Assembly (NCBI RefSeq): GCF_000153125.2
Contig: NZ_CM002299.1
Span: 2,169,075-2,233,074 of the forward strand
Origin: Congregibacter litoralis KT71
GTDB taxonomy: Bacteria > Pseudomonadota > Gammaproteobacteria > Pseudomonadales > Halieaceae
Direction: 5' to 3'
DNA: 64,000 bases
The notes beneath the pieces were generated by a model, which saw only the letters and a list, made by a program, of their open reading frames with translations, did not search any database and was not told where the DNA came from. Positions 1 through 64,000 of the stretch are shown here, piece after piece. Each line of letters starts with the position of its first letter. Position 1 is the first letter of the stretch. The position numbers and the translations under genes are program-made.

Positions 1-429
1 TCGTAATCTCTACGATACTTGTCATTGCAAAAACTTTGGCGTTCCATGGCAAAGCCGCTGAAAGTTGTTGAAAGCCCGTCCCGCCTGCCTTGATACCCCG
101 TTGATCGTTTCGCTTACTGTCACTCTTCTGGCATTGGATAGGCACGCACTGCTTGCCTGCGCCGACAGCGTGAATGCCTTGTAAGGCCGGGCTGACGGCG
201 GCTTGCCAGGATCAAAGGTGTACCTAGAGACTTTTCTAGAGACTCTTTTAAAGACTCTTTTAAAGACTCTTTTAAAGACTCTTCTAACGACTCATCTAGA
301 GATGTACCTAGCGATCTCGGCGACCCGCCGGTGCCTGTTTTCGGTGGTTAAAACGAAGCGCCTAACAGCTGCGAGACTGTATACCAGCCTCCTCAGACGG
401 GTCAACTATCGCCGGGACTATTCAAGGTT
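1..429. other. intergenic region downstream of lon
   Basis: I see no convincing gene here. The stretch lies beyond the lon stop codon, where hupB often follows lon in proteobacteria; no HU coding sequence is visible, so it would begin outside the window. The only structure is a 12-bp tandem array at 217-312. A 76-codon open frame across the array has a low-complexity Leu/Thr/Lys sequence and is best explained by the repeat. Confidence 0.6.
217..312. repeat. 12-bp tandem repeat, 8 units
   Basis: Eight head-to-tail 12-bp units. The core is gactcttttaaa (three exact copies at 241-276), flanked by diverging copies such as gacttttctaga, gactcttctaac, gactcatctaga and gatgtacctagc. The outer units are more degenerate than the middle ones, as expected for slippage-grown arrays. 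It lies between lon and the left window edge. Confidence 0.85.
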
Positions 430-2832
430 TTAATGGGTATTTATACGGCTCTCATCGCCGTCGCGTCCCTTCTCGGCCTGGGATCTCTCAGATCCCGCAA
501 GATAGTCCTCATCACTCAGGGGCACAGGCGGACTCTCCAGGGCAACGGCAAGGACCTCATCAATCCACTTCACGGCAATGATCTCCAGATCTTCCTTGAT
601 GTTATCGGGAACTTCCTGAAGGTCACGCTCGTTTTCCTTGGGAATGATGACCGTCTTGATGCCGCCCCGCCGGGCTGCGAGGAGCTTCTCTTTCAATCCG
701 CCGATGGGAAGTACTTCCCCGCGGAGGGTGATCTCTCCGGTCATCGCCACATCGGCGCGTACCGGGATCTCCGTCGATACAGAGACAAGGGCCGTGCACA
801 TGGCGACTCCGGCGCTGGGACCATCCTTGGGCGTCGCCCCTTCGGGGACATGGATGTGCATATCGTGGCTGTCGTGGTAGCTCGCGGGAATTCCCAGAAG
901 CTGTGAGCGACTACGGACAACCGTGCTCGCCGCCTGGATGGATTCCTGCATCACGTCGCCGAGGGAGCCGGTTTTTACGTAGCGGCCCTTGCCGGCCACC
1001 GCAGCGGTCTCAATGGTCAGGAGTTCCCCCCCCACGGAGGTCCATGCGAGACCCGTCACCTGTCCGATCTTGTTCTCTTCTTCGGCAACGCCGTAGTTAA
1101 ATTTCCTGACGCCCAGCAGGGTGGAGAGCATCTCCGGCGTGACCGTCGCACCGTACTCACTCTCCTTGAGGGTGATGGCTTTGACCATCTTTCGGCAAAT
1201 CTTCGCAATCTCCCGCTCCAGGGCACGGACACCGGCTTCGCGGGAGTAGTATCGAATCACGTCAATGAGTGCTTCTTCGGTGATGGTCAGCTCATCGGTC
1301 TTGAGGCCGTTACGCTTGATCTGCTTCGGTATGAGATAACGCTGGGCGATATTGAGTTTTTCATCTTCCGTATAGCCCGGCAGACGAATAACTTCCATGC
1401 GATCAAGGAGCGGTCCCGGTATGTTCATGGTGTTGAGGCCACACGACATGACTCAGACCTTCGAGTCCACTTCGAGTAGTGATCATGAACTGATGTTCTG
1501 TCTGGATCTAGCACTTCCAAAGCGCTGAGCCGGATCGCCCCGGTGATCCATGCCCATCTTGTCGATTTCGTCGAGCAGGAAGAGCGGATTCCGCACGCCG
1601 GCCTTGGCCATTTTTTGCAGTAATTTACCCGGCATGGAGCCGATATAAGTTCTGCGATGCCCGCGGATCTCGGCTTCATCACGTACGCCGCCAAGCGCCA
1701 TGCGGACAAATTTGCGATTGGTGGCGCGCGCGATGGACTCACCCAGGGAGGTTTTACCAACACCCGGAGGGCCGACGAGGCACAGCACGGGACCCTTGAC
1801 CTTGCGCACGCGCTTCTGCACCGCGAGGTATTCCAGGATGCGTTCTTTGACTTCCTCCAGGCCATAATGATCTGCGTCAAGAATGTCCGTGGCACGCTTC
1901 AGGTCATGCTTCACCTTGCTGCGCTTTGCCCACGGGACGCTGACCATCCAGTCAATGTAGCTACGGAGTACAGATGCCTCTGCGGACATGGGGGACATCA
2001 TCTTGAGCTTGCCCAGCTCCGTCAGTGTCTTCTCCTTGGCCTCATCGGGCATCTTGGCTTCGGCGATGCGCTGTTCAAGCTCATCGACCTCATTGGGCGC
2101 CTCATCCATTTCCCCGAGTTCTTTCTGAATGGCCTTCATCTGCTCATTCAGGTAGTACTCCCGCTGGCTTTTTTCCATCTGCTTTTTGACGCGGCCGCGA
2201 ATGCGTTTCTCGACCTGAAAAACGTCAATCTCTGCTTCCATCAGGCCCATGAGGTACTCGAGACGGCCTTTTACGGAGGAGATCTCAAGTATCTTCTGTT
2301 TCTGGTCAAGCTCTACGCCCATGTGCGCCGCGATGGTGTCCGCGAGACGCCCGGGTTCGTCAATGCCGGTTAAAGAGGTAAGGACCTCTGCGGGGACTTT
2401 TTTACTGAGAGTCACGTACTTTTCGAAGTTTGCCGACGTGGTCCGCAGGAGGCCCTCGGCTTCCTCCTCGTCGGGCTCATCGGCCTCTATTTCGCGCACA
2501 CCGGCAACAGTGAACTCGCCGTCGTCATTAACGAAATCGACGGCAGCGCGGAAGCCGCCCTCCACGAGCACCTTGATGGTACCGTCGGGGAGTTTCAGCA
2601 GCTGGAGAATGTTGGAGACGGTGCCCACCTGGTAAATGTCATCGGCCCGGGGGTCGTCGTCGGAGGCATTGCGCTGGGCGACCAGAAGCACCTGCTTGTC
2701 GTTGGCCATGGCATGCTCCAGGGCCTCTATGGATCGCTCCCTTCCCACAAACAATGGCAACACCATGTGCGGATACACCACAACATCGCGTAGGGGTAAG
2801 AGGGGTAATTCTAAAACAGGGTGCTCGCCCAT
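430..2832 (-). pseudogene. lon: ATP-dependent protease Lon, frameshifted in this sequence
   Basis: Lon degrades misfolded and regulatory proteins as a cytoplasmic AAA+ hexamer. The 5' frame encodes the N-domain ([19 protein letters not shown]), the coiled coil, Walker A (GPPGVGKT) and Walker B (LFLLDEIDK). The 3' frame encodes the rest of the AAA+ module and the Ser-Lys protease domain (catalytic Ser in PKDGPSAGVAM, Lys in GGLKEKLLAA). Between about 1440 and 1545 the frame is lost. Inserting roughly eight single bases there rebuilds a normal Lon segment (DPEQNIS-like through to NTMNIPGPLLDRMEV), so this looks like clustered base dropouts rather than one mutation. I chose ATG 2832 because GGAG precedes it; a TTG six codons upstream is weaker. 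A sigma-32-like promoter lies upstream. Whether the break is real or a sequencing error cannot be decided from the sequence. Confidence 0.9.
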
Positions 2833-2913
2833 AGTGTTCTCCAGTGACAACCAGAAATCGGGTCAAGAATTTTGGCGCAGCCCGCTTGGGTCTGCGAGGA
2901 CTCCGACCCCTAT

Positions 2914-2942
2914 GTAGTGGGGCCGGTTACACGAAATGCAAG
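2914..2942 (-). promoter_or_regulatory. candidate sigma-32 heat-shock promoter of lon
   Basis: On the minus strand CTTGCAT is followed after 13 bp by CCCCACTA, close to the known sigma-32 consensus CTTGAAA / CCCCATNT. It lies in the clpX-lon gap, about 80 bp upstream of the lon ATG. Heat-shock control of lon is established in enterobacteria; its use here is inferred. Confidence 0.6.
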
Positions 2943-2983
2943 TCGACGCTGCAATCCGTCGGCGGATTCCAACGCGGGGGTGC

Positions 2984-4270
2984 TTATTCCTCCGGCGCAG
3001 CTGCCCGCACAGGCTCGTTGTTCTGATACACCAGCAGGGGCTCAGAATCGCCGCGGATCACCGATTCATCGACAACAACCTTGGCAACATCCTCTCGGGA
3101 CGGAATGCTGTACATGGTATCCAGAAGCACGCCTTCGAGGATAGAGCGAAGACCCCGCGCGCCGGTTTTACGTTCCATAGCCTTTTCCGCCACGGCTCGC
3201 AAACCATCCTCGCGGAAGTCGATTTCCACGTCTTCCATTTCAAAAAGCTTGCTGTATTGCTTCGTCAGGGAGTTCTTGGGCTCTGTCAGGATCTGCACCA
3301 ACGCCGGTACGTCGAGTTCTTCCAGGGTGGCTATCACCGGCAGGCGACCCACAAACTCGGGAATCAGACCGTACTGAACCAGATCCTCAGGCTCGAGATC
3401 AAAAAGCACTTCCCCCACGTTGCGTGTGGCGTCTTTGCTGTGGACCTCGGCGCCGAAGCCAATACCGCCCTTCTCGGACCGATCACGAATGACCTTGTCC
3501 AGTCCCGCAAAGGCGCCGCCGCAGATGAACAGGATGCTCGATGTATCTACCTGCAGAAATTCCTGCTGGGGATGCTTTCGCCCGCCCTGGGGAGGAACGG
3601 ATGCGACGGTACCCTCAATGAGCTTGAGCAGGGCCTGCTGCACGCCCTCCCCTGACACATCCCGGGTTATAGACGGGTTGTCGGATTTGCGCGAAATCTT
3701 GTCGATCTCATCGATATAAACAATGCCTACCTGGGCCTTCTCAACGTCGTAATCGCACTTCTGCAACAGCTTCTGGATGATGTTCTCAACATCCTCGCCC
3801 ACATAACCTGCTTCCGTGAGCGTGGTGGCGTCAGCGATCGTGAAGGGGACATCGAGAAGTCGCGCGAGGGTCTCGGCGAGTAATGTCTTACCTGAACCTG
3901 TAGGGCCCACGAGGAGAATGTTGCTCTTGCCCAGCTCGACGTCGTCACTCTTGGAACCGCCGTGACGAAGTCGCTTGTAGTGGTTGTAAACCGCGACGGA
4001 GAGCACCTTTTTGGCGCGCTGCTGACCGATCACGTATTCGTCAAGAATTGCGTTAATCTCTACGGGAACCGGCAACTTTTCGTCGGCATCTTCGGCCGCG
4101 CTCTCCTGCACCTCTTCGCGAATTATGTCGTTACAGAGGTCTACGCACTCGTCGCATATAAAGACCGAGGGACCGGCGATGAGCTTGCGAACTTCATGTT
4201 GACTCTTGCCGCAGAACGAGCAATATAAAAGTTTGCCACCGTCATCTGTTGTGGATGAATCTTTACTCAT
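2984..4270 (-). CDS. clpX: ClpX, ATPase subunit of ClpXP protease
   Basis: Unfoldase that recognises tagged substrates and feeds them into ClpP. At 428 aa it has the usual length. The N-terminal zinc-binding domain is visible as two Cys pairs (LYCSFCGK and [10 protein letters not shown]). Then come Walker A (GPTGSGKT), the pore loop (AGYVGEDVE), Walker B (VYIDEIDK) and the IGF-type loop used to dock on ClpP (GGIGFGAEV). The C-terminal AAA+ lid contains the usual [12 protein letters not shown] segment. It lies 106 bp downstream of clpP in the standard order tig-clpP-clpX-lon, all on the minus strand. Confidence 0.98.
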
Positions 4271-4376
4271 TGGCTCACTTCGCCTCCCACGACACTGCCA
4301 CCGGTTTTAGGTTGATGTTTTTCGCCTCCTAATGCAAGTGGACAGGCATCGTGTGCCTTAGAAAACTGCGCCTGAA

Positions 4377-5018
4377 TCACTCGCTGGCGCCGGCGCTCCG
4401 AGCCGTCACGACTTCGTCGACCAGGCCATATTCCTTGCTCTGCTCGGCGTCCATAAAGCGATCGCGCTCGGTGTCGCGCTCAATAACTTCCAGGGGCTGA
4501 CCCGTATGCTCCGCCATGAGGCGATTGAGACGCTCGCGGATGATCAGAATTTCCTTGGCCTGAATGTCGATATCCGTGGCCTGACCCTGGGCACCGCCGC
4601 TGGGCTGGTGGATCATGGTCCGCGCATTCGGCAGGCAGTAACGCTTGCCCTTGGTGCCACCGGACAGCAGGAAAGCCCCCATGGAAGCGGCCTGACCCAG
4701 GCACATGGTGCTGATGTCAGGCTTGATGAACTGCATGGTGTCGTAGATCGACAGCCCTGCCGTTACGGACCCGCCCGGGGAATTGATGTATAAATGTATA
4801 TCTTTATCCGGATTCTCAGACTCAAGAAACAGGAGCTGGGCAACGATCAGGTTGGCCATATGGTCTTCAACCTGCCCCACCACAAACACCACGCGTTCCT
4901 TAAGAAGGCGTGAGTAAATGTCGTAGGACCGCTCGCCCCGCGAAGTCTGCTCCACCACCATGGGTACAAGACCCAGTGCTTCAACGGGAGGGGACATTCC
5001 TTGGATCTGCTTCGACAT
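4377..5018 (-). CDS. clpP: ClpP, serine protease subunit of ClpXP/ClpAP
   Basis: Forms the double-heptamer peptidase chamber. At 213 aa the protein has the full Ser-His-Asp triad: Ser in [11 protein letters not shown], His in [11 protein letters not shown], and Asp in the [10 protein letters not shown] region. The oxyanion segment SPGGSVTAG is intact. A short N-terminal propeptide (about 15-20 aa) is probably removed by autoprocessing, as in E. coli. It lies 52 bp downstream of tig and is probably co-transcribed with it and clpX. Confidence 0.98.
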
Positions 5019-5070
5019 ACTTCCTCAGCTCCTGAGCTTGAGTAACTCTTACGGTTTTTGCAGCGTTTAT

Positions 5071-6399
5071 TTACTGCTGATTAGCCTGCTGACCTAAAGC
5101 GATGGCTTCCTGGTACGTGCAGGCCTTCTCACTAATCGCGGCGGACTCGAGAAGACGATCCACTACTTTGTCCTCCAATACCTTGGATTCTACGGCGGCA
5201 AGCTGCTCCTGGTTTCCAAAATACCAATTAACCACCTCTTCGGGGTCCTGATAGGTGGAGGCAATCTCTTCTACTGCAGCCTTAATCGCCTCTTCATCGG
5301 CTTTGAGTTCGAAGTGGGCAATGAGCTCCGCCAGCACGAGGCCAAGCTTTACGCGTCGGGCAGCATTCTCCGCAAACATGTCGTCGGGGAGAATGGATTT
5401 GAGGTCCATACCTTCGGGCGCGGAGCCACCGAACTGTTGAAACATCTGATTGCGCAGTGCATCCGTTTCCTGGGAGATGAGTGCCGCGGGCACCTCCAGA
5501 TCGCTGTAGGCCTCTATGACCGCATCCATAACCTGCTTCTTGACCCGCGCATCAACGGCGTTTCGCAGTTCGCGAGCCATGTTCTGCTCAACTTCTGCGC
5601 GAAACTCGGCTTCATCGTCGCCTTCGAGGCCATAAGCCGCGTAGAGCTCTGCATCGAGGGGCGCCAACTGCATCTCCTCGACCTTGTTGACTTTGACCTT
5701 GAACTCAACGGCAGCGCCTTTGAGCTCGTCTGCGTGGTAGTCATCAGGAAAACTCAGGGAGAGCACCTTCTCTTCACCTGCGCTCATGCCGACAATGCCA
5801 TCCTCAAAGCCGGGAATCATCTGTCCTGAACCCAGCTCCAGGTCACTTCCTTCGGCGCTTCCGCCCTCGAAGGCTTCCCCGTCGCGGGTGCCCTCAAAGT
5901 CGATATTCACGCGGTCTTCTTTCTCGGCTGCACGCTCTACGGTTTCCCAGCTACCCCGTTGCTTGCGGAACACTTCGATGATGTTATCCACATCCTCGGC
6001 GGTAACTTCCGCAGCGGGCTTCTCCACGGGGTAGTCCTTGAGCTCGACCACTTCCACATCGGGGAACACCTCGAAGGTCGCGATGTACTCAAGATCCTTG
6101 CCCGCATCCATGTTGCGCGGCTCGATGGTGGGCTGCCCTGCAGGCTTGAGTTTCTCCTGGGTAACCGCCTCCTGGAAGCTTCGGCTCATGACCTCGCCCA
6201 GCACCTCCTGACGAACACCGGGACCAAAGCGTTGGCGCATCACTTTAAGTGGCACTTTACCGGGCCTGAAGCCCGGCAGACGCACGTTTTTAACGGCCTG
6301 ACGGAGACGTTCGTCGACCTGTGAGTCGACAGTTTCGGCCGGTACTCCAACGGTCAGCCGGCGCTCCAGCTTGGACGTTGTTTCTATGGAAACCTGCAT
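5071..6399 (-). CDS. tig: trigger factor, ribosome-associated chaperone and prolyl isomerase
   Basis: Binds near the ribosome exit tunnel and protects nascent chains. The 442-aa protein has an N-terminal ribosome-binding domain with the signature GFRPGKVPLKV (around residues 43-53), a central FKBP-type domain (about 150-245, with DRVNIDFEGTRDGEAFEGG) and the helical C-terminal chaperone arms. It is first in the tig-clpP-clpX-lon series and is preceded by tRNA-Leu on the same strand. Confidence 0.98.
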   Translation of the reverse strand: MQVSIETTSKLERRLTVGVPAETVDSQVDERLRQAVKNVRLPGFRPGKVPLKVMRQRFGPGVRQEVLGEVMSRSFQEAVTQEKLKPAGQPTIEPRNMDAGKDLEYIATFEVFPDVEVVELKDYPVEKPAAEVTAEDVDNIIEVFRKQRGSWETVERAAEKEDRVNIDFEGTRDGEAFEGGSAEGSDLELGSGQMIPGFEDGIVGMSAGEEKVLSLSFPDDYHADELKGAAVEFKVKVNKVEEMQLAPLDAELYAAYGLEGDDEAEFRAEVEQNMARELRNAVDARVKKQVMDAVIEAYSDLEVPAALISQETDALRNQMFQQFGGSAPEGMDLKSILPDDMFAENAARRVKLGLVLAELIAHFELKADEEAIKAAVEEIASTYQDPEEVVNWYFGNQEQLAAVESKVLEDKVVDRLLESAAISEKACTYQEAIALGQQANQQ

Positions 6400-6455
6400 A
6401 ATCTGGTGATCCCTAATAACTCATTCTTTGGCGGGGCTTTGGACAAGCCCCTGAT

Positions 6456-6540
6456 TGGTGCGGAAGGAGAGACTCGAACTCTCACGCCATAAGACACTGG
6501 TACCTAAAACCAGCGCGTCTACCAATTCCGCCACTCCCGC
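6456..6540 (-). tRNA. tRNA-Leu(UAG)
   Basis: Read on the minus strand, the 85-nt gene starts GCGGGAG and ends CTTCCGC-A-CCA, so the acceptor stem pairs with one G-U and CCA is encoded. The anticodon arm CTGGT-TTTAGGT-ACCAG gives UAG. The long variable arm, the GGTAGACGC D-loop and the T-loop GTTCGAGTC are all present, as expected for a class II leucine tRNA. Confidence 0.97.
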
Positions 6541-6692
6541 ATATGGACCAGGCGTTTCAGCGCCCTCTCTGAGCGGCCAAAAAACCTGCAAAACGTTGAT
6601 ATTTCTGGACTTTTATCTAAGGCAGGGGCTGCGCCGGGTGCCTTCGAGGGGCGCGATTTTGCCACAGGCGTCCCGTGGCAGCAACATGCCTT

Positions 6693-7745
6693 TCAACAGG
6701 TGAGACACTCGGGGTCAAAATCGTAGCCGCCGCCAAGCCAATCCCGTAACTCCGCCGCCGCCAGGCTGTCTTTGGACGCGGCGAACTCCAGTTTTGCGCG
6801 CTCGCCCTCTTGGAGGCTGCCCAGGGTGCGACTCGCCAGGGGCTCGCAGGCCTCAATCAGTGCTTTATCAACACCTGCCTCTTTCAGGGCCCCCTCCCAC
6901 TGCTGATTCAATGCGCCATAAAGCGCAGGTAGGGAGGCGAGTGCAGGGAGCGATAGTGCGGGCTGGTTCATCGCGTTGCACCAGTGGCTGCTGATGACGC
7001 TGCCTAACGCCGCCGAGCGCCCCTGCAAGGGATCTATAAAAATGTGGGGCGAGCGGGCCCGGCTGTCGTTGACAGGATAGTTGTCCCACAGAGCGAGCCT
7101 CCCTTGAAAAAGCAGGCTCGGTTTCGCGAGATCCTCGGGTGTTACCGCGGGTGAACACACTTCGGGACCTGTCCAGAAAACTTCGTAGCTCCCTTCGAGA
7201 CTATCCAAAAGCGTTTCGAGATAGCGATCCGGCCGCTGGCCAAAAATTTCATCAAGGATGGGATCATCGCTGTAATAGCTGGGACACAGGCGCAGCTCGA
7301 GATCGCTGGCGCCGACCCAGTGGCGTATATCGCTACAGACTTCCCCCTGACGGTCAGCGAGGTTGTCAAGATTGCCGGGCATGTCATCAAAAAGCAGCGC
7401 AAGCCCCCCAACGCCCAGATCGACAATTTCCCCCAGCTTGTTTTTCAGGGCCGTCTTGGACGCGCCGTTGTACTCACGGTAAAGCTCGAAAGGCGACAGG
7501 CCGATATGAAAGGCCAGTCCCTTATCGCCTGAGCGCCGCGCTACGGCGGCCAGATGGGCTCGCTCCGCTGCTGGCCAGGACCGCTTCCAGCCCTTTCGGA
7601 GGCAGGCATCGGCCTTCGGGGCATAGAGATAGGCGTCAATGCCAAGCGCCACTAACCAGTCGATCATGCGCAGGCGAGAGGCCGGCGACCACGGCCGTCC
7701 GTAAAATCCTTCCAAAACCCCTAAAGTGGGCCTTTCACCGATCAC
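6693..7745 (-). CDS. GH84-like beta-N-acetylglucosaminidase (O-GlcNAcase-like)
   Basis: Predicted to hydrolyse terminal beta-linked GlcNAc. The 350-aa protein is essentially the catalytic TIM barrel of the family. It opens with LGVLEGFYGRPWS, continues with NAYLYAPK-like IDAYLYAPKAD, and has the paired acid residues in ALLFDDMPG that match the catalytic Asp-Asp of GH84. SYYSDDPILD and the ALWDNYPVND segment also fit that fold. No signal peptide is evident, so it is probably cytoplasmic. The start is GTG. The substrate (chitin or peptidoglycan sugars, or a glycosylated protein) is unknown. It is transcribed alone, between tRNA-Leu and a long intergenic region. Confidence 0.85.
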   Translation of the reverse strand: MIGERPTLGVLEGFYGRPWSPASRLRMIDWLVALGIDAYLYAPKADACLRKGWKRSWPAAERAHLAAVARRSGDKGLAFHIGLSPFELYREYNGASKTALKNKLGEIVDLGVGGLALLFDDMPGNLDNLADRQGEVCSDIRHWVGASDLELRLCPSYYSDDPILDEIFGQRPDRYLETLLDSLEGSYEVFWTGPEVCSPAVTPEDLAKPSLLFQGRLALWDNYPVNDSRARSPHIFIDPLQGRSAALGSVISSHWCNAMNQPALSLPALASLPALYGALNQQWEGALKEAGVDKALIEACEPLASRTLGSLQEGERAKLEFAASKDSLAAAELRDWLGGGYDFDPECLTC

Positions 7746-7790
7746 TGAGTGCTTTTTGCTCCCTCAGGCTATTAAAAATTTATTTGTATA

Positions 7791-7927
7791 TGCAGAAAAG
7801 AACTAGTTTTTGCACAGTAAACTGTGGAATATTTCCAATTAATGCCTTTACTATAGAGGTGACCCCATTTCCTCGCAGGAATGGTATGTCACCGGAACAA
7901 ACCCAATGTTCCGTTGTGAAGGATTAA
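7791..7927 (+). ncRNA. candidate small RNA or 45-codon peptide gene
   Basis: This is a short plus-strand transcription unit in a gap between minus-strand genes. A frame of 45 codons (MQKRTSFCTVNCGIFPINAF...) ends 34 bp before a strong intrinsic terminator, the only feature in the gap that demands a plus-strand transcript. No good ribosome-binding site precedes the ATG, so the product could be a small RNA instead. I do not recognise either sequence. Confidence 0.3.
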
Positions 7928-7960
7928 CTTCCTTTATGTTTCACTCCTAATGGTCTTATT

Positions 7961-7986
7961 GGGCTCCTCCTGGAGCCCACTTTTTT
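7961..7986 (+). terminator. intrinsic terminator with no assigned gene
   Basis: A perfect 7-bp stem (GGGCTCC / GGAGCCC) with a TCCT loop is followed by AC and six T residues. It is oriented for plus-strand transcription, although both flanking protein genes are on the minus strand. Confidence 0.75.
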
Positions 7987-8055
7987 GACTGAAAATCATT
8001 AAAATCAATAGCTTAACGAGGTTTTCTCGATTTTATGTTAGGTATCTCGGGCCTG

Positions 8056-8110
8056 CACTTTCCACGCACCTCCCATGCACCTCCCATGCACCTCCCATGC
8101 ACTTCCCACA
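8056..8110. repeat. 11-bp tandem repeat, 5 units
   Basis: Five head-to-tail 11-bp units: three exact copies of cacctcccatg (8067-8099) with one diverged copy on each side. It lies in the 540-bp gap upstream of the GH84 gene and downstream of pilZ. The rest of the gap (7987-8055 and 8111-8288) shows no gene I can support. Confidence 0.85.
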
Positions 8111-8288
8111 CACCTTCGAAAGACAACGTTCTCAAGAACAATTCCAAGCAGGAAAGGTAACGCTTCTGAACTGGCCACTCCCTTGAGGGGGACACTGACG
8201 GGACAAAAAAGGGGGCATGAAGCGGCCATGAAGGGCTTATAAAGGGGCATGACATCTGAAGACTGTTTGTTGCCGCCCTCGCGGTCTC

Positions 8289-8639
8289 TTACATCGTATG
8301 CGTGGGTCTATCGGAGGTCAGCATGCCCGCCAGATGCTCTTCGATCTTGGAGTTAGCCGCAGCGTCCTGCTCAGAAAACTGCACTCCGATCCCCGAGGTT
8401 CTGTTTCCCTGGGCGCCCCGCGGCGTCACCCACACCACTTTTCCCGCGATGGGAATCTTGTCAGGCTCTTCCATGAGGGTGAGTAACATAAACACCTCAT
8501 CACCAATTTCGTAACTCTTGTTAGTGGGAACAAACAAACCGCCGTTTTTAATAAAAGGCATGTATGCAGAATACAGGACCGCTTTGTCCTTAATCGTCAG
8601 AGAAAGAATGCCCTGATGGCCGGAAGATTGTTCATTCAT
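8289..8639 (-). CDS. pilZ: PilZ domain protein (type IV pilus assembly PilZ type)
   Basis: Small 116-aa PilZ protein; in pseudomonads and relatives PilZ is needed for type IV pilus assembly and twitching. The domain fills the protein. The segments LSLTIKDKAVLYSAYMPFI and GGLFVPTNKSYEIGDEVFML match the non-c-di-GMP-binding type, since no RxxxR motif is visible at the N-terminus. It is last in the mltG-tmk-holB-pilZ operon, 48 bp after holB. The element inserted in tmk separates it from the original upstream promoter. Confidence 0.9.
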   Translation of the reverse strand: MNEQSSGHQGILSLTIKDKAVLYSAYMPFIKNGGLFVPTNKSYEIGDEVFMLLTLMEEPDKIPIAGKVVWVTPRGAQGNRTSGIGVQFSEQDAAANSKIEEHLAGMLTSDRPTHTM

Positions 8640-8687
8640 GATGCAAGAAATATGTAGTGCGCAGCGCTGAGTGTAGCATTGCGTTTA

Positions 8688-9671
8688 TCACTCCCATAGC
8701 CCGTTAAGCGCGCTTGTTGCACTGAAGCGCAACAAGTCGACATTGGGGTTAGTTCCGCTGCGTTTCGCTGCGCGCAGGCGACCGATGGTATCCAGCGCCC
8801 CAAACCCCCGCTGGGCTTCCACCGTTCGAAGACGCGCCGCCGGTAACTCGCGAAGCCAGCGCTGGAGTGCAGACTCCATAGCGTCCAGGGCACTATCGGG
8901 CTCCACGCCGGCGACTGCCTGCTCCAGCAGGGTTGATTTTCTGCCCTGATGGAGCACTTCCCTGGCACACCGGTGCATCGCGAGCAAGGGCTCCCGCTCT
9001 TCGCCCTGGAGTTTGCTAAGGGCATCGAGGGGCCTACCGTTACATAATTCCAGCATTGCGGACGCCGCGCCATCGGCCTCTGCCTGCTGCCCCAGCTCCT
9101 TTTTCAGCCACTCCTGAGCTGCCTCCTCCTCCGGCGACGGCAGTTGCCAGCGCTGACAGCGGGAGCGGATCGTTGCGGGCAAGGGAAACCCCCGGGCGGA
9201 CACCAGAATTATGAAGGTCTCCGATGCGGGTTCCTCCAGGCATTTGAGGAAAGCGTTGAACGCTGCCGTGGTGAGGGATTCGGCGGGGGTGATCAGTATG
9301 ACTTTGTAGCGCCCGAGGGACGGTGTCCCCGCCGCGAAGCGGATAACTTCCCGGATTGCATTAATACCGATCGCTTTGCCCTCTTCGGCGGGCCCAACGC
9401 TCAACAGGTCCGGGAGTGCGCCGGAAGCGCTGAGCGTGCAGGTTTTACACTCGCCGCAGTTGCCCTCAACGCCGGGCTGGCTACACAGAAGAAAACGCGC
9501 CAAAGCCAGGGCCAGGCGATTACGTCCGGTACCGGGCTGCCCCTCTAAAAGCATAGCGTGGGGAAGCCGCCCTCCCTGGAACAGGGTATGGAGGCTGCGC
9601 CACGCCGACTGATGCCAGGGCAGGGTCCGGGACTGCGGTGGCGGGATTATCGTGGGTGGCAGTTCCGGCAT
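8688..9671 (-). CDS. holB: DNA polymerase III delta' subunit
   Basis: Essential clamp-loader subunit that helps load the sliding clamp. The 327-aa protein has the AAA+-like N-terminal domain (AMLLEGQPGTGRNRLA, a P-loop with Arg where Lys is usual), a zinc module with four Cys (CSQPGVEGNCGECKTC), the DPDLL-like LPDLLSV segment, and a helical C-terminal collar domain. Its ATG overlaps the tmk stop (TGATG), showing tight coupling to tmk in the ancestral operon. Because the inserted element cuts that operon, holB must now be transcribed from inside the element or from the tmk remnant. Confidence 0.95.
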   Translation of the reverse strand: MPELPPTIIPPPQSRTLPWHQSAWRSLHTLFQGGRLPHAMLLEGQPGTGRNRLALALARFLLCSQPGVEGNCGECKTCTLSASGALPDLLSVGPAEEGKAIGINAIREVIRFAAGTPSLGRYKVILITPAESLTTAAFNAFLKCLEEPASETFIILVSARGFPLPATIRSRCQRWQLPSPEEEAAQEWLKKELGQQAEADGAASAMLELCNGRPLDALSKLQGEEREPLLAMHRCAREVLHQGRKSTLLEQAVAGVEPDSALDAMESALQRWLRELPAARLRTVEAQRGFGALDTIGRLRAAKRSGTNPNVDLLRFSATSALNGLWE

Positions 9672-10276
9672 CAGTCCGTCACCAGGGGTGGGCAGGCAAT
9701 GAGGTCCTTGACGACGGCCTGCAACGCCCGCTCCACGTCCGCGAGCTCTGCTGAGGCATCAATGATCTGATAGCGGCCACTGCTGCGGCGGGCACGGGAC
9801 AGATAGGACTGTCGCACGCGCTCAAAAAAAGCCAGATCCTCCAGCTCAAAGCGATCAAGAGCTCCCCTGCCCCGGGCCCTGGACAGCCCCAGGTCGGCGG
9901 GAACATCGAGAAGCAAGGTCACATCCGGACGCAGGTCTCCCTGCACGAATTCCTCAAGCAAGGCAACTGGTGCCTCTCCCATGTTTCGGCCCGCGCCCTG
10001 ATAGGCATAGGTGGCATCGGTAAATCGGTCACAGAGCACCCACTGCCCCCGCCGGAGCGCCGGCAGTATGCATTCAGAGAGATGTTGTGCCCGGGCTGCA
10101 AACATCATCAGAAGTTCAGCCAGAGGCGCAATGCCTGCCTCCGTAGGTGCCAGCAGCGTTTCTCGTAGCTGTTCGCCCAGACTTGTGCCGCCCGGCTCGC
10201 GGGTGCAGATGAGGTCCACTCCCGCATCCCGCAGACGCTCCTCAATATAGGACATGGCCGTGCTCTTGCCTGCGCC
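9671..10276 (-). pseudogene. tmk: native thymidylate kinase, 3' part, split by the inserted element
   Basis: Thymidylate kinase phosphorylates dTMP to dTDP and is essential. This piece begins at GGC-GCA-GGC-AAG-AGC (residues GAGKST of the P-loop) and runs to the stop, 199 codons after the GGCGCA core. It keeps TREPGGT, the lid region and DRFTDATYAYQG. The first 14 codons and the start are at 31,141-31,182, on the far side of the element. The reading frame stays open into the element (residues PIF before GAGKST), but that fusion replaces the first P-loop glycine with proline and loses the first beta strand, so a working enzyme is unlikely. Confidence 0.95.
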
Positions 10277-10304
10277 AAATATCGGAACAATTTTTTGTGT
10301 AAAC
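10271..10304. repeat. left end of the element: 6-bp core and 28-bp inverted repeat
   Basis: The core TGCGCC (10271-10276) is shared with the right junction. The 28 bp inside it match the reverse complement of 31107-31134 at 18 positions, in three evenly spaced blocks: TCGGA, TTTTTT and GTAAAC. This block pattern suggests recombinase-binding sites around a crossover region. A gagt x4 microsatellite follows immediately (10305-10320). Confidence 0.88.
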
Positions 10305-10320
10305 GAGTGAGTGAGTGAGT

Positions 10321-11116
10321 AGCTCGGGTCGTTGCTGGCCTCTGCGAACCGAAAAAACACTGGCTTTTCCTGGTATTGGCTATTCTTTCGAGCTGCCGAA
10401 TTCACCCGCTCGCACCGCAAAATGGAAACAAATGCTCAAAAGGTTCAATCACGGCGCTAGAGTAAACCATAACGACGTGATCAGGGGAGAAGAATCCACC
10501 GGTTTTCGAGCCTAAATGTAAACCAGAAACCTTTCCAGATTTCTCCACAGGAACCGCAGCCCTTCCGGGCGGCGGCGGGTCTACCGGGCTGGCTATCTTG
10601 GAATCATAATTTGTGACAACAAGCGTGAGGCATGGAGGCCCCGATCTGGACCTGAAATGGTCTGCCGGCTTCGCTGGCGCTACGCTCACTTGTGCAGCGG
10701 CTGCTGTTGATAATCAGTGTAAATAGCACAAAGCGAGAGCTTAACGCTCTGTTGTGATGTGCTTTTCCCATCGAGGCGTAAGGTTCAGGCTAGGCCAATT
10801 TCTCACGGTACTTGAGTCAAGCCGTACGTTCTCAGAACAAGTGGCAAAACATGCGCGATCAAGGAATAGCACCGATCGACGCTTTCTGCCGATTATTGGA
10901 TTTGCCAGTGCTTACCCGCTAATCCACAAAGACCGCTTTCGCCTATTTTGCGACATTGGGGCAAAATTGCAGCTGTGTCTAGGTGTTGCAACGACCGGTT
11001 GAATCCACAACCCAAAGCGGTACTTTATCGACGCCGTCATCTTACGCAGTCAAACTACGCATTTTTTTGGGATGATTGCTCAATGACGCGGTCTTAATTG
11101 TTGGGAGGGCGAATAC
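10321..11116. other. left-end non-coding region of the element
   Basis: I can support no gene here. A 95-codon minus-strand frame (10402-10689) and an 82-codon plus-strand frame (10754-11002) lack recognisable domains or good ribosome-binding sites. The last 190 bp contain the first copy of the dispersed repeat family found between the cargo genes. A minus-strand promoter for the downstream essential gene holB is expected in this region, but I could not identify one with confidence. Confidence 0.5.
10926..11035 (+). repeat. dispersed repeat, copy 1
   Basis: Contains aaagaccgctttcgccta, ttgcgacattg, ggtgttgcaacgaccgg and a trailing aaagcggtac. These blocks recur in the gaps at 11.94, 13.92, 14.69, 16.01, 17.28, 18.24, 19.31 and 19.96 kb. 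It precedes the 271-aa gene. Confidence 0.6.
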
Positions 11117-11932
11117 ATGAGGGGCGGAATCGTATCTGTTTGTGGTCCAGAGCAAGACGGTAGTCGCGCCGAATGGGTGGTCCAAAGATGTAGCGGCCCC
11201 TTGTTCACGGTTAATCGCTGGGTGCCGTCGGGCTTTGAACGTTATGTTCAGATCTGCCCGCCGGCGTGGCAAGTAAGTACGGACCCGCGCGATAAGAAGT
11301 ACACTCCAGAAGATGGCTCACCTCCTTGGGAGTTCTTCCTGAGGCCTGTACGTTGGTCGAAGGTGGCGGAAGAACGCGGGCACACAATCGACGAATACAC
11401 GCAGTACGGTGATCTGATACCGCACCCAAACTACGAGCAACTGCGCCCGGGTGACTTCTGCGGACCGCTTGAAGAAACGCCTACAGGCGCAATGATCGAT
11501 GCGGTCAGTGACGCTGTATTGTCGTATAGCGGCGAGCATCAGGAGTGCATCGTTGCCGTCTGGCATGGCTACGGAACCGAAGAGATCGACGACCTTCACC
11601 GTCGCAACGCTACGAGAATTAAAGGCATGGGCCAGCAGGAGCATTTTGTGCTGTGCGCGAGTCTCGGCACCGTATTCGAAAAGTGGCGCACTCTGCTACC
11701 GGATGAGCCCGTGTCGGGATCATCAGTATCGTCGCTTTCGCCGCAGGCGATCTGGCCGACTACGGCGGAATGGTTTTTTACGGTACCGTTCGACCACAAC
11801 TCAAGCTTCTTTGCCGGCCCGGCGGCGCTTGCCGATGCTTTGCTCAGCGACGAGCGCATTGAGGCCTACCCGGTGTCACTTGAGGCTGACTTTCGACATG
11901 AGTCGCAGAAGCACTGCTTTCTTCAGCCGTAG
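11117..11932 (+). CDS. conserved-looking protein of unknown function (271 aa)
   Basis: I do not recognise a family. The start ATG is well supported by GGGAGGG nine bases upstream. The protein is soluble, rich in Trp and acidic residues, with no signal peptide or membrane segment. Segments such as AIWPTTAEWFFTVPFDHN and FAGPAALADALLSDERIEAYPV look like a folded domain with a recurring Trp-containing pattern rather than random translation. It stands alone between two copies of the dispersed repeat, like a cassette. Confidence 0.7.
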   Translation: MRGGIVSVCGPEQDGSRAEWVVQRCSGPLFTVNRWVPSGFERYVQICPPAWQVSTDPRDKKYTPEDGSPPWEFFLRPVRWSKVAEERGHTIDEYTQYGDLIPHPNYEQLRPGDFCGPLEETPTGAMIDAVSDAVLSYSGEHQECIVAVWHGYGTEEIDDLHRRNATRIKGMGQQEHFVLCASLGTVFEKWRTLLPDEPVSGSSVSSLSPQAIWPTTAEWFFTVPFDHNSSFFAGPAALADALLSDERIEAYPVSLEADFRHESQKHCFLQP

Positions 11933-11939
11933 TATCCGC

Positions 11940-12060
11940 AGTTGGCCGGAAGCGGTCCTAAAAACACGTTGTTTGACCTTCAACGACCGGCCGCTTTGAG
12001 GTGTTTTGCGTCATTGCCAAACACCGCATACGCCTACGCCTACGCCTACGAGCGGAAGTT
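11940..12060 (+). repeat. dispersed repeat, copy 2
   Basis: Contains aacgaccggccgctttgagg, gtgttttgcgtcattgccaaa and caccgcatacgcctacgcc. The last block includes a cgccta hexamer in tandem. It directly follows the 271-aa gene. Confidence 0.65.
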
Positions 12061-12169
12061 TGGGCTGGCCGGGGCTAAACGGCATCCACCAAACCTTCGC
12101 TGCCGCTAGCAAATTCCTAGCCTCTCGCACCAATTTAGAGACAGCTTTTTTCAAGGCGCTGAGCGAGTC

Positions 12170-12520
12170 TCAAGGCAAGGCCGAATCCTCAGTCTTGTGC
12201 CAAATAGAGGCATCGAGCAACAACTCAGTTTCCTCAATACTTTCCCAAACTTCTTGTTTAAAGCGTTTGTGAATAGCATCGACTTCATGCTCGGACGTTT
12301 TCACCGACGTTCTCGATTGCTCCATACTCACAGCGCGCATGTAGTACACCAAGTAGTCTCCTTCCCTCCTAGACAGCAAGAACACAGATTCAATGACTAC
12401 GGATTCATCGTGCAAAGAGGCCAGAACTTCTTTCATTCTGTCATTCATGGTCTCCGCCCACTTCCGGGCCGTCGGCAGGCTCCCTTGCTTTAGTCGAATA
12501 AGATTGCAGGCGACATCCAT
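12170..12520 (-). CDS. DUF6176 family protein
   Basis: Small soluble protein of about 116 aa. It has the family pattern of an N-terminal NLIRLKQGSLPTARKW, a middle segment with ESVFLLSRREGDYLVYYMRA, and a C-terminal HKRFKQEVWESIEE helix. The function of the family is not established; the fold resembles small ferredoxin-like alpha/beta domains. I prefer ATG 12520 because it aligns with the usual start of the family; an ATG at 12541 would add seven residues. It is a single gene, opposite in strand to its cargo neighbours. Confidence 0.7.
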   Translation of the reverse strand: MDVACNLIRLKQGSLPTARKWAETMNDRMKEVLASLHDESVVIESVFLLSRREGDYLVYYMRAVSMEQSRTSVKTSEHEVDAIHKRFKQEVWESIEETELLLDASIWHKTEDSALP

Positions 12521-12690
12521 AATAATTCTCGGGTGATACATAGTGGCGTGTTATCGGATCGCTTGAGCGGAGACCGGCTCAAACACGTGATTCTCGCTCA
12601 CGTTTTACCTTAACATCAGACATAGGTTGAATCGCCACCAGTTTGCTAGACACCTTTCAGCCATACAAAATGGCTATCAGAGAGGTGTTT

Positions 12691-12969
12691 ATGAGCAACA
12701 AGCGTTACCCCGAAGAATTCAAGAGAGAAGCCGTTCGCCAGATCACGGATCGCGGCTACAGCGTGGCGGACGTGGCCAGTCGGCTGGGCGTGACGACGCA
12801 CAGTCTGTATGCCTGGGTGAAGAAGTACGGGCCGGCTGCTGAGCAACATCGAGTGGAGGCTGATGATCAGGCCGAGATTCGTCGGCTACAAAAAGAGCTT
12901 AAGCGTGTCACGGAGGAGCGTGACATTCTAAAAAAAGCCGCGGCGTACTTCGCGAGCCAATCCGAGTGA
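12691..12969 (+). CDS. IS3-family OrfA (HTH/leucine-zipper protein)
   Basis: 92-aa DNA-binding subunit. The helix-turn-helix lies in YPEEFKREAVRQITDRGYSV and the following VASRLGVTTHSLYAWVKKYG segment. The C-terminal EIRRLQKELKRVTEERDIL heptads form the leucine zipper. ATG 12691 follows AGAGGTG. Near its 3' end an A7G run (12930-12937) precedes orfB in the -1 frame, the usual arrangement for making the OrfAB transposase by programmed frameshifting. Confidence 0.93.
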   Translation: MSNKRYPEEFKREAVRQITDRGYSVADVASRLGVTTHSLYAWVKKYGPAAEQHRVEADDQAEIRRLQKELKRVTEERDILKKAAAYFASQSE

Positions 12970-13838
12970 GGTACGCTTTTATTCAATCCCATCGCCACCA
13001 GTTGCCGGTGCGGCATCTGTGTTCTTTGCTTAACGTTCACCCCAGCGGTTTCTATGCGTGGCGTCGACAGCCGCTATCGGCTCGCGGTTGTGAGGACAAG
13101 CGGCTCTCTGGCCTGATCAAGCAGTTCTGGCTCGAGTCCGGTGCTGTGTATGGCTATCGGAAGATCCATCGTGATTTGCATGAAATAGGCGAGTGTTGCG
13201 GCCCCAACCGTGTCCACCGTCTCATGAAAGACGCTGGAATCAGGGCGCAGGTTGGATATCGCAAGCCACGGCATAAGGTTGGCAAAGCGCATGATGTGAC
13301 GCCTAACGTACTGCAGAGACAGTTTAATCCGGCTGCGCCGAACGAGCGATGGGCGACCGACATCACCCATATTCGGACCCACGAAGGCTGGTTGTACCTG
13401 GCCGTGGTCATCGACTTATTCTCGCGCCGGGTGATTGGCTGGTCGATGCAATCACGGATCACGAGCGATCTGGTTCTAGATGCCTTGTTGATGTCGGTGT
13501 GGCGTCGCAAGCCGGTGAGCAAGGTACTTGTTCATTCGGACCAGGGCAGTCAATACACAAGCTATGACTGGAGCGCGTTTCTACGCGCAAACGGCCTTGA
13601 GGGCAGTATGAGCAGACGCGGCAACTGCCATGACAACGCAGTCGCTGAAAGCTTCTTCCAGCTACTGAAACGCGAGCGCGTGAAGCGCAAGATATATCCG
13701 ACCCGGCAGGATGCCCGGGCCGATATCTTTGACTATATCGAGATGTTCTACAACGTCAGACGCCGGCATGGCTCGAACAGCCTGCTGTCACCTGTAGACT
13801 ACGAACAGCATCACGAAAAACAGCTGGAAAGTGTCTAG
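12966..13838 (+). CDS. IS3-family OrfB transposase (DDE integrase core)
   Basis: 290-aa catalytic part of the transposase. The HTH_21-like region (VYGYRKIHRDL) is followed by an rve domain with the three acidic residues: Asp in RWATDITHI, Asp in VLVHSDQGSQY and Glu in NAVAESFFQLLK. The C-terminus has the common RRRHGSNSLLSPVDYE motif. The GTG start overlaps the orfA stop (GTGA), but the active product is expected to be the OrfAB frameshift fusion. Confidence 0.95.
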   Translation: MRYAFIQSHRHQLPVRHLCSLLNVHPSGFYAWRRQPLSARGCEDKRLSGLIKQFWLESGAVYGYRKIHRDLHEIGECCGPNRVHRLMKDAGIRAQVGYRKPRHKVGKAHDVTPNVLQRQFNPAAPNERWATDITHIRTHEGWLYLAVVIDLFSRRVIGWSMQSRITSDLVLDALLMSVWRRKPVSKVLVHSDQGSQYTSYDWSAFLRANGLEGSMSRRGNCHDNAVAESFFQLLKRERVKRKIYPTRQDARADIFDYIEMFYNVRRRHGSNSLLSPVDYEQHHEKQLESV

Positions 13839-13920
13839 AGAACTGGTGGCGATTCAGGTCTTAGGTTGGCAATATCCCCTCTTGGCCGAGAGTAGTCGTA
13901 AAAACCATCTCATTTCGCTT

Positions 13921-13980
13921 TTAGCGACTGTCTGCATTGAGGTGTTTTGCGACATCTCGAAAGACCGCACCTAGTTCAGG
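13921..13980 (+). repeat. dispersed repeat, copy 3
   Basis: Contains ttgaggtgttttgcgacat and cgaaagaccgcacctagt, the same blocks in the same order as in the other copies. It lies just upstream of the HD-domain gene. Confidence 0.65.
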
Positions 13981-14046
13981 ACATTTGATATAGTATGTTG
14001 AATGACTTTCATCGCCGTTAAAGCGGGTTTTCCCAGGGGAATTCTG

Positions 14047-14625
14047 TTGCAGGAACTCGAAGACATTTTTGGCTTCATCATTGAACTAGATAAGTTGAAA
14101 GGTGTGCTAAGAAAAACTCGACCTATTGGTCTCCAACGGTACGAGAACTCGGCAGAGCACAGCTGGCACGTATGCATGGCCGCGATAATGCTGCGAGAGT
14201 ATGCCAACGAGCCGGTGGACATTGATCGCGTTATCAAAATGCTCCTAATTCACGATATTGGTGAAATTGATGCAGGAGATACCATCGTCTATTCCGCTGA
14301 AACCCCACAAGTCAAAGCCGAGGAAGAAGCCGGCTTGCGGAGAGTTTTAGGGTTACTTTCTGAGGCGGTGGCGCAAGAGTACATTGACCTTTGGCTGGAA
14401 TTCGAGGCTGGTGAATCTGCTGACGCAAGGTATGCCAAGTCTATTGACCGCATACCGCCGCTTCTCCATAACTTGCACGGAGATGGGCTCAGCTGGAAAG
14501 AGAACGCGATCTCTGAGCAAAGAGTGCTGAACCTAAACAGTCGCATCAAAGATGGCAGCAGCGCCGTCTGGGATAGCTTGGAGTCCAAGCTCAAAGACGC
14601 GTTTTCAAAAGGCTTGTTGAGCTAA
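14047..14625 (+). CDS. HD-domain phosphohydrolase (HDDC2/YfbR-like 5'-nucleotidase)
   Basis: Predicted metal-dependent phosphohydrolase; YfbR and HDDC2 relatives remove phosphate from deoxyribonucleoside 5'-monophosphates. Metal ligands are visible: His in ENSAEHSWHV, the paired HD in LLIHDIGEID, and a later Asp in KSIDRIPPLL. The N-terminal LDKLKGVLRKTRP and the GDT after the HD pair are typical of this subfamily. I prefer the TTG at 14047, which follows AGGGGA and matches the family's N-terminus; an ATG at 14002 would add 15 unlikely residues. Nucleotide hydrolases on islands sometimes serve phage defence by dNTP depletion; that role is speculation here. Confidence 0.82.
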   Translation: MQELEDIFGFIIELDKLKGVLRKTRPIGLQRYENSAEHSWHVCMAAIMLREYANEPVDIDRVIKMLLIHDIGEIDAGDTIVYSAETPQVKAEEEAGLRRVLGLLSEAVAQEYIDLWLEFEAGESADARYAKSIDRIPPLLHNLHGDGLSWKENAISEQRVLNLNSRIKDGSSAVWDSLESKLKDAFSKGLLS

Positions 14626-14688
14626 CAGCGAAGGTCGGGATAGGCTTCAAAGGGGACGATAAAAACTACCGAACTCCCTCGAGTTATT

Positions 14689-14820
14689 GGCCGCTTTGAG
14701 ATGTTCTGAGACATTCCCCAGGACCGCTTTCGCCTACTTTGAGTCGTTCGGACCACAACTGCATCTGTGACCGCTGTCGACGCTTCTCAGGCATTAACGC
14801 CCGGGCTCAGGGGCGCGTAA
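14689..14820 (+). repeat. dispersed repeat, copy 4
   Basis: Contains ggccgctttgagatgttctg, gagacattccccaggaccgc and tttcgcctactttgagtcg, then cgcttctcaggcattaacgc. It is one of the most complete copies. It fills most of the 238-bp gap between the HD gene and the convergent AbiTii gene. Confidence 0.65.
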
Positions 14821-14863
14821 CGAGGAACGAGCAGAGCATCCATTGGAGTCCATTGTTATGCAT

Positions 14864-15784
14864 TTATTTGAGACCATAGTATTTCAGTGCGGCCTCTGTT
14901 AAGACTTTTGTGGCAACAGAAATGCCTACGTTCCAAGTCCCCTCTGCTGCTTTTTTCAAATTCGATGTGATCCAATTTTTTGCATTTTCACCAAATGGCT
15001 CCTCTGGACTCGATGGCTCCTCTGAGTGAACAATTTCAGCAAGCTCTTTTGCATCTTCATTCGCAATGCCTGATTCAGTGAGATACTTAATAAAAGACTC
15101 ATTGTCTCGCAACCCAATTTCTACGGAGATTTGCGTATCGCTACTTCCAGCGACGGCAGTTGTTACGTTACCGTAAATTATTTGTTGTGAAATATGTTGA
15201 ACCTTTTCTGGATTCGTTTCGGTATTTTGAGGGGCGCCAAACGAAATATGCGCTGCGGCTGGAATTGCTTTTTCTAATTCAAGAGTTAGCTCAAGAATTC
15301 TTGCTCGAACTGCCTGTTGGATTTCTGCTATTGCGGTGCGAGAAATCGATGAGCTTATGTCGATGCACGAGTAATCTTCGTAGACCTTGCCTTGCAAAAG
15401 TAGAATTAAATTCGACGCATCAATTCCTAATCCGCCTTTATCAGCACTCATGCGGAGTAGTTCTTCAACACCTGCAATGCTTTCCCGTACTTTTTTCTTT
15501 GTCCAGTGTTCCCCGGCGTGCTTCTCGACAAGGTAAGTTGGAATAGGAGCGTTACTAACGCCTGATCCAAATGCGCCAGAAAATGTGCCCTTATAGCTTA
15601 TGCTTACCACTCGGTATGAGGGTACTTCTGCGTCTTCTGGGTATCCTTCAGATTCATGCTTTACCCATTCTTCAAGCAGATCACTGCCCAAACGAGATGC
15701 TAAAAGACGTAACTTCAAGAGCACAGAGCCTAGGTCAGAGCCTTCTTGAACTACAGCTTCTTGTACTTGATGCAGTAAAGCCAT
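14864..15784 (-). CDS. AbiTii-domain abortive infection protein
   Basis: The N-terminal 90 residues match the AbiTii domain: a helical start, then LKLRLLASRLGSDLLEEWVK, ESEGYPEDAEVPSYR and the beta segment after it. AbiTii is named after a lactococcal abortive-infection protein that limits phage growth. The middle (about 180-225) includes VQHISQQIIYGNVTTAVAG, a self-association-like beta segment, and the C-terminus holds an amphipathic, Ala-rich region. The protein is 306 aa with no signal peptide. It is a single gene flanked by dispersed repeats; no toxin or antitoxin partner is visible. The phage-defence role is inferred from the family. Confidence 0.8.
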   Translation of the reverse strand: MALLHQVQEAVVQEGSDLGSVLLKLRLLASRLGSDLLEEWVKHESEGYPEDAEVPSYRVVSISYKGTFSGAFGSGVSNAPIPTYLVEKHAGEHWTKKKVRESIAGVEELLRMSADKGGLGIDASNLILLLQGKVYEDYSCIDISSSISRTAIAEIQQAVRARILELTLELEKAIPAAAHISFGAPQNTETNPEKVQHISQQIIYGNVTTAVAGSSDTQISVEIGLRDNESFIKYLTESGIANEDAKELAEIVHSEEPSSPEEPFGENAKNWITSNLKKAAEGTWNVGISVATKVLTEAALKYYGLK

Positions 15785-16169
15785 TTAGGATCTCTCGCGC
15801 CCTCTTCTATGCATGACAGCGTGCTAACGAGCCAACGCTTGTTATCTTCATATGCGTTAACACCTATTCACCCTCACGCTGAGATACGATAAAAGTACGT
15901 TAATACAGCACGTTACGCAAACCAATTCATGTAGGGCCTGAGTGCGAGGCCCTTCTTCGCCCGCTCCTGGCCGGTTGCGGTCCTTCAGACTACTGCATAA
16001 GCGCCTCTGCGACCGGCAGCTATGAGGTGTTTTGGGACATGGCTAGAGACCGCTTCGACCCTTCTCGGACATCAACGCTGCCAGCAGCGGGCGGCCAACC
16101 CGCGTAGCGGTTTGGTAGTCCGGCGACCGAAGGGAGCGAACTGCCTGACCTGGTTATGTGTGACGGTGT
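15785..16169. other. cargo gap with dispersed repeat, copy 5
   Basis: No gene supported. The segment 16010-16080 holds another copy of the dispersed repeat (tatgaggtgttttgggacat, agagaccgcttcgacccttc and tcggacatcaacgctg). At 15830-15870 there are two closely spaced gctaac/gttaac motifs after the AbiTii start; I could not turn these into a convincing integron attC site. Confidence 0.5.
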
Positions 16170-16355
16170 TCATGGCAGCAATACGATCGCTGGGGCAATT
16201 GCGGTGAAGACCAAGAACAGTTGTCCAAGCGACTTGTTGGTTTGCGTCTCCCACTTCAGCTTCTCTTCCTGCTCAGCCAAATCATGTCGTCGAGCTCGCC
16301 GCACCAGCGACACGCGCTTAGACTCTCGCGGTAGAAAAGCCCATAGCAATCGCAC
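16170..16355 (-). CDS. possible small single-pass membrane protein (61 aa)
   Basis: A short frame starting at GTG 16355, after AAGAGGCGAAG, encodes a basic N-terminal half and a C-terminal hydrophobic stretch (LGQLFLVFTAIAPAIVLLP). The basic-then-hydrophobic layout and the ribosome-binding site make it plausible, but it matches no family I know and could be chance. A 113-codon frame on the opposite strand over the same DNA looks worse (Ser/Arg/Ala-rich). Confidence 0.3.
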   Translation of the reverse strand: MRLLWAFLPRESKRVSLVRRARRHDLAEQEEKLKWETQTNKSLGQLFLVFTAIAPAIVLLP

Positions 16356-16493
16356 CTTCGCCTCTTTGGCTGCATTGCCTCACAAGCAGCATGACCGCTT
16401 AAGCCTCCAAAGATTACGAATGCCTAAGACCCATAACGCCGCCGCTCAGGCGCGAGCCTTTTGCGCGTCATCTGCGGCGGCTTTTTCGGCTGC

Positions 16494-16991
16494 TTAGACG
16501 GGGCCGTGACGGTTCCGAGAGCCGAGAGCAAGAGCCGCAAGGAGAAGCAAGAACACGTAACCAGCAACACTTAACGCAAAGAGCCAGACAAACGGCACAT
16601 TGTCCAGGCCCACGAACGAAGCCGGCGTCCCGCGATATAGGAGCGGCACGAGTAAAAACCAGTAAAGGCCGCCGAACACCACAGGTAAAAGCGCGGCTAT
16701 AGCCGGCCGGAACCACGCGACTGGTAACGCGCCCAAGATTGAAACGGCCGCTACCATGGGGACAGCAAAAGTGTACTGGTCCAGACCCAAATAGTCCTCG
16801 ACCCCCGATCGTGCGAGATATTGCTGGGAGTGCTGATAGTGTAGAGCGTACGGAGCGAGGGACCCGGCAACAGCGCCGAAGTAGAGCCAGTGTCGCCACG
16901 GCATGCGCACCAACCGCAAGAGGTACGCTACCGGAATGCCGAATAATGCACCCGTTACGCAGCCTGACAACGCGAAGTACACCAACACCAT
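16494..16991 (-). CDS. small polytopic membrane protein of unknown function
   Basis: Five hydrophobic segments are visible in about 165 residues, for example FALSGCVTGALFGIPVAYLL, FAVPMVAAVSILGALPVAW, AALLPVVFGGLYWFLLVPLL and FVWLFALSVAGYVFLLLLAA. I choose ATG 16991 because AGGGGAA lies eight bases upstream; a GTG at 17042 is further from any good site. No family recognised. It is a lone cargo gene in the element. Confidence 0.6.
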   Translation of the reverse strand: MVLVYFALSGCVTGALFGIPVAYLLRLVRMPWRHWLYFGAVAGSLAPYALHYQHSQQYLARSGVEDYLGLDQYTFAVPMVAAVSILGALPVAWFRPAIAALLPVVFGGLYWFLLVPLLYRGTPASFVGLDNVPFVWLFALSVAGYVFLLLLAALALGSRNRHGPV

Positions 16992-17042
16992 AAACTCAAT
17001 TCCCCTTCGTCTGAGTTCCTCTACGTCGAACGCTGAGAGCAC

Positions 17043-17436
17043 CTACCTCTGGAAGCAGCGGTTTGCGTGTCCGGCCCCGCAGGGGCGCATTGCCGGTGAT
17101 TGTTACGTTGCCGGCTAACCCAATGCTTGAATAAGAACATAAATGTTCGTGACTCCGTAGGTTGACATCATGGTTGTTCAACTTCATGTGAAGAGCGTGT
17201 CCGCGATGCTAACGGGCGCAGAGCGGCAGAAGCGGACATTGTGCTGTGGGGGAACGCCATCGCGCCAGTCGACCCATACCCGACGTGCGACCAGAAGGCC
17301 CTGAAGGACCGCTTTCGCCCCTACTTTGAGACCTTCGTGGTCCGACGAGCGCGAAGACTGCTTTCGCCTTTCCGGTCGTTAACGCCGCCAGATACGGTTC
17401 GAGCTTGGATGCATCCGGTGACCGCAGAGAGTGAAT
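17043..17436. other. cargo gap with dispersed repeat, copy 6
   Basis: No gene supported. Positions 17268-17319 are nearly identical to about 50 bp at 18233-18282 (shared cccgacg-gcgaccagaaggc and cctgaaggaccgc blocks). The copy continues with ctactttgagaccttcgtgg, then a gctttcgcc/ccggtcgttaacgcc stretch to about 17400. Confidence 0.6.
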
Positions 17437-18057
17437 TTAATCGCCTTGTTGCTCGCTAGCCTTCCCAAAGACATAGGTTCTTACGGGTTGGTCAATCGCG
17501 TTGAACTGAATCAAATACATGAATTCGTCGTCCAAGAGGGTCACAACATGCGTATTTAGCAACGTAATAACTTTCGAAGACCAATCGTCCAATTTGGAAC
17601 GGAAAGTTGCAGGGTCGATCTGCCTCCCAAATGGATTCCGAGCGTGAAGTACGCCCCCGCACTGACCATGTGCAGAAACGAGTTCCTCCTTGGTCAAGTA
17701 TCCGTCCGAGATGTCAATCAGATCGTTTTTTATATTCTCTCGGGCCGAAGGGACTTCTCGTATGGGCCGTGGATAGAAATTTTTGTTCAATTTCTCCAGG
17801 TCACCAAAAATATCTGTGACACGCCATTTTTTCTGAAATTTTACTTGGTAGTCTTCGAAGATTTTTGCGTGGGCTGATAGCGATGAGAGAGCTATCAGCT
17901 CAAAGATCATCCTGAATTGGAGAATCATCACCTCCATGGTTGGGACGTCATAGATCGCATTACGTTCGCCCGTATTGAATGAATTTGCGATCTTATATCT
18001 CAACTTGATTTCATTCATGCAGGCCACGTAGGGGCCCATGTCGGGATGCTTGTCCAT
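17437..18057 (-). CDS. soluble protein of unknown function (206 aa)
   Basis: I do not recognise a named family. The protein is mostly helical with charged and aromatic residues, no signal peptide and no membrane segment. A central LQFRMIFELIALSSLSAH helix, then a KFQKKWRVTDIFGDLEKLN region and a C-terminal beta segment (DDEFMYLIQFNAIDQPVRTY), suggest a folded, real protein. The helical middle is reminiscent of HEPN-like domains, but I see no RxxxxH motif, so this is only a thought. The ATG follows GTGAG. Confidence 0.65.
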   Translation of the reverse strand: MDKHPDMGPYVACMNEIKLRYKIANSFNTGERNAIYDVPTMEVMILQFRMIFELIALSSLSAHAKIFEDYQVKFQKKWRVTDIFGDLEKLNKNFYPRPIREVPSARENIKNDLIDISDGYLTKEELVSAHGQCGGVLHARNPFGRQIDPATFRSKLDDWSSKVITLLNTHVVTLLDDEFMYLIQFNAIDQPVRTYVFGKASEQQGD

Positions 18058-18468
18058 GACGTCTCACAGCGCATTAATGAGCAAATGCCTTCAGGATAGG
18101 ACGAAGTGGGGTAGCTTTAAAGCGAAACTCGAGAGACCGGTGTTGGCCGGAGGCTGCCCATCAGTGCCCCTGGCCGCAGCGTCCGCTATCGGGGAGCGGA
18201 CGTTCACGGCTTTCCTCTCGAACAGCCGCTATCGACCCAGACCCGACGTTCGACCAGAAGGCCCTGAAGGACCGCTATCGCCTAGGAGCTGAAGTTCGGG
18301 CTCATGTTTAGTCGGTTTCTACTCTCGATCCGAAGCGGCCATCCAGCCCTTGTAGTACATAGCGCAAACCCTCGTTGCCGATTCGAACTTGTGCTTTCCC
18401 CTTCCCTCTACCAGTTTGCGCCACTATTGACCGCTCAATAGCCCGCCACCGGAATCCGATGACCGCGC
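18058..18468. other. cargo gap with dispersed repeat, copy 7
   Basis: No convincing gene. Positions 18181-18200 read gtccgctatcggggagcgga, a short inverted motif. The segment 18233-18300 is the partner of the near-identical 50-bp block at 17268-17319. A 119-codon minus-strand frame at 18308-18667 overlaps the DUF4386 gene and looks like a shadow. Confidence 0.55.
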
Positions 18469-19110
18469 TCATGCTTCCCGCATTCGCAGCAGACTGAGCC
18501 CAAGCCAAAGAAACCAAACAATCTGTGAGAGCCCAAACATATCGGTAAACACATCCAAGGGGATGGTCGTTGCAAGGCCAAAAGCGCCGACAAGACAGCC
18601 CAGGCTGTTCAACGCCCTCGGCAATACCCCGTATTTGAGACCGAGCAGACTCACGCCAGCTACCCATAACCCACCAACAAGTTCGTTACCGCCACCCAGA
18701 CTGTCGCCGAGCATCGAGACAACTCGCCATAAGTGGAAGGCGGCCTCCGAGCTGTCGGGCAGAAGGCCGACAACATGCTGCAGGCCTGTGACATAGATCA
18801 TTCCACTAGCCATGACGAGCCCAACCCAAACTGCGCCAAGCAGCGAAGTGAGTGACGCTGCTGGCCCGTAGGGGCTTAGCAAGTCATGTAATCCGGCAAC
18901 CATGACAGCCAGCAAGGCTCCGAACAAAATATAGATTGAGCCATAGGCGATAGAGACGGCCAGCTGATTCTCATCCAAAAACCGGAGTCTTTCTTCCTGA
19001 GTGCCCTGCGACGGGTAATCGAAGAACGCGCCAAAATAAACGAAAGCTGCAATGTAAATAAGGGCCATCGCGAGTCCGGAAAAGCCTGCAGCAGAGCGTA
19101 GACTAATCAT
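18469..19110 (-). CDS. DUF4386 family membrane protein
   Basis: Polytopic inner-membrane protein of 213 aa with about six transmembrane segments, including GFSGLAMALIYIAAFVYFGA, YGSIYILFGALLAVMVAGL, SLLGAVWVGLVMASGMIYV and IVWFLWLGLSLL. The N-terminal helix, an extracytoplasmic loop, and the NELVGGLWVAGVSLLGL segment fit DUF4386, whose function is unknown. ATG 19110 starts a proper first membrane segment; a TTG at 19155 would add 15 polar residues. Confidence 0.75.
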   Translation of the reverse strand: MISLRSAAGFSGLAMALIYIAAFVYFGAFFDYPSQGTQEERLRFLDENQLAVSIAYGSIYILFGALLAVMVAGLHDLLSPYGPAASLTSLLGAVWVGLVMASGMIYVTGLQHVVGLLPDSSEAAFHLWRVVSMLGDSLGGGNELVGGLWVAGVSLLGLKYGVLPRALNSLGCLVGAFGLATTIPLDVFTDMFGLSQIVWFLWLGLSLLRMREA

Positions 19111-19308
19111 CGGGATTTCAGTGCCCGCTACGCGATGTGGATTATGGTGTGTCAAAGTGAACTGCTCGCGTCCTGTAATTGACGCGTTACACTAACGCAT
19201 TGCGGTTGATCTCAAATACTAACCCGCGACAAACTGATTCGATTTCGCGATAGACGACTGCCGCTGGCCGAAAGCAGCCGTTAACGTCATGGTGATTCTT
19301 CCCCACGC

Positions 19309-19392
19309 TAAAGACCGCCTTGAGGTGTTCTGGGTCATTGCTAAAGACCGCTCCCGCCTAAGAGCCGGCATGGTTCTGTGACCGATGCTAAC
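19309..19392 (+). repeat. dispersed repeat, copy 8
   Basis: Contains ctaaagaccgccttgaggtg, ttctgggtcattgctaaaga and ccgctcccgcctaagagccg. It occupies the middle of the gap between the DUF4386 gene and the exported-protein gene; the rest of that gap shows nothing else. Confidence 0.65.
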
Positions 19393-19419
19393 GATTGATT
19401 TCGCTTTACCGGGTCTGAG

Positions 19420-19860
19420 TCAGTTTTTAACGTAGCAGTCGTTACCCGGCTTCTCCCCTTCATGGACAAAACAAAAGCCCACGTTATCGAAGCGAATAGT
19501 CATGACGCTCTCAATAGTCTCGCCCTCGTGTTCAACGCGGGTACGTAGCTTACACTCCGTACCATTCTCAGCAATCGGGTCGTAATGCGCGTCTTGTGGG
19601 ACGCTCCATTTCTCGAGGTCCCGATTCCACTCTGAATTGGAGACCGTATTCTTGGTGAAAGACACACGCATAAAAGAGACTCCACCGTAGTACGTCAGAA
19701 TTTTGTCACGCGTCGTTTGGTCGTGCCCAGTGGCGAAACGAGTTGTATCAAGCTGCCAGTCACCCAATACGTTGTGCGTGCAGGATGCATAAGACTGCCC
19801 AGACACTGCCACTAGCAGGATAAGTTTGAAAAGCTGGGCGGTGGGGCGAAACTTTCGCAT
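19420..19860 (-). CDS. exported protein of unknown function (146 aa)
   Basis: An N-terminal signal peptide is clear: basic MRKFRPTAQ, then LFKLILLVAVSGQSYA before a Cys-containing mature start (SCTHNVLGDWQLD). The mature part is a compact beta-rich domain of about 120 residues with several Cys, possibly disulphide-bonded in the periplasm. It begins with GDWQLD, a pattern seen in lipocalin-like and other small binding proteins, but the family is not certain. A GGAGGA ribosome-binding site sits immediately upstream of two consecutive ATGs. Confidence 0.65.
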   Translation of the reverse strand: MRKFRPTAQLFKLILLVAVSGQSYASCTHNVLGDWQLDTTRFATGHDQTTRDKILTYYGGVSFMRVSFTKNTVSNSEWNRDLEKWSVPQDAHYDPIAENGTECKLRTRVEHEGETIESVMTIRFDNVGFCFVHEGEKPGNDCYVKN

Positions 19861-19949
19861 CATTCCTCCGGTATCAAGGTCAACCGAAATCTTAATCCAG
19901 AGACCTGTTTGTGGCCACTGGCGAATTCAGGAGTCACCCGGCTTCGCGC

Positions 19950-19995
19950 ACAACGACCGGTCACCTTGAGGTGTTAGCTGCCGCTGACGAAGGCC
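19950..19995 (+). repeat. dispersed repeat, copy 9 (partial)
   Basis: Partial copy with caacgaccggtcaccttgag and gtgtt, then a diverged end. It is the copy closest to the recombinase side of the element. Confidence 0.5.
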
Positions 19996-20094
19996 CCGTT
20001 TGCGCCTGTTGGGGCAGGCCAGTGAAGGCTAGCTAGCAGCGGCCAATGTTAGGTGTTGCCAAGTAGGCAGCGGGTGCACATAGTGGAGAGACAG

Positions 20095-20245
20095 AGTCGA
20101 GTGTGACTCCTGCTCAACGAAGCATAGAATTGCGCACGTTCTGGGTTCTGCTGAAATCGAAGTACCGGCCCAGGGACGCGCGCGCTCCATTGATGCTGTC
20201 GTACGCCCGCAGATACACCTCCTCACCGCACCCGGGTTGTCGGTG
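20095..20245 (-). pseudogene. remnant of an IS3-family transposase C-terminus
   Basis: The minus strand reads GEEVYLRAYDSINGARASLG then RYFDFSR, which matches the end of the rve domain of IS3-family OrfB proteins. The following NxxRPH region has lost its frame; a shifted frame gives QFYASLSRS, resembling the usual YFASL ending. No inverted repeats remain. It differs in sequence from the intact IS at 12.6 kb, so it records an older insertion. Confidence 0.6.
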
Positions 20246-20441
20246 CGTTCCCGGATGGTGAGTCCGCGGTGATGCTTGTCGGTGCCAGGCTACGGCACAT
20301 AGCAAGTACCTCGTGGGGAACCCGCAAGTACATGTCGATGGATTGGCTTAAACAACACGATATGGAGACTCAACATACCGCTTGAAGACATAGCCCCAAA
20401 TCAAAAGTACGAAAAACTATTTACACAACCCAATCAATCAC

Positions 20442-20729
20442 CTACCTAAACATTTCCTGTCGCAGCGTGTCTGCGAAAAAGGCAGACAAAAAAATCACAG
20501 AAAATAGATAGTACTTTATCGGGTGAGTCGGGTCTTCGTCATACACCACGTATCCGGGGCCGCGCAATGCTAACAACACTGAATTCCCAACTGCCATCAG
20601 GAAGAAGAAGGCAGCAATCGACTGAGAAATCTCGACGGCATTCGCCGTAGAGGCGCAAGACGCAGCCAAAAATCCACAACCCGCAACACTCACATAAAAA
20701 GCTACAAGTCGTAACGCTGTCAGTCTCAT
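20442..20729 (-). CDS. small membrane protein of unknown function (95 aa)
   Basis: Three hydrophobic stretches: an N-terminal LVAFYVSVAGCGFLAASCAS, a middle IAAFFFLMAVGNSVLLALRG, and a C-terminal YYLFSVIFLSAFFADTL. ATG 20729 has AGAGGA seven bases upstream, supporting translation. No family recognised. It lies just beyond the MutS-like gene and on the same strand, but 160 bp separate them, so it may be independent. Confidence 0.5.
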   Translation of the reverse strand: MRLTALRLVAFYVSVAGCGFLAASCASTANAVEISQSIAAFFFLMAVGNSVLLALRGPGYVVYDEDPTHPIKYYLFSVIFLSAFFADTLRQEMFR

Positions 20730-20887
20730 GTATCCTCTTTCTCGAGTTTTATCAGCTATCGCCAACGCCAGCGACCTGACATGCCCAACTCCTACAACAG
20801 GCCTTGCTCGATTGCAGGGATACTCTCAAGTATGTATGGTTTCCCGCTGTAGAAAAACCCCTTTTCCGAGCTTGAAAATATGTTGCG

Positions 20888-22543
20888 CTACAGATTTTCG
20901 AGGTACTTGCAGTACTCGATGGATGTCTTCACCACTTGGGCGGGGTAGCCCACTCTCTCCATAAGCTTAAGGGCGTTTTTTGTTCGGCATACCCCTGGAC
21001 GCAATACATAGTCGAAGGGCGCTTCGATATTGCCCGTTTCCGAAAAGTGATAAAACTCGTAATTCTTTGACAAAAATGTCTCGAGCTCTGTGTCGTGACT
21101 GGTGACCAGTACCCGGTGATGACTCCCCAACTCTTCGAGCACGGCAGCTGAACCCGCTATTCGCTCCAGAGTATTGGTTCCCCGAAAAATTTCGTCGACA
21201 AGGAGCAGCATGTTTGAGTCAGGATCCTTGTTCAGAAACTCCAGGATTCTCTCTAGCTCCGCAAAATAGTAGCTCTTGCCTAGAGAGATAGAGTCACTTG
21301 TCTTTATTGAGCTAAGCACGTCCAGCGCGGGTAATTTCGATCTTTTCGCGCAACAAAAATGCAGCGTTTGCGCAAAAATGGCGTTGATGCCTACCGCTTT
21401 TATCAGCGTAGTTTTACCTGCCATGTTAGAGCCGGTAATGAGAGCTGATGTGTTCGTGAGCGAGATAGTGTTTCTGATCGGATCATCAACTAGAGGATGA
21501 TAGAGTTCGTCGAATTGAAAGATATCCCCTTCTGACACCTGTGGAGTTGACCTTACCGCAAAGTTCAATTTATATCGGGCAATAGCGATTGCACTATCCA
21601 TGTTTCCAATAAAAATGTAACTCTCTTTTAATGTATCCAGCCTTTGTAAAAGCGTCGATGAAAGAAACGGGTGCAACACGAATTCAATGCTGGTGACCAA
21701 ATTCACCAAATACATCGCATTTCCGAGCAGCAGCTTTTCGCTGGATTGTGAGAACGAGGTCAACCACGTCACCCTTCTTACCTGGCGTAGTGGCTGAACC
21801 AATTTTTCCCCCTGACGCACAGATTCGACCTTTCCCAAAGACCGATCGGTCGCGATTTTCAAAGCGGTTGCGGCTATTCGGTGGAGTTCATAATAGCCAT
21901 GAGACAATCCGTCTATCTTTCCTTCGAACCACTGCGAGACGAAAAAATTTGCCAGTATTTGAAGCGCAAGCAGGCCCCAGAAAACCCCACCAAAAGTTAG
22001 TGCAAACTGGAGTATTGTGAGACAGGCGACAATCCAGATCAGAGCCAATGTTTTCGGAATTTTTACATGCTTGAACTCCCTGAAAATCAGCTTCGTGGAG
22101 TCATTTGCAGAGGTGCTGCCGAAGTCATGCAGGTGACTCGCCAGAGACCTTCGGACAACGGCATCCGACTGAAGTTGGCCGGTAAATGTACTGGTTTCCG
22201 AAAGATCCTCTTGAGCGCGAAGCACCCTGAATCGGCAGTACAGGAATTGACGGCCAATGTTGGTCCAGGTGATGTCCGCCTCCTGAAATAACTCATCAAA
22301 ATCAAGATCTATCCAGGTACGGTCATCGACACACCTCGTTGAACTATCGCCATGGAACCTGAGGTCATAGAAGGTGCGAGTAGACTCGGGAAATCTGGAT
22401 AGTTTGGGTTTTGGCTCTGACCACTGCGCCTCGATGTTCTCTTCCTTGACACTACTCGTGAGAGAAAAAAATCTGAGCGAGGGCCTGAAGTGCTCGAAAA
22501 GTAAATTCGCGACATTTGCGGTACGGCTCCAGGCTTTTGTCAC
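20888..22543 (-). CDS. membrane-anchored MutS-family ATPase
   Basis: The C-terminal 200 residues are a MutS domain V ATPase: Walker A TGSNMAGKTT, the signature-like SYYFAELERI, Walker B LLLVDEIFRGTN, and the LVTSHD switch. The first 100 residues hold WIDLDFDELFQEADITWTN, like the start of the MutS core. In the middle (about 180-225) are strong hydrophobic segments (LALIWIVACLTILQFALTF and GVFWGLLALQILANFF), so it is probably anchored in the inner membrane. The mismatch-reading domain I with its Phe-x-Glu motif is absent, so a role in ordinary mismatch repair is unlikely. GTG 22543 overlaps the stop of the upstream gene (GTGA). It is the last gene of the right-end operon. Confidence 0.8.
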   Translation of the reverse strand: MTKAWSRTANVANLLFEHFRPSLRFFSLTSSVKEENIEAQWSEPKPKLSRFPESTRTFYDLRFHGDSSTRCVDDRTWIDLDFDELFQEADITWTNIGRQFLYCRFRVLRAQEDLSETSTFTGQLQSDAVVRRSLASHLHDFGSTSANDSTKLIFREFKHVKIPKTLALIWIVACLTILQFALTFGGVFWGLLALQILANFFVSQWFEGKIDGLSHGYYELHRIAATALKIATDRSLGKVESVRQGEKLVQPLRQVRRVTWLTSFSQSSEKLLLGNAMYLVNLVTSIEFVLHPFLSSTLLQRLDTLKESYIFIGNMDSAIAIARYKLNFAVRSTPQVSEGDIFQFDELYHPLVDDPIRNTISLTNTSALITGSNMAGKTTLIKAVGINAIFAQTLHFCCAKRSKLPALDVLSSIKTSDSISLGKSYYFAELERILEFLNKDPDSNMLLLVDEIFRGTNTLERIAGSAAVLEELGSHHRVLVTSHDTELETFLSKNYEFYHFSETGNIEAPFDYVLRPGVCRTKNALKLMERVGYPAQVVKTSIEYCKYLENL

Positions 22544-23448
22544 TTGCAATCACCAATTGCTATTGAGTGCTTGAATATTCCGCCTTTTGTATCCACTTGC
22601 ATTTTTTGAAGTGTATCAGTAGCGGCGGCTGTGCCAGACAGAACCCCAAGCGCATTGAGTGCTTCCGTCCTCATCAAGTCAGGAAGCGAGGAGCTTAGGC
22701 AGATATCTTCCAGCAATTGTGCCGTGTTCTGGTCACCTATCAATCCGGCGATTGGGATAAGTGAACATTTGGTGGACAACCTGGTCTGCGGAACCAGTGA
22801 CTCGATTCTGTCTACGTTGGAGTTGAAAACGTACTGTGGTTCCAGCCGCAACTCCGGGTTGTCTACTAGAAGGTTGATCGAAATCGATAACTCATCCGGA
22901 ATGTACTGCGTGTGAATGTCCTGCATAGCTCGGTACATCATCACCTTCTTCGCGGGGAGCGTGGTTTCCTCGAGAAAGCGGGCTTGAACTTTCTCGCCAG
23001 GGAATCCTTCGACCTGTCTTCTATTGTATTCGAAAATACGCGTTCTATACCCTCCTCCGAAGTATCCAACAGTTAGAAAATCAAAGTTATGATCGTGGGG
23101 CTTCTCGAAAAAATATACCTCCTTTTCCAGCCGCTCTTGATCAGCAGAAAGCTCTGCTTCTTCAAGTGGAAGCCAAATATTGCATCTAAGGATATAGCAG
23201 CCATTCACCCCTATCAGGAAGCTTTGATTTCCCAGCTCGGCCTGTGCACCGGACTCGATAAAGCCTGCGAGATAAGCGTTCAAATTCTCCGTCAAAAGGC
23301 GCTCATCATCGGCTATTGTTGCAAACATGGGTGCGCTTTCGATGATCCCCGCGGTGTCACGCGGGTCTATGTTTCTGTCAAGATAAGAGAGGTACTCTTT
23401 AGGAGACACACGAGGCTGATCGCAAGAATTTTCAATAGTGAGTGCCAT
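22540..23448 (-). CDS. cupin-like / HEAT-repeat protein of unknown function
   Basis: No named family recognised. Residues about 95-200 resemble a cupin beta barrel: CYILRCNIWLPLEE, then EKPHDHNFDFLTVGYFG with an HxH pair, and later MYRAMQDIHTQYIPDELSIS supplying a further His. The last 80 residues (IPIAGLIGDQNTAQLLEDIC and LMRTEALNALGVLSG) look like HEAT repeats. It lies 12 bp after the 191-aa HEAT gene and overlaps the MutS-like gene, so the three are very probably translated together and may form one complex. The putative HxH metal site suggests a sensor or enzyme; this is inference. Confidence 0.7.
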   Translation of the reverse strand: MALTIENSCDQPRVSPKEYLSYLDRNIDPRDTAGIIESAPMFATIADDERLLTENLNAYLAGFIESGAQAELGNQSFLIGVNGCYILRCNIWLPLEEAELSADQERLEKEVYFFEKPHDHNFDFLTVGYFGGGYRTRIFEYNRRQVEGFPGEKVQARFLEETTLPAKKVMMYRAMQDIHTQYIPDELSISINLLVDNPELRLEPQYVFNSNVDRIESLVPQTRLSTKCSLIPIAGLIGDQNTAQLLEDICLSSSLPDLMRTEALNALGVLSGTAAATDTLQKMQVDTKGGIFKHSIAIGDCK

Positions 23449-23460
23449 TGGGCAGTCCTG

Positions 23461-24036
23461 TTACAATCCGTTCAATTCCAGGGTACGTTTTGCTGCATTC
23501 GAAATATGTGGATGCGCGTCAGTCAAGGCATTCTGGAGCATCTTGATCGCAGCGTCTTCCGATATCGCTGCTGCTGCTTGCACAGCGGCCCATCTAACGG
23601 AATGGTTTCCGTGCCTGGTGGCAAGCACCCTCAAATTTTCCAGACTTTCATGGTCACCAATTTTGCCCAGCGTCGTTATTGCCAACAGCAACTGGGAGTC
23701 CAGGCTGAGCACTTCATGCGTCTGCAAAGCTTGACGACTTGAGCGAGAAAAAGCCCAGGTCTTTGTGCAAATAGGGGTAGACAACAATTTAAGTACGAGA
23801 CAGCCGGGAGACTGGAAGTCGACAATACGCCTGTTCCCCTCAAATATAATGACCTCTCCCGGCAAGGCCTGCTGCGCTTGCCCCTCTTCCAAAGCAAATG
23901 CTGGATCAAATACTTCAGGATTCCAGGTCTCTGGCAGATCGTAGACGACGTATTCAAGTGGCTTTTCGACCAATACTCGAGCCAGTCCGTTAAATGCCTG
24001 GGACATTATGTTCGATGTCATCTTGTCGAAAAGCAT
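23461..24036 (-). CDS. small HEAT-repeat protein
   Basis: 191 aa. The last 80 residues form two or three HEAT repeats (LLLAITTLGKIGDHESLENL, HSVRWAAVQAAAAISEDAAI and HPHISNAAKRTLELNGL). The N-terminal half contains a beta-rich segment (LPGEVIIFEGNRRIVDFQSP) and may be a short version of the cupin-like part of the next gene. It starts 24 bp after the third recombinase gene and precedes the cupin-like/HEAT gene by 12 bp, linking the trio to the recombinase operon. No catalytic residues are recognisable; it probably acts as an adaptor. Confidence 0.7.
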   Translation of the reverse strand: MLFDKMTSNIMSQAFNGLARVLVEKPLEYVVYDLPETWNPEVFDPAFALEEGQAQQALPGEVIIFEGNRRIVDFQSPGCLVLKLLSTPICTKTWAFSRSSRQALQTHEVLSLDSQLLLAITTLGKIGDHESLENLRVLATRHGNHSVRWAAVQAAAAISEDAAIKMLQNALTDAHPHISNAAKRTLELNGL

Positions 24037-24060
24037 TAACGCTCTTTTCGGCAGGCGTCG

Positions 24061-25353
24061 TCATACTGAAGCCTCCATTTCTTCTATGAACTGCTCAACG
24101 CTCACATCCTGGTCGGTGATGATTTCGTTAACCATTCCCTGGTTCGCCATCACTACCAGACGCGCCTTATCGACATAATATTTGTAGGTGGTTGCCAGGT
24201 CTTGGTGACCCATCTGGCTCTTGAGAACTTCCGCAGCGGCTGCGTACAAAGCATCGGCCGCTTCAGTGAGCAGCTTGTCCTCGAAGAATCGAATAAGGAA
24301 CATGGTCGGCCACCAGTGCCGAGCCTCGTAGAAGTTCACGCGATTGCGAAACTCAGGATGGATTTCCTTTGCCTTCGCTTTGGCGTCAGTGGTCGCATCT
24401 GAAATCATCTTTGGCGTTACAGGCTCTCCAAATCGATTCAGAAACAGGATTGATGGAGGACACTTTTCTCCGTAACGCTGCTCGTACAATTTTGCGCGCT
24501 CGTGGTAATAAGGCTTAATGTAGTGCTCATCCAATGCACGCAGGTCTGCCCTGTTCATCTTTATTTCCCGCGTCTTTCCTCCCTTGCTCTTTTCGACCGT
24601 GTAATCAACGACATTAGATTCGGATTCAGCCATATCGCTATACGGCAGTATGTGCTTGTTAGGGCCATTGCCGATGTATGGAAACCTCACCAGGTCCATC
24701 GGACGCATAGCCGTTCCGAGAGCAAACTTGAACAGCGCCGGATAAACGGGGTCGTGATAAGAGACGATAAGCGCCTTGATCTCCTGATTCGTAATCAGAG
24801 AATGCAGCCGCGCCTGCCTCCATTCCTTGTCAAGCACCTCGATATTTTTCGGATCGATCACTTCCCTGGATTCTTTTCTGACGTAGTTTAAGAACCCTTC
24901 TCTTTTAAAGTTTGGTGACCACGTCTTCGTCTTCACGTTCACGCATGTCACAAAGCCAGCAGCGACAAGCCACTCGAAAAAAATAAGGAGGAGCTTTGCA
25001 TCGCCATAAATTGTCTGAGAAGAAGGTTTGGGTTGATTTTTTAGCAACCTCTCTTCTTGTCGTGCCACCTGCCATCTCTTGATGTCGTTGTTGTCGGCGA
25101 GGGCGTGGTACTGACTAACATCTACCCATCGGTACTTCTCTTCGCCACTGAGAAAGCGGTAGAACATGGCTATCACATTCGAGTATCTATTCGAGGTGTT
25201 CTTCGAGCTGCTAGCATTCTCGTAAAGAAACAGATTGGGGTGACTCAGGAGCACGTTCTTGTCCCCACTCTGTGCAACCAGGAGGTGATGCGAACACTTA
25301 AGTCCGGTATCTACGCTCTCGTAGTCAACAAATCTGCGCTCAATCTCAATCAT
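24061..25353 (-). CDS. tyrosine recombinase, third of the element's set
   Basis: 430-aa phage-integrase-family protein. The catalytic domain shows box I Arg in FALGTAMRPMDLVRF, a lysine-bearing beta hairpin (VEKSKGGKTREIK), box II as NFYEARHWW (Arg kept, the preceding His replaced by an aromatic), GHQDLATTYKYY with the box III His and the nucleophilic Tyr. The N-terminal SAM-like core-binding domain spans about 40-180. The ATG overlaps the stop of the preceding gene (TGATG), giving strict coupling within the recombinase operon. It probably acts with the two larger recombinases in excision and integration. Confidence 0.9.
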   Translation of the reverse strand: MIEIERRFVDYESVDTGLKCSHHLLVAQSGDKNVLLSHPNLFLYENASSSKNTSNRYSNVIAMFYRFLSGEEKYRWVDVSQYHALADNNDIKRWQVARQEERLLKNQPKPSSQTIYGDAKLLLIFFEWLVAAGFVTCVNVKTKTWSPNFKREGFLNYVRKESREVIDPKNIEVLDKEWRQARLHSLITNQEIKALIVSYHDPVYPALFKFALGTAMRPMDLVRFPYIGNGPNKHILPYSDMAESESNVVDYTVEKSKGGKTREIKMNRADLRALDEHYIKPYYHERAKLYEQRYGEKCPPSILFLNRFGEPVTPKMISDATTDAKAKAKEIHPEFRNRVNFYEARHWWPTMFLIRFFEDKLLTEAADALYAAAAEVLKSQMGHQDLATTYKYYVDKARLVVMANQGMVNEIITDQDVSVEQFIEEMEASV

Positions 25354-26342
25354 CAATCGCCCTGCCTCACCTCGTAACTGCATACGCGCTGAAACCCATC
25401 ATTAAGCGAGGGAGTTGCGAGGTGGTCAGCAGCTTCTTTCTCTACGTCGGGAACATCTCTGAAAGAGAATTTCCTTTGGGCCTTTGTGACTGTCTCGCTA
25501 GCGCAATGCGGGATCCAGATTTCTTTGGTGGCCTTCACGTATATGTTTTTGGCGAACAACCTCAATTCTGTTCGGGAGAAGATCGGAAGTCGTACGATGA
25601 TGACCTGACCTTTGCTTGAGGTTCGGTAGGAGGACGCGAACTCGTCAAAGCTCGCAAGAAAACGATCTACATACAGAACAACATGAGCGTCACCGACTGA
25701 GGCTAGCTTGTTGACCTTCTTGAGCACGCCAGCCAGCGCCCGGTCTTTCTCATCCTCTAGGACATCCCGATCTCCGGTTTTCAGGTAGTTTCGGTAGATT
25801 GGATTAAGATCAACATCAATTATCGTGACCTCCTGCCCATCGACATTATGTGCCCCGCCCTCCTGAGTTAACTTGGCGACCATCGCTATGGCGTCATTCA
25901 GCTTTCCTTCACACTCCTTTTTGTCCTTAATGAGCTTGTCATTGTGCAGCACCTGCTTCTGGAGTCGCTTCCTGGTCTCATCTGCTTCCATAAGAGAGAT
26001 GTCGCTATTCATCAGCGATGTGATGTACGAATCCTTGATTTTCTCGACCTCCTTTTCTTGCTCTATATGGAGTCGAGCAACCTCCTTCTCAAGCTCACGT
26101 ATGCGCTCTTGGCTCTTTGACAGTAGCCCCTGAACATCATCGGCCTGGTCTGTGAGTAACTCTTCGATGGGGCGAGCACCCTTAACGTAAGGGGTAAGGT
26201 GCTTGTAGTACTTGTTGTAAGCCTGTCGAGAAATCCCCGCCCAGCTCGACACGACCTGTATGGTCAGCTTTCCTTCTCCACCGCCCAGATGGTGTTCAGC
26301 TATCAGTCGAACCAGTCGCTTCTCTGTGTCTTTCGCGCTCAT
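25353..26342 (-). CDS. HTH / coiled-coil auxiliary DNA-binding protein of the recombinase operon
   Basis: 329 aa. The first 60 residues contain a helix-turn-helix-like region (LTIQVVSSWAGISRQAYNKYY), resembling the N-terminal DNA-binding region of KfrA- and TnpC-type proteins. Residues about 75-170 are strongly coiled coil (LLSKSQERIRELEKEVARLH, QEKEVEKIKDSYI, RKRLQKQVLHNDKLIKDKKE). The C-terminal part is a mixed alpha/beta domain of unknown type. ATG 26342 overlaps the upstream stop (ATGA). Tn554 has a small coiled-coil TnpC beside its two recombinases, so a role in aligning or orienting the ends is a reasonable inference. Confidence 0.75.
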   Translation of the reverse strand: MSAKDTEKRLVRLIAEHHLGGGEGKLTIQVVSSWAGISRQAYNKYYKHLTPYVKGARPIEELLTDQADDVQGLLSKSQERIRELEKEVARLHIEQEKEVEKIKDSYITSLMNSDISLMEADETRKRLQKQVLHNDKLIKDKKECEGKLNDAIAMVAKLTQEGGAHNVDGQEVTIIDVDLNPIYRNYLKTGDRDVLEDEKDRALAGVLKKVNKLASVGDAHVVLYVDRFLASFDEFASSYRTSSKGQVIIVRLPIFSRTELRLFAKNIYVKATKEIWIPHCASETVTKAQRKFSFRDVPDVEKEAADHLATPSLNDGFQRVCSYEVRQGD

Positions 26343-28390
26343 TGCACAACATCCCCTGCAACAACTGACGCCTTCCCGAAACATTTGGTATTTCCGAGGT
26401 TGGAAAGATGGACCTCGTTGATCTTGATCTGGCGCTCAATCTCACGCCGGGAGAGTCGGGATAGCATCCCCGGCCCACCATCGAGTAGCCCCCGGTAGAA
26501 GCTGATGTTTTTCTCCAACTCGCCTTTTGCATCACTGAGAACGACCGCATTCTTGCAGTCCAGTTTGCAGTTCGAGGTGTCTGGCTGGATTGGGCCGTCT
26601 GACAAACACTTCCCCTCTAAGCAAGGAGGCAATTGGTCTGCCGAATACTCATCGTTGCTTACGCAATAGACGCCGACTGAGGCCCGCTTAATGAACACAG
26701 GCTCACCGGCCTCAATAAGGTATGCGATGTAATTGTAGATGGTCATGCGAAGCAGCTTGCCCTTAAACAGCAATGGCTTTTCTGCTGATTTGGCTGCTAT
26801 CCGCTCTGCCGCGCTCCCCGAGTACCCGCCGCCTTGTACTGCGCTAACGAGATTGATGAAATCTTGTGCGTAGTGGGTTTCTATCGCCTCTGCAACAGAA
26901 GAAATAATGTAGGGATTTCGAGCGATATAGCGAAGGGTCATCTTGTAGCTGCGATGACCGAACAGCATACGGATAACGTCAATGTTCCGTTCTGAACGAT
27001 TGATCAGCATCTCCGCTATGGTTTTCCTGAATCTGTGCGGATGAACGCCATCAATACCTGTTACTTCCCCAATCCGTTTCATCGACTTTTGGATTGAACG
27101 AGCCATTATCGATGCCACTTTCCCCCCCTTGGCGCAATAAAAAACCTTTCGGGTTCGCATGTGGACTTCGACCTCACGAAGTTGTTTGAACTGTGTGATG
27201 ATCTCACCTAGAAAGTCCGGCAAGGGGATCGCATCAGGTTCCCCAAAATAATTGGGGTCATTGCTGGTTTTGAATCTCACGACGTTAACTGTGTATTCGC
27301 CATCACCGCTCTGGGTGATGTCGTCGAAATCCAGTTCTGCCAACTCGCTAGATCGGAGTCCCGTGATGAGCGAGAAAAGGACCAGAATCCCCTGCATTAC
27401 GTTATCTAGGGCCACCCTGTAGTTGTTCTTCCAAGTGTAAGCGATGTAGTCGTATTCGAGCTCCCTACCGCTGCTGCTGGTGATCTTGGCCTTAGTTGGT
27501 CGAGTTTCATATCCGCAGACAGTCACTCCTTTCACCTTCTTGCCGAGCATTTCTTCAATCTCGAGGTCTGGCTTTGAGCGAACAAGGAAACCTACCTTGT
27601 GGACACTAAGGCTCTCAACGATAAAGTCTCGTATCTCCATCAGTGTTGGCATTGCCTCCTCGGTCCAGAAGAGTGCGTACTCAACCATGCTGGACAATTC
27701 GCCTTCAGTGTACGGTTTCCAGCCCTGTGTTTCGGCGGCAACTTTTTCCTGGACAGATTTTTGTCGCGCTTTGGTGACCACCTTATTCAGCGGAATATCC
27801 AGACGTAATTCTCTTGAGATTAACTTCTGCGCTGACAGTGAAATCCAGAAGGCGAGGATGAAATACAGAAATGAGTAATGCCTGTAGATGCCTTCATCAC
27901 GAGCCATGTCCAGCGCCCTGTTAATCATGGGCACTGTGATCGTGCGAATGCTCTCTGGCGTTGCATCTAGTCCGTTGGGGCTCAACAGATACCAGTCAAG
28001 GTAATCACAGGCATAAGAGTAGGTCCTTGTTGATCGATAGCTCCTGACTTTGCCGTAGGGGTGAAACTCAGGAATCAAGTGATAGATCAACTGCTTGTAA
28101 AGCTCATTGCCCCCAGCAAGTCTGCTGGTAAATGTGACGATCACTTTCTCGCCGGAGCGAGTCGCGTAAAGCCAGCGATTATCATTGTAGCTCGACTGAT
28201 CTGATGTGCGGAAAGACAACGTCGGATCATCTTCGATTTTTGCTAGGAGCGACCCGCTGTCACCATCGAGGTCACCATGCGAAAAATCGAGGAGTTCATG
28301 GAATTCTGCTGACGCTGCTTCCTTGGCTTCTTCCTCCAAAGGCCTGTTAATGGCCTGAGCGAGGTCTTCATTGTCCAATTGGTTGCTCAT
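26339..28390 (-). CDS. large tyrosine recombinase with complete catalytic residues
   Basis: 683 aa, much longer than ordinary integrases. Catalytic residues are visible: Arg in SLITGLRSSELAELDF, His and Arg in GVHPHRFRKTIAEML, His in MLFGHRSYKMTLRY and the nucleophilic Tyr at the end of that motif. A long N-terminal DNA-binding region precedes it. The C-terminus has four Cys in two pairs (PPCLEGKC and NCKLDC), probably a zinc-binding module, as also seen in the neighbouring 666-aa protein. It overlaps both neighbours by 4 bp (ATGA). This is the best candidate for the main strand-exchange enzyme. Confidence 0.92.
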   Translation of the reverse strand: MSNQLDNEDLAQAINRPLEEEAKEAASAEFHELLDFSHGDLDGDSGSLLAKIEDDPTLSFRTSDQSSYNDNRWLYATRSGEKVIVTFTSRLAGGNELYKQLIYHLIPEFHPYGKVRSYRSTRTYSYACDYLDWYLLSPNGLDATPESIRTITVPMINRALDMARDEGIYRHYSFLYFILAFWISLSAQKLISRELRLDIPLNKVVTKARQKSVQEKVAAETQGWKPYTEGELSSMVEYALFWTEEAMPTLMEIRDFIVESLSVHKVGFLVRSKPDLEIEEMLGKKVKGVTVCGYETRPTKAKITSSSGRELEYDYIAYTWKNNYRVALDNVMQGILVLFSLITGLRSSELAELDFDDITQSGDGEYTVNVVRFKTSNDPNYFGEPDAIPLPDFLGEIITQFKQLREVEVHMRTRKVFYCAKGGKVASIMARSIQKSMKRIGEVTGIDGVHPHRFRKTIAEMLINRSERNIDVIRMLFGHRSYKMTLRYIARNPYIISSVAEAIETHYAQDFINLVSAVQGGGYSGSAAERIAAKSAEKPLLFKGKLLRMTIYNYIAYLIEAGEPVFIKRASVGVYCVSNDEYSADQLPPCLEGKCLSDGPIQPDTSNCKLDCKNAVVLSDAKGELEKNISFYRGLLDGGPGMLSRLSRREIERQIKINEVHLSNLGNTKCFGKASVVAGDVVQ

Positions 28391-30387
28391 TCGTCGTCCT
28401 CAAACAGTACGGACAGGATAGACATATCGGAAGGCAGCAGGCTCGGGTTCTTCCTGAGATAGCGTGCAGCATTTTTCAAGGCTTCCTCATCCCCCCAAAC
28501 GTCAAAGATGTATTCGATGATCGACAACTCATCAGCGTGAAGAGGGTCCAACATGGCAGCCCCGATTTCTTCGGCCTCCCTTTGGAGGGATGCTTGTCGA
28601 TCCATTAGATATGGCAGCGAATCCTCGAATATGCAGACCTGACTACAGAAGAGACACTTCCGCAGTTCGCTGCATTTCTTTCCGATAGGGATTTGTGTGG
28701 AGCTGCCAGGCCAGTCTGGCTTGTATGAATCGGAGCACGCCCAAAGAGAGCGATCTTGCCCAGGTAATGAAAACACTCTCAGTGATGCAAAATTGATAGA
28801 GGTGTCGCCTCGCTTGCCGATGAGTCCTTTGAACTTATTCTGGCGAATTTTACTCATCAGCAAGGTCAGTTCTTTTCTGAGCCGCTCGCGGCGCTGTTGC
28901 CTCGCCATACCAGAATCGTCGTAATGAATGTCCGTACTCTCAATATCCTTATGTCCTTGCGTCAGTGCGACAACACTTAAAGGTGTGCCTCGCTTATCAC
29001 GAACAAAGCGAACCCAGGTCGGGCGAAGGCGCAACGCAATATCCTTGGCAGTCTCCAGTCTGTTTCCGTTCTCGCAGACCTCGTACTTTTTAAAGAATGC
29101 CTTTACCCCTGAGCTCCAGACGTCCTTGACCGTAGCGGACGTGTAGCGCCCTGGACGGGACAGGTTCCCCTTCTGATTCTTTTTCAGGTCATTCGACATT
29201 TGCCTTGTCCCTCTTATGCAGGAAAAAAGGGGATTGATCGTGCAGTACTCCCGGCCAATATGGTCTATGGGTAGGCCTAACATCGGCTCCGAGAGCTTCT
29301 TCGCTAACTGAATCAAGTTGTATGCGGAATACCTGTCTTCCTTGGAGCTTGCTGCATAGAAGGCCTTGGGGTCCTTATAGGGCTTACCCCTTCCTTGTGA
29401 CTTATTCTTCTCGGAGAAAATCAAGGCATTCTTGTCGTTGAGAATTCCAGCAAGAGCGTGCTCGTAATTGCCACTATCGAGCGCGGACACCGTTTCCTTG
29501 TTCCACCCTGTCTGCAAGCCAATGAAGAGTGCAATAGCCACCTGATCCATGGCGGTCGGGAAATAACGTGCAAATACGTCATCTAACGGCGTTACGGCAT
29601 CCGCGTAGTCAGTCGGCCTGACTGCATGAATCAAGTAGCGCCGATAAATGAACTCACAGGGGTTAGACAACGCATCAGTACTTCTGGCGCTTCTGGCCGA
29701 ATCGTAAGCGTGCTGGAAGTCATCGAAAGGTACTGCAAGAGGATGCCCTTCAAGCAAGAGTGTCTTTAGAGCGCGGTCATCATCCGGCACCCACCTACTC
29801 ACCTTGCCGTCGAAAGGAAGTAACTCGCTGCGGGGGTAAGGCGTCACCGCGCCAAGTTTCTCTCTGTACGTTAATTTTTCATACAGAGAATCAATATGCT
29901 GCTTTAGTGCAGTCGAGAGCTGGACAAAGCAAGCCTCTGTAAGCGGCTCAGCTGGCTTGCCACTCCTACTATCCACCGCTGGCAGAAACAGGAGGGGCAT
30001 GCCTTCGTCGTAATCCTTTGCGACAGAAGTCAATGCTCCGCGAAGGCGTGATGCTAAGCCCTGCGGCGCTTTGACCTTCTTGGCGTATTGATCAAAACCG
30101 TAAAATACTTCTGATGTTATTTTATCGAGGGAATTCAGGTGTAATGCGTCTGGGACTCCAGACTCGTACACGCATATAAAATCTAAAAATACATTGATCG
30201 CTTTGCGAATCTCATAGCCCTTCGAGTACGAGCGATCTTGGACAAATCTCACGAAGGCGTAGTGTAGACCTGCACTGAAATTACAATCATAAGAAAAACG
30301 AGGATGCTCAAGATAGTTGCAGGTCACCGACCTTCCATCGCCGCTAAGCACCGTCGCAACGCCTTGAACAACCTTAAGATACTTCAT
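28387..30387 (-). CDS. large, catalytically degenerate tyrosine-recombinase-like protein
   Basis: 666 aa with the layout of its downstream neighbour. The integrase fold is recognisable from FIGLQTGWNKETVSAL at box I (the usual Arg is missing), RLRPTWVRFVRDKRGTPL at box II and LTQGHKDIESTDIHY with box III His and a Tyr. The loss of the box I Arg suggests a structural or reduced-activity subunit. A C-terminal Cys cluster (KKCSELRKCLFCSQVC) is probably a zinc site. It begins 11 bp after the element's tmk and overlaps the 683-aa recombinase, so tmk and the recombinases share a transcript. Confidence 0.85.
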   Translation of the reverse strand: MKYLKVVQGVATVLSGDGRSVTCNYLEHPRFSYDCNFSAGLHYAFVRFVQDRSYSKGYEIRKAINVFLDFICVYESGVPDALHLNSLDKITSEVFYGFDQYAKKVKAPQGLASRLRGALTSVAKDYDEGMPLLFLPAVDSRSGKPAEPLTEACFVQLSTALKQHIDSLYEKLTYREKLGAVTPYPRSELLPFDGKVSRWVPDDDRALKTLLLEGHPLAVPFDDFQHAYDSARSARSTDALSNPCEFIYRRYLIHAVRPTDYADAVTPLDDVFARYFPTAMDQVAIALFIGLQTGWNKETVSALDSGNYEHALAGILNDKNALIFSEKNKSQGRGKPYKDPKAFYAASSKEDRYSAYNLIQLAKKLSEPMLGLPIDHIGREYCTINPLFSCIRGTRQMSNDLKKNQKGNLSRPGRYTSATVKDVWSSGVKAFFKKYEVCENGNRLETAKDIALRLRPTWVRFVRDKRGTPLSVVALTQGHKDIESTDIHYDDSGMARQQRRERLRKELTLLMSKIRQNKFKGLIGKRGDTSINFASLRVFSLPGQDRSLWACSDSYKPDWPGSSTQIPIGKKCSELRKCLFCSQVCIFEDSLPYLMDRQASLQREAEEIGAAMLDPLHADELSIIEYIFDVWGDEEALKNAARYLRKNPSLLPSDMSILSVLFEDDE

Positions 30388-30398
30388 GCGTTGACCCG

Positions 30399-31028
30399 TT
30401 ACGCTTCAATAACTTGGTCAACGACGCTCAACACCTCACTTATTACATTATCAAGTGACTGTGAGGCATCAATCACAACAAAGTTATCTGGGCTTGCCTT
30501 AGCCTGCCCCAGGTAGCCATCACGGGCTTTGTGAAGGAAGTCCAGCTTCTCCTTCTCAAGCCTATCCAGGTCATCGCCACGGGAGCCAACACGCACCAGA
30601 CCTGCCTCTGGGTCCAGATCAAGAATGATCGTCATATCAGGCTTGAGGCCATCAACGGCGATTTCATTCAGCGTGGTAATCAACTCCAGGGGCAGCCCCC
30701 TTGCGTAGTGCTGAAAACTTACGGTTGCTGAGTCAAAGCGATCAGAAACAACAACCTTGCCTGCCTCAACGGCAGGCATGATCTTCTCGCGAACGTGTTG
30801 CGCTCGCGCAGCGGCGAACAACATTAGTTCAGTCACGTCAGCCATCTCACCGGCCTCCGGTGACAAGAGAATCTCTCTTATTTTTTCTCCGATAGGAGTG
30901 CCGCCAGGCTCGCGGGTAAACACGGTCTCACGGTTCACATGCTGGAGATGATCACGAATCGCTTCAATGACCGTAGTTTTTCCAGCTCCATTACTCCCAT
31001 CGACGACGATCATGCGGCCTTTTTTCAT
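30399..31028 (-). CDS. tmk: element-encoded thymidylate kinase (replacement copy)
   Basis: Complete 209-aa dTMP kinase: P-loop MIVVDGSNGAGKTT, TREPGGTPIGEKIRE with the Arg/Glu of the nucleoside site, the ARAQHVREKI lid helix, DRFDSATVSFQHYARG and a C-terminal VIDASQSLDNV. It differs greatly from the host remnant, which has EGGEGAGKST and DRFTDATYAYQG, so it is not a duplication. ATG 31028 has GGAGA eight bases upstream; starts further up lack one. It is the first gene inside the right end, under its own promoter. It presumably supplies the essential activity lost when the element splits the host gene. Confidence 0.96.
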   Translation of the reverse strand: MKKGRMIVVDGSNGAGKTTVIEAIRDHLQHVNRETVFTREPGGTPIGEKIREILLSPEAGEMADVTELMLFAAARAQHVREKIMPAVEAGKVVVSDRFDSATVSFQHYARGLPLELITTLNEIAVDGLKPDMTIILDLDPEAGLVRVGSRGDDLDRLEKEKLDFLHKARDGYLGQAKASPDNFVVIDASQSLDNVISEVLSVVDQVIEA

Positions 31029-31075
31029 TCGTCTTCTCCACATCAATTCCAGTGCTTTACCGCTGCATTGTTTAC

Positions 31076-31103
31076 AATATACCATAATCCGATATATTTA
31101 CAA
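31076..31103 (-). promoter_or_regulatory. promoter of the element's tmk-recombinase operon
   Basis: On the minus strand TTGTAA is followed after 16 bp by TATATT, about 45 bp upstream of the element tmk start. It lies within 60 bp of the right terminus, among extra copies of the terminal blocks (GTTTAC at 31070-31075, ATCCGAT at 31087-31093). Recombinase binding to the end could therefore repress this promoter; that regulation is inferred. Confidence 0.7.
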
Positions 31104-31106
31104 ACT

Positions 31107-31140
31107 GTTTACGAAAAAAAAGAATCCGAAACAATGCGCC
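31107..31140. repeat. right end of the element: 28-bp inverted repeat and 6-bp core
   Basis: The inverted repeat at 31107-31134 is the partner of 10277-10304, with matching blocks GTTTAC, A6 and TCCGA (reverse complements of the left-end blocks). TGCGCC at 31135-31140 repeats the left core and belongs to the tmk P-loop codons (GGC-GCA on the coding strand). Confidence 0.88.
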
Positions 31141-31182
31141 CTCGCCGCCCTCCAGGGTAATAAATAATCCTCGTTGATTCAC
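31135..31182 (-). pseudogene. tmk: native thymidylate kinase, 5' remnant (16 codons)
   Basis: Reads GTG-AAT-CAA-CGA then GLFITLEGGEGA, the conserved first beta strand and start of the P-loop of thymidylate kinases. The frame then enters the element and ends. The GTG start overlaps the mltG stop (GTGA), the usual coupling in the mltG-tmk pair. Joined to the piece ending at 10,276, it restores EGGEGAGKST exactly. Confidence 0.95.
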
Positions 31183-32213
31183 GGCTCATTGCTCTTTGGT
31201 GCTGATCGATAATCAGCGCGTCGGGACAACTGAAACTGCCGAACGGCTGCCTCATGCTCTTTCAGGCTTGCGCTGAACTGATGGCTTCCATCACCTCGCG
31301 CTACAAAATACAGGGCATCTCCCGCCTCGGGATTCACCGCAGCCATCAGCGCGGCCTTTCCGGGCAGGGCAATGGGCCCCGGAGGCAGGCCTTTATGTCG
31401 ATAGCTGTTGTAAGCATTCTTTTCATCGCTCAGATGTTTACGCGTCAGGTTACCCTCAAAGGTTGCGCCAAGCCCGTAAATCACCGTGGGGTCGGTTTGC
31501 AGACGCATACCTGATCGCAGTCGTCGCACAAAGACACCCCCAATCGCCGCGCGCTCCCGCGCGAGACCCGTTTCCTTCTCGATGATGGAGGCCATGATCA
31601 AGGCATCATAGGGATCACGGTAAGGCAGTCCCTGTTGGCGCTGCCCCCATACCTCGACGAGAGCCTCTTCCATCATGCGATGGGCCTCGTGGAGGATATC
31701 GAAATCGCTGTCACCGCGCTCGTATTGATAGGTCTCGGGCAGAAAATAGCCTTCCGTCAGCGTGGCCGGCGCCACCAGATCGAGTAAGCGTGAATCTTGC
31801 GGGCCCTCAAGCACGGGCTTGATACCTTTACTGTCCGCCAGGAGTTTCAGCGCTTCACCTAAGGTAATCCCCTCGGGCAGGGTCACAAGATAACGCACCG
31901 TATCGCCACTTTGGAGCTGCGCCAACAGTGAAGCCGGCGTGACGCCGGGTTCCAGGCGGTACTCCCCCAGGCGGATGCGACTATCCGCCCCAAGAAAACG
32001 CCCGGCCCAGTTAAATAGACGCTCGTGATCCAAAACCCCGGCGTCAGCAAGACGGCGGGACAAACGACTCAAACTGTCGCCCGGCTCCACATACACGATC
32101 AAACCCTCCTCCGCTACGTTCAGAGGGCCTTCCCACCAGGCGTCCAGCCAGCGGAGAGCGACCAACACCATCAAAAACGTACCGGAGAGGGCGAGACTCA
32201 GATAGCGCAACAC
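31179..32213 (-). CDS. mltG: endolytic murein transglycosylase MltG
   Basis: Inner-membrane lytic transglycosylase (YceG) that cuts nascent glycan strands and may terminate their growth. The 344-aa protein has one N-terminal membrane segment (LSLALSGTFLMVLVALRWL), a LysM-like region (GDSLSRLSRRLADAGV), and the YceG domain with the catalytic Glu in ASIIEKETGLARER and the conserved DPTVIYGLG and YNSYRHKGLPPGPI. The GTG start has AAGG close upstream and overlaps pabC by 16 bp. Its stop overlaps the start of the host tmk remnant, marking the ancestral operon. Confidence 0.96.
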   Translation of the reverse strand: MLRYLSLALSGTFLMVLVALRWLDAWWEGPLNVAEEGLIVYVEPGDSLSRLSRRLADAGVLDHERLFNWAGRFLGADSRIRLGEYRLEPGVTPASLLAQLQSGDTVRYLVTLPEGITLGEALKLLADSKGIKPVLEGPQDSRLLDLVAPATLTEGYFLPETYQYERGDSDFDILHEAHRMMEEALVEVWGQRQQGLPYRDPYDALIMASIIEKETGLARERAAIGGVFVRRLRSGMRLQTDPTVIYGLGATFEGNLTRKHLSDEKNAYNSYRHKGLPPGPIALPGKAALMAAVNPEAGDALYFVARGDGSHQFSASLKEHEAAVRQFQLSRRADYRSAPKSNEP

Positions 32214-33028
32214 TGCCTTGCCTCGCTAAAGAAACTTTGTTGTAGCGCGCTCAGTCTCTCGCTAGGAGGGTAATCCTGCTCATCCCAGCGGGATATGCCG
32301 CGAACCCCCACAACACTGTTGCTGAGAAACAGTCCATCGGCCTCGCGCAAATCCCGGGCTTGCAGGGGCTTTTCCTCGGCTGTCATGCCCAGCTTCGGCG
32401 CAAGCGTTTCCATGAGAAATCGCCGTCGCGTGCCCAATACGCCACTGCCGTCACAAGGTGATGTGAGCAGCCGATCGCCCCGAAGCACAAATAGATTGGC
32501 ATTACTGGAGCACTGATAAACACCCCGCTCGTTGCGAAGCAACACATCGTCGACCGCCAGATCCTTTGCCTCAGCAGCGGCCATAACCTGCTCCAGGCGA
32601 TTGCAGTGTTTCAGGCCCGCCAACAGCGGCTGGTGGCTCATCACGACGGACGAGGTTGTGACTGTCGCCGGCGGTAAAGCGTCAAGGGGTGGCCTCTCAA
32701 GGCTGTGATGGGTGGTGGTCACCCTGGCCCGCGCAGAGAGATCCGGCGCATATCCCCGCTGCCCCGATCCGCGACTGACGGTCACGCGAAGAATAGCGTT
32801 TGCTCCTGTCATCGTCCCAAGGGTATCGCTGATCGCATCGCGAACATCCCGGCTATCAAGGTTCATGCGCAAACGCCGGGCACCGTCTGCGAGACGGTCG
32901 ATATGGAGATCAAGCCAAAGTACCCGGCCGCTGACGATGAGCAGGGTCTCAAAAAGTCCGTCGCCATAGAGAAATGCCCGGTCCGTTGCAGGCACCGAAA
33001 GCAAAGGAACCTCCCGTAAGGCCTCCAC
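32198..33028 (-). CDS. pabC: aminodeoxychorismate lyase
   Basis: PLP enzyme (fold type IV) that converts 4-amino-4-deoxychorismate to 4-aminobenzoate and pyruvate for folate synthesis. The 276-aa protein has the DRAFLYGDGLFET motif, the catalytic Lys in LAGLKHCNRLEQV, and the phosphate-binding GVLGTRRRFLM and LSNSVVGVRGI segments. It starts at GTG, eight bases after the fabF stop, and overlaps mltG. The fabF-pabC-mltG order is typical of gammaproteobacteria. Confidence 0.94.
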   Translation of the reverse strand: MEALREVPLLSVPATDRAFLYGDGLFETLLIVSGRVLWLDLHIDRLADGARRLRMNLDSRDVRDAISDTLGTMTGANAILRVTVSRGSGQRGYAPDLSARARVTTTHHSLERPPLDALPPATVTTSSVVMSHQPLLAGLKHCNRLEQVMAAAEAKDLAVDDVLLRNERGVYQCSSNANLFVLRGDRLLTSPCDGSGVLGTRRRFLMETLAPKLGMTAEEKPLQARDLREADGLFLSNSVVGVRGISRWDEQDYPPSERLSALQQSFFSEARQCCAI

Positions 33029-33036
33029 CGAGAGGT

Positions 33037-34275
33037 CTAAACGCGTCCGAAGATCAGGGAGCCATTGGTGCCGCCAAAGCCAAAGGAATTAGTCAGACTG
33101 TGCGTGATTGTCATCTCTCGTGCCGTGTTGGGAACGTAGTCGAGCACGCAGCCTTCACCGGGGTTATCGAGATTGATGGTTGGCGGAGCAACCTGATCAC
33201 GCAGCGCCAGTACCGCAAACACAGCCTCGACGGCTCCGGCGGCACCCAGGAGATGTCCAATCATGGACTTGGTAGAGCTCACGGCAACAGACGATGCGGC
33301 AGTTCCAAACACAGACTCTACGGCCCGGCTCTCGGCTACGTCGCCGGCGAGCGTTGAGGTGCCGTGAGCGTTGACATATTCAACGGCACTCGCATCGAGT
33401 TCTGCATCGAGAAGCGCATTGCGCATCGCGTCGGCGGCGCCGCGGCCGTCCTCCGGCGGCAAGGTCATATGATAGGCATCGCCACTCATGCCGAAGCCAT
33501 TGAGCTCCGCAAAAATCTTGGCGCCCCGGGCCTTCGCGCTTTCATACTCCTCAAGAAACACCATGCCGGCGCCATCGCCCAGGACAAAGCCATCGCGATC
33601 CGCATCCCAGGGCCGCGACGCGGCCTCGGGATCATCATTGCGTGTCGACAAGGCGCGGGCCGCAGCAAACCCCCCAAGACCTACTTTCGTCGTGGCCATC
33701 TCAGCGCCACCTGCCAGCATGGCATCCGCGTCGCCCTGGGCGATCATTCGCGCTGCAAGACCAATGTTGTGGGTGCCGCTTGTGCACGCCGTAACAATGG
33801 CGATGTTGGGGCCACGCATGCCGTAGCGAACAGACAGATTTCCGGCAATCATATTGATGATGGAACCCGGCACAAAAAACGGTGATATACGACGGGGTCC
33901 CGTGCTGTTGACGATTTCAGAATTTTTTTCGATCTGACCGATGCCGCCGATGCCAGAGCCAATGGCACAACCCACGCGACCGGCGTTCTCTTCGGTGACC
34001 GTAAATCCTGCGTGCTCCATCGCCTGGATGCCTGCAGCCATGCCGTATTGCACGAAGGTATCCATTTTTCGAGCATCTTTCGGTGGGAGATAGGCGCTGA
34101 TATCAAAGTCTTTAACACTGGAGCTAAAGCGTGTGGTGTAGGCATCAACGTCGAAGGCTTCGATGGGTGCGGCGCCACTTTTTCCCGCGAGTATCGATGC
34201 CCAGCTTGATTCAACGTCGTGTCCCACGGGAGTTACCAACCCCAATCCCGTCACAACTACGCGTCTTCCCTTCAC
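33037..34275 (-). CDS. fabF: 3-oxoacyl-ACP synthase II (KAS II)
   Basis: Elongating beta-ketoacyl-ACP synthase of type II fatty acid synthesis. The Cys-His-His site is visible: Cys in [14 protein letters not shown], His in [11 protein letters not shown] and His in [24 protein letters not shown] ends the protein. The start is the GTG at 34275, with GGGAGAAGG just upstream, giving 412 aa, the usual length; the frame stays open 11 codons further up, but no better site exists there. A hairpin lies between acpP and this gene. Confidence 0.97.
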
Positions 34276-34358
34276 AGTCCTTCTCCCCTGGCTCTCACCA
34301 ACTTTCAATTACCCATTGTCGATTCACTGTCAACTTGTTGAGCTCACACAAACAGAAA

Positions 34359-34387
34359 AGCCGTGATACCTGGCGGTAGTCACGGCT
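34359..34387 (-). terminator. hairpin between acpP and fabF, partial terminator or attenuator
   Basis: On the minus strand AGCCGTGA pairs with TCACGGCT around a 13-nt loop, followed by only four T residues. Its position after acpP suggests it protects or partially terminates the abundant acpP transcript and lowers fabF expression. The regulatory role is inferred. Confidence 0.6.
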
Positions 34388-34427
34388 CTTCAGATGCTAC
34401 ACGCGCTGCTGCGCGCTCGCAGTGCCC

Positions 34428-34664
34428 TCAGGAGAGGTGCTCGTTGATGTAATCGATCGCAAGCTTCACCGTTGTAATTTTCTCAGCTTCCTCATCGGGA
34501 ATTTCTGTTTCAAATTCCTCCTCGAGCGCCATCACAAGCTCAACTGTATCCAGCGAGTCTGCGCCGAGATCTTCTACAAAGGAAGCCTCCGTCTGCACTT
34601 CTTCTTCTTTTACGCCGAGCTGCTCAGCGACGATTTTTTTTACGCGTTCTTCAATGCTGCTCAT
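34428..34664 (-). CDS. acpP: acyl carrier protein
   Basis: 78-aa acidic carrier of fatty acyl chains. The phosphopantetheine Ser is in [20 protein letters not shown]. The protein begins with [20 protein letters not shown] and matches E. coli AcpP in length and motif spacing. It lies between fabG and fabF. Confidence 0.98.
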
Positions 34665-34769
34665 GATCCTCGAATACTCCTGCTGAAGGAAAACCTACAT
34701 TGCCAATGTTATAGGGCAGGTGCGAAGTCTACCGGTTTTTTATTACCCGGCATACACCTGACGGAAACA

Positions 34770-35522
34770 TTAGGCCATGTACATACCGCCGTTAATGTGA
34801 ATTGTCTCACCTGTTATATACGCTGCTGCGTCGCTGCACAAAAACGCGACCAAAGCACCGATTTCTTTTGCATCTCCCAAACGAGCCAGGGGGATTTGTG
34901 CCAGCATGGCATTGCGTTGCTCTTCGCTCAGCGCTGCTGTCATATCGGTGTCGATAAACCCCGGCGCTACCGAATTCACCGTGATATTTCGCCCACCTAT
35001 TTCCCGCGCCAGAGCGCGCGAAAAACCTTCTGCACCGGCTTTACTGGCCGCGTAGTTACTTTGGCCGGCGTTACCCATGGAGCCGACCACCGACGTGATG
35101 TTTACGATGCGGCCCCAACGCGCCTTGGTCATCCCGCGCAATGCGGCTTTGGATGTTTTGAACAGAGCGGTGAGGTTAGTGTCCAGCACCCCTTGCCACT
35201 CATCATCTTTCATCCGCATGAGAATGTTGTCGCGGGTGATGCCGGCGTTGTTCACCAGAATCAGGGGTGCGCCGAATCGTTCATTGATGGCGGCGAGCAC
35301 GCTGGCAACGCTCTCGGGATCCGCAACGTCAAGGCGCATGCCGGCGCCACCGACCTTGGCGAGGTGCTCATCAATGGCCTGGGCGCCGCTATCACTTGTG
35401 GCGGTACCGATTACCGTATGACCCGCGGTTGCCAGCGCGTCCGCTATCCCTCGGCCGATGCCCCGGCTGGCGCCGGTTACAAGGGCAACGCGTGTTTCAG
35501 TGTTCTGTGTCTCTTCGGTCAT
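34770..35522 (-). CDS. fabG: 3-oxoacyl-ACP reductase
   Basis: NADPH-dependent short-chain reductase of fatty acid elongation. The 250-aa protein has the cofactor motif VTGASRGIGRGIA, NNAGITRDN, the catalytic Ser in VNITSVVGSMGN, Tyr and Lys in NYAASKAGAEG, and the C-terminal ITGETIHINGGMYM typical of FabG. It follows fabD by 69 bp on the same strand. Confidence 0.97.
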   Translation of the reverse strand: MTEETQNTETRVALVTGASRGIGRGIADALATAGHTVIGTATSDSGAQAIDEHLAKVGGAGMRLDVADPESVASVLAAINERFGAPLILVNNAGITRDNILMRMKDDEWQGVLDTNLTALFKTSKAALRGMTKARWGRIVNITSVVGSMGNAGQSNYAASKAGAEGFSRALAREIGGRNITVNSVAPGFIDTDMTAALSEEQRNAMLAQIPLARLGDAKEIGALVAFLCSDAAAYITGETIHINGGMYMA

Positions 35523-35591
35523 ATCCTTTCCCCAATCTGCCTGCGATTTTCAGCGAGTCCACACTTCCAACCCAGGTGGGTGTCCTTAAAA

Positions 35592-36539
35592 TCATTGCGC
35601 AAGTGCAGTCGCCGCAGCCCGGAGGTCATCTGGATTTTCGAGGTAAACGCAGCCCAGGCTTTTATCGATGCGCCGCAGCAAACCGCCCAGCACCTTACCT
35701 GCACCACATTCCGCAAACTGTGTAGCACCCATGGACTGCAAACTTGACACGCAGGAGGTCCAAAGCACCGGCGCAGCAATTTGCTCCACCAGCAACTGAC
35801 GGATAGTCTCGGGGTCGGTCTCTGTCGCGGCGTTGACATTGTGCACCACGGGGATTTCCGGGCTGGCTATAGCAATACCGTCAAGCACCTCAGCAAGCTT
35901 TTCTCCTGCCGGGCGCATCAGGGATGTATGGAAAGGTGCGCTCACCGGCAGGGGCATTGCACGCTTTGCCCCGGACTCTTTCAGCACAGCGATGGCTTTT
36001 TCCACCGCAGCGCTATGGCCCGCGATCACCACCTGCCCCGGTGCATTGAAATTCACTGCCTGCACTATTTCCTGAGCGCCGGCGGAGAGCTCGTCACAGC
36101 AGGCGGTAACAACGTCATCATCGAGGCCCAGGATAGCTGCCATGGCACCCACGCCCACGGGCACGGCGGTTTGCATGAAGCGCCCTCGCTCGCGAACCAG
36201 CGTCACGGCATCCTTCAGGCTCAGAGCACCAGCGCAGCACAGCGCAGAAAACTCACCAAGACTATGCCCCGCCATTGCTCCGGGACGAACACCACCCGCG
36301 GCACTCCACACCCGCCAGATTGCCACGGACGCTGCAAGCAGCGCAGGCTGCGTGAACTCCGTGAGATTAAGCTGCTCGGGATCGCCTTCCGTGACAAGTG
36401 CCTTAAGGTCAAAACCCAATGCGTCAGAGCACTCCTCGAAAACCGTTGCAGCCTCGGGAAACTCGGCTATCGCCTCCCCCAGCATGCCCACGCGCTGACT
36501 CCCCTGCCCGGGAAACATAAAAGCAAGATCGCTACGCAT
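35592..36539 (-). CDS. fabD: malonyl-CoA:ACP transacylase
   Basis: Transfers malonyl from CoA to ACP. The 315-aa protein has FMFPGQGSQRVGM at the N-terminus, the active-site Ser in AGHSLGEFSALC, the catalytic His in SAPFHTSLMRPA, and the QLLVEQIAAPVLW region near the C-terminus. The ATG follows a strong GGAGG. It is directly downstream of rpmF; plsX and fabH, which usually stand between them in relatives such as E. coli, are not here. Confidence 0.97.
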   Translation of the reverse strand: MRSDLAFMFPGQGSQRVGMLGEAIAEFPEAATVFEECSDALGFDLKALVTEGDPEQLNLTEFTQPALLAASVAIWRVWSAAGGVRPGAMAGHSLGEFSALCCAGALSLKDAVTLVRERGRFMQTAVPVGVGAMAAILGLDDDVVTACCDELSAGAQEIVQAVNFNAPGQVVIAGHSAAVEKAIAVLKESGAKRAMPLPVSAPFHTSLMRPAGEKLAEVLDGIAIASPEIPVVHNVNAATETDPETIRQLLVEQIAAPVLWTSCVSSLQSMGATQFAECGAGKVLGGLLRRIDKSLGCVYLENPDDLRAAATALAQ

Positions 36540-36684
36540 GAATTACCTCCGATTAGGCACGTCCCGAGGGACGATTGTCATAAATATAGGGGGCTAGCAA
36601 CGACGGCGGCACCCCGATCAGACGGAAGCAACGATGATGTTGCGCCCCGTCCGGCCAAAGGTGCCGCTGTAAAACTCATCAACG

Positions 36685-36704
36685 GCCTGACGCAATCGTC
36701 AGGC
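36685..36704 (-). promoter_or_regulatory. intercistronic hairpin after rpmF
   Basis: A perfect 8-bp stem (GCCTGACG / CGTCAGGC) with a four-base loop lies ten bases after the rpmF stop. No T-run follows directly, so it is more likely an mRNA stabiliser or processing element than a terminator. The rest of the 174-bp rpmF-fabD gap holds no gene. Confidence 0.55.
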
Positions 36705-36713
36705 TCAAGAAGT

Positions 36714-36896
36714 TTAGTCGTCGCTGCCGGTCTCAACCACTTTTTTACCGCGGTAGAAGCCGTCGGCGGTCACGTGGTGACGCCGGTGTGTTTCACCCGT
36801 CGTCTGATCAACGTTTAATGTGGGTCCACTCAGGGAGTCGTGCGAACGACGCATGCCGCGTCGCGAGCGGGTCTTTTTGCTCTTCTGAACAGCCAT
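36714..36896 (-). CDS. rpmF: 50S ribosomal protein L32
   Basis: 60-aa basic ribosomal protein starting [20 protein letters not shown], with the conserved [11 protein letters not shown] segment and GFYRGKKV. It is the Cys-free type of L32. It starts three bases after the yceD stop and is translated with it. Confidence 0.98.
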
Positions 36897-36899
36897 GGG

Positions 36900-37448
36900 C
36901 TATTTCTCCTTCGTGCCGTCGCTGTCCAGCAGCGATGACAAAACACTAAAAGGGTTCTCGGCCTCCTGGCCGGTGGACCCCGTCTCTTCACTTTCTGACC
37001 GTTCACGCCGGTCGCTTTTCGGTGGCTCGCATTCGCCGTCCGGATGGTATGCCACCACGGGCAGCGCGAGCGCCAATTCTTCCTCTGCCACTGCCCACAG
37101 ATCGACTTCGTCAATCGCTATTAGGGGCTCCAGACCCGCAGACAACTGCTTGGCCTGCTCGTCTCCCGGGACAATGCCCAGACGACTGTTACCCTGAACC
37201 TCGCAGACAACGGGCTTAAGGCAACGCTGGCATTCCAGTACCACCCTTCCCTGCATCTCGACCGCTGCATACTGCTGCCCTTCGTCGTTTTCGCCAAATT
37301 CCACCACCACATCAATGGTGGGCGCCTCGGGAACCAGAAGGTCCTTAAACTGGGGAATTTGCTCCGCGCCAAGGGCCCCTGCATAACGCGCCGAACGAGT
37401 CACGGCCTTTCGAATATTGACCCGAATCGGGAGGGGGGCTGTCAACAT
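36900..37448 (-). CDS. yceD: YceD/DUF177 protein (large-subunit rRNA accumulation protein)
   Basis: 182-aa protein paired with rpmF across bacteria and implicated in 23S rRNA accumulation. The conserved Cys pair is in VVLECQRCLKPVVCEV; the acidic AVAEEELALALPVVAYH follows, then a C-terminal NPFSVLSSLL. The start ATG lies about nine bases from the -10 box of a consensus promoter and has no ribosome-binding site, so the transcript is probably leaderless. It is the first gene of the long operon that once ran through tmk and holB to pilZ. Confidence 0.93.
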   Translation of the reverse strand: MLTAPLPIRVNIRKAVTRSARYAGALGAEQIPQFKDLLVPEAPTIDVVVEFGENDEGQQYAAVEMQGRVVLECQRCLKPVVCEVQGNSRLGIVPGDEQAKQLSAGLEPLIAIDEVDLWAVAEEELALALPVVAYHPDGECEPPKSDRRERSESEETGSTGQEAENPFSVLSSLLDSDGTKEK

Positions 37449-37456
37449 GGCGGCGC

Positions 37457-37485
37457 ACTATAGTGATAGCCCCCACCGTTGTCAA
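37457..37485 (-). promoter_or_regulatory. consensus sigma-70 promoter of the yceD-rpmF-fab operon
   Basis: On the minus strand TTGACA is followed by a 17-bp spacer and TATAGT. The -10 box ends only eight bases before the yceD ATG, so transcription should start at or within two bases of it. The divergent maf gene lies on the other side. Confidence 0.85.
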
Positions 37486-37527
37486 AAAAATCTTTACAAT
37501 CCCGAACCTTAGCGAAAACGCAGACTG

Positions 37528-38124
37528 ATGCATACCATGACGAGTTCTCCCCTTATCCTCGCTTCGACCTCCCCTTACCGAAAGCGCCTCCTGGAGCGCC
37601 TGGGTATACCTTTTCAATGCGTAAGCCCCGAGACCGATGAAACGCCACGGAAAAATGAGCCCCCCGAGGCTCTCGCCGCTCGCCTCGCCGACGCCAAGGC
37701 CCTTGCCGTCTCAGAGTCACATCCCCTCGCGATTGTCCTTGGAAGCGATCAGGTGGCTGCCCGGGGCGAGATACTTCTGGGTAAACCGGGAAGCATCGCG
37801 GCAGCGCAGAAACAGCTAGCTCTTTGCAGCGGGGAGAGCGTGAGCTTCTACACCGCGGTCTCCCTCGCCCGGGGCGGCAAGGTGATTGCCAGGCACTGCG
37901 TGCCCACCCTGGTAACGTTTCGCGCGCTAACGGACCGGCAGATTGCGGAGTATGTGGACAGAGAGCGGCCCCTGGACTGTGCGGGAAGCTTTCGCTGGGA
38001 AGGTCTGGGTATCTGCCTGTTCACCGCCCTCGAAAGCACGGACCCCACGGCTCTGGAGGGACTCCCTCTGATCGCCACCTGCGACCTTTTGAACTCTCAG
38101 CAACTAGGAGTGCTGCAGAATTAA
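37528..38124 (+). CDS. maf: Maf-family nucleotide pyrophosphatase (YceF type)
   Basis: House-cleaning enzyme that hydrolyses modified nucleoside triphosphates; the YceF subgroup prefers 7-methyl-GTP. The 198-aa protein begins PLILASTSPYRKRLLERLG, has SPETDETP, the catalytic Asp in VLGSDQVAARGE, and DCAGSFRWEGLGICL near the end, which suits the YceF subgroup. Either of two close ATGs (37528, 37537) may be used. It is convergent with rluC, 11 bp away. Confidence 0.92.
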   Translation: MHTMTSSPLILASTSPYRKRLLERLGIPFQCVSPETDETPRKNEPPEALAARLADAKALAVSESHPLAIVLGSDQVAARGEILLGKPGSIAAAQKQLALCSGESVSFYTAVSLARGGKVIARHCVPTLVTFRALTDRQIAEYVDRERPLDCAGSFRWEGLGICLFTALESTDPTALEGLPLIATCDLLNSQQLGVLQN

Positions 38125-38135
38125 TTTAGAAACAG

Positions 38136-39065
38136 TTACTTAGCCAGCTTAATTAAAATACTTTCTAGCTCTTCATCGAGGGGCGCCGTGAGTTCATAGC
38201 GCTGATCATTCAATTCAAAGGACAGGGACTGTGCGTGAAGGAAAAGCCGCTTTAAACCGAGTTTACGCGCCAGACCCTCTCCTTTCTCGCTCTGGTATTT
38301 GCCATCGCCAAGGAGCGGATGGCCCCCGTGGAGCGCATGGACGCGGATCTGATGTGTCCGCCCCGTCAACGGTCGCGCCTCCACCAGGGTCGCGGCGCTA
38401 AAGCTCCTCTTGATCCTGAATTCCGTAATGGACGGCTTACCGTCTTTTGCCACCTTGACCTGTCGCTCCCCGGACTGACGCTCAAATCGCTTCAGAGGGG
38501 CCTCCACGAGGCGCAGGTGGCGCGGCCAGGCTCCTTCAGCAAGGGCGAGATAGCGTTTGTCAATTTTACCTTTCTGGCGGAGTAGTTCGTGGAGCGCACG
38601 CAGAGCGGCGGGTTTCTTTGCCACGAGGATGAGTCCGGAGGTTTCCCGGTCCAGACGGTGAACCAGTTCCAGGAATTTCGCCCCGGGGCGCATGGTGCGT
38701 AATGTTTCAATCAAACCAAACTGGAGACCGCTGCCACCGTGCACCGCGATACCCGAGGGTTTGTTAATGGCGAGTAGATGCTCGTCCTCAAATACGACCC
38801 GTGCCCCGAGGCGCTCCTGCCAGCCCGGCGGCGCCGCGCCGCGCTCTCGGGGCTCAGGGGTGCTGAGAGGAGGCAGTCGTACCACATCGCCGAGAGCCAG
38901 ACGACGATCGGGTTTCACCCGCCCCTTGTTGACACGAATTTCACCCTTGCGCATAGCCCGATACAGACGGGTCTTGGGTACTGCCGGGCACTCTCGCAAA
39001 ACATAATTATCCAGGCGCTGCCCCTCTCCCCGTTCGTCGACGGTGAGATAACGCACCGCGCTCAC
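38136..39065 (-). CDS. rluC: 23S rRNA pseudouridine synthase RluC
   Basis: Makes pseudouridines 955, 2504 and 2580 of 23S rRNA (E. coli numbering). The S4-like domain (RLDNYVLRECPAVPKTRLYR, RKGEIRVNKGRVKPD) is followed by the RluA-type catalytic domain with the Asp in VHRLDRETSGLILVAK and the PLTGRTHQIRVHALHGG motif. GTG 39065 has AGGGGG six bases upstream and gives 309 aa, near the usual 319. The frame is open to a GTG at 39164, but the extra 33 residues are low-complexity. It is divergent from rne, as in E. coli. Confidence 0.93.
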   Translation of the reverse strand: MSAVRYLTVDERGEGQRLDNYVLRECPAVPKTRLYRAMRKGEIRVNKGRVKPDRRLALGDVVRLPPLSTPEPRERGAAPPGWQERLGARVVFEDEHLLAINKPSGIAVHGGSGLQFGLIETLRTMRPGAKFLELVHRLDRETSGLILVAKKPAALRALHELLRQKGKIDKRYLALAEGAWPRHLRLVEAPLKRFERQSGERQVKVAKDGKPSITEFRIKRSFSAATLVEARPLTGRTHQIRVHALHGGHPLLGDGKYQSEKGEGLARKLGLKRLFLHAQSLSFELNDQRYELTAPLDEELESILIKLAK

Positions 39066-39409
39066 AAAAAGCCCCCTAGGATCGTTGGCTTTCCTCTGCC
39101 TGCCCTCAGGGAAATCGTTTTGGGCGTTGCCGTGGGCGTTCTCGTGCACATGGGGCTGATTCACGTCCTTCTTTTATTTGAGCGTCAGCAAGGGAGCTGC
39201 TAGTATGCCTGCCAGGCAGTGAACGGTCTGCGGCAATTCTCCCCGATCATCTATCACCCACGACGCATCGAAGACGTCGTCGGTCGGGGCCCGTCACCGG
39301 ATTATCGCAGGTAGCAATTTCTCTGCTGGGATTATACGACGCTGTGGAGGCACGTTACGAACGAATGCCAGAGCAGATCGTGAAGCAAACAACACAACAA
39401 GCACGAAAC

Positions 39410-39464
39410 ACAGTTACAACACAGTTACAACACAGTTACAACACAGTTACAACAGAGTTACGAA
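39410..39464. repeat. 11-bp tandem repeat, 5 units
   Basis: Four exact head-to-tail copies of acagttacaac (39410-39453) and one diverged copy (agagttacgaa). The unit length equals that of the arrays at 8056 and 58528, although the sequence is unrelated. Confidence 0.9.
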
Positions 39465-39780
39465 CCGCTTTTTGACGAGACCCCATTCCTCAGCAGCATG
39501 ATCAGCATGTGATGGAAACGGCGCCAATCCAGGCTTGCCGTCCAGCGTGCACGAGAAGGAAACGCTGAGCGCCAGATCGACCGCCCTGAAGCAACACCGC
39601 AGGAGTCGGCCCTGGGACCGGGGGAATCGAGACGAGGCTGCGCTTCCCAAGGAAGTCCGCCATCTACAAAAAGCGCCCTATCGCAACACCAATAAACAGG
39701 GTTGCCGGGGCAGGACCAGAATTAGCGATGGGCGGCGGAATTTCCCGACCGCTCGGAGATAACAAAAATTGCAGCCTGAT

Positions 39781-39850
39781 TTCGCCGCGAAGCGGCTCAA
39801 CCCGGGCTGCGGCGAACGGACGATTTCTTAGATCTGCGGCCTAACAGGCC
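39781..39850 (+). promoter_or_regulatory. structured rne 5' UTR hairpins
   Basis: TTCGCCGC (39781-39788) pairs with GCGGCGAA (39809-39816), enclosing a loop with CCCGGG. A second hairpin GGCCT-AAC-AGGCC follows at 39838-39850. Placement 65-130 bases before the rne start fits an autoregulatory leader bound by RNase E, as known in E. coli; the sequence-level match to hp2 was not tested. Confidence 0.5.
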
Positions 39851-39914
39851 TCGTGAAAGACGAACGTAAGCACTGGCATGCGCCGGCTAAACCCCATGAG
39901 AGGTTTAGTTAGAC

Positions 39915-42900
39915 ATGAAGAAAATGCTCATCAACGCTACGCATGCAGAAGAAATGCGCGTAGCACTCGTCGATGGCCAGAAACTATACGATCTGGATAT
40001 CGAGAACAGAACCCGCCTGCAAAAGAAAGCCAACATCTATGTTGGCAAAATCACCCGCGTAGAACCCAGCCTCGAAGCGGCCTTTGTGGACTTTGGCGCT
40101 GAGCGTCACGGCTTTCTTTCCGTTAAGGAAATTGCCCGAGAATACTTTTATCGCAATCCCAAAGACGTGGACGGCAAGTTCTCCATTCGCGATGTCGTCA
40201 AGGAAGGCACTCGCCTCATCGTTCAGGTAGACAAGGAAGAGCGCGGCAACAAGGGCGCAGCGCTGACCACGTTTATCAGCCTCCCCGGCCGCTATATGGT
40301 GCTCATGCCCAACAATCCCCGTGCTGGCGGCATTTCCCGCCGCATTGAGGGTGATGATCGCGCAGAACTGCGCGAGGCGCTCAGTGCCCTGGATATTCCC
40401 GATGGCATGGGTGTGATTATCCGCACCGCAGGTGTGGGTCGATCCGCAGAAGAGCTGCAATGGGACCTCAACTACCTCTTGCAGCTCTGGGAAGCCGTCA
40501 GCAAGGCTGGCGAAGAGAACCGCTCGCCGGTGCTTCTTTATCAGGAGAGCAACGTCATCATCCGTGCCGTGCGCGATTATCTTCGGGACGATGTGGATCA
40601 GGTGCTCATCGATTCCCCTGATGCATTCAAGCAGGCCATGGATTTTGTCAGCATGGTGATGCCCAAGTATCAGCAACGCATCAAGCTCTACGAAGACAAC
40701 ATTCCCCTCTTCAACCGATTCCAGATTGAGAGTCAGATCGAAACTGCCTTTCAGCGCGAAGTGAGGCTACCGTCCGGCGGATCGATCGTGATCGACCCTA
40801 CGGAAGCTCTGGTATCGATCGATATCAACTCCGCCCGAGCAACAAAAGGTGCCAATATTGAGGCTACCGCCCTGCAAACAAACCTTGAGGCGGCAGATGA
40901 AGTTGCCCGTCAATTGCGTTTGCGTGACATGGGTGGACTCATTGTTATTGATTTCATCGACATGCTCGCGGCCAAGAATCAGCGCGCCGTCGAGAATCGC
41001 ATGCGCGATGCCCTCGCTATCGATCGTGCCCGAGTGCAGGTTGGGCGAATTTCACGCTTTGGGCTGTTGGAGATGTCCCGTCAGCGATTGCGCCCCTCCC
41101 TGGGAGAAACCAGCGCCATTATCTGTCCCCGCTGTACGGGACAGGGCAGTATTCGCGACACCAAGTCCCTGTCTCTTTCCATCCTGCGTTTGCTGGAGGA
41201 GGAAGCCATCAAGGACCGCACCGCCGAGGTGCGCGCCATCGTACCCGTGGATGTCGCTGCCTATCTGCTCAACGAGAAACGTGTCGCCCTGAGCGAGGTC
41301 GAGTCCCTGACAAGGGTTCGCGTACTGGTGATACCCAATCCCAACCTCGAGACACCGCACTTTGAAGTGACCCGTCTACGCGACGACGAAGTCGAAGGGG
41401 ATCAGCAGACCAGCTACAAGGTAGAGATTGCAGTTCCCGACGCAGACAGCATTTCGGACAGCCATGATCACAGCCTGCCGACTCAGGAAGCCGTGGTGCA
41501 GAGAATTGCGCCCACGGCCGCACCAGCACCCACCGCGGTAGCGGACAGTGAAGCCACGGAGCCGGCGTCAGTGTCAGGCGCTGCCACAAGCGCGGCAACA
41601 ACAGCTGTTGCCGCCACGGCGGCCGTCGCTGCCAAACCCGGATTGGCACAGCGTCTCTGGGTCAGTTTCTTTGGGGATCCCAATGCGAACGCCGAAGAAG
41701 CCGGTGCAGAGGAAGCAGGAGCCGTCACCACTTCCGATAGCAATACATCAGAAAGCGCAGATGCTGAGGGTGATCGCCCCAAGCGTACCCGAGGCCGTCG
41801 CCGCCGCGGTGGCCAGGGCCGCAACCAGAATCGCAACGCTGAGGATACGGATCAGAACGCGGACTCGAAGGACAGCGAAGCCAGCACCGACGCCGCTGAG
41901 GCAAGGACCGGAAGCGCCTCCGATGAGGACGGAAGTGAAAAGCCGGAAGACGGTACCCGTCGCCGTCGCCGCCGTCGTTCCCGCGGCGGTCGTCGCTCGG
42001 GGCCCGATGGACAGGAGAGCACGGGAGAATCCGGTGTTACCCAGTCTGAAGATTCCAGTGATAGCGATGAGGCAGCAGCTGTAGCCAGCGAAGATGATAA
42101 CGGCGAGAGCAGCGATCGCGATCAGGACGTCGCGAGCGAACATAAGCCCCGGAAACGCCCCAGCAATCAGCGCCGCGGAGAACCCCGCCGTCGCCGTCGC
42201 AAGCCCGTGACGGAGACCGCCGAGGCCGTAGCTGAAGAGCAAACGGATCAGGCGTCTACGAGCGTTGTAGAGTCAGAAGCCGAATCGTCGGTAGAGCCCG
42301 TAGAAGCCATAGAAGCCGTAACAGAGGTCGAGGCAGTGGCTGAAACAGCATCTGTAGTCGATGAATCAGCGGTCGATGCAAGTCTCAACGACGCCGAAGC
42401 TAGCAATTCAGTTGCTGCCGCTGATGAAGCCCTGACAGGTGAAGCGGCAACCGCGACAGATACGGTCGAAGCAGCGGAGACACCCGTGGCTGAGGAAGCA
42501 ACCAAGCCCGCCTCCGCCGGTAGCAGCATTGAAGCCGCCATGGGTTTGAGTGCGGCGACTGATGGGCAGACAGCGATAGTTGAAGCCGAGGACAGCCCCG
42601 AAGCAGTAGACGATGTGAGCGAGGTGGTAGCCGACGCGACTGCAGACACTGCTCAGGCTCCCGCGCCCGCGGAGCCTGCGGCGGCCACGCTGCAGGTAGA
42701 CGCCAAAGCAGCCAATGCTCCCGGTGAAGGACTCACCGAAGAGGGTCGCGCGGTCAACGATCCCAGGGTTTCACCCTCACCGGTTCAGGAGCTACATATT
42801 GAGACAGGACAAATCGTGCTCTTCTCCGAGACCGCCGCACCAGCGGTGGAAGCGCCCGATCGGCAAGTTCCCAGGGCCAGTAACGACCCGCGGGGACCGA

Positions 42901-42926
42901 AAGACGCCGTAAGCGCAGAAGCTTGA
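39915..42926 (+). CDS. rne: ribonuclease E
   Basis: Endoribonuclease that starts mRNA decay and processes rRNA and tRNA on the inner membrane. The 1003-aa protein has the S1 domain (about 36-120, [22 protein letters not shown]), a 5'-sensor region, the DNase I-like catalytic part with Asp in [13 protein letters not shown] and Asp in LIVIDFIDM, and the zinc-link Cys pair in CPRCTGQG. After residue about 530 it becomes disordered: Arg-rich blocks ([43 protein letters not shown]) for RNA binding alternate with long Ala/Glu/Ser acidic stretches. The C-terminal [10 protein letters not shown] and [11 protein letters not shown] segments resemble short motifs of other RNase E tails. Confidence 0.97.
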
Positions 42927-43024
42927 GGCAGACTGTCAGACAGCAACGCGCGGTTAAACGAGCAAGCGTGTAGTCGATGAAGAGTCGCCTCAGTTAAAGC
43001 CTGAAGCGCTCTTTTGGCGATAGG

Positions 43025-43068
43025 ACACCGGGCTCTGGTGCTTTTTGTACCAGGACCGGTGTTTTTTT
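43025..43068 (+). terminator. intrinsic terminator of rne
   Basis: ACACCGG pairs with CCGGTGT around an inner CTGGT/ACCAG stem, followed by seven T residues. It overlaps the last two bases of the convergent amidohydrolase gene. Confidence 0.85.
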
Positions 43069-44803
43069 ATGGGGCCTCGAAAACCACCCGCCCGTCTACA
43101 ATAGTCATGACGACCTGCGTTTGATGAATGGCGTAGGGATCCAGGTCGAACAAATCCTTATCGATAACCACCATGTCCGCCTGTTTTCCCGGAGTGATCG
43201 AGCCGATCTGATCCTCAAGACCCAGCTGATAGGCTCCGTCCAGGGTATAGCCGCGTAGGGCCTGAGCCAGGGTGATTCTCTCTTCCACCGGGGGTTGAGG
43301 CGCATAGTCCTTGTCCCCGGTTGGCTGGCGCGTGAGTGCCATTTCGATATTGAACAATGGATTCATGCCATCGAGACCGATCCAACTGGCAGGAAAGTCA
43401 CTACCCAGGGTGACCTTGCCCCCCCCTTTGGCTATGGAGTTCAGGGGGTACATATGCGTCATCCTCTCCTCTCCCAGATAAGCCAGGGCGATGTCGTCGT
43501 AGGCGTACCAGGTGGGGGTAGACTGCACGATGACATCCAGCTCACCGAAGCGAGGCACGTCGGCAGGATTCACCACCTGGGCATGGCAAATGGTGAAACG
43601 ACTGGTGCTGTTCTCTTGTTCTGCGCGCGCATACTCCACCAGATCCAGAGCCATGCGAACGGCTCCATCGCCGATGGCATGAAGGTGTACATCAATGCCC
43701 TGCCCGGCTGCCCCGGCCACAACTTCTTTGGTTTTTTCCAGTGGTACGAGGGGCTCGGCACGGTGACCCGGGGGCGACTGGTAGGGCTCGATGGTGTAGG
43801 CGGTCTGTGCCTCCACCGTGCCATCAAGGCTCACTTTCAGTACCTCTACATCGAAAAACTCGTTTTCATACTCCCGGGATAAGCGTTCCAGGTCTTCGAG
43901 AGCCGTAATCAGTCCCCTCTCGCTGTTGACGTAATGAGAACCCACCACCCGAAGGGGCAACGCACCTCTGGCGGCACGCTCGCCCATGAACCGGAATAGT
44001 TCACCGTCTCCCTCGATCATGCCCGCATCAAAGGCGGCCGTGATGCCCATGGACGACATGCTGGCAAAAAAGGCATCCGCCGCCTCATCAAGAATGTCGC
44101 TATCGATAACGCCAAGGGCCTCGGCGACCCAGCCAAAGGCCTCACCTTCGATGAGCCAACCCGTGGGACTACCGTCGGGGTAGCGACGATAAAAATGAGC
44201 GCCCGGTTTGGGGTCCGGCGTGGCAGCCGTGAGACCCACGGTCTCCATGGCAAGGCTGTTGACCCATGCGGAGTGAAAGCCCTCGTCAAAGATTATTGCG
44301 GGACGGTCCGAAACCACGCTATCCAAGTCCTTCGCGGTAGGTCCTTCGGGACCGAATGCTGCGCCAAGAAAACCCGTGCCGATCAATGGGTTTTGTTCCG
44401 GATAGGCTTCGGCGTGGGCTGCGATTGTTGCCAGGGCTTCTGCACGACTCATGGCTGGTGAGAGGCTGGCGGCGAACAGATAGGGCAGCGTCGATCCCAC
44501 ATGCATATGACTGTCGATAAACCCGGGCAGGAGCAGCCTGCCTTCCAGATCGTGCCGCTGGGTATCCGCATCTATAAAAGCTTCGACGCCGGCATTGCTT
44601 CCCACGTACACGATGGTATCGCCCTTAACGGCCACCGCCTCCGCCCAGGGAGCGGCCTCATTGAGGGTGTACACCTTCCCGCCAGACAGCACCAGATCCG
44701 CGGCCTCCTGTGACCGTGCGCTGGAAACAACACCTGGACAAAACAGCAGAGAGACTAACAAGTAAGAGAATAAGGAAAATGGGGCTTTCACACTGTGACT
44801 CAT
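43067..44803 (-). CDS. exported metal-dependent amidohydrolase (YtcJ-like)
   Basis: 578 aa. The N-terminal FSLFSYLLVSLLFCPGVVSS is a signal peptide. The amidohydrolase_3 domain follows: small beta domain (ADLVLSGGKVYTLNEAAP), metal-binding HxH in LPGFIDSHMHVG, later His in IDVHLHAIGDGAV and ICHAQVV, and Asp in VTLGSDFPA. The end has ITPGKQADMVVIDKDLFDL. Substrates of this family are poorly known. AGGAG precedes ATG 44803; the upstream extension of the frame is not needed. It is convergent with rne and transcribed alone. Confidence 0.9.
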   Translation of the reverse strand: MSHSVKAPFSLFSYLLVSLLFCPGVVSSARSQEAADLVLSGGKVYTLNEAAPWAEAVAVKGDTIVYVGSNAGVEAFIDADTQRHDLEGRLLLPGFIDSHMHVGSTLPYLFAASLSPAMSRAEALATIAAHAEAYPEQNPLIGTGFLGAAFGPEGPTAKDLDSVVSDRPAIIFDEGFHSAWVNSLAMETVGLTAATPDPKPGAHFYRRYPDGSPTGWLIEGEAFGWVAEALGVIDSDILDEAADAFFASMSSMGITAAFDAGMIEGDGELFRFMGERAARGALPLRVVGSHYVNSERGLITALEDLERLSREYENEFFDVEVLKVSLDGTVEAQTAYTIEPYQSPPGHRAEPLVPLEKTKEVVAGAAGQGIDVHLHAIGDGAVRMALDLVEYARAEQENSTSRFTICHAQVVNPADVPRFGELDVIVQSTPTWYAYDDIALAYLGEERMTHMYPLNSIAKGGGKVTLGSDFPASWIGLDGMNPLFNIEMALTRQPTGDKDYAPQPPVEERITLAQALRGYTLDGAYQLGLEDQIGSITPGKQADMVVIDKDLFDLDPYAIHQTQVVMTIVDGRVVFEAP

Positions 44804-44968
44804 ACGCACTCCTGTGCCGTGAACGCCGCCCCGCTGATACCTGGGGCAGCTGACTCGATCTACACCAATCGGTACTATGGCTGCCGAAAGCTCCGCCCAC
44901 AAGCCCACTACACCCAGTGCTGGTTTTAGGCACACTTCGCATCACGCCCGGCACATTAAGGAAGCCCC

Positions 44969-46576
44969 ATGACACAGCAACAACCCCCGGAGGCTGTCTG
45001 GTTGAAGGCCAAGTTACGGGAAGGCTACGACCGCCTGCAGCGTGGCGATCAAAATGGTGCTGCGCAGTGCTGCCGCCAAATTCTTCAGCGCAAACCCGAT
45101 CTTCCCGAGGGACATTTTCTTGTGGGCATGATTGCCCTCGAGACCAACGATATACGCACGGCCATTCAGGGCTTCGGCTCCGTCACCAAACTCCAGCCGG
45201 ATCACGGTGCAGCCTGGGCCCAGCTTGCGCGTATTTTTATTCGCCGTGGGCAGGTCAACCGGGCGGAGGATGCTCTGGAAAAAGCGGTGGCACATGCTGA
45301 CGATAATCCTGCGATTCAGGACACCATTGCCAGCGTGTATACGCTCCTTGGCAATGCTGCAGCGGCATCGCCATGGCAGGAAAAAGCGCTGCAGCATCAG
45401 CCCGCCAATATTGGCTTTGTGATTAACCGTGCAAACAATCTGATGTTTCTGGGTGATTTTTCCCGCGCCCGCGAGCTTCTGGAGAGCGCCATTGCCCGCC
45501 ATCCCGGCCACGCGAACGCCCACTGGCTGCTGTCAGGGTTGGAAAAAGCCCGCAACCACAATCACATCACGGTGCTTCGGGAGATTCTGGACAGGGAGTC
45601 CCGGAACGACCGGGACACGGCATTTTTAAGCTACGCCCTGGGAAAAGAGTTGGAAGATCTGAAGGAGTGGCCCCAGGCCTTTGACGCCTTCGCTCGCGGC
45701 GCAGCGGCACGTCGACGAACCCTCAGCTATGACGAGCAAGGGGAAATCGACTTTTTTGAGATGCTCTCTGCCACTTACACCCGGGACTGGCTAAGCAGCC
45801 GTGCCCCGGGCAACGACAGTCACGCCCCGATCTTTATTGTCGGCCAGCCACGCACTGGCACTACACTGGTAGAGCGCATTATCAGCAGTCACAGCGCGGT
45901 GCATTCCGCAGGAGAACTGCGGCAGTTCGAAGGCGCCTGTCGGCGGCTCCTGGGAGCGCGGGGGGACGGAAGCCTCAAGGCCGTGTTCGCGGAGGCGGCA
46001 ACCCTGGACCCCAAAAAACTGGGCAGTGCCTATATGAGGCTCACGCAGCCCATGCAGGGCGATGGCAGTCATTTCGTGGACAAGCTGCCTGCCAATTTTC
46101 GCTTTGTACCACTGATTCTGGCCGCCCTACCCAACGCAAAAATTATTCACGTACGGCGAAGCCCCATGGATGCCTGTTTTGCCAGCTTCAAACAGCTGTT
46201 CGCGGATGCCTACCCCCACTCCTATGAACAGGGAGAAATGGCCCGGCACCATGCCCGCTATTACCAGCTCATGAGCGACTGGCGGGAGCGCTTCGGACTG
46301 CGCTATCACGAAGTTGACTACGAGGCGGTAGCGGCAGACCCGGAGCCTCAGGCCCGGGCGCTCCTCAGCTTTATCCAGCTCCCCTGGGAAGATCAGTGTC
46401 TCGATTTTTATAATCAGCGTGGTGCCGTAACGACCGCCAGCGTCGTTCAGGTAAGAGAAGCTGCCCACACACGCAGCGTAGGTCGCTGGCGCCGCTATGA
46501 AAAGCAGCTTGCACCCATGCGCCAGACTCTCGAAGAGCTGAAGATACCCCTGGACCACCAGGCTCTGTCGCCATAG
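44969..46576 (+). CDS. TPR-repeat sulfotransferase
   Basis: 535 aa. The first 270 residues are tetratricopeptide repeats (AQLARIFIRRGQVNRAEDAL, RANNLMFLGDFSRARELL). The C-terminal half is a PAPS-dependent sulfotransferase: 5'-phosphosulfate-binding loop APIFIVGQPRTGTTLVERII, 3'-phosphate-binding region AKIIHVRRSPMDACFASF, and FVDKLPANFRFVPLI. The acceptor is unknown. TPR sulfotransferases beside TonB receptors are common in this group of marine bacteria as I recall. No signal peptide; cytoplasmic. It lies 221 bp before the TonB receptor gene on the same strand. Confidence 0.88.
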   Translation: MTQQQPPEAVWLKAKLREGYDRLQRGDQNGAAQCCRQILQRKPDLPEGHFLVGMIALETNDIRTAIQGFGSVTKLQPDHGAAWAQLARIFIRRGQVNRAEDALEKAVAHADDNPAIQDTIASVYTLLGNAAAASPWQEKALQHQPANIGFVINRANNLMFLGDFSRARELLESAIARHPGHANAHWLLSGLEKARNHNHITVLREILDRESRNDRDTAFLSYALGKELEDLKEWPQAFDAFARGAAARRRTLSYDEQGEIDFFEMLSATYTRDWLSSRAPGNDSHAPIFIVGQPRTGTTLVERIISSHSAVHSAGELRQFEGACRRLLGARGDGSLKAVFAEAATLDPKKLGSAYMRLTQPMQGDGSHFVDKLPANFRFVPLILAALPNAKIIHVRRSPMDACFASFKQLFADAYPHSYEQGEMARHHARYYQLMSDWRERFGLRYHEVDYEAVAADPEPQARALLSFIQLPWEDQCLDFYNQRGAVTTASVVQVREAAHTRSVGRWRRYEKQLAPMRQTLEELKIPLDHQALSP

Positions 46577-46797
46577 AAACAACACACGCTACCCACTTAG
46601 GGGTACCGCTAATCCTCATCTAATGCTTGTCTGGCCATACGTTGTTTCGTAGTCTTGGTTTATCGGGCACAGCACAACAAAGAAGTAGTACGACTGTTTC
46701 TCTGACAACGAGCGCGGGGACGACAGGCATAGCACACGCAGAGCGACAGCCTGCAGACAGAGCCCATCACTTTTCAGGTCGAGCATCCGGGGTCCCT

Positions 46798-49251
46798 ATG
46801 AATACAGCGTCATCAGCTACGTCTACTAAACGGTCACCATCGGCGCAGCACTGCGCTGAGTCCAAGGGGCTTTCGACGCCATCAGCCTCCCGGCGACACC
46901 TCGCCCTTGCGGTCTCGGCAGCCCTTGCCGCCAGCACAGCTCAGGCGCAACAACTTGAAGAAGTGATCGTCACGGCGACCAAGCGCGCCGAATCGGTGAT
47001 GGATGTGGGCCTCGCGGTGCAGGCTTTGTCCGGTGATTTTCTTCGCACGGTGAACACCGACGACGTCAAAGATCTTGTCACCTTCACTCCCGGGGTAACG
47101 GGAAACTCGAAGGATAGCTTCCTTGACACCATAGCCGTCAGGGGCATTACCACCAACGATTTTGGAAACGGCGCAGATCCTTCCCTGGGTGTCTACAAAA
47201 ACGGCTTTTATCAGGGCCGTAACGGCGCCGCAGTCACCAGCGTATTTGATCTGGAGCGCTCAGAGATTCTCCGGGGCCCCCAGGGCTTTCTTTTTGGTCG
47301 CAACTCCATCGCCGGCGCCATGAATATCATCAGTCGCCGACCCGTGCAGGACGATGCTGATGCCTACATCGACGTTCGCGCCGGGGAGCGCGGTATTTTC
47401 CGCGTCGAAGGGGCTACAAACTTTGATGTCAGCGACGCCATCAGTGTTCGCGTCGCGGGCCTCCATTCGCGGGAAGACGGCTACGTTAATAACGAAATCA
47501 CCGGCGAAGACTTCATTCAACACGAAAAAAGCGCCCTGCGTCTTACGGGCGTCTACGATGACGGCGGCGCACTCACCGCGACGCTGTTCCTGGAATACGA
47601 GGATCGCGATCAATCGGGCACCATTTACCGGGCCACGGGCCGGGGTGCCTCCTACGAGTTTCTCGAGGGCATCTATGGTGACATCGCCCTGCCCTCTGAC
47701 CCCAGGGATGTGCGTATTGATGGCCCCCGAAACGGTCTCTTTGACGGTGGGGAGGTTTTTCAACTGGGCCTTGAGCTGAACTACGACCTGGGCTGGGCTA
47801 CGCTTACGTCTCTCACAGGCTACAAAACCCATGAGTACGGCTATACAGAAGATTTTGACGCCACGAGCCTCACGATCTTCAACTACGAGCAGGATCAGGA
47901 GGGTGAGTACTTCGAGCAGGAGCTGCGCCTCACCTCTGACAACGAGGGTATGTTTAACTGGTACGCCGGTGTGTCCTACTATCGAGAAGACATCGACACG
48001 GAGTTTCTGGGCCAGCAGGACGAGGACGTGTACTGCAATGTTTACTGGGGCGATAACTGTCAGGGCGTCTTTGACTATTACAATGCCTATGGGCTCAGCG
48101 ATTATCTCGAATACTACTTTGGCACCAGTACCTGGACGCCCAGCAGCAACAATGGCTTGATTGATGACTGGAATCGCACCGAAGGCGTATTTCAGGGCTG
48201 GGCCGCCTACGTGGACCTCCAGTTCCGATTCTCTGATCAGCTGGATGCGAGCCTGGGGGTTCGCTATAACGACGACGAGAAAGAATTCTCCCAGCGCGTT
48301 CTGAGCGAACGCAATGGCAGCTTGCTGGGCCAGGTCGTGCAGACCGGCTTCACTACGCCCGAAGGCGCTGTTTCCGACACCCTCAGCTGGAGCGAGCCCA
48401 CCTGGCGCGGTGTCGTTAACTGGCGACCCGTAGATGACATGCTGGTGTACTTCAGCGTCACCACCGGCTACAAACAGGGGGGCTTTAACAGCTTCTCTGT
48501 GGCGGGCGTACCCTTTGGCGGGGAAGCCCTGCCCGGTGTTAATCTGCCAACGTCCTTCGACTCCGAGACGGTGACCTCCTACGAGATTGGCTACAAAGCC
48601 ACGCAGTGGGATGGTCGCAGCCAACTCTCCGTAAATGCTTTCACCTACGCCTACGAAGGTCTGCAGACAACCTGCAGCGAGCCGGGCTCCCCGATTGTTG
48701 AAGTTTGTAATGCGGAGCTCGACGGCATTGGTGCGGAGGGTGTCTGGAACGTGGCACTCACCGATATCCTGAGTTTCGGTCTCGGCATTTCCTGGCTGGA
48801 TACGGAGGGCTCCAATATTCAGTCTCAATGCACCGGCGGTCTGGCCCTGTTGGGCGACGATACGATTTGCGAAGGCTCGCCTGCTCCCGGGATTCCGGAA
48901 TGGACGGCTTACGGCACGATCGACGCCGTACTGCCCTTTGGATCCGGCGAACTCTACGGCAACCTGTCTGCGAGCTGGGAAGATGACGCCGTCACCGACT
49001 GGGAACCGTTTATTCCCGCAACGGTTGCGGCAGGATTACAGGAAACAGGTAGCTACACCGAGGTTCAGGCATTGGGCGGTTACCGATCCGACGCCGGCTG
49101 GGCCCTTGCGCTCTACGTGGAAAACCTCCTCGATGATGAGTATTACGACGCGGAAGGCGGCATCAGTATTGGTGGGCAGCCCTATGTCCAGTCGAGCATC
49201 AGTCCCAGCCGGCCTCGCACCGTGGGCATGCGCTTTACCTGGAACCTCTAG
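46798..49251 (+). CDS. TonB-dependent outer-membrane receptor
   Basis: 817 aa. An N-terminal signal sequence (RRHLALAVSAALAASTAQAQ) is followed at once by the TonB box LEEVIVTATKR, the plug domain (VKDLVTFTPGVTG, SEILRGPQGFLFGRNSIAGAMN) and a beta barrel ending in SRPRTVGMRFTWNL with the terminal aromatic pattern. ATG 46798 gives a proper signal peptide; the open frame continues 57 codons upstream without support. The substrate is not evident. The three genes that follow on the same strand (flavin amine oxidase-like, antiporter, cupin) suggest uptake and oxidation of an organic amine or similar compound. Confidence 0.93.
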   Translation: MNTASSATSTKRSPSAQHCAESKGLSTPSASRRHLALAVSAALAASTAQAQQLEEVIVTATKRAESVMDVGLAVQALSGDFLRTVNTDDVKDLVTFTPGVTGNSKDSFLDTIAVRGITTNDFGNGADPSLGVYKNGFYQGRNGAAVTSVFDLERSEILRGPQGFLFGRNSIAGAMNIISRRPVQDDADAYIDVRAGERGIFRVEGATNFDVSDAISVRVAGLHSREDGYVNNEITGEDFIQHEKSALRLTGVYDDGGALTATLFLEYEDRDQSGTIYRATGRGASYEFLEGIYGDIALPSDPRDVRIDGPRNGLFDGGEVFQLGLELNYDLGWATLTSLTGYKTHEYGYTEDFDATSLTIFNYEQDQEGEYFEQELRLTSDNEGMFNWYAGVSYYREDIDTEFLGQQDEDVYCNVYWGDNCQGVFDYYNAYGLSDYLEYYFGTSTWTPSSNNGLIDDWNRTEGVFQGWAAYVDLQFRFSDQLDASLGVRYNDDEKEFSQRVLSERNGSLLGQVVQTGFTTPEGAVSDTLSWSEPTWRGVVNWRPVDDMLVYFSVTTGYKQGGFNSFSVAGVPFGGEALPGVNLPTSFDSETVTSYEIGYKATQWDGRSQLSVNAFTYAYEGLQTTCSEPGSPIVEVCNAELDGIGAEGVWNVALTDILSFGLGISWLDTEGSNIQSQCTGGLALLGDDTICEGSPAPGIPEWTAYGTIDAVLPFGSGELYGNLSASWEDDAVTDWEPFIPATVAAGLQETGSYTEVQALGGYRSDAGWALALYVENLLDDEYYDAEGGISIGGQPYVQSSISPSRPRTVGMRFTWNL

Positions 49252-49260
49252 GACAGCCTC

Positions 49261-51129
49261 TTGCCCTCGCGTCTGAACATCACCCGCAGGGACTTTCTCG
49301 GTGGCATAGCTCTCGGCACCACGGCGGGCGCGCTGACGCCACTGGAGCTGTTGGCTCAATCAGCGGCCGCTCCCTATCCCCCGGCGCTCACGGGCATGCG
49401 AGGCAGCCAGCCTGGTTCCTTTGACGTTGCCCACGCGATGGCCTGGGGCGGCAAGGAGTTTTCAGTGCCGAGGGAGCAAACTGACGATGACTACGACCTG
49501 GTGGTCGTCGGTGGCGGTATCTCCGGGCTTGCGGCGGCGTTTTACTGGCAACAGCAAAAGGGCACGGACAGCCGCATTCTGATACTGGATAACCACGATG
49601 ATTTTGGCGGCCACGCACGGCGCAACGAATTCACCGTGGATGGTAAAAAACTCGTCGGCTACGGTGGCAGCCAGTCCATCGATACTCCTGGCAGCTACTC
49701 TCCGGCCGCGGCGCAACTGCTTCGTGATGTGGGCATCATTACCGATCGCTTCTACGACTACTACGACCAGGACTTTTTTGCCGGGGCAAAGCTGGGCCGG
49801 GGCAGCTATTTCCCTGAAGAGGTTTATGGGAAAGATCTCACGTTGCCGGGTGTGAAAAGCTGGCGCAGCAGCGACGACGCTGCACTCACAGAGAACGATA
49901 TCAGGGATTACCCCATTCCCCTGGAGGCGCGCACCGCCCTGCTCTCCCTGATGAACAGCACCATTAACTATGCAGCGCACATCCCCCGGGAACAGCGGGC
50001 CGAGTGGCTACGCGGGCAGACCTACCGGGAATTTTTATTGGACGTGGTGGGCGTACCGGAGGATGTCTACTATCTCTTCCGCGACAGCGCCCGGGGTTGG
50101 TGGGGAGTTGGCTGGGATGCGCTTTCTACCCTCGCCGCAGCCAGCATGGGTATGCCCGGCACCGCCTATCTTGATCTTCCCGAGGGCAGCTCCGACGAAC
50201 CTGTGCGGGATGAGCCTTATATTTTTCATTTTCCTGACGGCAATGCGGGGGTGGCCCGGGCCATTCTCCGCAAGCTCATTCCCGACGCCGTTCCCGGATC
50301 GACCATGGAAGATCTGGTGCTCGCAAAAACCGATTACGGCAAGCTCGATCGCAAAGAAAGCCCCTGCCGACTCCGGCTCAACAGCACCGCGGTCAATGTG
50401 CACCATACGCCCGACGGCTCTCATGTCGATGTCAGCTATGTACGCGACGGGAAAAGTCACCGGGTGCGCGCCAGGCATGCAGTGCTCGCCTGCTACAACG
50501 CCATCATTCCGCATATTGCGCCGGAGCTTCCCGATGATCAGCGGGATGCCATCAACTACGCCACCAAGGTGCCCCTCATCTACATCAGCGTTGCTGTCCG
50601 CAACTGGCGCCCCTTCGCTGAGCTCGGCATGCACAGCATCAGCGTGATGCAATCGGACTTTATGCATTCTTTTGGCATGGACTTCCCCGTGTCGATGGGC
50701 GGCGTCAAGTACCCCGAAAACCCGGATGAGGCTGCGATACTGCATGGCAGCGTGGTGCCCTGCGCACCGGATCAGGGACTGACCGCCAAAGAGCAGCATG
50801 TCATTGGTCGCCAGGCGATGTATCAGATGAGCTACAACGACATGGAAAGCCGTATCCTGCGACAGTTGAGCGGCGGGCTCAGGGGCACCAGCTTTGATCC
50901 CGAGCGGGATATCGCTGCTATCACGGTGAACCGCTGGCCCCACGGTTACGCCTATGAATACAACGATTACTCGGACCCACCGGAGTACGGGCCCGGCTAC
51001 GGACCTCATCTTCTCGGCGCCCGGCAAATGGGACGTATCTCCGTTGCCAACTCCGACGCTTCTGCCTACGCCTTCGTCGACGGCGCCATTGATGCGGCCT
51101 ATCGCGCTACCCGCGAACAGCTAAGCTGA
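49261..51129 (+). CDS. FAD-dependent oxidoreductase, spermidine-dehydrogenase-like, Tat-exported
   Basis: 622 aa. The N-terminus is a twin-arginine signal (NITRRDFLGGIALGTTAG). The FAD-binding Rossmann motif is in DLVVVGGGISGLAAAFYW, followed by DNHDDFGGHARRNEF and GYGGSQSIDTPG. The C-terminal half has NRWPHGYAYEYNDY and a final FAD-binding strand (GRISVANSDASAYAFVDGAI). These fit the NAD(P)-binding/SpdH family of periplasmic polyamine dehydrogenases; the true substrate is unproven. It starts at TTG, nine bases after the receptor stop with AGGACA upstream, so it is probably co-transcribed with the receptor. Confidence 0.85.
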   Translation: MPSRLNITRRDFLGGIALGTTAGALTPLELLAQSAAAPYPPALTGMRGSQPGSFDVAHAMAWGGKEFSVPREQTDDDYDLVVVGGGISGLAAAFYWQQQKGTDSRILILDNHDDFGGHARRNEFTVDGKKLVGYGGSQSIDTPGSYSPAAAQLLRDVGIITDRFYDYYDQDFFAGAKLGRGSYFPEEVYGKDLTLPGVKSWRSSDDAALTENDIRDYPIPLEARTALLSLMNSTINYAAHIPREQRAEWLRGQTYREFLLDVVGVPEDVYYLFRDSARGWWGVGWDALSTLAAASMGMPGTAYLDLPEGSSDEPVRDEPYIFHFPDGNAGVARAILRKLIPDAVPGSTMEDLVLAKTDYGKLDRKESPCRLRLNSTAVNVHHTPDGSHVDVSYVRDGKSHRVRARHAVLACYNAIIPHIAPELPDDQRDAINYATKVPLIYISVAVRNWRPFAELGMHSISVMQSDFMHSFGMDFPVSMGGVKYPENPDEAAILHGSVVPCAPDQGLTAKEQHVIGRQAMYQMSYNDMESRILRQLSGGLRGTSFDPERDIAAITVNRWPHGYAYEYNDYSDPPEYGPGYGPHLLGARQMGRISVANSDASAYAFVDGAIDAAYRATREQLS

Positions 51130-51133
51130 GGAT

Positions 51134-52507
51134 ATGGTTTCCAGCGACCCGGGCATACTGAGCTTACTACCCACCATCCTGGTTTTCTCCCTCGCTGTCT
51201 GGACCCGCCGCCCCATAGAGTCCCTCCTCTGCGGATCCCTCCTCGGACTCGTAATGCTTTTCGGCAGCGGATTTGTCACGGGTATGGCGGAAGCCTCAAT
51301 CGTTGTACTCACAGATCCCGACGTAGCGTGGGTAATCCTTGTCTGTGGTCTCATGGGCGGATTAATTGCGCTACTCATGCGCAGCGGCGCCAGCGGCGCT
51401 TTCACCGCGTTTATCAGTACGCGCGTCAAAGACGAGAAGCGTGCGCTGTTCGCAACCTGGCTCCTGGGTATCGCCATGTTTGTCGACGATTATTTGAACT
51501 CTCTGGCCGTGGGCGCAGCTATGCGCGACGTCACCGATAAGTTCAAAATATCCCGGGAAAAGCTCGCCTACGTGGTCGACTCCACGGCTGCTCCCATCAG
51601 CGTCATCATTCCCTATTCGACCTGGGGCGCCTTTTTTGCGGGCTTGCTCGTGGCGAATGGCCTCGCCGAAGACGGTGAAGGGCTCGACGTGTACATCAGT
51701 GCAATTCCCTATATGTTCTATGCCTGGGCAGCGGTCCTGGTAGTGCCATTGGTAATCGGCGGCTGGATACCCTCTCTGGGCAGCATGCGCGCCGCTGACG
51801 AAAGGGCACGGTCGACGGGAGTGACCGTTCCACCGGAAGCCCAGCACATCGAAAACGCCAACCGCGCCATTGCACCCAAGGCCGGTGTGAGGCCTCGCCT
51901 GTGGCTCTTTCTTGTGCCCATGATCTGTCTCGTCGGCGCAACGATCGCGGCGGACAATGACTTCCTTGTCGGCATCTACATTACCCTTGGAGCCACTCTT
52001 GTCGTGGTGCTAGGCATGCGAATTCTCGATCTTCACGATGCCTTTGACACGGTGCTGGACGGCTTCAAAACCATGATTGAACCGCTGGCTGTATTGGTCG
52101 CTGCCTTTATCCTCAAGGAAGTGAATGATGATCTGGGTATGGCTACCTATGTGGTTGCTTCCCTGGAACCCTTACTCACTGCTCAGATTTTGCCCTTCGC
52201 GGTTTTTCTATCCATGGGCCTGGTATCTTTTCTGACGGGATCGAACTGGGGGGTGTTTGTCATCATCCTTCCTATTGTGGTGGCCCTGGGTAACAGCGTG
52301 GACGCCGACATGACGCTCCTTATCGGAGCCACCCTGTCTGCCAGCACCTTTGGCAGTCACGCCTGCTTTTACTCCGATGCCACGGTACTCACGGCCCAGG
52401 CAACGGGCTGCACGCCCATGCAACACGCCCTCACACAGCTGCCTTTTGCGCTAATCGCAGCGGCAATCGCCGCCGTAGGCTACCTGGCGGTAGGATATGC
52501 AATCTGA
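51134..52507 (+). CDS. Na+/H+ antiporter, NhaC family
   Basis: 457-aa polytopic inner-membrane protein with about eleven hydrophobic segments. Family features include AVWTRRPIESLLCGSLLGLV near the N-terminus, IAMFVDDYLNSLAVGAAMRD, APISVIIPYSTWGAFFAGL and FLTGSNWGVFVIILPIVVAL. NhaC-family proteins exchange sodium for protons, and some relatives carry organic or amino acids. It begins four bases after the SpdH-like gene (GAGGATATG), so the two are tightly coupled. It may export an ion or product linked to the oxidation step; that is inference. Confidence 0.87.
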   Translation: MVSSDPGILSLLPTILVFSLAVWTRRPIESLLCGSLLGLVMLFGSGFVTGMAEASIVVLTDPDVAWVILVCGLMGGLIALLMRSGASGAFTAFISTRVKDEKRALFATWLLGIAMFVDDYLNSLAVGAAMRDVTDKFKISREKLAYVVDSTAAPISVIIPYSTWGAFFAGLLVANGLAEDGEGLDVYISAIPYMFYAWAAVLVVPLVIGGWIPSLGSMRAADERARSTGVTVPPEAQHIENANRAIAPKAGVRPRLWLFLVPMICLVGATIAADNDFLVGIYITLGATLVVVLGMRILDLHDAFDTVLDGFKTMIEPLAVLVAAFILKEVNDDLGMATYVVASLEPLLTAQILPFAVFLSMGLVSFLTGSNWGVFVIILPIVVALGNSVDADMTLLIGATLSASTFGSHACFYSDATVLTAQATGCTPMQHALTQLPFALIAAAIAAVGYLAVGYAI

Positions 52508-52582
52508 GCTATTCTTCCGTTCCGACAGTGCCAAAGACATTGAGAACAACAACCTGAACACGCCAAGGAAAGGAGCATTAAC

Positions 52583-53047
52583 GTGAATCGAATACCCCTG
52601 AAAAAAACCGTCCTTGCGGCAACGTTGGGAAGTGCCATGTTTGCGGCAGCCCTCCCAGTGCTGGCCGATACGGCCATTCATCCCGCCGAAATGAGTCGTG
52701 AGGATATTGCGGGGGCGATTTTCGATCGTCCCGATACGCTCATTAAGGGCGAGGGAGCCGATACCGTGAAGGACGTAACCTCCCTGCTGTCCTCGGATGG
52801 TCGCTTCGCGAGCGGCATGTATATGGCAGGAAAGTCACGGTGGGTTATCGACGAACCCTATGGTGTTGATGAGTTTATGTATTTTTTGGAAGGTGGCGTC
52901 ACCCTCACGTCCAGTGATGGGAGCATCACGGAAATCGCTGCAGGCGAAGCCGTCACAATTCCCAAGGAGTGGACGGGTATCTGGGAGACCGACGGCTACA
53001 AAAAGATCTGGGTTATTTATTCCGAGGACGGCTCGGGGCTGGAATAA
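52583..53047 (+). CDS. exported cupin (DUF861 type)
   Basis: 154 aa. A signal peptide (KKTVLAATLGSAMFAAALPVLA) precedes a single cupin barrel: SRWVIDEPYGVDEFMYFLEG, then GEAVTIPKEWTGIWETDGYK and KIWVIYSEDG. This pattern (Glu instead of His in the first motif, PKEWTGIWE) is that of the DUF861/ureidoglycine-aminohydrolase-like cupins. GTG 52583 follows AAAGGAG. It probably acts in the periplasm next to the SpdH-like oxidase, 75 bp downstream of the antiporter gene. Confidence 0.82.
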   Translation: MNRIPLKKTVLAATLGSAMFAAALPVLADTAIHPAEMSREDIAGAIFDRPDTLIKGEGADTVKDVTSLLSSDGRFASGMYMAGKSRWVIDEPYGVDEFMYFLEGGVTLTSSDGSITEIAAGEAVTIPKEWTGIWETDGYKKIWVIYSEDGSGLE

Positions 53048-53154
53048 CGCCTGAGCACGCAGATTAATATTTGGGGCATTATGATTTCGGGCCGCGCAGA
53101 ACTCAGGCTCGATGCCGTCTAAAGCGGAGTGTGTGGCAAAGACAAAGACTACCG

Positions 53155-53182
53155 TTGCCACACCGAAATCAGTAGGTATAAT
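53155..53182 (+). promoter_or_regulatory. promoter of tRNA-Ser
   Basis: TTGCCA and TATAAT are separated by 16 bp, and the -10 box ends 26 bp before the tRNA 5' end, a usual spacing for a tRNA promoter. A GC-rich start region (ctgcgcc) follows. Confidence 0.85.
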
Positions 53183-53208
53183 CTGCGCCTCTCGTGATAC
53201 GAGATTCC

Positions 53209-53298
53209 GGTGGGCTGGCTGAGTGGTCGAAAGCGGCGGTCTTGAAAACCGTTGAAGGTTTATCCCTTCCTAAGGTTCGAATCCTTAGCCCACCGCCA
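53209..53298 (+). tRNA. tRNA-Ser(UGA)
   Basis: 90 nt. The acceptor stem GGTGGGC pairs with GCCCACC, the discriminator is G, and CCA is encoded. The D-arm has GGCTGAGTGGTC, the anticodon loop CTTGAAA gives UGA, the variable arm is long, and the T-arm contains GGTTCGAATCC. All fit a class II serine tRNA. Confidence 0.97.
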
Positions 53299-53313
53299 AA
53301 TGCTCAACAAAAT

Positions 53314-53338
53314 AAACGCCTTCGGGCGTTTTTTTTTG
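53314..53338 (+). terminator. intrinsic terminator of tRNA-Ser
   Basis: AACGCC-TTCG-GGCGTT with a stable tetraloop, followed by at least seven more T residues, 16 bp after the tRNA. Confidence 0.9.
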
Positions 53339-53795
53339 GCCTGTCCGTTACGCGCCCTGTTATGAAACGAATCTCCACGCCCAGCTTATTGAGTGCCAAT
53401 CCAGTTTCAACAGCATCAGCCCCGAGTGTCACTGAGCGCGAGTTCTTCGCCTTCGATTCCGCGCTCGCGCTCAACGTGCTTTTCTTGGCGCTGAGCGCGG
53501 TTTTTCTACTGTGGCGCAGGAGAGTCAGTAGCCTGCCGGGTGGGGAACGCAAGGGAGGCGACAAAATTCTTTTGTAATGGCTTGCGTTTCTTTCTTGTGG
53601 CCTGACATTGGCGCTGTGAAGCCCTCAGCGGGCATGGTCTGGATTTCCAGACCTCGCGCAACGTCCATATCGGAAGCTGGAGGCTCCAGGGAAAACTGTC
53701 CGACCCTCTCGACCCTCTTGACTCTCTCGCCCCTCTCACGGGATTCTTGCTCGATTAAAGGCTGTGATTTTGAAAATCAGGGCAAGCTCAGACAA
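53339..53795. other. intergenic region with a short 9-bp tandem repeat
   Basis: No gene supported. A 72-codon frame from ATG 53361 has a hydrophobic stretch (ALALNVLFLALSAVFLLW) but no ribosome-binding site. At 53702-53737 there are four 9-bp units of the type gaccctctc. Confidence 0.5.
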
Positions 53796-54581
53796 TTAGC
53801 GCTCCCTCGCTCGCAATTGCACAGCTTTCTTATACCTGTACAGCGCGCTATCGGCGCGGAGCAAGGCCTGGTCAACGGTTTCGCCCGCAGCTAGACAGGT
53901 GAGGCCAACGCTGGCAGACACTGACTGCTCTGTCTCTGCGGGGAGTATGGATAGCATCAAACTCTTAAAATCCTCCTCGATTTTCTCGCTCAGACTGCTG
54001 AGTAATGCTCGGGAGCCGACAGCGAAGAACGCAAACTCATCGCCACCCAGGCGGCCAACCATTCCAATACCGTCTACGGTATTCCGAAGATGAGCAGCGA
54101 CCGCGACGAGCACGCGGTCCCCCATTAGATGACCGTAGGTGTCATTAATCTCTTTGAACCTATCCAAATCCACCATGCCCAGGAGAAACAACTGGTCTTC
54201 GTTAAGATCCCGAAACGCGGCCTCCACCGCCCGGAAAAAACCTCGACGGTTCGCCACCCGGGTCAGGTCATCTTGCGTAGACAGCGCCAACACTTGCCTA
54301 TGGGCCTCTTCAAGGCTCCGCAACACTCGCGCCAATACCAATGTCGATAGCGGAGCCACGACCAGAGGCACCAGGGTCGCGGCGAACAAGTAGTAATAGA
54401 TAACGCCTGATTCCCGCTCCTGAGGCGATTGGTTGGGCAGCGCCAGCGCCAGCGTCAACGCCAGGGAGGCAAGAACCGCTACGACGGTAACCAGGACGAT
54501 GAGCCCCCAGGCACCGAATCGACGATAGAGCCGCATAACGCGACTGTCAAAAATGTTCTGATCCGAACCCGTGTGTTCCAC
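53796..54581 (-). CDS. membrane-bound diguanylate cyclase (GGDEF)
   Basis: 261 aa. Two N-terminal membrane segments (WGLIVLVTVVAVLASLALTL and YLFAATLVPLVVAPLSTLVL) precede a GGDEF domain from about residue 100, starting ALSTQDDLTRVANRRGFF. The active-site motif GRLGGDEF is intact, with LVDLDRFKEIND-type MVDLDRFKEINDTYGH for metal and GTP binding, so it should make c-di-GMP. The inhibitory RxxD site is not visible. The region between the membrane segments is too short for a classical sensor domain. It is a monocistronic minus-strand gene. Confidence 0.92.
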   Translation of the reverse strand: MEHTGSDQNIFDSRVMRLYRRFGAWGLIVLVTVVAVLASLALTLALALPNQSPQERESGVIYYYLFAATLVPLVVAPLSTLVLARVLRSLEEAHRQVLALSTQDDLTRVANRRGFFRAVEAAFRDLNEDQLFLLGMVDLDRFKEINDTYGHLMGDRVLVAVAAHLRNTVDGIGMVGRLGGDEFAFFAVGSRALLSSLSEKIEEDFKSLMLSILPAETEQSVSASVGLTCLAAGETVDQALLRADSALYRYKKAVQLRARER

Positions 54582-54630
54582 TATAGTTGCTCAAATCGAT
54601 GAAGCGCCAAGACCGTACGAACAAGTCCCG

Positions 54631-56067
54631 TCAAAACGCGCCCGCCGGCCCTGGAAACACCACTGGTGTTTCACTACCGTCCTGGGCGACTGCGGATACG
54701 CCAAAAAAATAGTTGTCGATGACCAGGTTGGTGAACTCCCACTCCGTGACATTCCCCACAAAGCGTGAATGGGTCCACTGTGGTGCCGTGGTCTTTCGCC
54801 ACCAGACCCGGTAGCCCGCCAAATTTTCCCGTGCCTGCTCAGAGCCTCCGTGGGCCCACTCCAGAGTGGCGGAAGCGCGGACCGCACCGGCGGCCTTCAC
54901 CTGCGCGGGAAAGGGAGGCGCCCCGGCAATGCCCGCCAGAGTAACGGCATTCAGCGCCGTAAGCTTTGCCGCATAGTCAGGATTGACCCCATCCAAAGTG
55001 TCACCATAGGCACGGCCATCCTCCACGCGGAGGTCCTGGTGCTGGCGATCGTAGTGCTCATGGGTCTCCATAATGCGTACGCCGGGAATGCCCACGGCGT
55101 TAAAAGGCCGGTGGTGCCCTCCCCGCCCGAAGCGATCCAGACGGTACACCATTTCCACGTCCAGATTTGTGAGGTAGCGGTCTGCCATGCTGTCTATGTA
55201 TCGCGCCAGGTTTCGGGAGGGGCTATCAACTTCCCCACCGGTAAAACGCCGGGACCGCGCCTCAGCCTCGGTCTCTACAGCGCGGGTACCCTCGGAAAAT
55301 ACCCGAGCCACCGTGTTGTTAATCACCCCATCGATGCCTGAGATATTAGATATCATGTCGTTGTTCAATACGGCCTTAATCTGCCAGCCCTGTTCCAAGG
55401 CGTGAGATGCAACGATGCGTCCACCAATCAAGCCCTGCTCCTCACCCGCGAGAGCGGCATAGACGATGCTGCCATCGAAGTTGTACTGACTGAGCACCCT
55501 CGCCGCCTCCAGCACGCCCGCAACGCCGGAGGCATTGTCATTGGCGCCGGGGCTATCCGCGGTAGCGTTCATGACGTCGGAGACGCGGCTGTCGATATCA
55601 CCGGACATCATGACCATACGATCGGGGTCCAGGGCGCCCCGCTGTATCGCCAGTACGGACACAATTTCCACCGGATCAGGTACCCGACGCTCGCCGGATA
55701 CGGTCTCGCCCACGTAGAACACCTCCAGGCAATCATCGCAGCTCGCCGAAATCCGCTCGAACTCATCAAAGATCCAGCGCCGGGCTGCGCCGATGCCGCG
55801 GGTATCGCTCTTCGTCTCCGACGCCGTGTGGCGGGTGCCAAAATTCACCAGGGTCTCAATGTCGCTCATGACACGCCGGGACGATGGTGCGGAGCCGATG
55901 TCGTAGAGCGCCATCACCTCTCCCGGGGGAGCAGTTTGAGCCATGGATAGTGCCGATCCACTCAGGAGCCCGACGGCAAGCACCGTGAAACAGCGTCGAA
56001 AGACGGGGCGTATCGTGCCGGGCATGCCGCTCAGAGTCGTCAAAGATCTCGTCTTAACGCTGCTCAT
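54631..56067 (-). CDS. exported M28-family metallopeptidase
   Basis: 478 aa. A signal peptide (RRCFTVLAVGLLSGSALSMA) is followed by a zinc aminopeptidase domain: metal Asp in SPGANDNASGVAGVLE, the Glu pair in ALAGEEQGLIGG, Asp in VLNNDMISNISG and His in IMETHEHYDRQH. The last 90 residues (ATLEWAHGGSEQARENLAGY and EWEFTNLVIDNYFFGVSAV) look like a fibronectin type III domain. Periplasmic or secreted peptide scavenging is likely. It overlaps the upstream hydrolase gene by 4 bp (ATGA). Confidence 0.9.
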   Translation of the reverse strand: MSSVKTRSLTTLSGMPGTIRPVFRRCFTVLAVGLLSGSALSMAQTAPPGEVMALYDIGSAPSSRRVMSDIETLVNFGTRHTASETKSDTRGIGAARRWIFDEFERISASCDDCLEVFYVGETVSGERRVPDPVEIVSVLAIQRGALDPDRMVMMSGDIDSRVSDVMNATADSPGANDNASGVAGVLEAARVLSQYNFDGSIVYAALAGEEQGLIGGRIVASHALEQGWQIKAVLNNDMISNISGIDGVINNTVARVFSEGTRAVETEAEARSRRFTGGEVDSPSRNLARYIDSMADRYLTNLDVEMVYRLDRFGRGGHHRPFNAVGIPGVRIMETHEHYDRQHQDLRVEDGRAYGDTLDGVNPDYAAKLTALNAVTLAGIAGAPPFPAQVKAAGAVRASATLEWAHGGSEQARENLAGYRVWWRKTTAPQWTHSRFVGNVTEWEFTNLVIDNYFFGVSAVAQDGSETPVVFPGPAGAF

Positions 56068-56816
56068 GGCGCGAGAGTCTCGTCGAGAAAGCGGGTAAAC
56101 GACGCCCAGGATTCCTTGTCGGCTTTTTCCTGGTAGCGAGAGCTGCCAAAGACACTGAAGGCATGGGGCGCGCCGCTATAGGTTGTCATTTCGTGAGTGA
56201 CACCATGGGACTCCAGTTGCTCAGCGAGTGCAGCGAAATCGGCCATACTCACTGCCGTATCCGCACTACCGTGGTAGACCATTACCGGCGCCTGAGTCTC
56301 TTGGTAAGTCTGTCCTTCTGGGGTAGTCAGCCCACCGTGAAAGCTGGCAAAACCCTTAAGGGGCTCTCCCGCACGGGCAAGCTCCAGGATGGCCGTTCCC
56401 CCAAAGCAGTACCCGATGGCCACGGCGTCTGCGACATCAGCACCGCTCTCTGAGGCAGCGGCCAACGCCCCGCGCATGAGGCTACGCATCTTTTCGCGGT
56501 CTTTGTAGAGCTCGCCGGAGCGAGCGATCTTGTCCTTGGTTTCCGTAGGCCGCACGCCTTTGCCATAGAGATCTGCGGCAAATACGCTGTACCCGAGGTC
56601 CGAAAGCATCTCGGCACGCTTCACCTCGTAATCCGTCAGACCATCCCAGTCGTGGATGATAAGCACCATACCTTTACTGTCTTCCGCGGGCTCGTAATAT
56701 CCCTCGTATTCCTGCCCCGCGACGGCGTAAACCACCGTTTCACCCGCGAGGAGGCTCGGGGCATACTGCATGGCGGCGGCGAGTAAGCCGACAGCGATTC
56801 CTTTGATATTCTTCAC
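56064..56816 (-). CDS. exported dienelactone-hydrolase-family protein
   Basis: 250 aa. A signal peptide (IKGIAVGLLAAAMQYAPSLLA) leads an alpha/beta hydrolase. The nucleophile is Cys in AIGYCFGGTAI, the acid Asp is in MVYHGSADTAVS and the His in SGAPHAFSVFG, the Cys-Asp-His triad of dienelactone hydrolases. The export signal is unusual for classical chlorocatechol enzymes, so its natural substrate is probably another ester or lactone. It is the first gene of a two-gene unit with the M28 peptidase. Confidence 0.88.
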   Translation of the reverse strand: MKNIKGIAVGLLAAAMQYAPSLLAGETVVYAVAGQEYEGYYEPAEDSKGMVLIIHDWDGLTDYEVKRAEMLSDLGYSVFAADLYGKGVRPTETKDKIARSGELYKDREKMRSLMRGALAAASESGADVADAVAIGYCFGGTAILELARAGEPLKGFASFHGGLTTPEGQTYQETQAPVMVYHGSADTAVSMADFAALAEQLESHGVTHEMTTYSGAPHAFSVFGSSRYQEKADKESWASFTRFLDETLAP

Positions 56817-56892
56817 ACTCGATTCCTTTTGCTAGCAATGTTGGTTCACAGCTTCTTATGATGGATTTTTACGCGAGCCCGAGGCAAGCAGT

Positions 56893-58449
56893 TTGACAGC
56901 ACTGGACTGGTGGGTCATCGGTGCATACCTCGCGGCGATGCTGGGACTCGCCCTGTGGCTCGGTCGCGGCCAGAGCACGGAGCGTGAATACTACCTTGGC
57001 GGCGGCCTCCCGGCGCCAGCTCTGGCGACATCAATTCTGGCGACGCAATGCTCCACCAACAGTCTTCTGGGCGCGCCGGCCTTCGTGGGGTTTGCCGCGG
57101 GCGGCGGTCTGCTCTGGCTGCAATATGAACTGGCCGTACCCCTGGCCATGCTGGGCCTGGCTTTTTTGTTTCCTGCCGTCCATCGCAGCGGCGTGATTTC
57201 GATCTACGCTTTTTTGGAGCTGCGCATAGGGCGCGGCGCGCGCCTAACAGCCAGTGCCAGCTTTCTTTTCTTTAGGGGCGTCGCCACGGGAGTCACGGTG
57301 TATGGCGTTGCCTCCGTACTGTCACTGATCACGGGTATCGGCTACATCCCTGCCGTGGCGTTACTCATGGGTGTGACCGTCACCTATGACGTCATGGGGG
57401 GCATGCGAGCTGTCGTGATTTCTGACGTGGTCCAGATGGCACTGTTGATTGCCGCGGTCCTGGCCTCTCTGATATGGCTGGCGCCAGACCTCTGGCAACA
57501 TTTTGATGCGCTATCCGTGCGCCGTCAGCCCCTCGTCAGTGACTGGGGCCTGAGCGGGAGAACAGACTTCGGATTCTGGCCCATGCTCTTCGGGGGACTG
57601 TTTCTGTACATGGCCTATTACGGCTGCGATCAGAGCCAGGCCCAACGACTTCTCGCGGCCAGAAACGAGGGGGATCTTCACAAAATTCTGGTCTTCAACG
57701 GACTTCTGCGGTTTCCTTTGGTGCTGGCCTACTGTCTCCTTGGACTCTGTCTCGCCGCTTACGCACTCAAGCAGCCCGAGTTTATCGATAGTCTTCCCTC
57801 AACGGCGTCGGGAGAGCCCAACCTGAACATGGTCTTCCCGGCATTTGTGCTCCGGGAATTTGCTCCCGGGCTGGCGGGCCTGGCCATCGTGGGCCTTTTT
57901 GCCGCGGCTATGTCGTCCATTGATTCCGCACTCAACAGCCTGTCGGCGAGTACCTTGGAAGACTTTATGCCCGCAGGGTTTGCAGAGTCCGAGCGACGCC
58001 GATTTTTAACATCCAAGATCGTCACTCTGGGCTGGGGGCTTTTTGCGGTAGCGTTCTCCTTTGGCGTTGAACACATTGCCAGCACCTTGTTGGAATCCAT
58101 TAACAAGGTGAGTTCTCTCGTGAATGGCCCTCTTCTGGGCCTCTTTATGATCGCGGTCCTGCTACCGGGCACAAAGTCTGCCCTTGCTGTTGCCGCCTTT
58201 ACCGGCGGCGTCGTGGCGAATTTTGCCCTCTGGCAGCTGGCGACGGATGTCTCCTGGCTCTGGTGGAATCTCTGCGGATGTCTGAGCACTCTGGCGATGG
58301 TGCTCATGGTTAGCGGCGGAAAGCGCTCCTGGATGGCTGCGCGTGATGTTCTCGTTGCCACGAGCGTGCCCAGGTCTGCACGTCTCAGTCTTGCTGCTGG
58401 CTTTGTCGTCATGATGAGCGTCCTATTGATAGCTCAAGGCTATGCCTAG
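56893..58449 (+). CDS. sodium:solute symporter (SSS family)
   Basis: 518-aa polytopic protein with about thirteen membrane segments. Family motifs include STEREYYLGGGLPAPALA, ATQCSTNSLLGAPAFVGFA, the AYYGCDQSQAQRLLAARNE segment and the FAAAMSSIDSALNSLSAST sodium-site helix. The start is TTG 56893. The substrate is unknown; peptides, amino acids or sugars are possible. It is divergent from the hydrolase-peptidase pair, so the three may share control and a nutrient theme. Confidence 0.9.
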   Translation: MTALDWWVIGAYLAAMLGLALWLGRGQSTEREYYLGGGLPAPALATSILATQCSTNSLLGAPAFVGFAAGGGLLWLQYELAVPLAMLGLAFLFPAVHRSGVISIYAFLELRIGRGARLTASASFLFFRGVATGVTVYGVASVLSLITGIGYIPAVALLMGVTVTYDVMGGMRAVVISDVVQMALLIAAVLASLIWLAPDLWQHFDALSVRRQPLVSDWGLSGRTDFGFWPMLFGGLFLYMAYYGCDQSQAQRLLAARNEGDLHKILVFNGLLRFPLVLAYCLLGLCLAAYALKQPEFIDSLPSTASGEPNLNMVFPAFVLREFAPGLAGLAIVGLFAAAMSSIDSALNSLSASTLEDFMPAGFAESERRRFLTSKIVTLGWGLFAVAFSFGVEHIASTLLESINKVSSLVNGPLLGLFMIAVLLPGTKSALAVAAFTGGVVANFALWQLATDVSWLWWNLCGCLSTLAMVLMVSGGKRSWMAARDVLVATSVPRSARLSLAAGFVVMMSVLLIAQGYA

Positions 58450-58527
58450 GGGCAGGACAAAAAGTTTTTCCCGGGTCTATCTAAGGCTATACTCTTGCTC
58501 ACTTAAGGCCGGTTGGAAGCGGTCTGT

Positions 58528-58604
58528 TGCAAGGTAAGTGCAAGGTAAGTGCAAGGTAAGCACCAGGTAAGTGCAAGGTAAGCACCAGGTAAGTGCAAAG
58601 TTAG
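58528..58604. repeat. 11-bp tandem repeat, 7 units
   Basis: Seven head-to-tail 11-bp units of two alternating types, tgcaaggtaag and caccaggtaag, with a final diverged tgcaaagttag. It lies 130 bp upstream of yccA. The mixture of two unit types suggests a higher-order duplication of 22 bp. Confidence 0.9.
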
Positions 58605-58734
58605 CTATATTTTTCAGTACCTTAGCTGATTTTCAGATACCAAGCGGCAGGAGCCTTTGGGGAACTTTTACCCACCCTGACCGTCCAAAAATACGTAAGA
58701 AAATTCATCAATGTGAATTGTGAGGCAGTAAAAA

Positions 58735-59406
58735 ATGGCTAATCCAAGAGTGTATGACGTTGACGCAGCCTTAGGCGCGGCGGTCAGCACCAACAAAGTT
58801 CTGAAAAACACCTACATGCTGTTGGGCATGACGCTGTTGTTCAGCGCTTTTACGGCGGGTGTCTCCATGGTCATGGGGCTTCCCCAGGGCGCTGCACTGC
58901 TGCTGAGCCTGGTGGGTTTTGGCCTGTTGTTTGTTGTGCACAAAACCGCAGATAGCTCCAAAGGGCTGGTCGCAATCTTCGCGTTTACAGGCGTTATGGG
59001 CGCGTCCCTCGGGCCCATGCTGAATTACTATCTGGCCCTTCCTAATGGCCCTGCATTGGTGCTGCAGGCCCTCGCTGGCACCGCCGTGGTGTTCTTCGGC
59101 CTGTCTGCCTACGCCCTCACCACCCGAAAGGACTTTTCCTTCATGGGCGGTTTTTTGATGGTGGGTCTGATCGTTGCTGTGGTTGCCATGATTGCAAATA
59201 TCTTTCTGGCAATTCCTGCGCTCTCCCTGACGATCTCCGCAGCGGTGGTAATGATCATGTCCGGTCTGATTCTGTTCGACACAAGCCGTATCATTAACGG
59301 CGGTGAAACGAACTACATCCGGGCGACGGTGAGTCTGTACCTGAACATCTACAACCTGTTCATTCACATTCTGCACCTTCTGACGGCGCTTTCCGGCGAC
59401 GATTGA
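58735..59406 (+). CDS. yccA: Bax inhibitor-1 / YccA family membrane protein
   Basis: 223-aa inner-membrane protein with seven hydrophobic segments. YccA is an FtsH substrate and modulator in E. coli. The N-terminal ALGAAVSTNKVLKNTYMLLG, the middle GVMGASLGPMLNYYLALPNG and the final SLYLNIYNLFIHILHLLTAL match the family, including the acidic C-terminal SGDD. A strong terminator follows. An 11-bp repeat array stands upstream. Confidence 0.95.
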   Translation: MANPRVYDVDAALGAAVSTNKVLKNTYMLLGMTLLFSAFTAGVSMVMGLPQGAALLLSLVGFGLLFVVHKTADSSKGLVAIFAFTGVMGASLGPMLNYYLALPNGPALVLQALAGTAVVFFGLSAYALTTRKDFSFMGGFLMVGLIVAVVAMIANIFLAIPALSLTISAAVVMIMSGLILFDTSRIINGGETNYIRATVSLYLNIYNLFIHILHLLTALSGDD

Positions 59407-59455
59407 CGATTAAGAGCCCAGCAGCATCACAGCTCAGTCCTAAGAGCTTAAAGAG

Positions 59456-59485
59456 AGCCCCGGCAATGTCCGGGGCTTTTTTTTG
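59456..59485 (+). terminator. intrinsic terminator of yccA
   Basis: AGCCCCGG pairs with CCGGGGCT around a six-base loop, with an eight-base T-run, 50 bp after the yccA stop. Confidence 0.92.
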
Positions 59486-59520
59486 GGACGATAGAGGCAC
59501 AGCGTCTATAATCGCACCCC

Positions 59521-59895
59521 ATGCGCTATGCCCTTCTTGTTCTCAGCCCCCCCGACAGCGGTTCATCCTCTCGACAGGCTCTCGAGTTTGCCAAGGCCTT
59601 GGGGCGAGCAAAGCATAACGTCGCCAGCGTGTTTTTCTTCGATGCCGGCGCACTCACCGCACTGACGGCTTGTGAGTCCAGCGCTGACGAGGAGGATCTG
59701 CGTAAGGAGTGGCAGGCATTGGGCGAGGATGGCGGCATCCCTCTGTTTGCCTGCGTTGCCTCTGCCCAGCGCTTTGGCGTGGGCGATGGGCGCAATCTTG
59801 AGGAGCGCTGTCTTCCCGGCTTCGCCATAGCGGGGCTTGGAGAGTTGATCGAGGCATCCAGTATTGCCGACCGCCTGATGACCTTCGGGGACTAG
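59521..59895 (+). CDS. tusD: sulfurtransferase complex subunit TusD
   Basis: First gene of the TusDCB-E relay, which passes sulfur from TusA to MnmA for 2-thiouridine at tRNA position 34. The 124-aa DsrE-like protein has the active-site Cys in PLFACVASAQRFGV and begins RYALLVLSPPDSGSSSRQAL. It lies nine bases before tusC in a compact plus-strand operon. Confidence 0.94.
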   Translation: MRYALLVLSPPDSGSSSRQALEFAKALGRAKHNVASVFFFDAGALTALTACESSADEEDLRKEWQALGEDGGIPLFACVASAQRFGVGDGRNLEERCLPGFAIAGLGELIEASSIADRLMTFGD

Positions 59896-59903
59896 AGGTA
59901 ACG

Positions 59904-60272
59904 ATGTCCCAACAGCAAAAACAACCGCTTATTCTCTTTCAGCAGGCACCCTACGAGGGGTCCCTTGCGCGCGCCGCCCTGGATCTGGCGCTGGCCTTCG
60001 CTGTCTTCGCCCAGAACCCGAAGATTGTGTTTTGCGGTGACGCCGTGCTCTGCCTGAAAGCGGAGCAAAGCGCCGAGGCCCTGGGCAGAAAATCCCTGCG
60101 CAAGGTCATCGATTCCCTGCCCCTCTACGATCTGGAGACGGTGTATGTGGAACAAACGTCACTCCTTGCTAACGGCGTGCACGCGGCGGAACTGCCGGCA
60201 TTCGCTGTGGCCCTTTCGGGTCCGGAGCTCCGCCAGTTGATGCAGGAGGCAAGCCATGTCATCAGTCTCTGA
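59904..60272 (+). CDS. tusC: sulfurtransferase complex subunit TusC
   Basis: 122-aa DsrF-like partner of TusD and TusB. It has the LILFQQAPYEGSLARAALDL start, VFCGDAVLCLKAEQ, and ESLAERGL-like SLLANGVHAAELPAFAVA in the C-terminal half. It overlaps tusB by 17 bp, so the subunits are probably made in step. Confidence 0.92.
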   Translation: MSQQQKQPLILFQQAPYEGSLARAALDLALAFAVFAQNPKIVFCGDAVLCLKAEQSAEALGRKSLRKVIDSLPLYDLETVYVEQTSLLANGVHAAELPAFAVALSGPELRQLMQEASHVISL

Positions 60273-60564
60273 TCGACCGCTTCACTGCTTGTCCAGCGCT
60301 CCCCGCTCCCAGGCAGGGCAGCGATTGCTTGCGATGTTGGAGCCTCAGGACGACGTACTGCTCCTGGGTAAGGCTGTTGTCCTCGCAGGAATCACGCATC
60401 CGGATATTCAGGAGTGGGTGGCCTCGGGAGCACAACTCCACGCTCTTGAGGAGGACCTCCGGGCCTACGGGGCCAGGGAGTTACATCCCTCCATTGTCTC
60501 TACAGACTACGCTGGCTGGGTAAGGCTCAGCGAAAATCACCAAACGCAAGTCCTCTGGCGATGA
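60256..60564 (+). CDS. tusB: sulfurtransferase complex subunit TusB
   Basis: 102-aa DsrH-like third subunit. It has LHCLSSAPRSQAGQRLLAML, then DDVLLLGKAVVLAG and a C-terminal LHALEEDLRAYGARELHPSI with STDYAGWVRLSENH, the usual ending of TusB. It overlaps tusE by 4 bp (ATGA). Confidence 0.91.
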   Translation: MSSVSDRPLHCLSSAPRSQAGQRLLAMLEPQDDVLLLGKAVVLAGITHPDIQEWVASGAQLHALEEDLRAYGARELHPSIVSTDYAGWVRLSENHQTQVLWR

Positions 60565-60920
60565 CCGAGCCCATATCTGAACAAATGTCTGAGCCAAAGT
60601 CTGAGTCAATGCTTCCCGCACTGACCGAAGAGGGTTTTCTGGAGGATGCGTCAGACTGGAACCCAGGTGTCGCCGAAGCTCTGGCAAAGAGAGAATCCAT
60701 TACTCTCACGCCAGCGCACTGGGAGCTTATTGAATTGCTCCGGCAGTATTACGACACCTATGACTCATCCCCGGCCATGCGGGCCCTGGTGAAGTTCTGC
60801 AGATTGCGCCTGGGAGATGACAAGGGGCGCAGCATCTATCTTCTTAAGCTTTTTCCTGGATCACCTGCCAAGATAGCCAGTAAAATCGCCGGCCTTCCAA
60901 AACCAGCGAACTGTCTCTAA
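60561..60920 (+). CDS. tusE: TusE / DsrC-like sulfur carrier
   Basis: Accepts sulfur from TusBCD and hands it to MnmA. The 119-aa protein has the TEEGFLEDASDWNPGVAEAL segment, LTPAHWELIELLRQYYDTY and the essential Cys at the penultimate position (PKPANCL). Only this single C-terminal Cys is present, as in TusE, not the pair of dissimilatory DsrC. The first 17 residues (repeated SEQMSEPKSES) are a non-conserved extension. Confidence 0.93.
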   Translation: MTEPISEQMSEPKSESMLPALTEEGFLEDASDWNPGVAEALAKRESITLTPAHWELIELLRQYYDTYDSSPAMRALVKFCRLRLGDDKGRSIYLLKLFPGSPAKIASKIAGLPKPANCL

Positions 60921-60922
60921 AC

Positions 60923-62044
60923 ATGCTGCCCTGGCAAACCGATCCCGAGAACTACGCAACATTGTTTGCGAAAAAGTGCAGCGATGTCGAAAAAGACATG
61001 CTGACTCTAAGGTTACCGCCGGCAGAACGCTTTGCTTCTCCCGTAGAATCCTATCGCGTGCGTGCGGAGTTTCGTATCTGGCATGACGGCGACGACATCG
61101 ACTATGTGATGTTCGACCCCGGGCATCCTCGCACGCCGGTTGTCATCAAGGATTTTGCGCCGGCGCTGGCGCCAATTCGCACGCTCATGCCCCAGCTCCT
61201 TGCGTTCCTGAAATCCCGTCCGGTACTGCGACGGAAGCTTTTTCAGGCGGAGTTTATGGCTACGACCACGGGGGAGCTGCTCCTCACCCTGATCTACCAT
61301 CGCCCCCTGGATGATGCCTGGGAGGATGAAGCCCGGGCTCTTGCCCGGGAATTTGATGTCTCTTTAGTGGGACGCAGTCGCAAGCAGAAACGGATCATCG
61401 GTCGTGACTTTGTGGTGGATGCCTTCACCGTCGACGGTCGCTGCTACCGTTACCGCCAGTACGAGCAATCCTTCGTGCAGCCTAATGCCCCCATTAATGA
61501 GGCGATGTTGACCTGGGCCTGGCAGCAAGGCGCATCATGCCCCGGCGATTTGCTGGAACTGTATTGCGGCAATGGCAACTTCACCCTGCCCCTCGCCTCG
61601 CGCTTCCCCGCGGTTATCGCCACGGAGTTGTCCAAGAGTGGTACCCGCGCGGCCCTGGAAAACATCAGGGACAACGGCGTTGATAATGTACAGGTGATTC
61701 GTCTGAGCGCTGAAGAAGTCAGTGAGGCGATGAGTGGTGTTCGGGAATTTCGCCGTCTCGCCACATTGCCGAAGCCTCTCGGTGACTATGACCTGCGCAC
61801 GGTGTTTGTGGATCCGCCCCGAGCGGGTCTGGATCCCGGAACTCTGGATTGTGTTCGTGATTTCGAGGCCATTCTCTACGTGTCCTGCAACCCCAAAACC
61901 CTGAAGAGCAACATTGAGGCGCTCACGGATAGCCACGTTGTGACCCACTACGCGCTTTTTGATCAGTTTCCCTATACACCGCACATCGAAAGCGCCGTGG
62001 TTCTGCGGCGCCGCCGACTCCAACGACCCGTGTTGGTATTTTAG
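60923..62044 (+). CDS. trmA: tRNA (uracil-5-)-methyltransferase TrmA
   Basis: Makes 5-methyluridine at tRNA position 54. The 373-aa protein lacks the iron-sulfur cluster Cys of RlmCD-type relatives, starts LPWQTDPENYATLFAKKC, and has the SAM motif LLELYCGNGNFTLPLAS, the catalytic Cys in AILYVSCNPKTLKSN and VFVDPPRAGLDPGTLD. It follows tusE by two bases and overlaps the convergent gene at 62041 by 4 bp. Confidence 0.96.
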   Translation: MLPWQTDPENYATLFAKKCSDVEKDMLTLRLPPAERFASPVESYRVRAEFRIWHDGDDIDYVMFDPGHPRTPVVIKDFAPALAPIRTLMPQLLAFLKSRPVLRRKLFQAEFMATTTGELLLTLIYHRPLDDAWEDEARALAREFDVSLVGRSRKQKRIIGRDFVVDAFTVDGRCYRYRQYEQSFVQPNAPINEAMLTWAWQQGASCPGDLLELYCGNGNFTLPLASRFPAVIATELSKSGTRAALENIRDNGVDNVQVIRLSAEEVSEAMSGVREFRRLATLPKPLGDYDLRTVFVDPPRAGLDPGTLDCVRDFEAILYVSCNPKTLKSNIEALTDSHVVTHYALFDQFPYTPHIESAVVLRRRRLQRPVLVF

Positions 62045-62994
62045 GAGGAAAGTTCGGCGACGCGTCGCGTCAGCAAATCATCGATCCGCTCGATATCTGC
62101 TGCGGCAATCTCCAGGTAAGCAAGATCCAGTTCCCGACAGACTTCCCGCGTACGCAGGCGACGAGTCAGGGTTTGCGTCGGTACATCACGCTCCCAACAC
62201 TCGATGTAAAGGCCCAGAGCGGGGACGTAAAAGTCCGCGGTAAGAGACTCCTCCACGGGCAGCCGTCGATTACGGGCATGGGCGTATTGCGCTTCATAGA
62301 GCCAGTCGCAGACCCGCAATTGCAAAACGCTATCGACAGCGTGACCATCAAGACCACAGCGCTGCGCTGAGACCGTCTGCGGCGTAGCTTTCGGCTTCTC
62401 AGTCTCGGTAAAAAGATCCGGGGCAACGGCGTCGACCCCGGTTTGCCCGGCCTCCCCTGGAACACCGGAAGTGTCAGTTTCGGTAAGGACCATGCCATCA
62501 CTAGCAAGGCGATTGAGCTCGCGATGAATGACCGCGTTATCCACGATTTCGTGGGGCCAGCTGATGATAAGAAGACCGTTGTCTTCGTCACGCTCCTGGC
62601 GTCCCCCGAAGCGTTCACCGAGATTACTGAGCTCCAGACCCCGACGGGTTAAGCGGAGCAGGCCCAATTCAGCGAAGTTACGATTGATCTGTCGCACACC
62701 CAGGTGAGGGTAATAGCGCTGCATGCCGCCCGGGGTAATGCGTTGATTACTCTCGATGGCTGTGATCATCGGGTGTTCCATCAGAGATTCGGGCCAGACG
62801 ATATAACGACCAAAGCGCTGACTGTCCTGATAGGCACCGCCCTGGAGCTCACCTTTCGCGGTGAGGGCCCAGCCTTTATCCCGCCGATCAATCCAGCCGT
62901 AGTCACGCAAGGTGACGAAAAGCTGCTGAATTGGCAGTTTTAGTCGCTTGGCAAGGGCCGAGGTAGACAGCCGGTTGTCGTCGCCATCACTCAC
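62041..62994 (-). CDS. winged-helix / nuclease-like protein of unknown function (317 aa)
   Basis: I know no assigned function. The N-terminal 60 residues look like a helix-turn-helix (LSTSALAKRLKLPIQQLFVT, LRDYGWIDRRDKGWALTAKG), as in phage antirepressor-type domains. A second alpha/beta region spans about 70-180. The C-terminal region about 225-315 resembles a restriction-endonuclease-like fold: LTADFYVPALGLYIECWERD has an Asp, then a Glu on a strand, and RTREVCRELDLAYLEI follows. Similar stand-alone proteins occur in pseudomonads next to housekeeping genes. Its ATG is four bases after the dUTPase stop, so the two are co-transcribed. Confidence 0.7.
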   Translation of the reverse strand: MSDGDDNRLSTSALAKRLKLPIQQLFVTLRDYGWIDRRDKGWALTAKGELQGGAYQDSQRFGRYIVWPESLMEHPMITAIESNQRITPGGMQRYYPHLGVRQINRNFAELGLLRLTRRGLELSNLGERFGGRQERDEDNGLLIISWPHEIVDNAVIHRELNRLASDGMVLTETDTSGVPGEAGQTGVDAVAPDLFTETEKPKATPQTVSAQRCGLDGHAVDSVLQLRVCDWLYEAQYAHARNRRLPVEESLTADFYVPALGLYIECWERDVPTQTLTRRLRTREVCRELDLAYLEIAAADIERIDDLLTRRVAELSS

Positions 62995-62998
62995 CCTT

Positions 62999-63616
62999 CT
63001 AAGCGGTCCCGGCGTAGCGCGTTGTCAGGGCGCTATAGAGCTGTTCTTCAGCATCGAGGGCTGCGGTATCTATGCCCGCGAGGAGCTCCATGAGGTGTTC
63101 GTTGTCTTCACGACCATCCCATAGTTTTCGATAACTGCCTTCCTTATAACCGTTGTCCTGGCGAAAAAAGTTCAGCACGTTTTTTCCCAGGTACTGGCGA
63201 TATAAGCCGCTGAAGTCGAGGGATGCGGCGCCCAGCAGCGAAGCAAAAGCCTCAATGCTGAACCGACGCTCGCCCGCAGCCACCGCGGCGAGGGCCTCGG
63301 CAGATTCCAGGACACCCAAATCTGCTGGAGACTCTGGCCACAGCGCCATGATTTCACGTGCGAGCTCTTCCACGCTTGAATCTTCACGGAAATAGGCCGA
63401 CATACCGAAGTGCCAGATATCGATGACCTCTAATTGCACCTGCTCCAGATCCGGCTCCTGATGTTTCCACCATTTATAGCCATGGTGATCCACCAGCTCG
63501 GCGCACTCCACCCAGATTGCCCGGTGCCAGGCAAAGTTCTGGGTTATCCATTGGGGATGAACCCGGGTGTTCATGCGATCCTGCATGCGCAGCATCGTTG
63601 TAAGGGCTTCCTGCAT
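62999..63616 (-). CDS. dimeric dUTP diphosphatase (all-alpha NTP-PPase type)
   Basis: Predicted to hydrolyse dUTP to dUMP, preventing uracil entry into DNA. The 205-aa protein is helical and shows the metal-binding pattern of the dimeric dUTPase family: ECAELVDHHGYKWWKHQEPD (ExxE type) followed by QVQLEVIDIWHFGMSAYF (ExxD). It also has FRQDNGYKEGSYRKLWDG near the C-terminus. The canonical trimeric dUTPase is not in the window. It shares a unit with the 317-aa gene. Confidence 0.88.
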   Translation of the reverse strand: MQEALTTMLRMQDRMNTRVHPQWITQNFAWHRAIWVECAELVDHHGYKWWKHQEPDLEQVQLEVIDIWHFGMSAYFREDSSVEELAREIMALWPESPADLGVLESAEALAAVAAGERRFSIEAFASLLGAASLDFSGLYRQYLGKNVLNFFRQDNGYKEGSYRKLWDGREDNEHLMELLAGIDTAALDAEEQLYSALTTRYAGTA

Positions 63617-63751
63617 TGGCTCTCCTGGTCGATCTCGCGGGGAACGCGGTCCTTCGGTTTATCAGCTGTCAAACATACCAAGAGACGCGGTGTTTGGCAC
63701 TCGAATGCTGACATCAAACACGAGCTCGTGCGGCGAAGCAGAGACACGCAC

Positions 63752-64000
63752 TCAGTCGCAATCGCGGCGGTACCATTGGTCAGTGCTCAGAGCATCGAGG
63801 GGGTCCGCCTCGATCACCTCGAAACACAGCTTGCCGATCTTCACAAAAGACTGCCATCTACCGCCCACGAAGGAGCTTGCGTTACCCTCGATAGCCAACT
63901 TCGAGGGCTCCAATGCGCCTGAGCGCTCTTGCTGTCGGGCGAGTGTTTCCAGCAGCTGTCCATCAAAAATTGTTGAGGACCTCCCGGGCCGCGGCGTGCT
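63752..64000 (-). CDS. C-terminal end of an unidentified protein (partial)
   Basis: An 82-codon frame runs in from the right window edge to a stop at 63752. The translation (LLETLARQQERSGALEPSKL, then SSFVGGRWQSFVKIGKLCFE and VIEADPLDALSTDQWYRRDC) looks like the compact end of a real protein, with paired beta strands. I cannot name it. It lies 135 bp upstream of the dUTPase gene on the same strand. Confidence 0.5.
   Translation of the reverse strand, partial: STPRPGRSSTIFDGQLLETLARQQERSGALEPSKLAIEGNASSFVGGRWQSFVKIGKLCFEVIEADPLDALSTDQWYRRDCD

Follow-up and report, generated by a model that had tools for sequence, protein, structure and literature searches.

Integrative elements such as SXT, which enters prfC, and the islands found in tRNA genes rebuild the end of the gene that they enter. 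An island that disrupts tmk and makes good the lost activity was published in 2023 for Pseudomonas putida KT2440 (PMC10653934). In that strain, tmk is split beside holB with the cut at 294 bp, and the rescue kinase, a T4-like dNMPK unrelated to TMPK, adjoins four conserved genes, two of which encode tyrosine recombinases, one a protein of unknown activity and one a protein called TetR/AcrR-like (PMC10653934). This island was described as prophage-like, its deletion was lethal, and the rebuilding of tmk by stitching its halves failed (PMC10653934). The strand-biased circularizing integrative elements (SE) have the core order intA-tfp-intB-srap, a 6-bp stretch beside the ends of which the exchange is one-sided and, in the available part of their description, no detectable empty site (PMC10214605). 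The lack of a detectable empty site is also stated of some GInts in the available part of theirs, which also gives a 6-nt staggered exchange and a third recombinase without the first catalytic arginine (PMC5385486). The locus studied here lies in Congregibacter litoralis KT71, within an analysed stretch of 64,000 nucleotides (the window), and its closest described relatives are the tmk-splitting islands of P. putida KT2440 and others.

The split host tmk and the ends of the insert

The host tmk of the mltG-tmk-holB locus was found interrupted inside its P-loop codons by an insert of 20,858 bp, as the original prediction had claimed from the same letters. The cut falls after 42 bp plus a 6-bp core, that is, after codon 16, and the minus strand from GTG 31182 to GCA 31135 codes for VNQRGLFITLEGGEGA. 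The label of holB comes from synteny with genus mates. The features of the locus and of the element ends are as follows.

9671..10276, minus strand: 3' fragment of host tmk, left core included, open without a stop, holB (8688-9671) next; Thymidylate_kin 4.9e-44, clusters with genus-mate tmk
10271..10276, no strand: left 6-bp core GGCGCA, distal junction, from sequence
10277..31134, no strand: inserted element, 20,858 bp between the cores, from comparison with unbroken mltG-tmk-holB in three same-genus genomes
10299..10304, plus strand: GTAAAC motif, exactly 22 bp inward from the left core and with GAGT repeats behind it (10305-10320), from sequence
31070..31075, minus strand: second GTAAAC, 37 bp further in than the first at this end, adjoining a -10-like box; present at 4/4 P-loop-type kinase-side ends
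31076..31103, minus strand: promoter-like site before the element tmk, TTGTAA-16-TATATT, a consensus match only
31107..31112, minus strand: first GTAAAC motif at this end, exactly 22 bp inward from the right core; this offset recurs at 8/8 P-loop-type ends
31135..31140, no strand: right 6-bp core GGCGCA, kinase-side junction, from sequence
31135..31182, minus strand: 5' fragment of host tmk, 16 codons, right core included, from sequence; contiguous with mltG 31179-32213 (YceG)

Because GGCGCA stands at both ends, one copy is dropped on joining, and 31182..31135 joined to 10270..9671 gave a gene of 215 codons in which EGGEGAGKST was regained; joining from 10276 instead, as first proposed, doubled the GA. 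All three other genomes of the genus carry a contiguous mltG-tmk-holB with a single unbroken tmk, which aligned over 213-215 residues. An identical, codon-exact junction was present in Colwellia (G140), in an Aliiglaciecola-like genome (G587) and in G790, and an assembly error was thereby ruled out. The 6-bp cores are equal between the two ends in the window and in G140 and unequal in G587 and G790; since those of the window are identical, either of them may have come with the element. The tmk remnant was without decay (dN 0.096, with dS of 2.9 being saturated), which is consistent with a recent insertion and could also reflect a remaining role, for example in holB translation.

The element kinase and the recombination operon

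A second, full and divergent tmk had been predicted as the first gene inside the right end, and it was found there complete, at the head of a four-gene tyrosine-recombinase operon with the order kinase-tfp-intB-srap-intA. The element genes are given below.

30399..31028, minus strand: element tmk, 209 aa, P-loop DGSNGAGKT; TIGR00041 186 bits, inside the element clade (100/98)
28387..30387, minus strand: tfp-like protein of 666 aa with a predicted tyrosine-recombinase fold (VIA-align); no Pfam match
26339..28390, minus strand: large tyrosine recombinase (intB-like), 683 aa; Phage_integrase 1e-16
25353..26384, minus strand: srap-like protein, 343 aa, from position and homology across the family; no Pfam match
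24061..25383, minus strand: tyrosine recombinase (intA-like), 440 aa; Phage_integrase 2.4e-6
20888..24036, minus strand: cargo, HEAT-repeat protein, 302-aa unknown and MutS domain V ATPase
14864..15784, minus strand: cargo, AbiTii-like gene; AbiTii 6.8e-48 (Pfam), 5.1e-38 (PADLOC)
14002..14625, plus strand: cargo, HD-domain protein; HD_3 1.6e-45
12643..13838, plus strand: cargo, insertion sequence with two ORFs (HTH_Tnp_1, rve)

The element kinase is a PF02223 TMPK that passed the TIGR00041 dTMP kinase equivalog model well above the cut-off (186 bits vs 83.25), and its start is likely the ATG at 31028, with GGAG upstream, and not the longer ORF start at 31085. Three promoter-like sites, TTGTAA-16-TATATT among them, were counted in 301 bases vs 0.7 expected. 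The genome that carries the element has three Thymidylate_kin matches, namely the element copy, the remnant and a weak third one (31.9 bits), and no match to dNMPK. The third ORF, as labelled by eye, resembles a deoxynucleoside kinase.

The P-loop of the element type reads DGxNGAGK vs EGxEGAGK in the hosts. The N before the second G was present in 112/112 readable P-loops among the 120 homologues listed (own included), and in none of the 28 native or remnant tmk rows, from a total of 44, in which the P-loop was readable. In the phylogeny that the original prediction had proposed as a check, the element TMPKs formed one clade of 48 rows with support of 100/98, while the remnant of the window clustered with genus-mate G012 (98/93) and the three other remnants clustered with two native tmk genes (G670 and L032). 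The sequences compared establish a foreign origin of the element kinase and support its reading as a xenologous replacement of the host enzyme. Over the right arm, the element tmk has 4 differences from the host site, no more than the 1-4 found among genus mates, and any self-immunity would therefore rest on the left arm.

In the 666-aa tfp-like protein, R455, H479 and Y489 were invariant in 30 rows, and box I is without arginine, as read by eye from the consensus. Its profile gave only a chance-level match to solved structures by sequence, and Foldseek returned nothing under E 0.001; VIA-align, used for a second look, matched it to the tyrosine-recombinase fold. The Gamma-mobile-trio families (GmtX, GmtY and GmtZ) were also considered, and no such NCBIfam model matched the element proteins, nor did any of the papers listed deal with such elements in tmk.

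Targets and kinases among the relatives

The search for further tmk genes split at the P-loop, with a complete tmk beside tyrosine recombinases, returned three genomes (G140, G587 and G790), so that four P-loop-type loci, the window included, were readable in context; all four have TMPK and no dNMPK. Elements of a second type (DR type), which cut tmk at the DRF-TDS codons, have dNMPK in 10/10 genomes examined and at loci L022 and L023. The mixed case is G821, in which a DR-type split has TMPK at the other end. The two ends in both G790 and G821 lie on different contigs, and a single element between them is presumed. Members of the family at other sites were found in seven genomes, all with an intact tmk and none with a full-length dNMPK. 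In the genomes examined, the rescue enzyme goes with the target. Among database proteins, there are four pairs of a recombinase and a kinase whose longest contigs are equal in length.

This regularity bears on the possibility that the rescue kinase is ordinary cargo that landed by chance in a gene of the same function, with no selected pairing of target and rescue, which we consider improbable. The cargo is variable: five cargo proteins of the window were searched for in the Colwellia and G587 elements without a match, and the Colwellia element bears different genes. The kinase, however, stands at the element end in every P-loop-type and DR-type genome examined and at both additional loci, it was not found in the element stretches examined of 7/7 members at other sites, and no insertion without a kinase, G821 included, was seen among the tmk insertions examined. 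Still less probable is a decayed prophage with a phage-type kinase. The KT2440 precedent would fit it, and the element kinase is distantly related to the TMPKs of phage records (~38-43% identity, 20 listed of 294); on the other hand, when ten element proteins were compared with PHROGs, only the two recombinases matched families with a named function and no virion or packaging gene was among the ten, and in viral contigs the tfp protein had no confirmed relative. A third reading, in which the intact copy would be the native tmk and the split one a paralogue that the cell can spare, has a negligible probability. In its favour, a full enzyme can be encoded by the intact copy alone; against it, the split copy stands between mltG and holB at the conserved locus and shares 86% identity with the tmk of G012, and the intact copy falls in the separate clade. 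The original prediction had itself named a paralogous split copy, assembly errors and element-free relatives with the same arrangement as grounds against it, and these were contradicted by synteny, the tree, the shared junctions and the three of three unbroken genus mates.

It had further held that nearly every bacterium offers the target, which is borne out in part. The conservation of the P-loop is as claimed; in the one scan that was open to all groups, 19/21 recombinase loci carried gammaproteobacterial names, the other two being one Paraburkholderia and one short contig filed under Streptomyces. In the recombinase tree, the DR-type members did not group together as a single clade (4 changes). 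For L016, L021 and L030, the target was looked for and not located. Relatives on plasmids were found in nine records at ~23% identity, one of which, going by its annotation, has its genes in a similar order, with no kinase in the part that was read. Weak distant matches were noted in G423, G472, G552, G596, G656, G839, G845, G893 and G1271. In G176 and G670, which were examined more closely, tmk is intact and the element stretch contains no kinase. In G1418, an element-type tmk occupies the mltG-(tmk)-holB position without recombinases, and this is probably the end state after decay of an element, with the kinase domesticated.

Proposed mechanism and comparison with known systems

The insert is very probably an integrative element that inserts site-specifically and belongs to a tyrosine-recombinase family with four recombination genes; its own tmk would rescue the host and leave it dependent on the island for TMPK. 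The anatomy of the element and its identical site in four genomes are observed directly. The recombinases would cross over in the 6-bp core, which corresponds to the Gly-Ala codons of the TMPK P-loop (EGxE-GA-GKS). Integration would cut the essential host tmk and place the element tmk ~106 bp downstream of the junction in the same direction as the host gene. Being downstream, codirectional and at the head of the recombination operon, this gene could be read from the host mltG-tmk promoter, from its own promoter or from both, and since its P-loop is recoded, it probably no longer offers the target sequence. The host would then rely on the island for TMPK. We infer that the element enzyme functions and is expressed in the cell, that the element is immune to itself and that the host depends on it; a putative addiction-like maintenance by the element tmk, as originally suggested, is plausible. 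The original prediction also held that loss by deletion would be lethal, as it was in KT2440, and that precise excision would be safe; the failed stitching of tmk in KT2440 and the undetected empty sites of SE and some GInts bear on the second of these.

We also put forward, tentatively and as a somewhat less than even possibility, that one recombinase family has repeatedly reached a "hostage" design. Such elements would aim at the catalytic-motif codons of an essential enzyme, which are hard for the host to mutate away, and each aim would be paired with an untargetable rescue enzyme, either the unrelated dNMPK or a TMPK with its P-loop recoded from E to N. The rescue gene would head the recombination operon so that the host must keep the operon transcribed, and after decay the foreign enzyme would stay as the only TMPK, as may have happened in G1418. 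If true, such a design would amount to selfish maintenance that needs no toxin, and it would give essential genes a way of being replaced. The single puzzling case of KT2440 becomes a comparative system: an essential gene with two targets, rescue enzymes of two unrelated kinds, one mixed case, members elsewhere without the rescue gene and a probable domesticated end state, in which an essential gene as integrase landing site, a rescue gene as maintenance device and the replacement of an essential enzyme by horizontal transfer can now be tested.

SXT and the tRNA islands likewise enter important, conserved genes and mend what they break, but what they rebuild is the end of the gene entered; the element described here brings a foreign substitute for the entire gene. 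With SE, the element shares a core of four genes, two of them for tyrosine recombinases and one for a recombinase-like Tfp, and a 6-bp junction stretch that may differ between the two ends, as far as the available part of the source describes them (PMC10214605). It differs in the order tfp-intB-srap-intA with the kinase in front, the comparison being with the SE description and not with SE proteins (PMC10214605). The likeness to GInt lies in four recombination genes, three of them recombinase-like, in site specificity, in variable cargo and in a predicted 6-nt staggered exchange; the GInt order ginA-ginB-ginC-ginD at the 5' end, with cargo behind ginD, does not fit the window, and the available part of the GInt source mentions no rescue gene (PMC5385486). 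Among the open-access papers listed, none connected SE or GInt elements with tmk. The KT2440 island, known to us by description, likewise lies in tmk between mltG and holB and likewise has four conserved genes with two tyrosine recombinases by the kinase. Relatives of the window recombination genes in the same order occur at 12 loci of the KT2440 kind, some cut by contig ends, and its cut at 294 bp agrees with the position of the DR-type core; in L042, 98 codons precede DS by a count made by eye. The window element differs in its P-loop cut after 42 bp plus core, in its PF02223 TMPK vs dNMPK, and in following the direction of tmk, the DR-type elements read here having the opposite orientation. 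New here are another target within tmk, a genuine TMPK whose P-loop is recoded and which forms a clade of its own, and the regular pairing of target and rescue enzyme.

Split thymidylate kinase gene and its insert in the window

The host thymidylate kinase gene (tmk) is located between mltG and holB, and all three are on the minus strand.

31179–32213, minus strand: mltG, YceG match
8688–9671, minus strand: holB, flanking the host tmk on the side opposite mltG

The first 16 codons of host tmk end with GAG GGC GCA at 31135, and the rest of the gene restarts past a second GGCGCA at 10276–10271. The insert between these cores is 20,858 bp with a G+C content of 51%, as against 58% in the remaining window. 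The split of tmk in its P-loop, as claimed in the original prediction, was read directly, and joining both parts with one core copy kept restored a 215-codon gene with EGGEGAGKST. The comparison with related genomes agreed with this, as contiguous mltG, a single tmk (213–215 residues aligned) and holB were found in all three same-genus genomes other than its own. Furthermore, the 666-aa element protein, a tfp-like member of the recombination genes tfp-intB-srap-intA, gave no match when 139 further genomes of the family were searched. Thymidylate_kin had three matches in the own genome, of which two are the element tmk and the remnant and the third is weak (31.9 bits). The weak ORF adjoins a FolK-like ORF and reads as a deoxynucleoside kinase (both labels by eye), and it has weak counterparts in the three genus mates with intact tmk.

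The region 20888–24036 encodes a HEAT-repeat protein and an unknown 302-aa protein, followed by an ATPase that has domain V of MutS but no other part of it; the three possibly form one unit. In the Colwellia cargo (L084), the regions 2205–3386 and 6836–7984 match Shedu SduA and a CAP12/Pycsar TIR effector; a RecD2-like helicase is located close to them. Together with AbiTii in the window, this indicates that defence-type cargo may be common in these elements.

Distribution and ends of related elements

When genome contigs were scanned with 30 relatives of the 666-aa protein, 21 loci were recovered. Further overlapping searches matched 4 of 390 genomes of the own order (own included), 12 of 395 of the Colwellia family and 6 of 394 of the Colwellia order, many of these matches being weak. 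The predicted tmk split at the P-loop with a complete tmk near recombinases was recovered in three genomes, Colwellia (G140), G587 and G790, where the cut falls in the same pair of P-loop codons as in the window; the two element ends of G790 are on different contigs. The element-type tmk starts 74–114 bp inside the junction in these three, varying with the start chosen. The 666-aa homologue of G587 has the same sequence as P0025, a protein named after Aliiglaciecola sp. LCG003. In addition, four database pairs of a 666-aa relative and an element-type kinase (TMPK) agree in longest-contig size (P0002/P0038, P0003/P0047, P0005/P0112 and P0019/P0083), which suggests that the members of each pair are located together.

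Cores of the P-loop-type elements (kinase end; distal end)
Window: GGCGCA; GGCGCA
G140: GGCGCT; GGCGCT
G587: GGCGCA; GGGGCT
G790: GGCGCA; GGGGCA

GTAAAC was present exactly 22 bp inside the core at all eight P-loop-type ends. The four kinase-side ends each have another copy 37 bp deeper in the element, which in the window abuts a -10-like box. Next to the distal GTAAAC, some members of both target types have a short repeat of four nucleotides, GAGT/CTCA or CACC (window 10305–10320; L050 of Colwellia; L095 of G587; L040 of G143).

In the second (DR) type, tmk is split near profile position 90/91 (DRF-T-DS-TYAYQ, core at DS), which was observed in 10 of 18 genomes searched and at two further loci (L022 and L023). 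The same search found only the 3' half of tmk in G155 and a 5'-half match ending at 75 in G142. The DR-type elements read in context are oriented opposite to tmk, and dNMPK, an unrelated rescue kinase, was present in all ten DR-type genomes examined as well as at L022 and L023. On the kinase side (11 loci), eight have GTTTAC as the hexamer at 22 bp from the core, and the other three differ from it by one base; L014, counted among the eight, was filled in from the locus of the same genome. The other side (nine loci) has GTAAAC at a distance of 22 bp in four cases and, if the core is placed according to the codons, of 21 bp in the remaining five. G821 is mixed: it has a DR-type split without dNMPK, an element-type TMPK adjoining the tmk 5' half, and recombination genes adjoining the 3' half on another contig; the TMPK and these genes are presumably parts of one element.

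Seven genomes carry the element at other places, with tmk intact and no full-length dNMPK; G154 and G157 among them gave weak partial dNMPK matches. TTAGTT stands beside the predicted core in all four members at other sites where the motif pair was found (L025, L027, L028 and L031), and a cation antiporter gene (labelled by eye) is apparently interrupted in L027 and L028. A distant recombination-gene relative with similar order by annotation (L135; Pseudomonas aeruginosa plasmid pPUV-7, NZ_MT732185.1) stands behind a phosphoadenosine phosphosulfate reductase-family gene.

Phylogeny of the kinase and the recombinase

The original prediction had called for comparing the phylogeny of the element tmk with the host remnant, and the two were separate. 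In the 97-row kinase tree, whose bootstrap had not converged and in which several phage and native rows are on long branches, 48 element-type TMPKs form one side of a branch (100/98) and the joined window tmk groups with its genus mate G012 (98/93). Six of these 48 were examined in their genomic context (window, G140, G587, G790, G821 and G1418), and the other 42 are database proteins selected from the 120 homologues among the matches listed. Similarly, the remnants of G140, G587 and G790 group with the native tmk genes of G670 and L032. Among the same 120 homologues (own included), the P-loop was readable in 112 and has N in all of them (109 DG[SG]NGAGK, two EGSNGAGK and one DGGNGSGK), while eight failed the pattern. 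The P-loop was readable in 28 of 44 native or remnant rows (the window's excluded), and none of these 28 has N at that position.

When 369 genomes of the class were searched, the top kinases among the matches listed were the own element tmk and that of G1418 (61%); the next among those listed were ≤48%. The G1418 gene is between mltG and two genes preceding holB, and the 19.5 kb examined there contain neither a native tmk fragment nor recombination genes, which is as a domesticated replacement would look.

The tree of the 666-aa protein has 52 rows, two of them on long branches. One group (99/95) unites the three P-loop members read in context with 24 database proteins whose context is unknown. 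The 12 DR-type rows are intermixed with members at other sites and require four changes, so either the DR target would have been gained or lost more than once or some rows may be misplaced in the tree.

Integration, fate of the remnant and known islands

Most likely, a circular form would integrate into the P-loop codons through the four recombination proteins, and the element kinase would take over immediately. Over the 12 bp to the left of the core, the element tmk has six differences from the host site and genus mates have 1–3; on the right arm it has four, no larger than the 1–4 of genus mates. From these sequences, we infer that the element tmk copy would not be a target. The remnant (dN 0.096; dS 2.9, saturated) shows strong past purifying selection, and this together with the open P-loop remnants (4/4) suggests a recent insertion.

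As the original prediction proposed, the island may act as an addiction-like device. The original prediction also held that precise excision is safe. This is without support, because stitching to restore tmk was attempted in Pseudomonas putida KT2440 and failed, according to the report on that strain, which also describes the rescue kinase as essential (PMC10653934). Other reports give the empty site as not detectable for SE elements (PMC10214605) and for some GInts (PMC5385486), both four-gene recombinase elements. Among the open-access papers listed in the searches (without bioRxiv), we found no description of tmk P-loop insertion or of a TMPK as rescue enzyme of such an island, and no link of tmk-splitting islands to SE or GInt elements. 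The idea of a tmk island with a rescue kinase is already published, and in that paper the KT2440 tmk is cut at 294 bp (PMC10653934), with which the Pseudomonas locus L042 agrees in having 98 codons ahead of the core (counted by eye).
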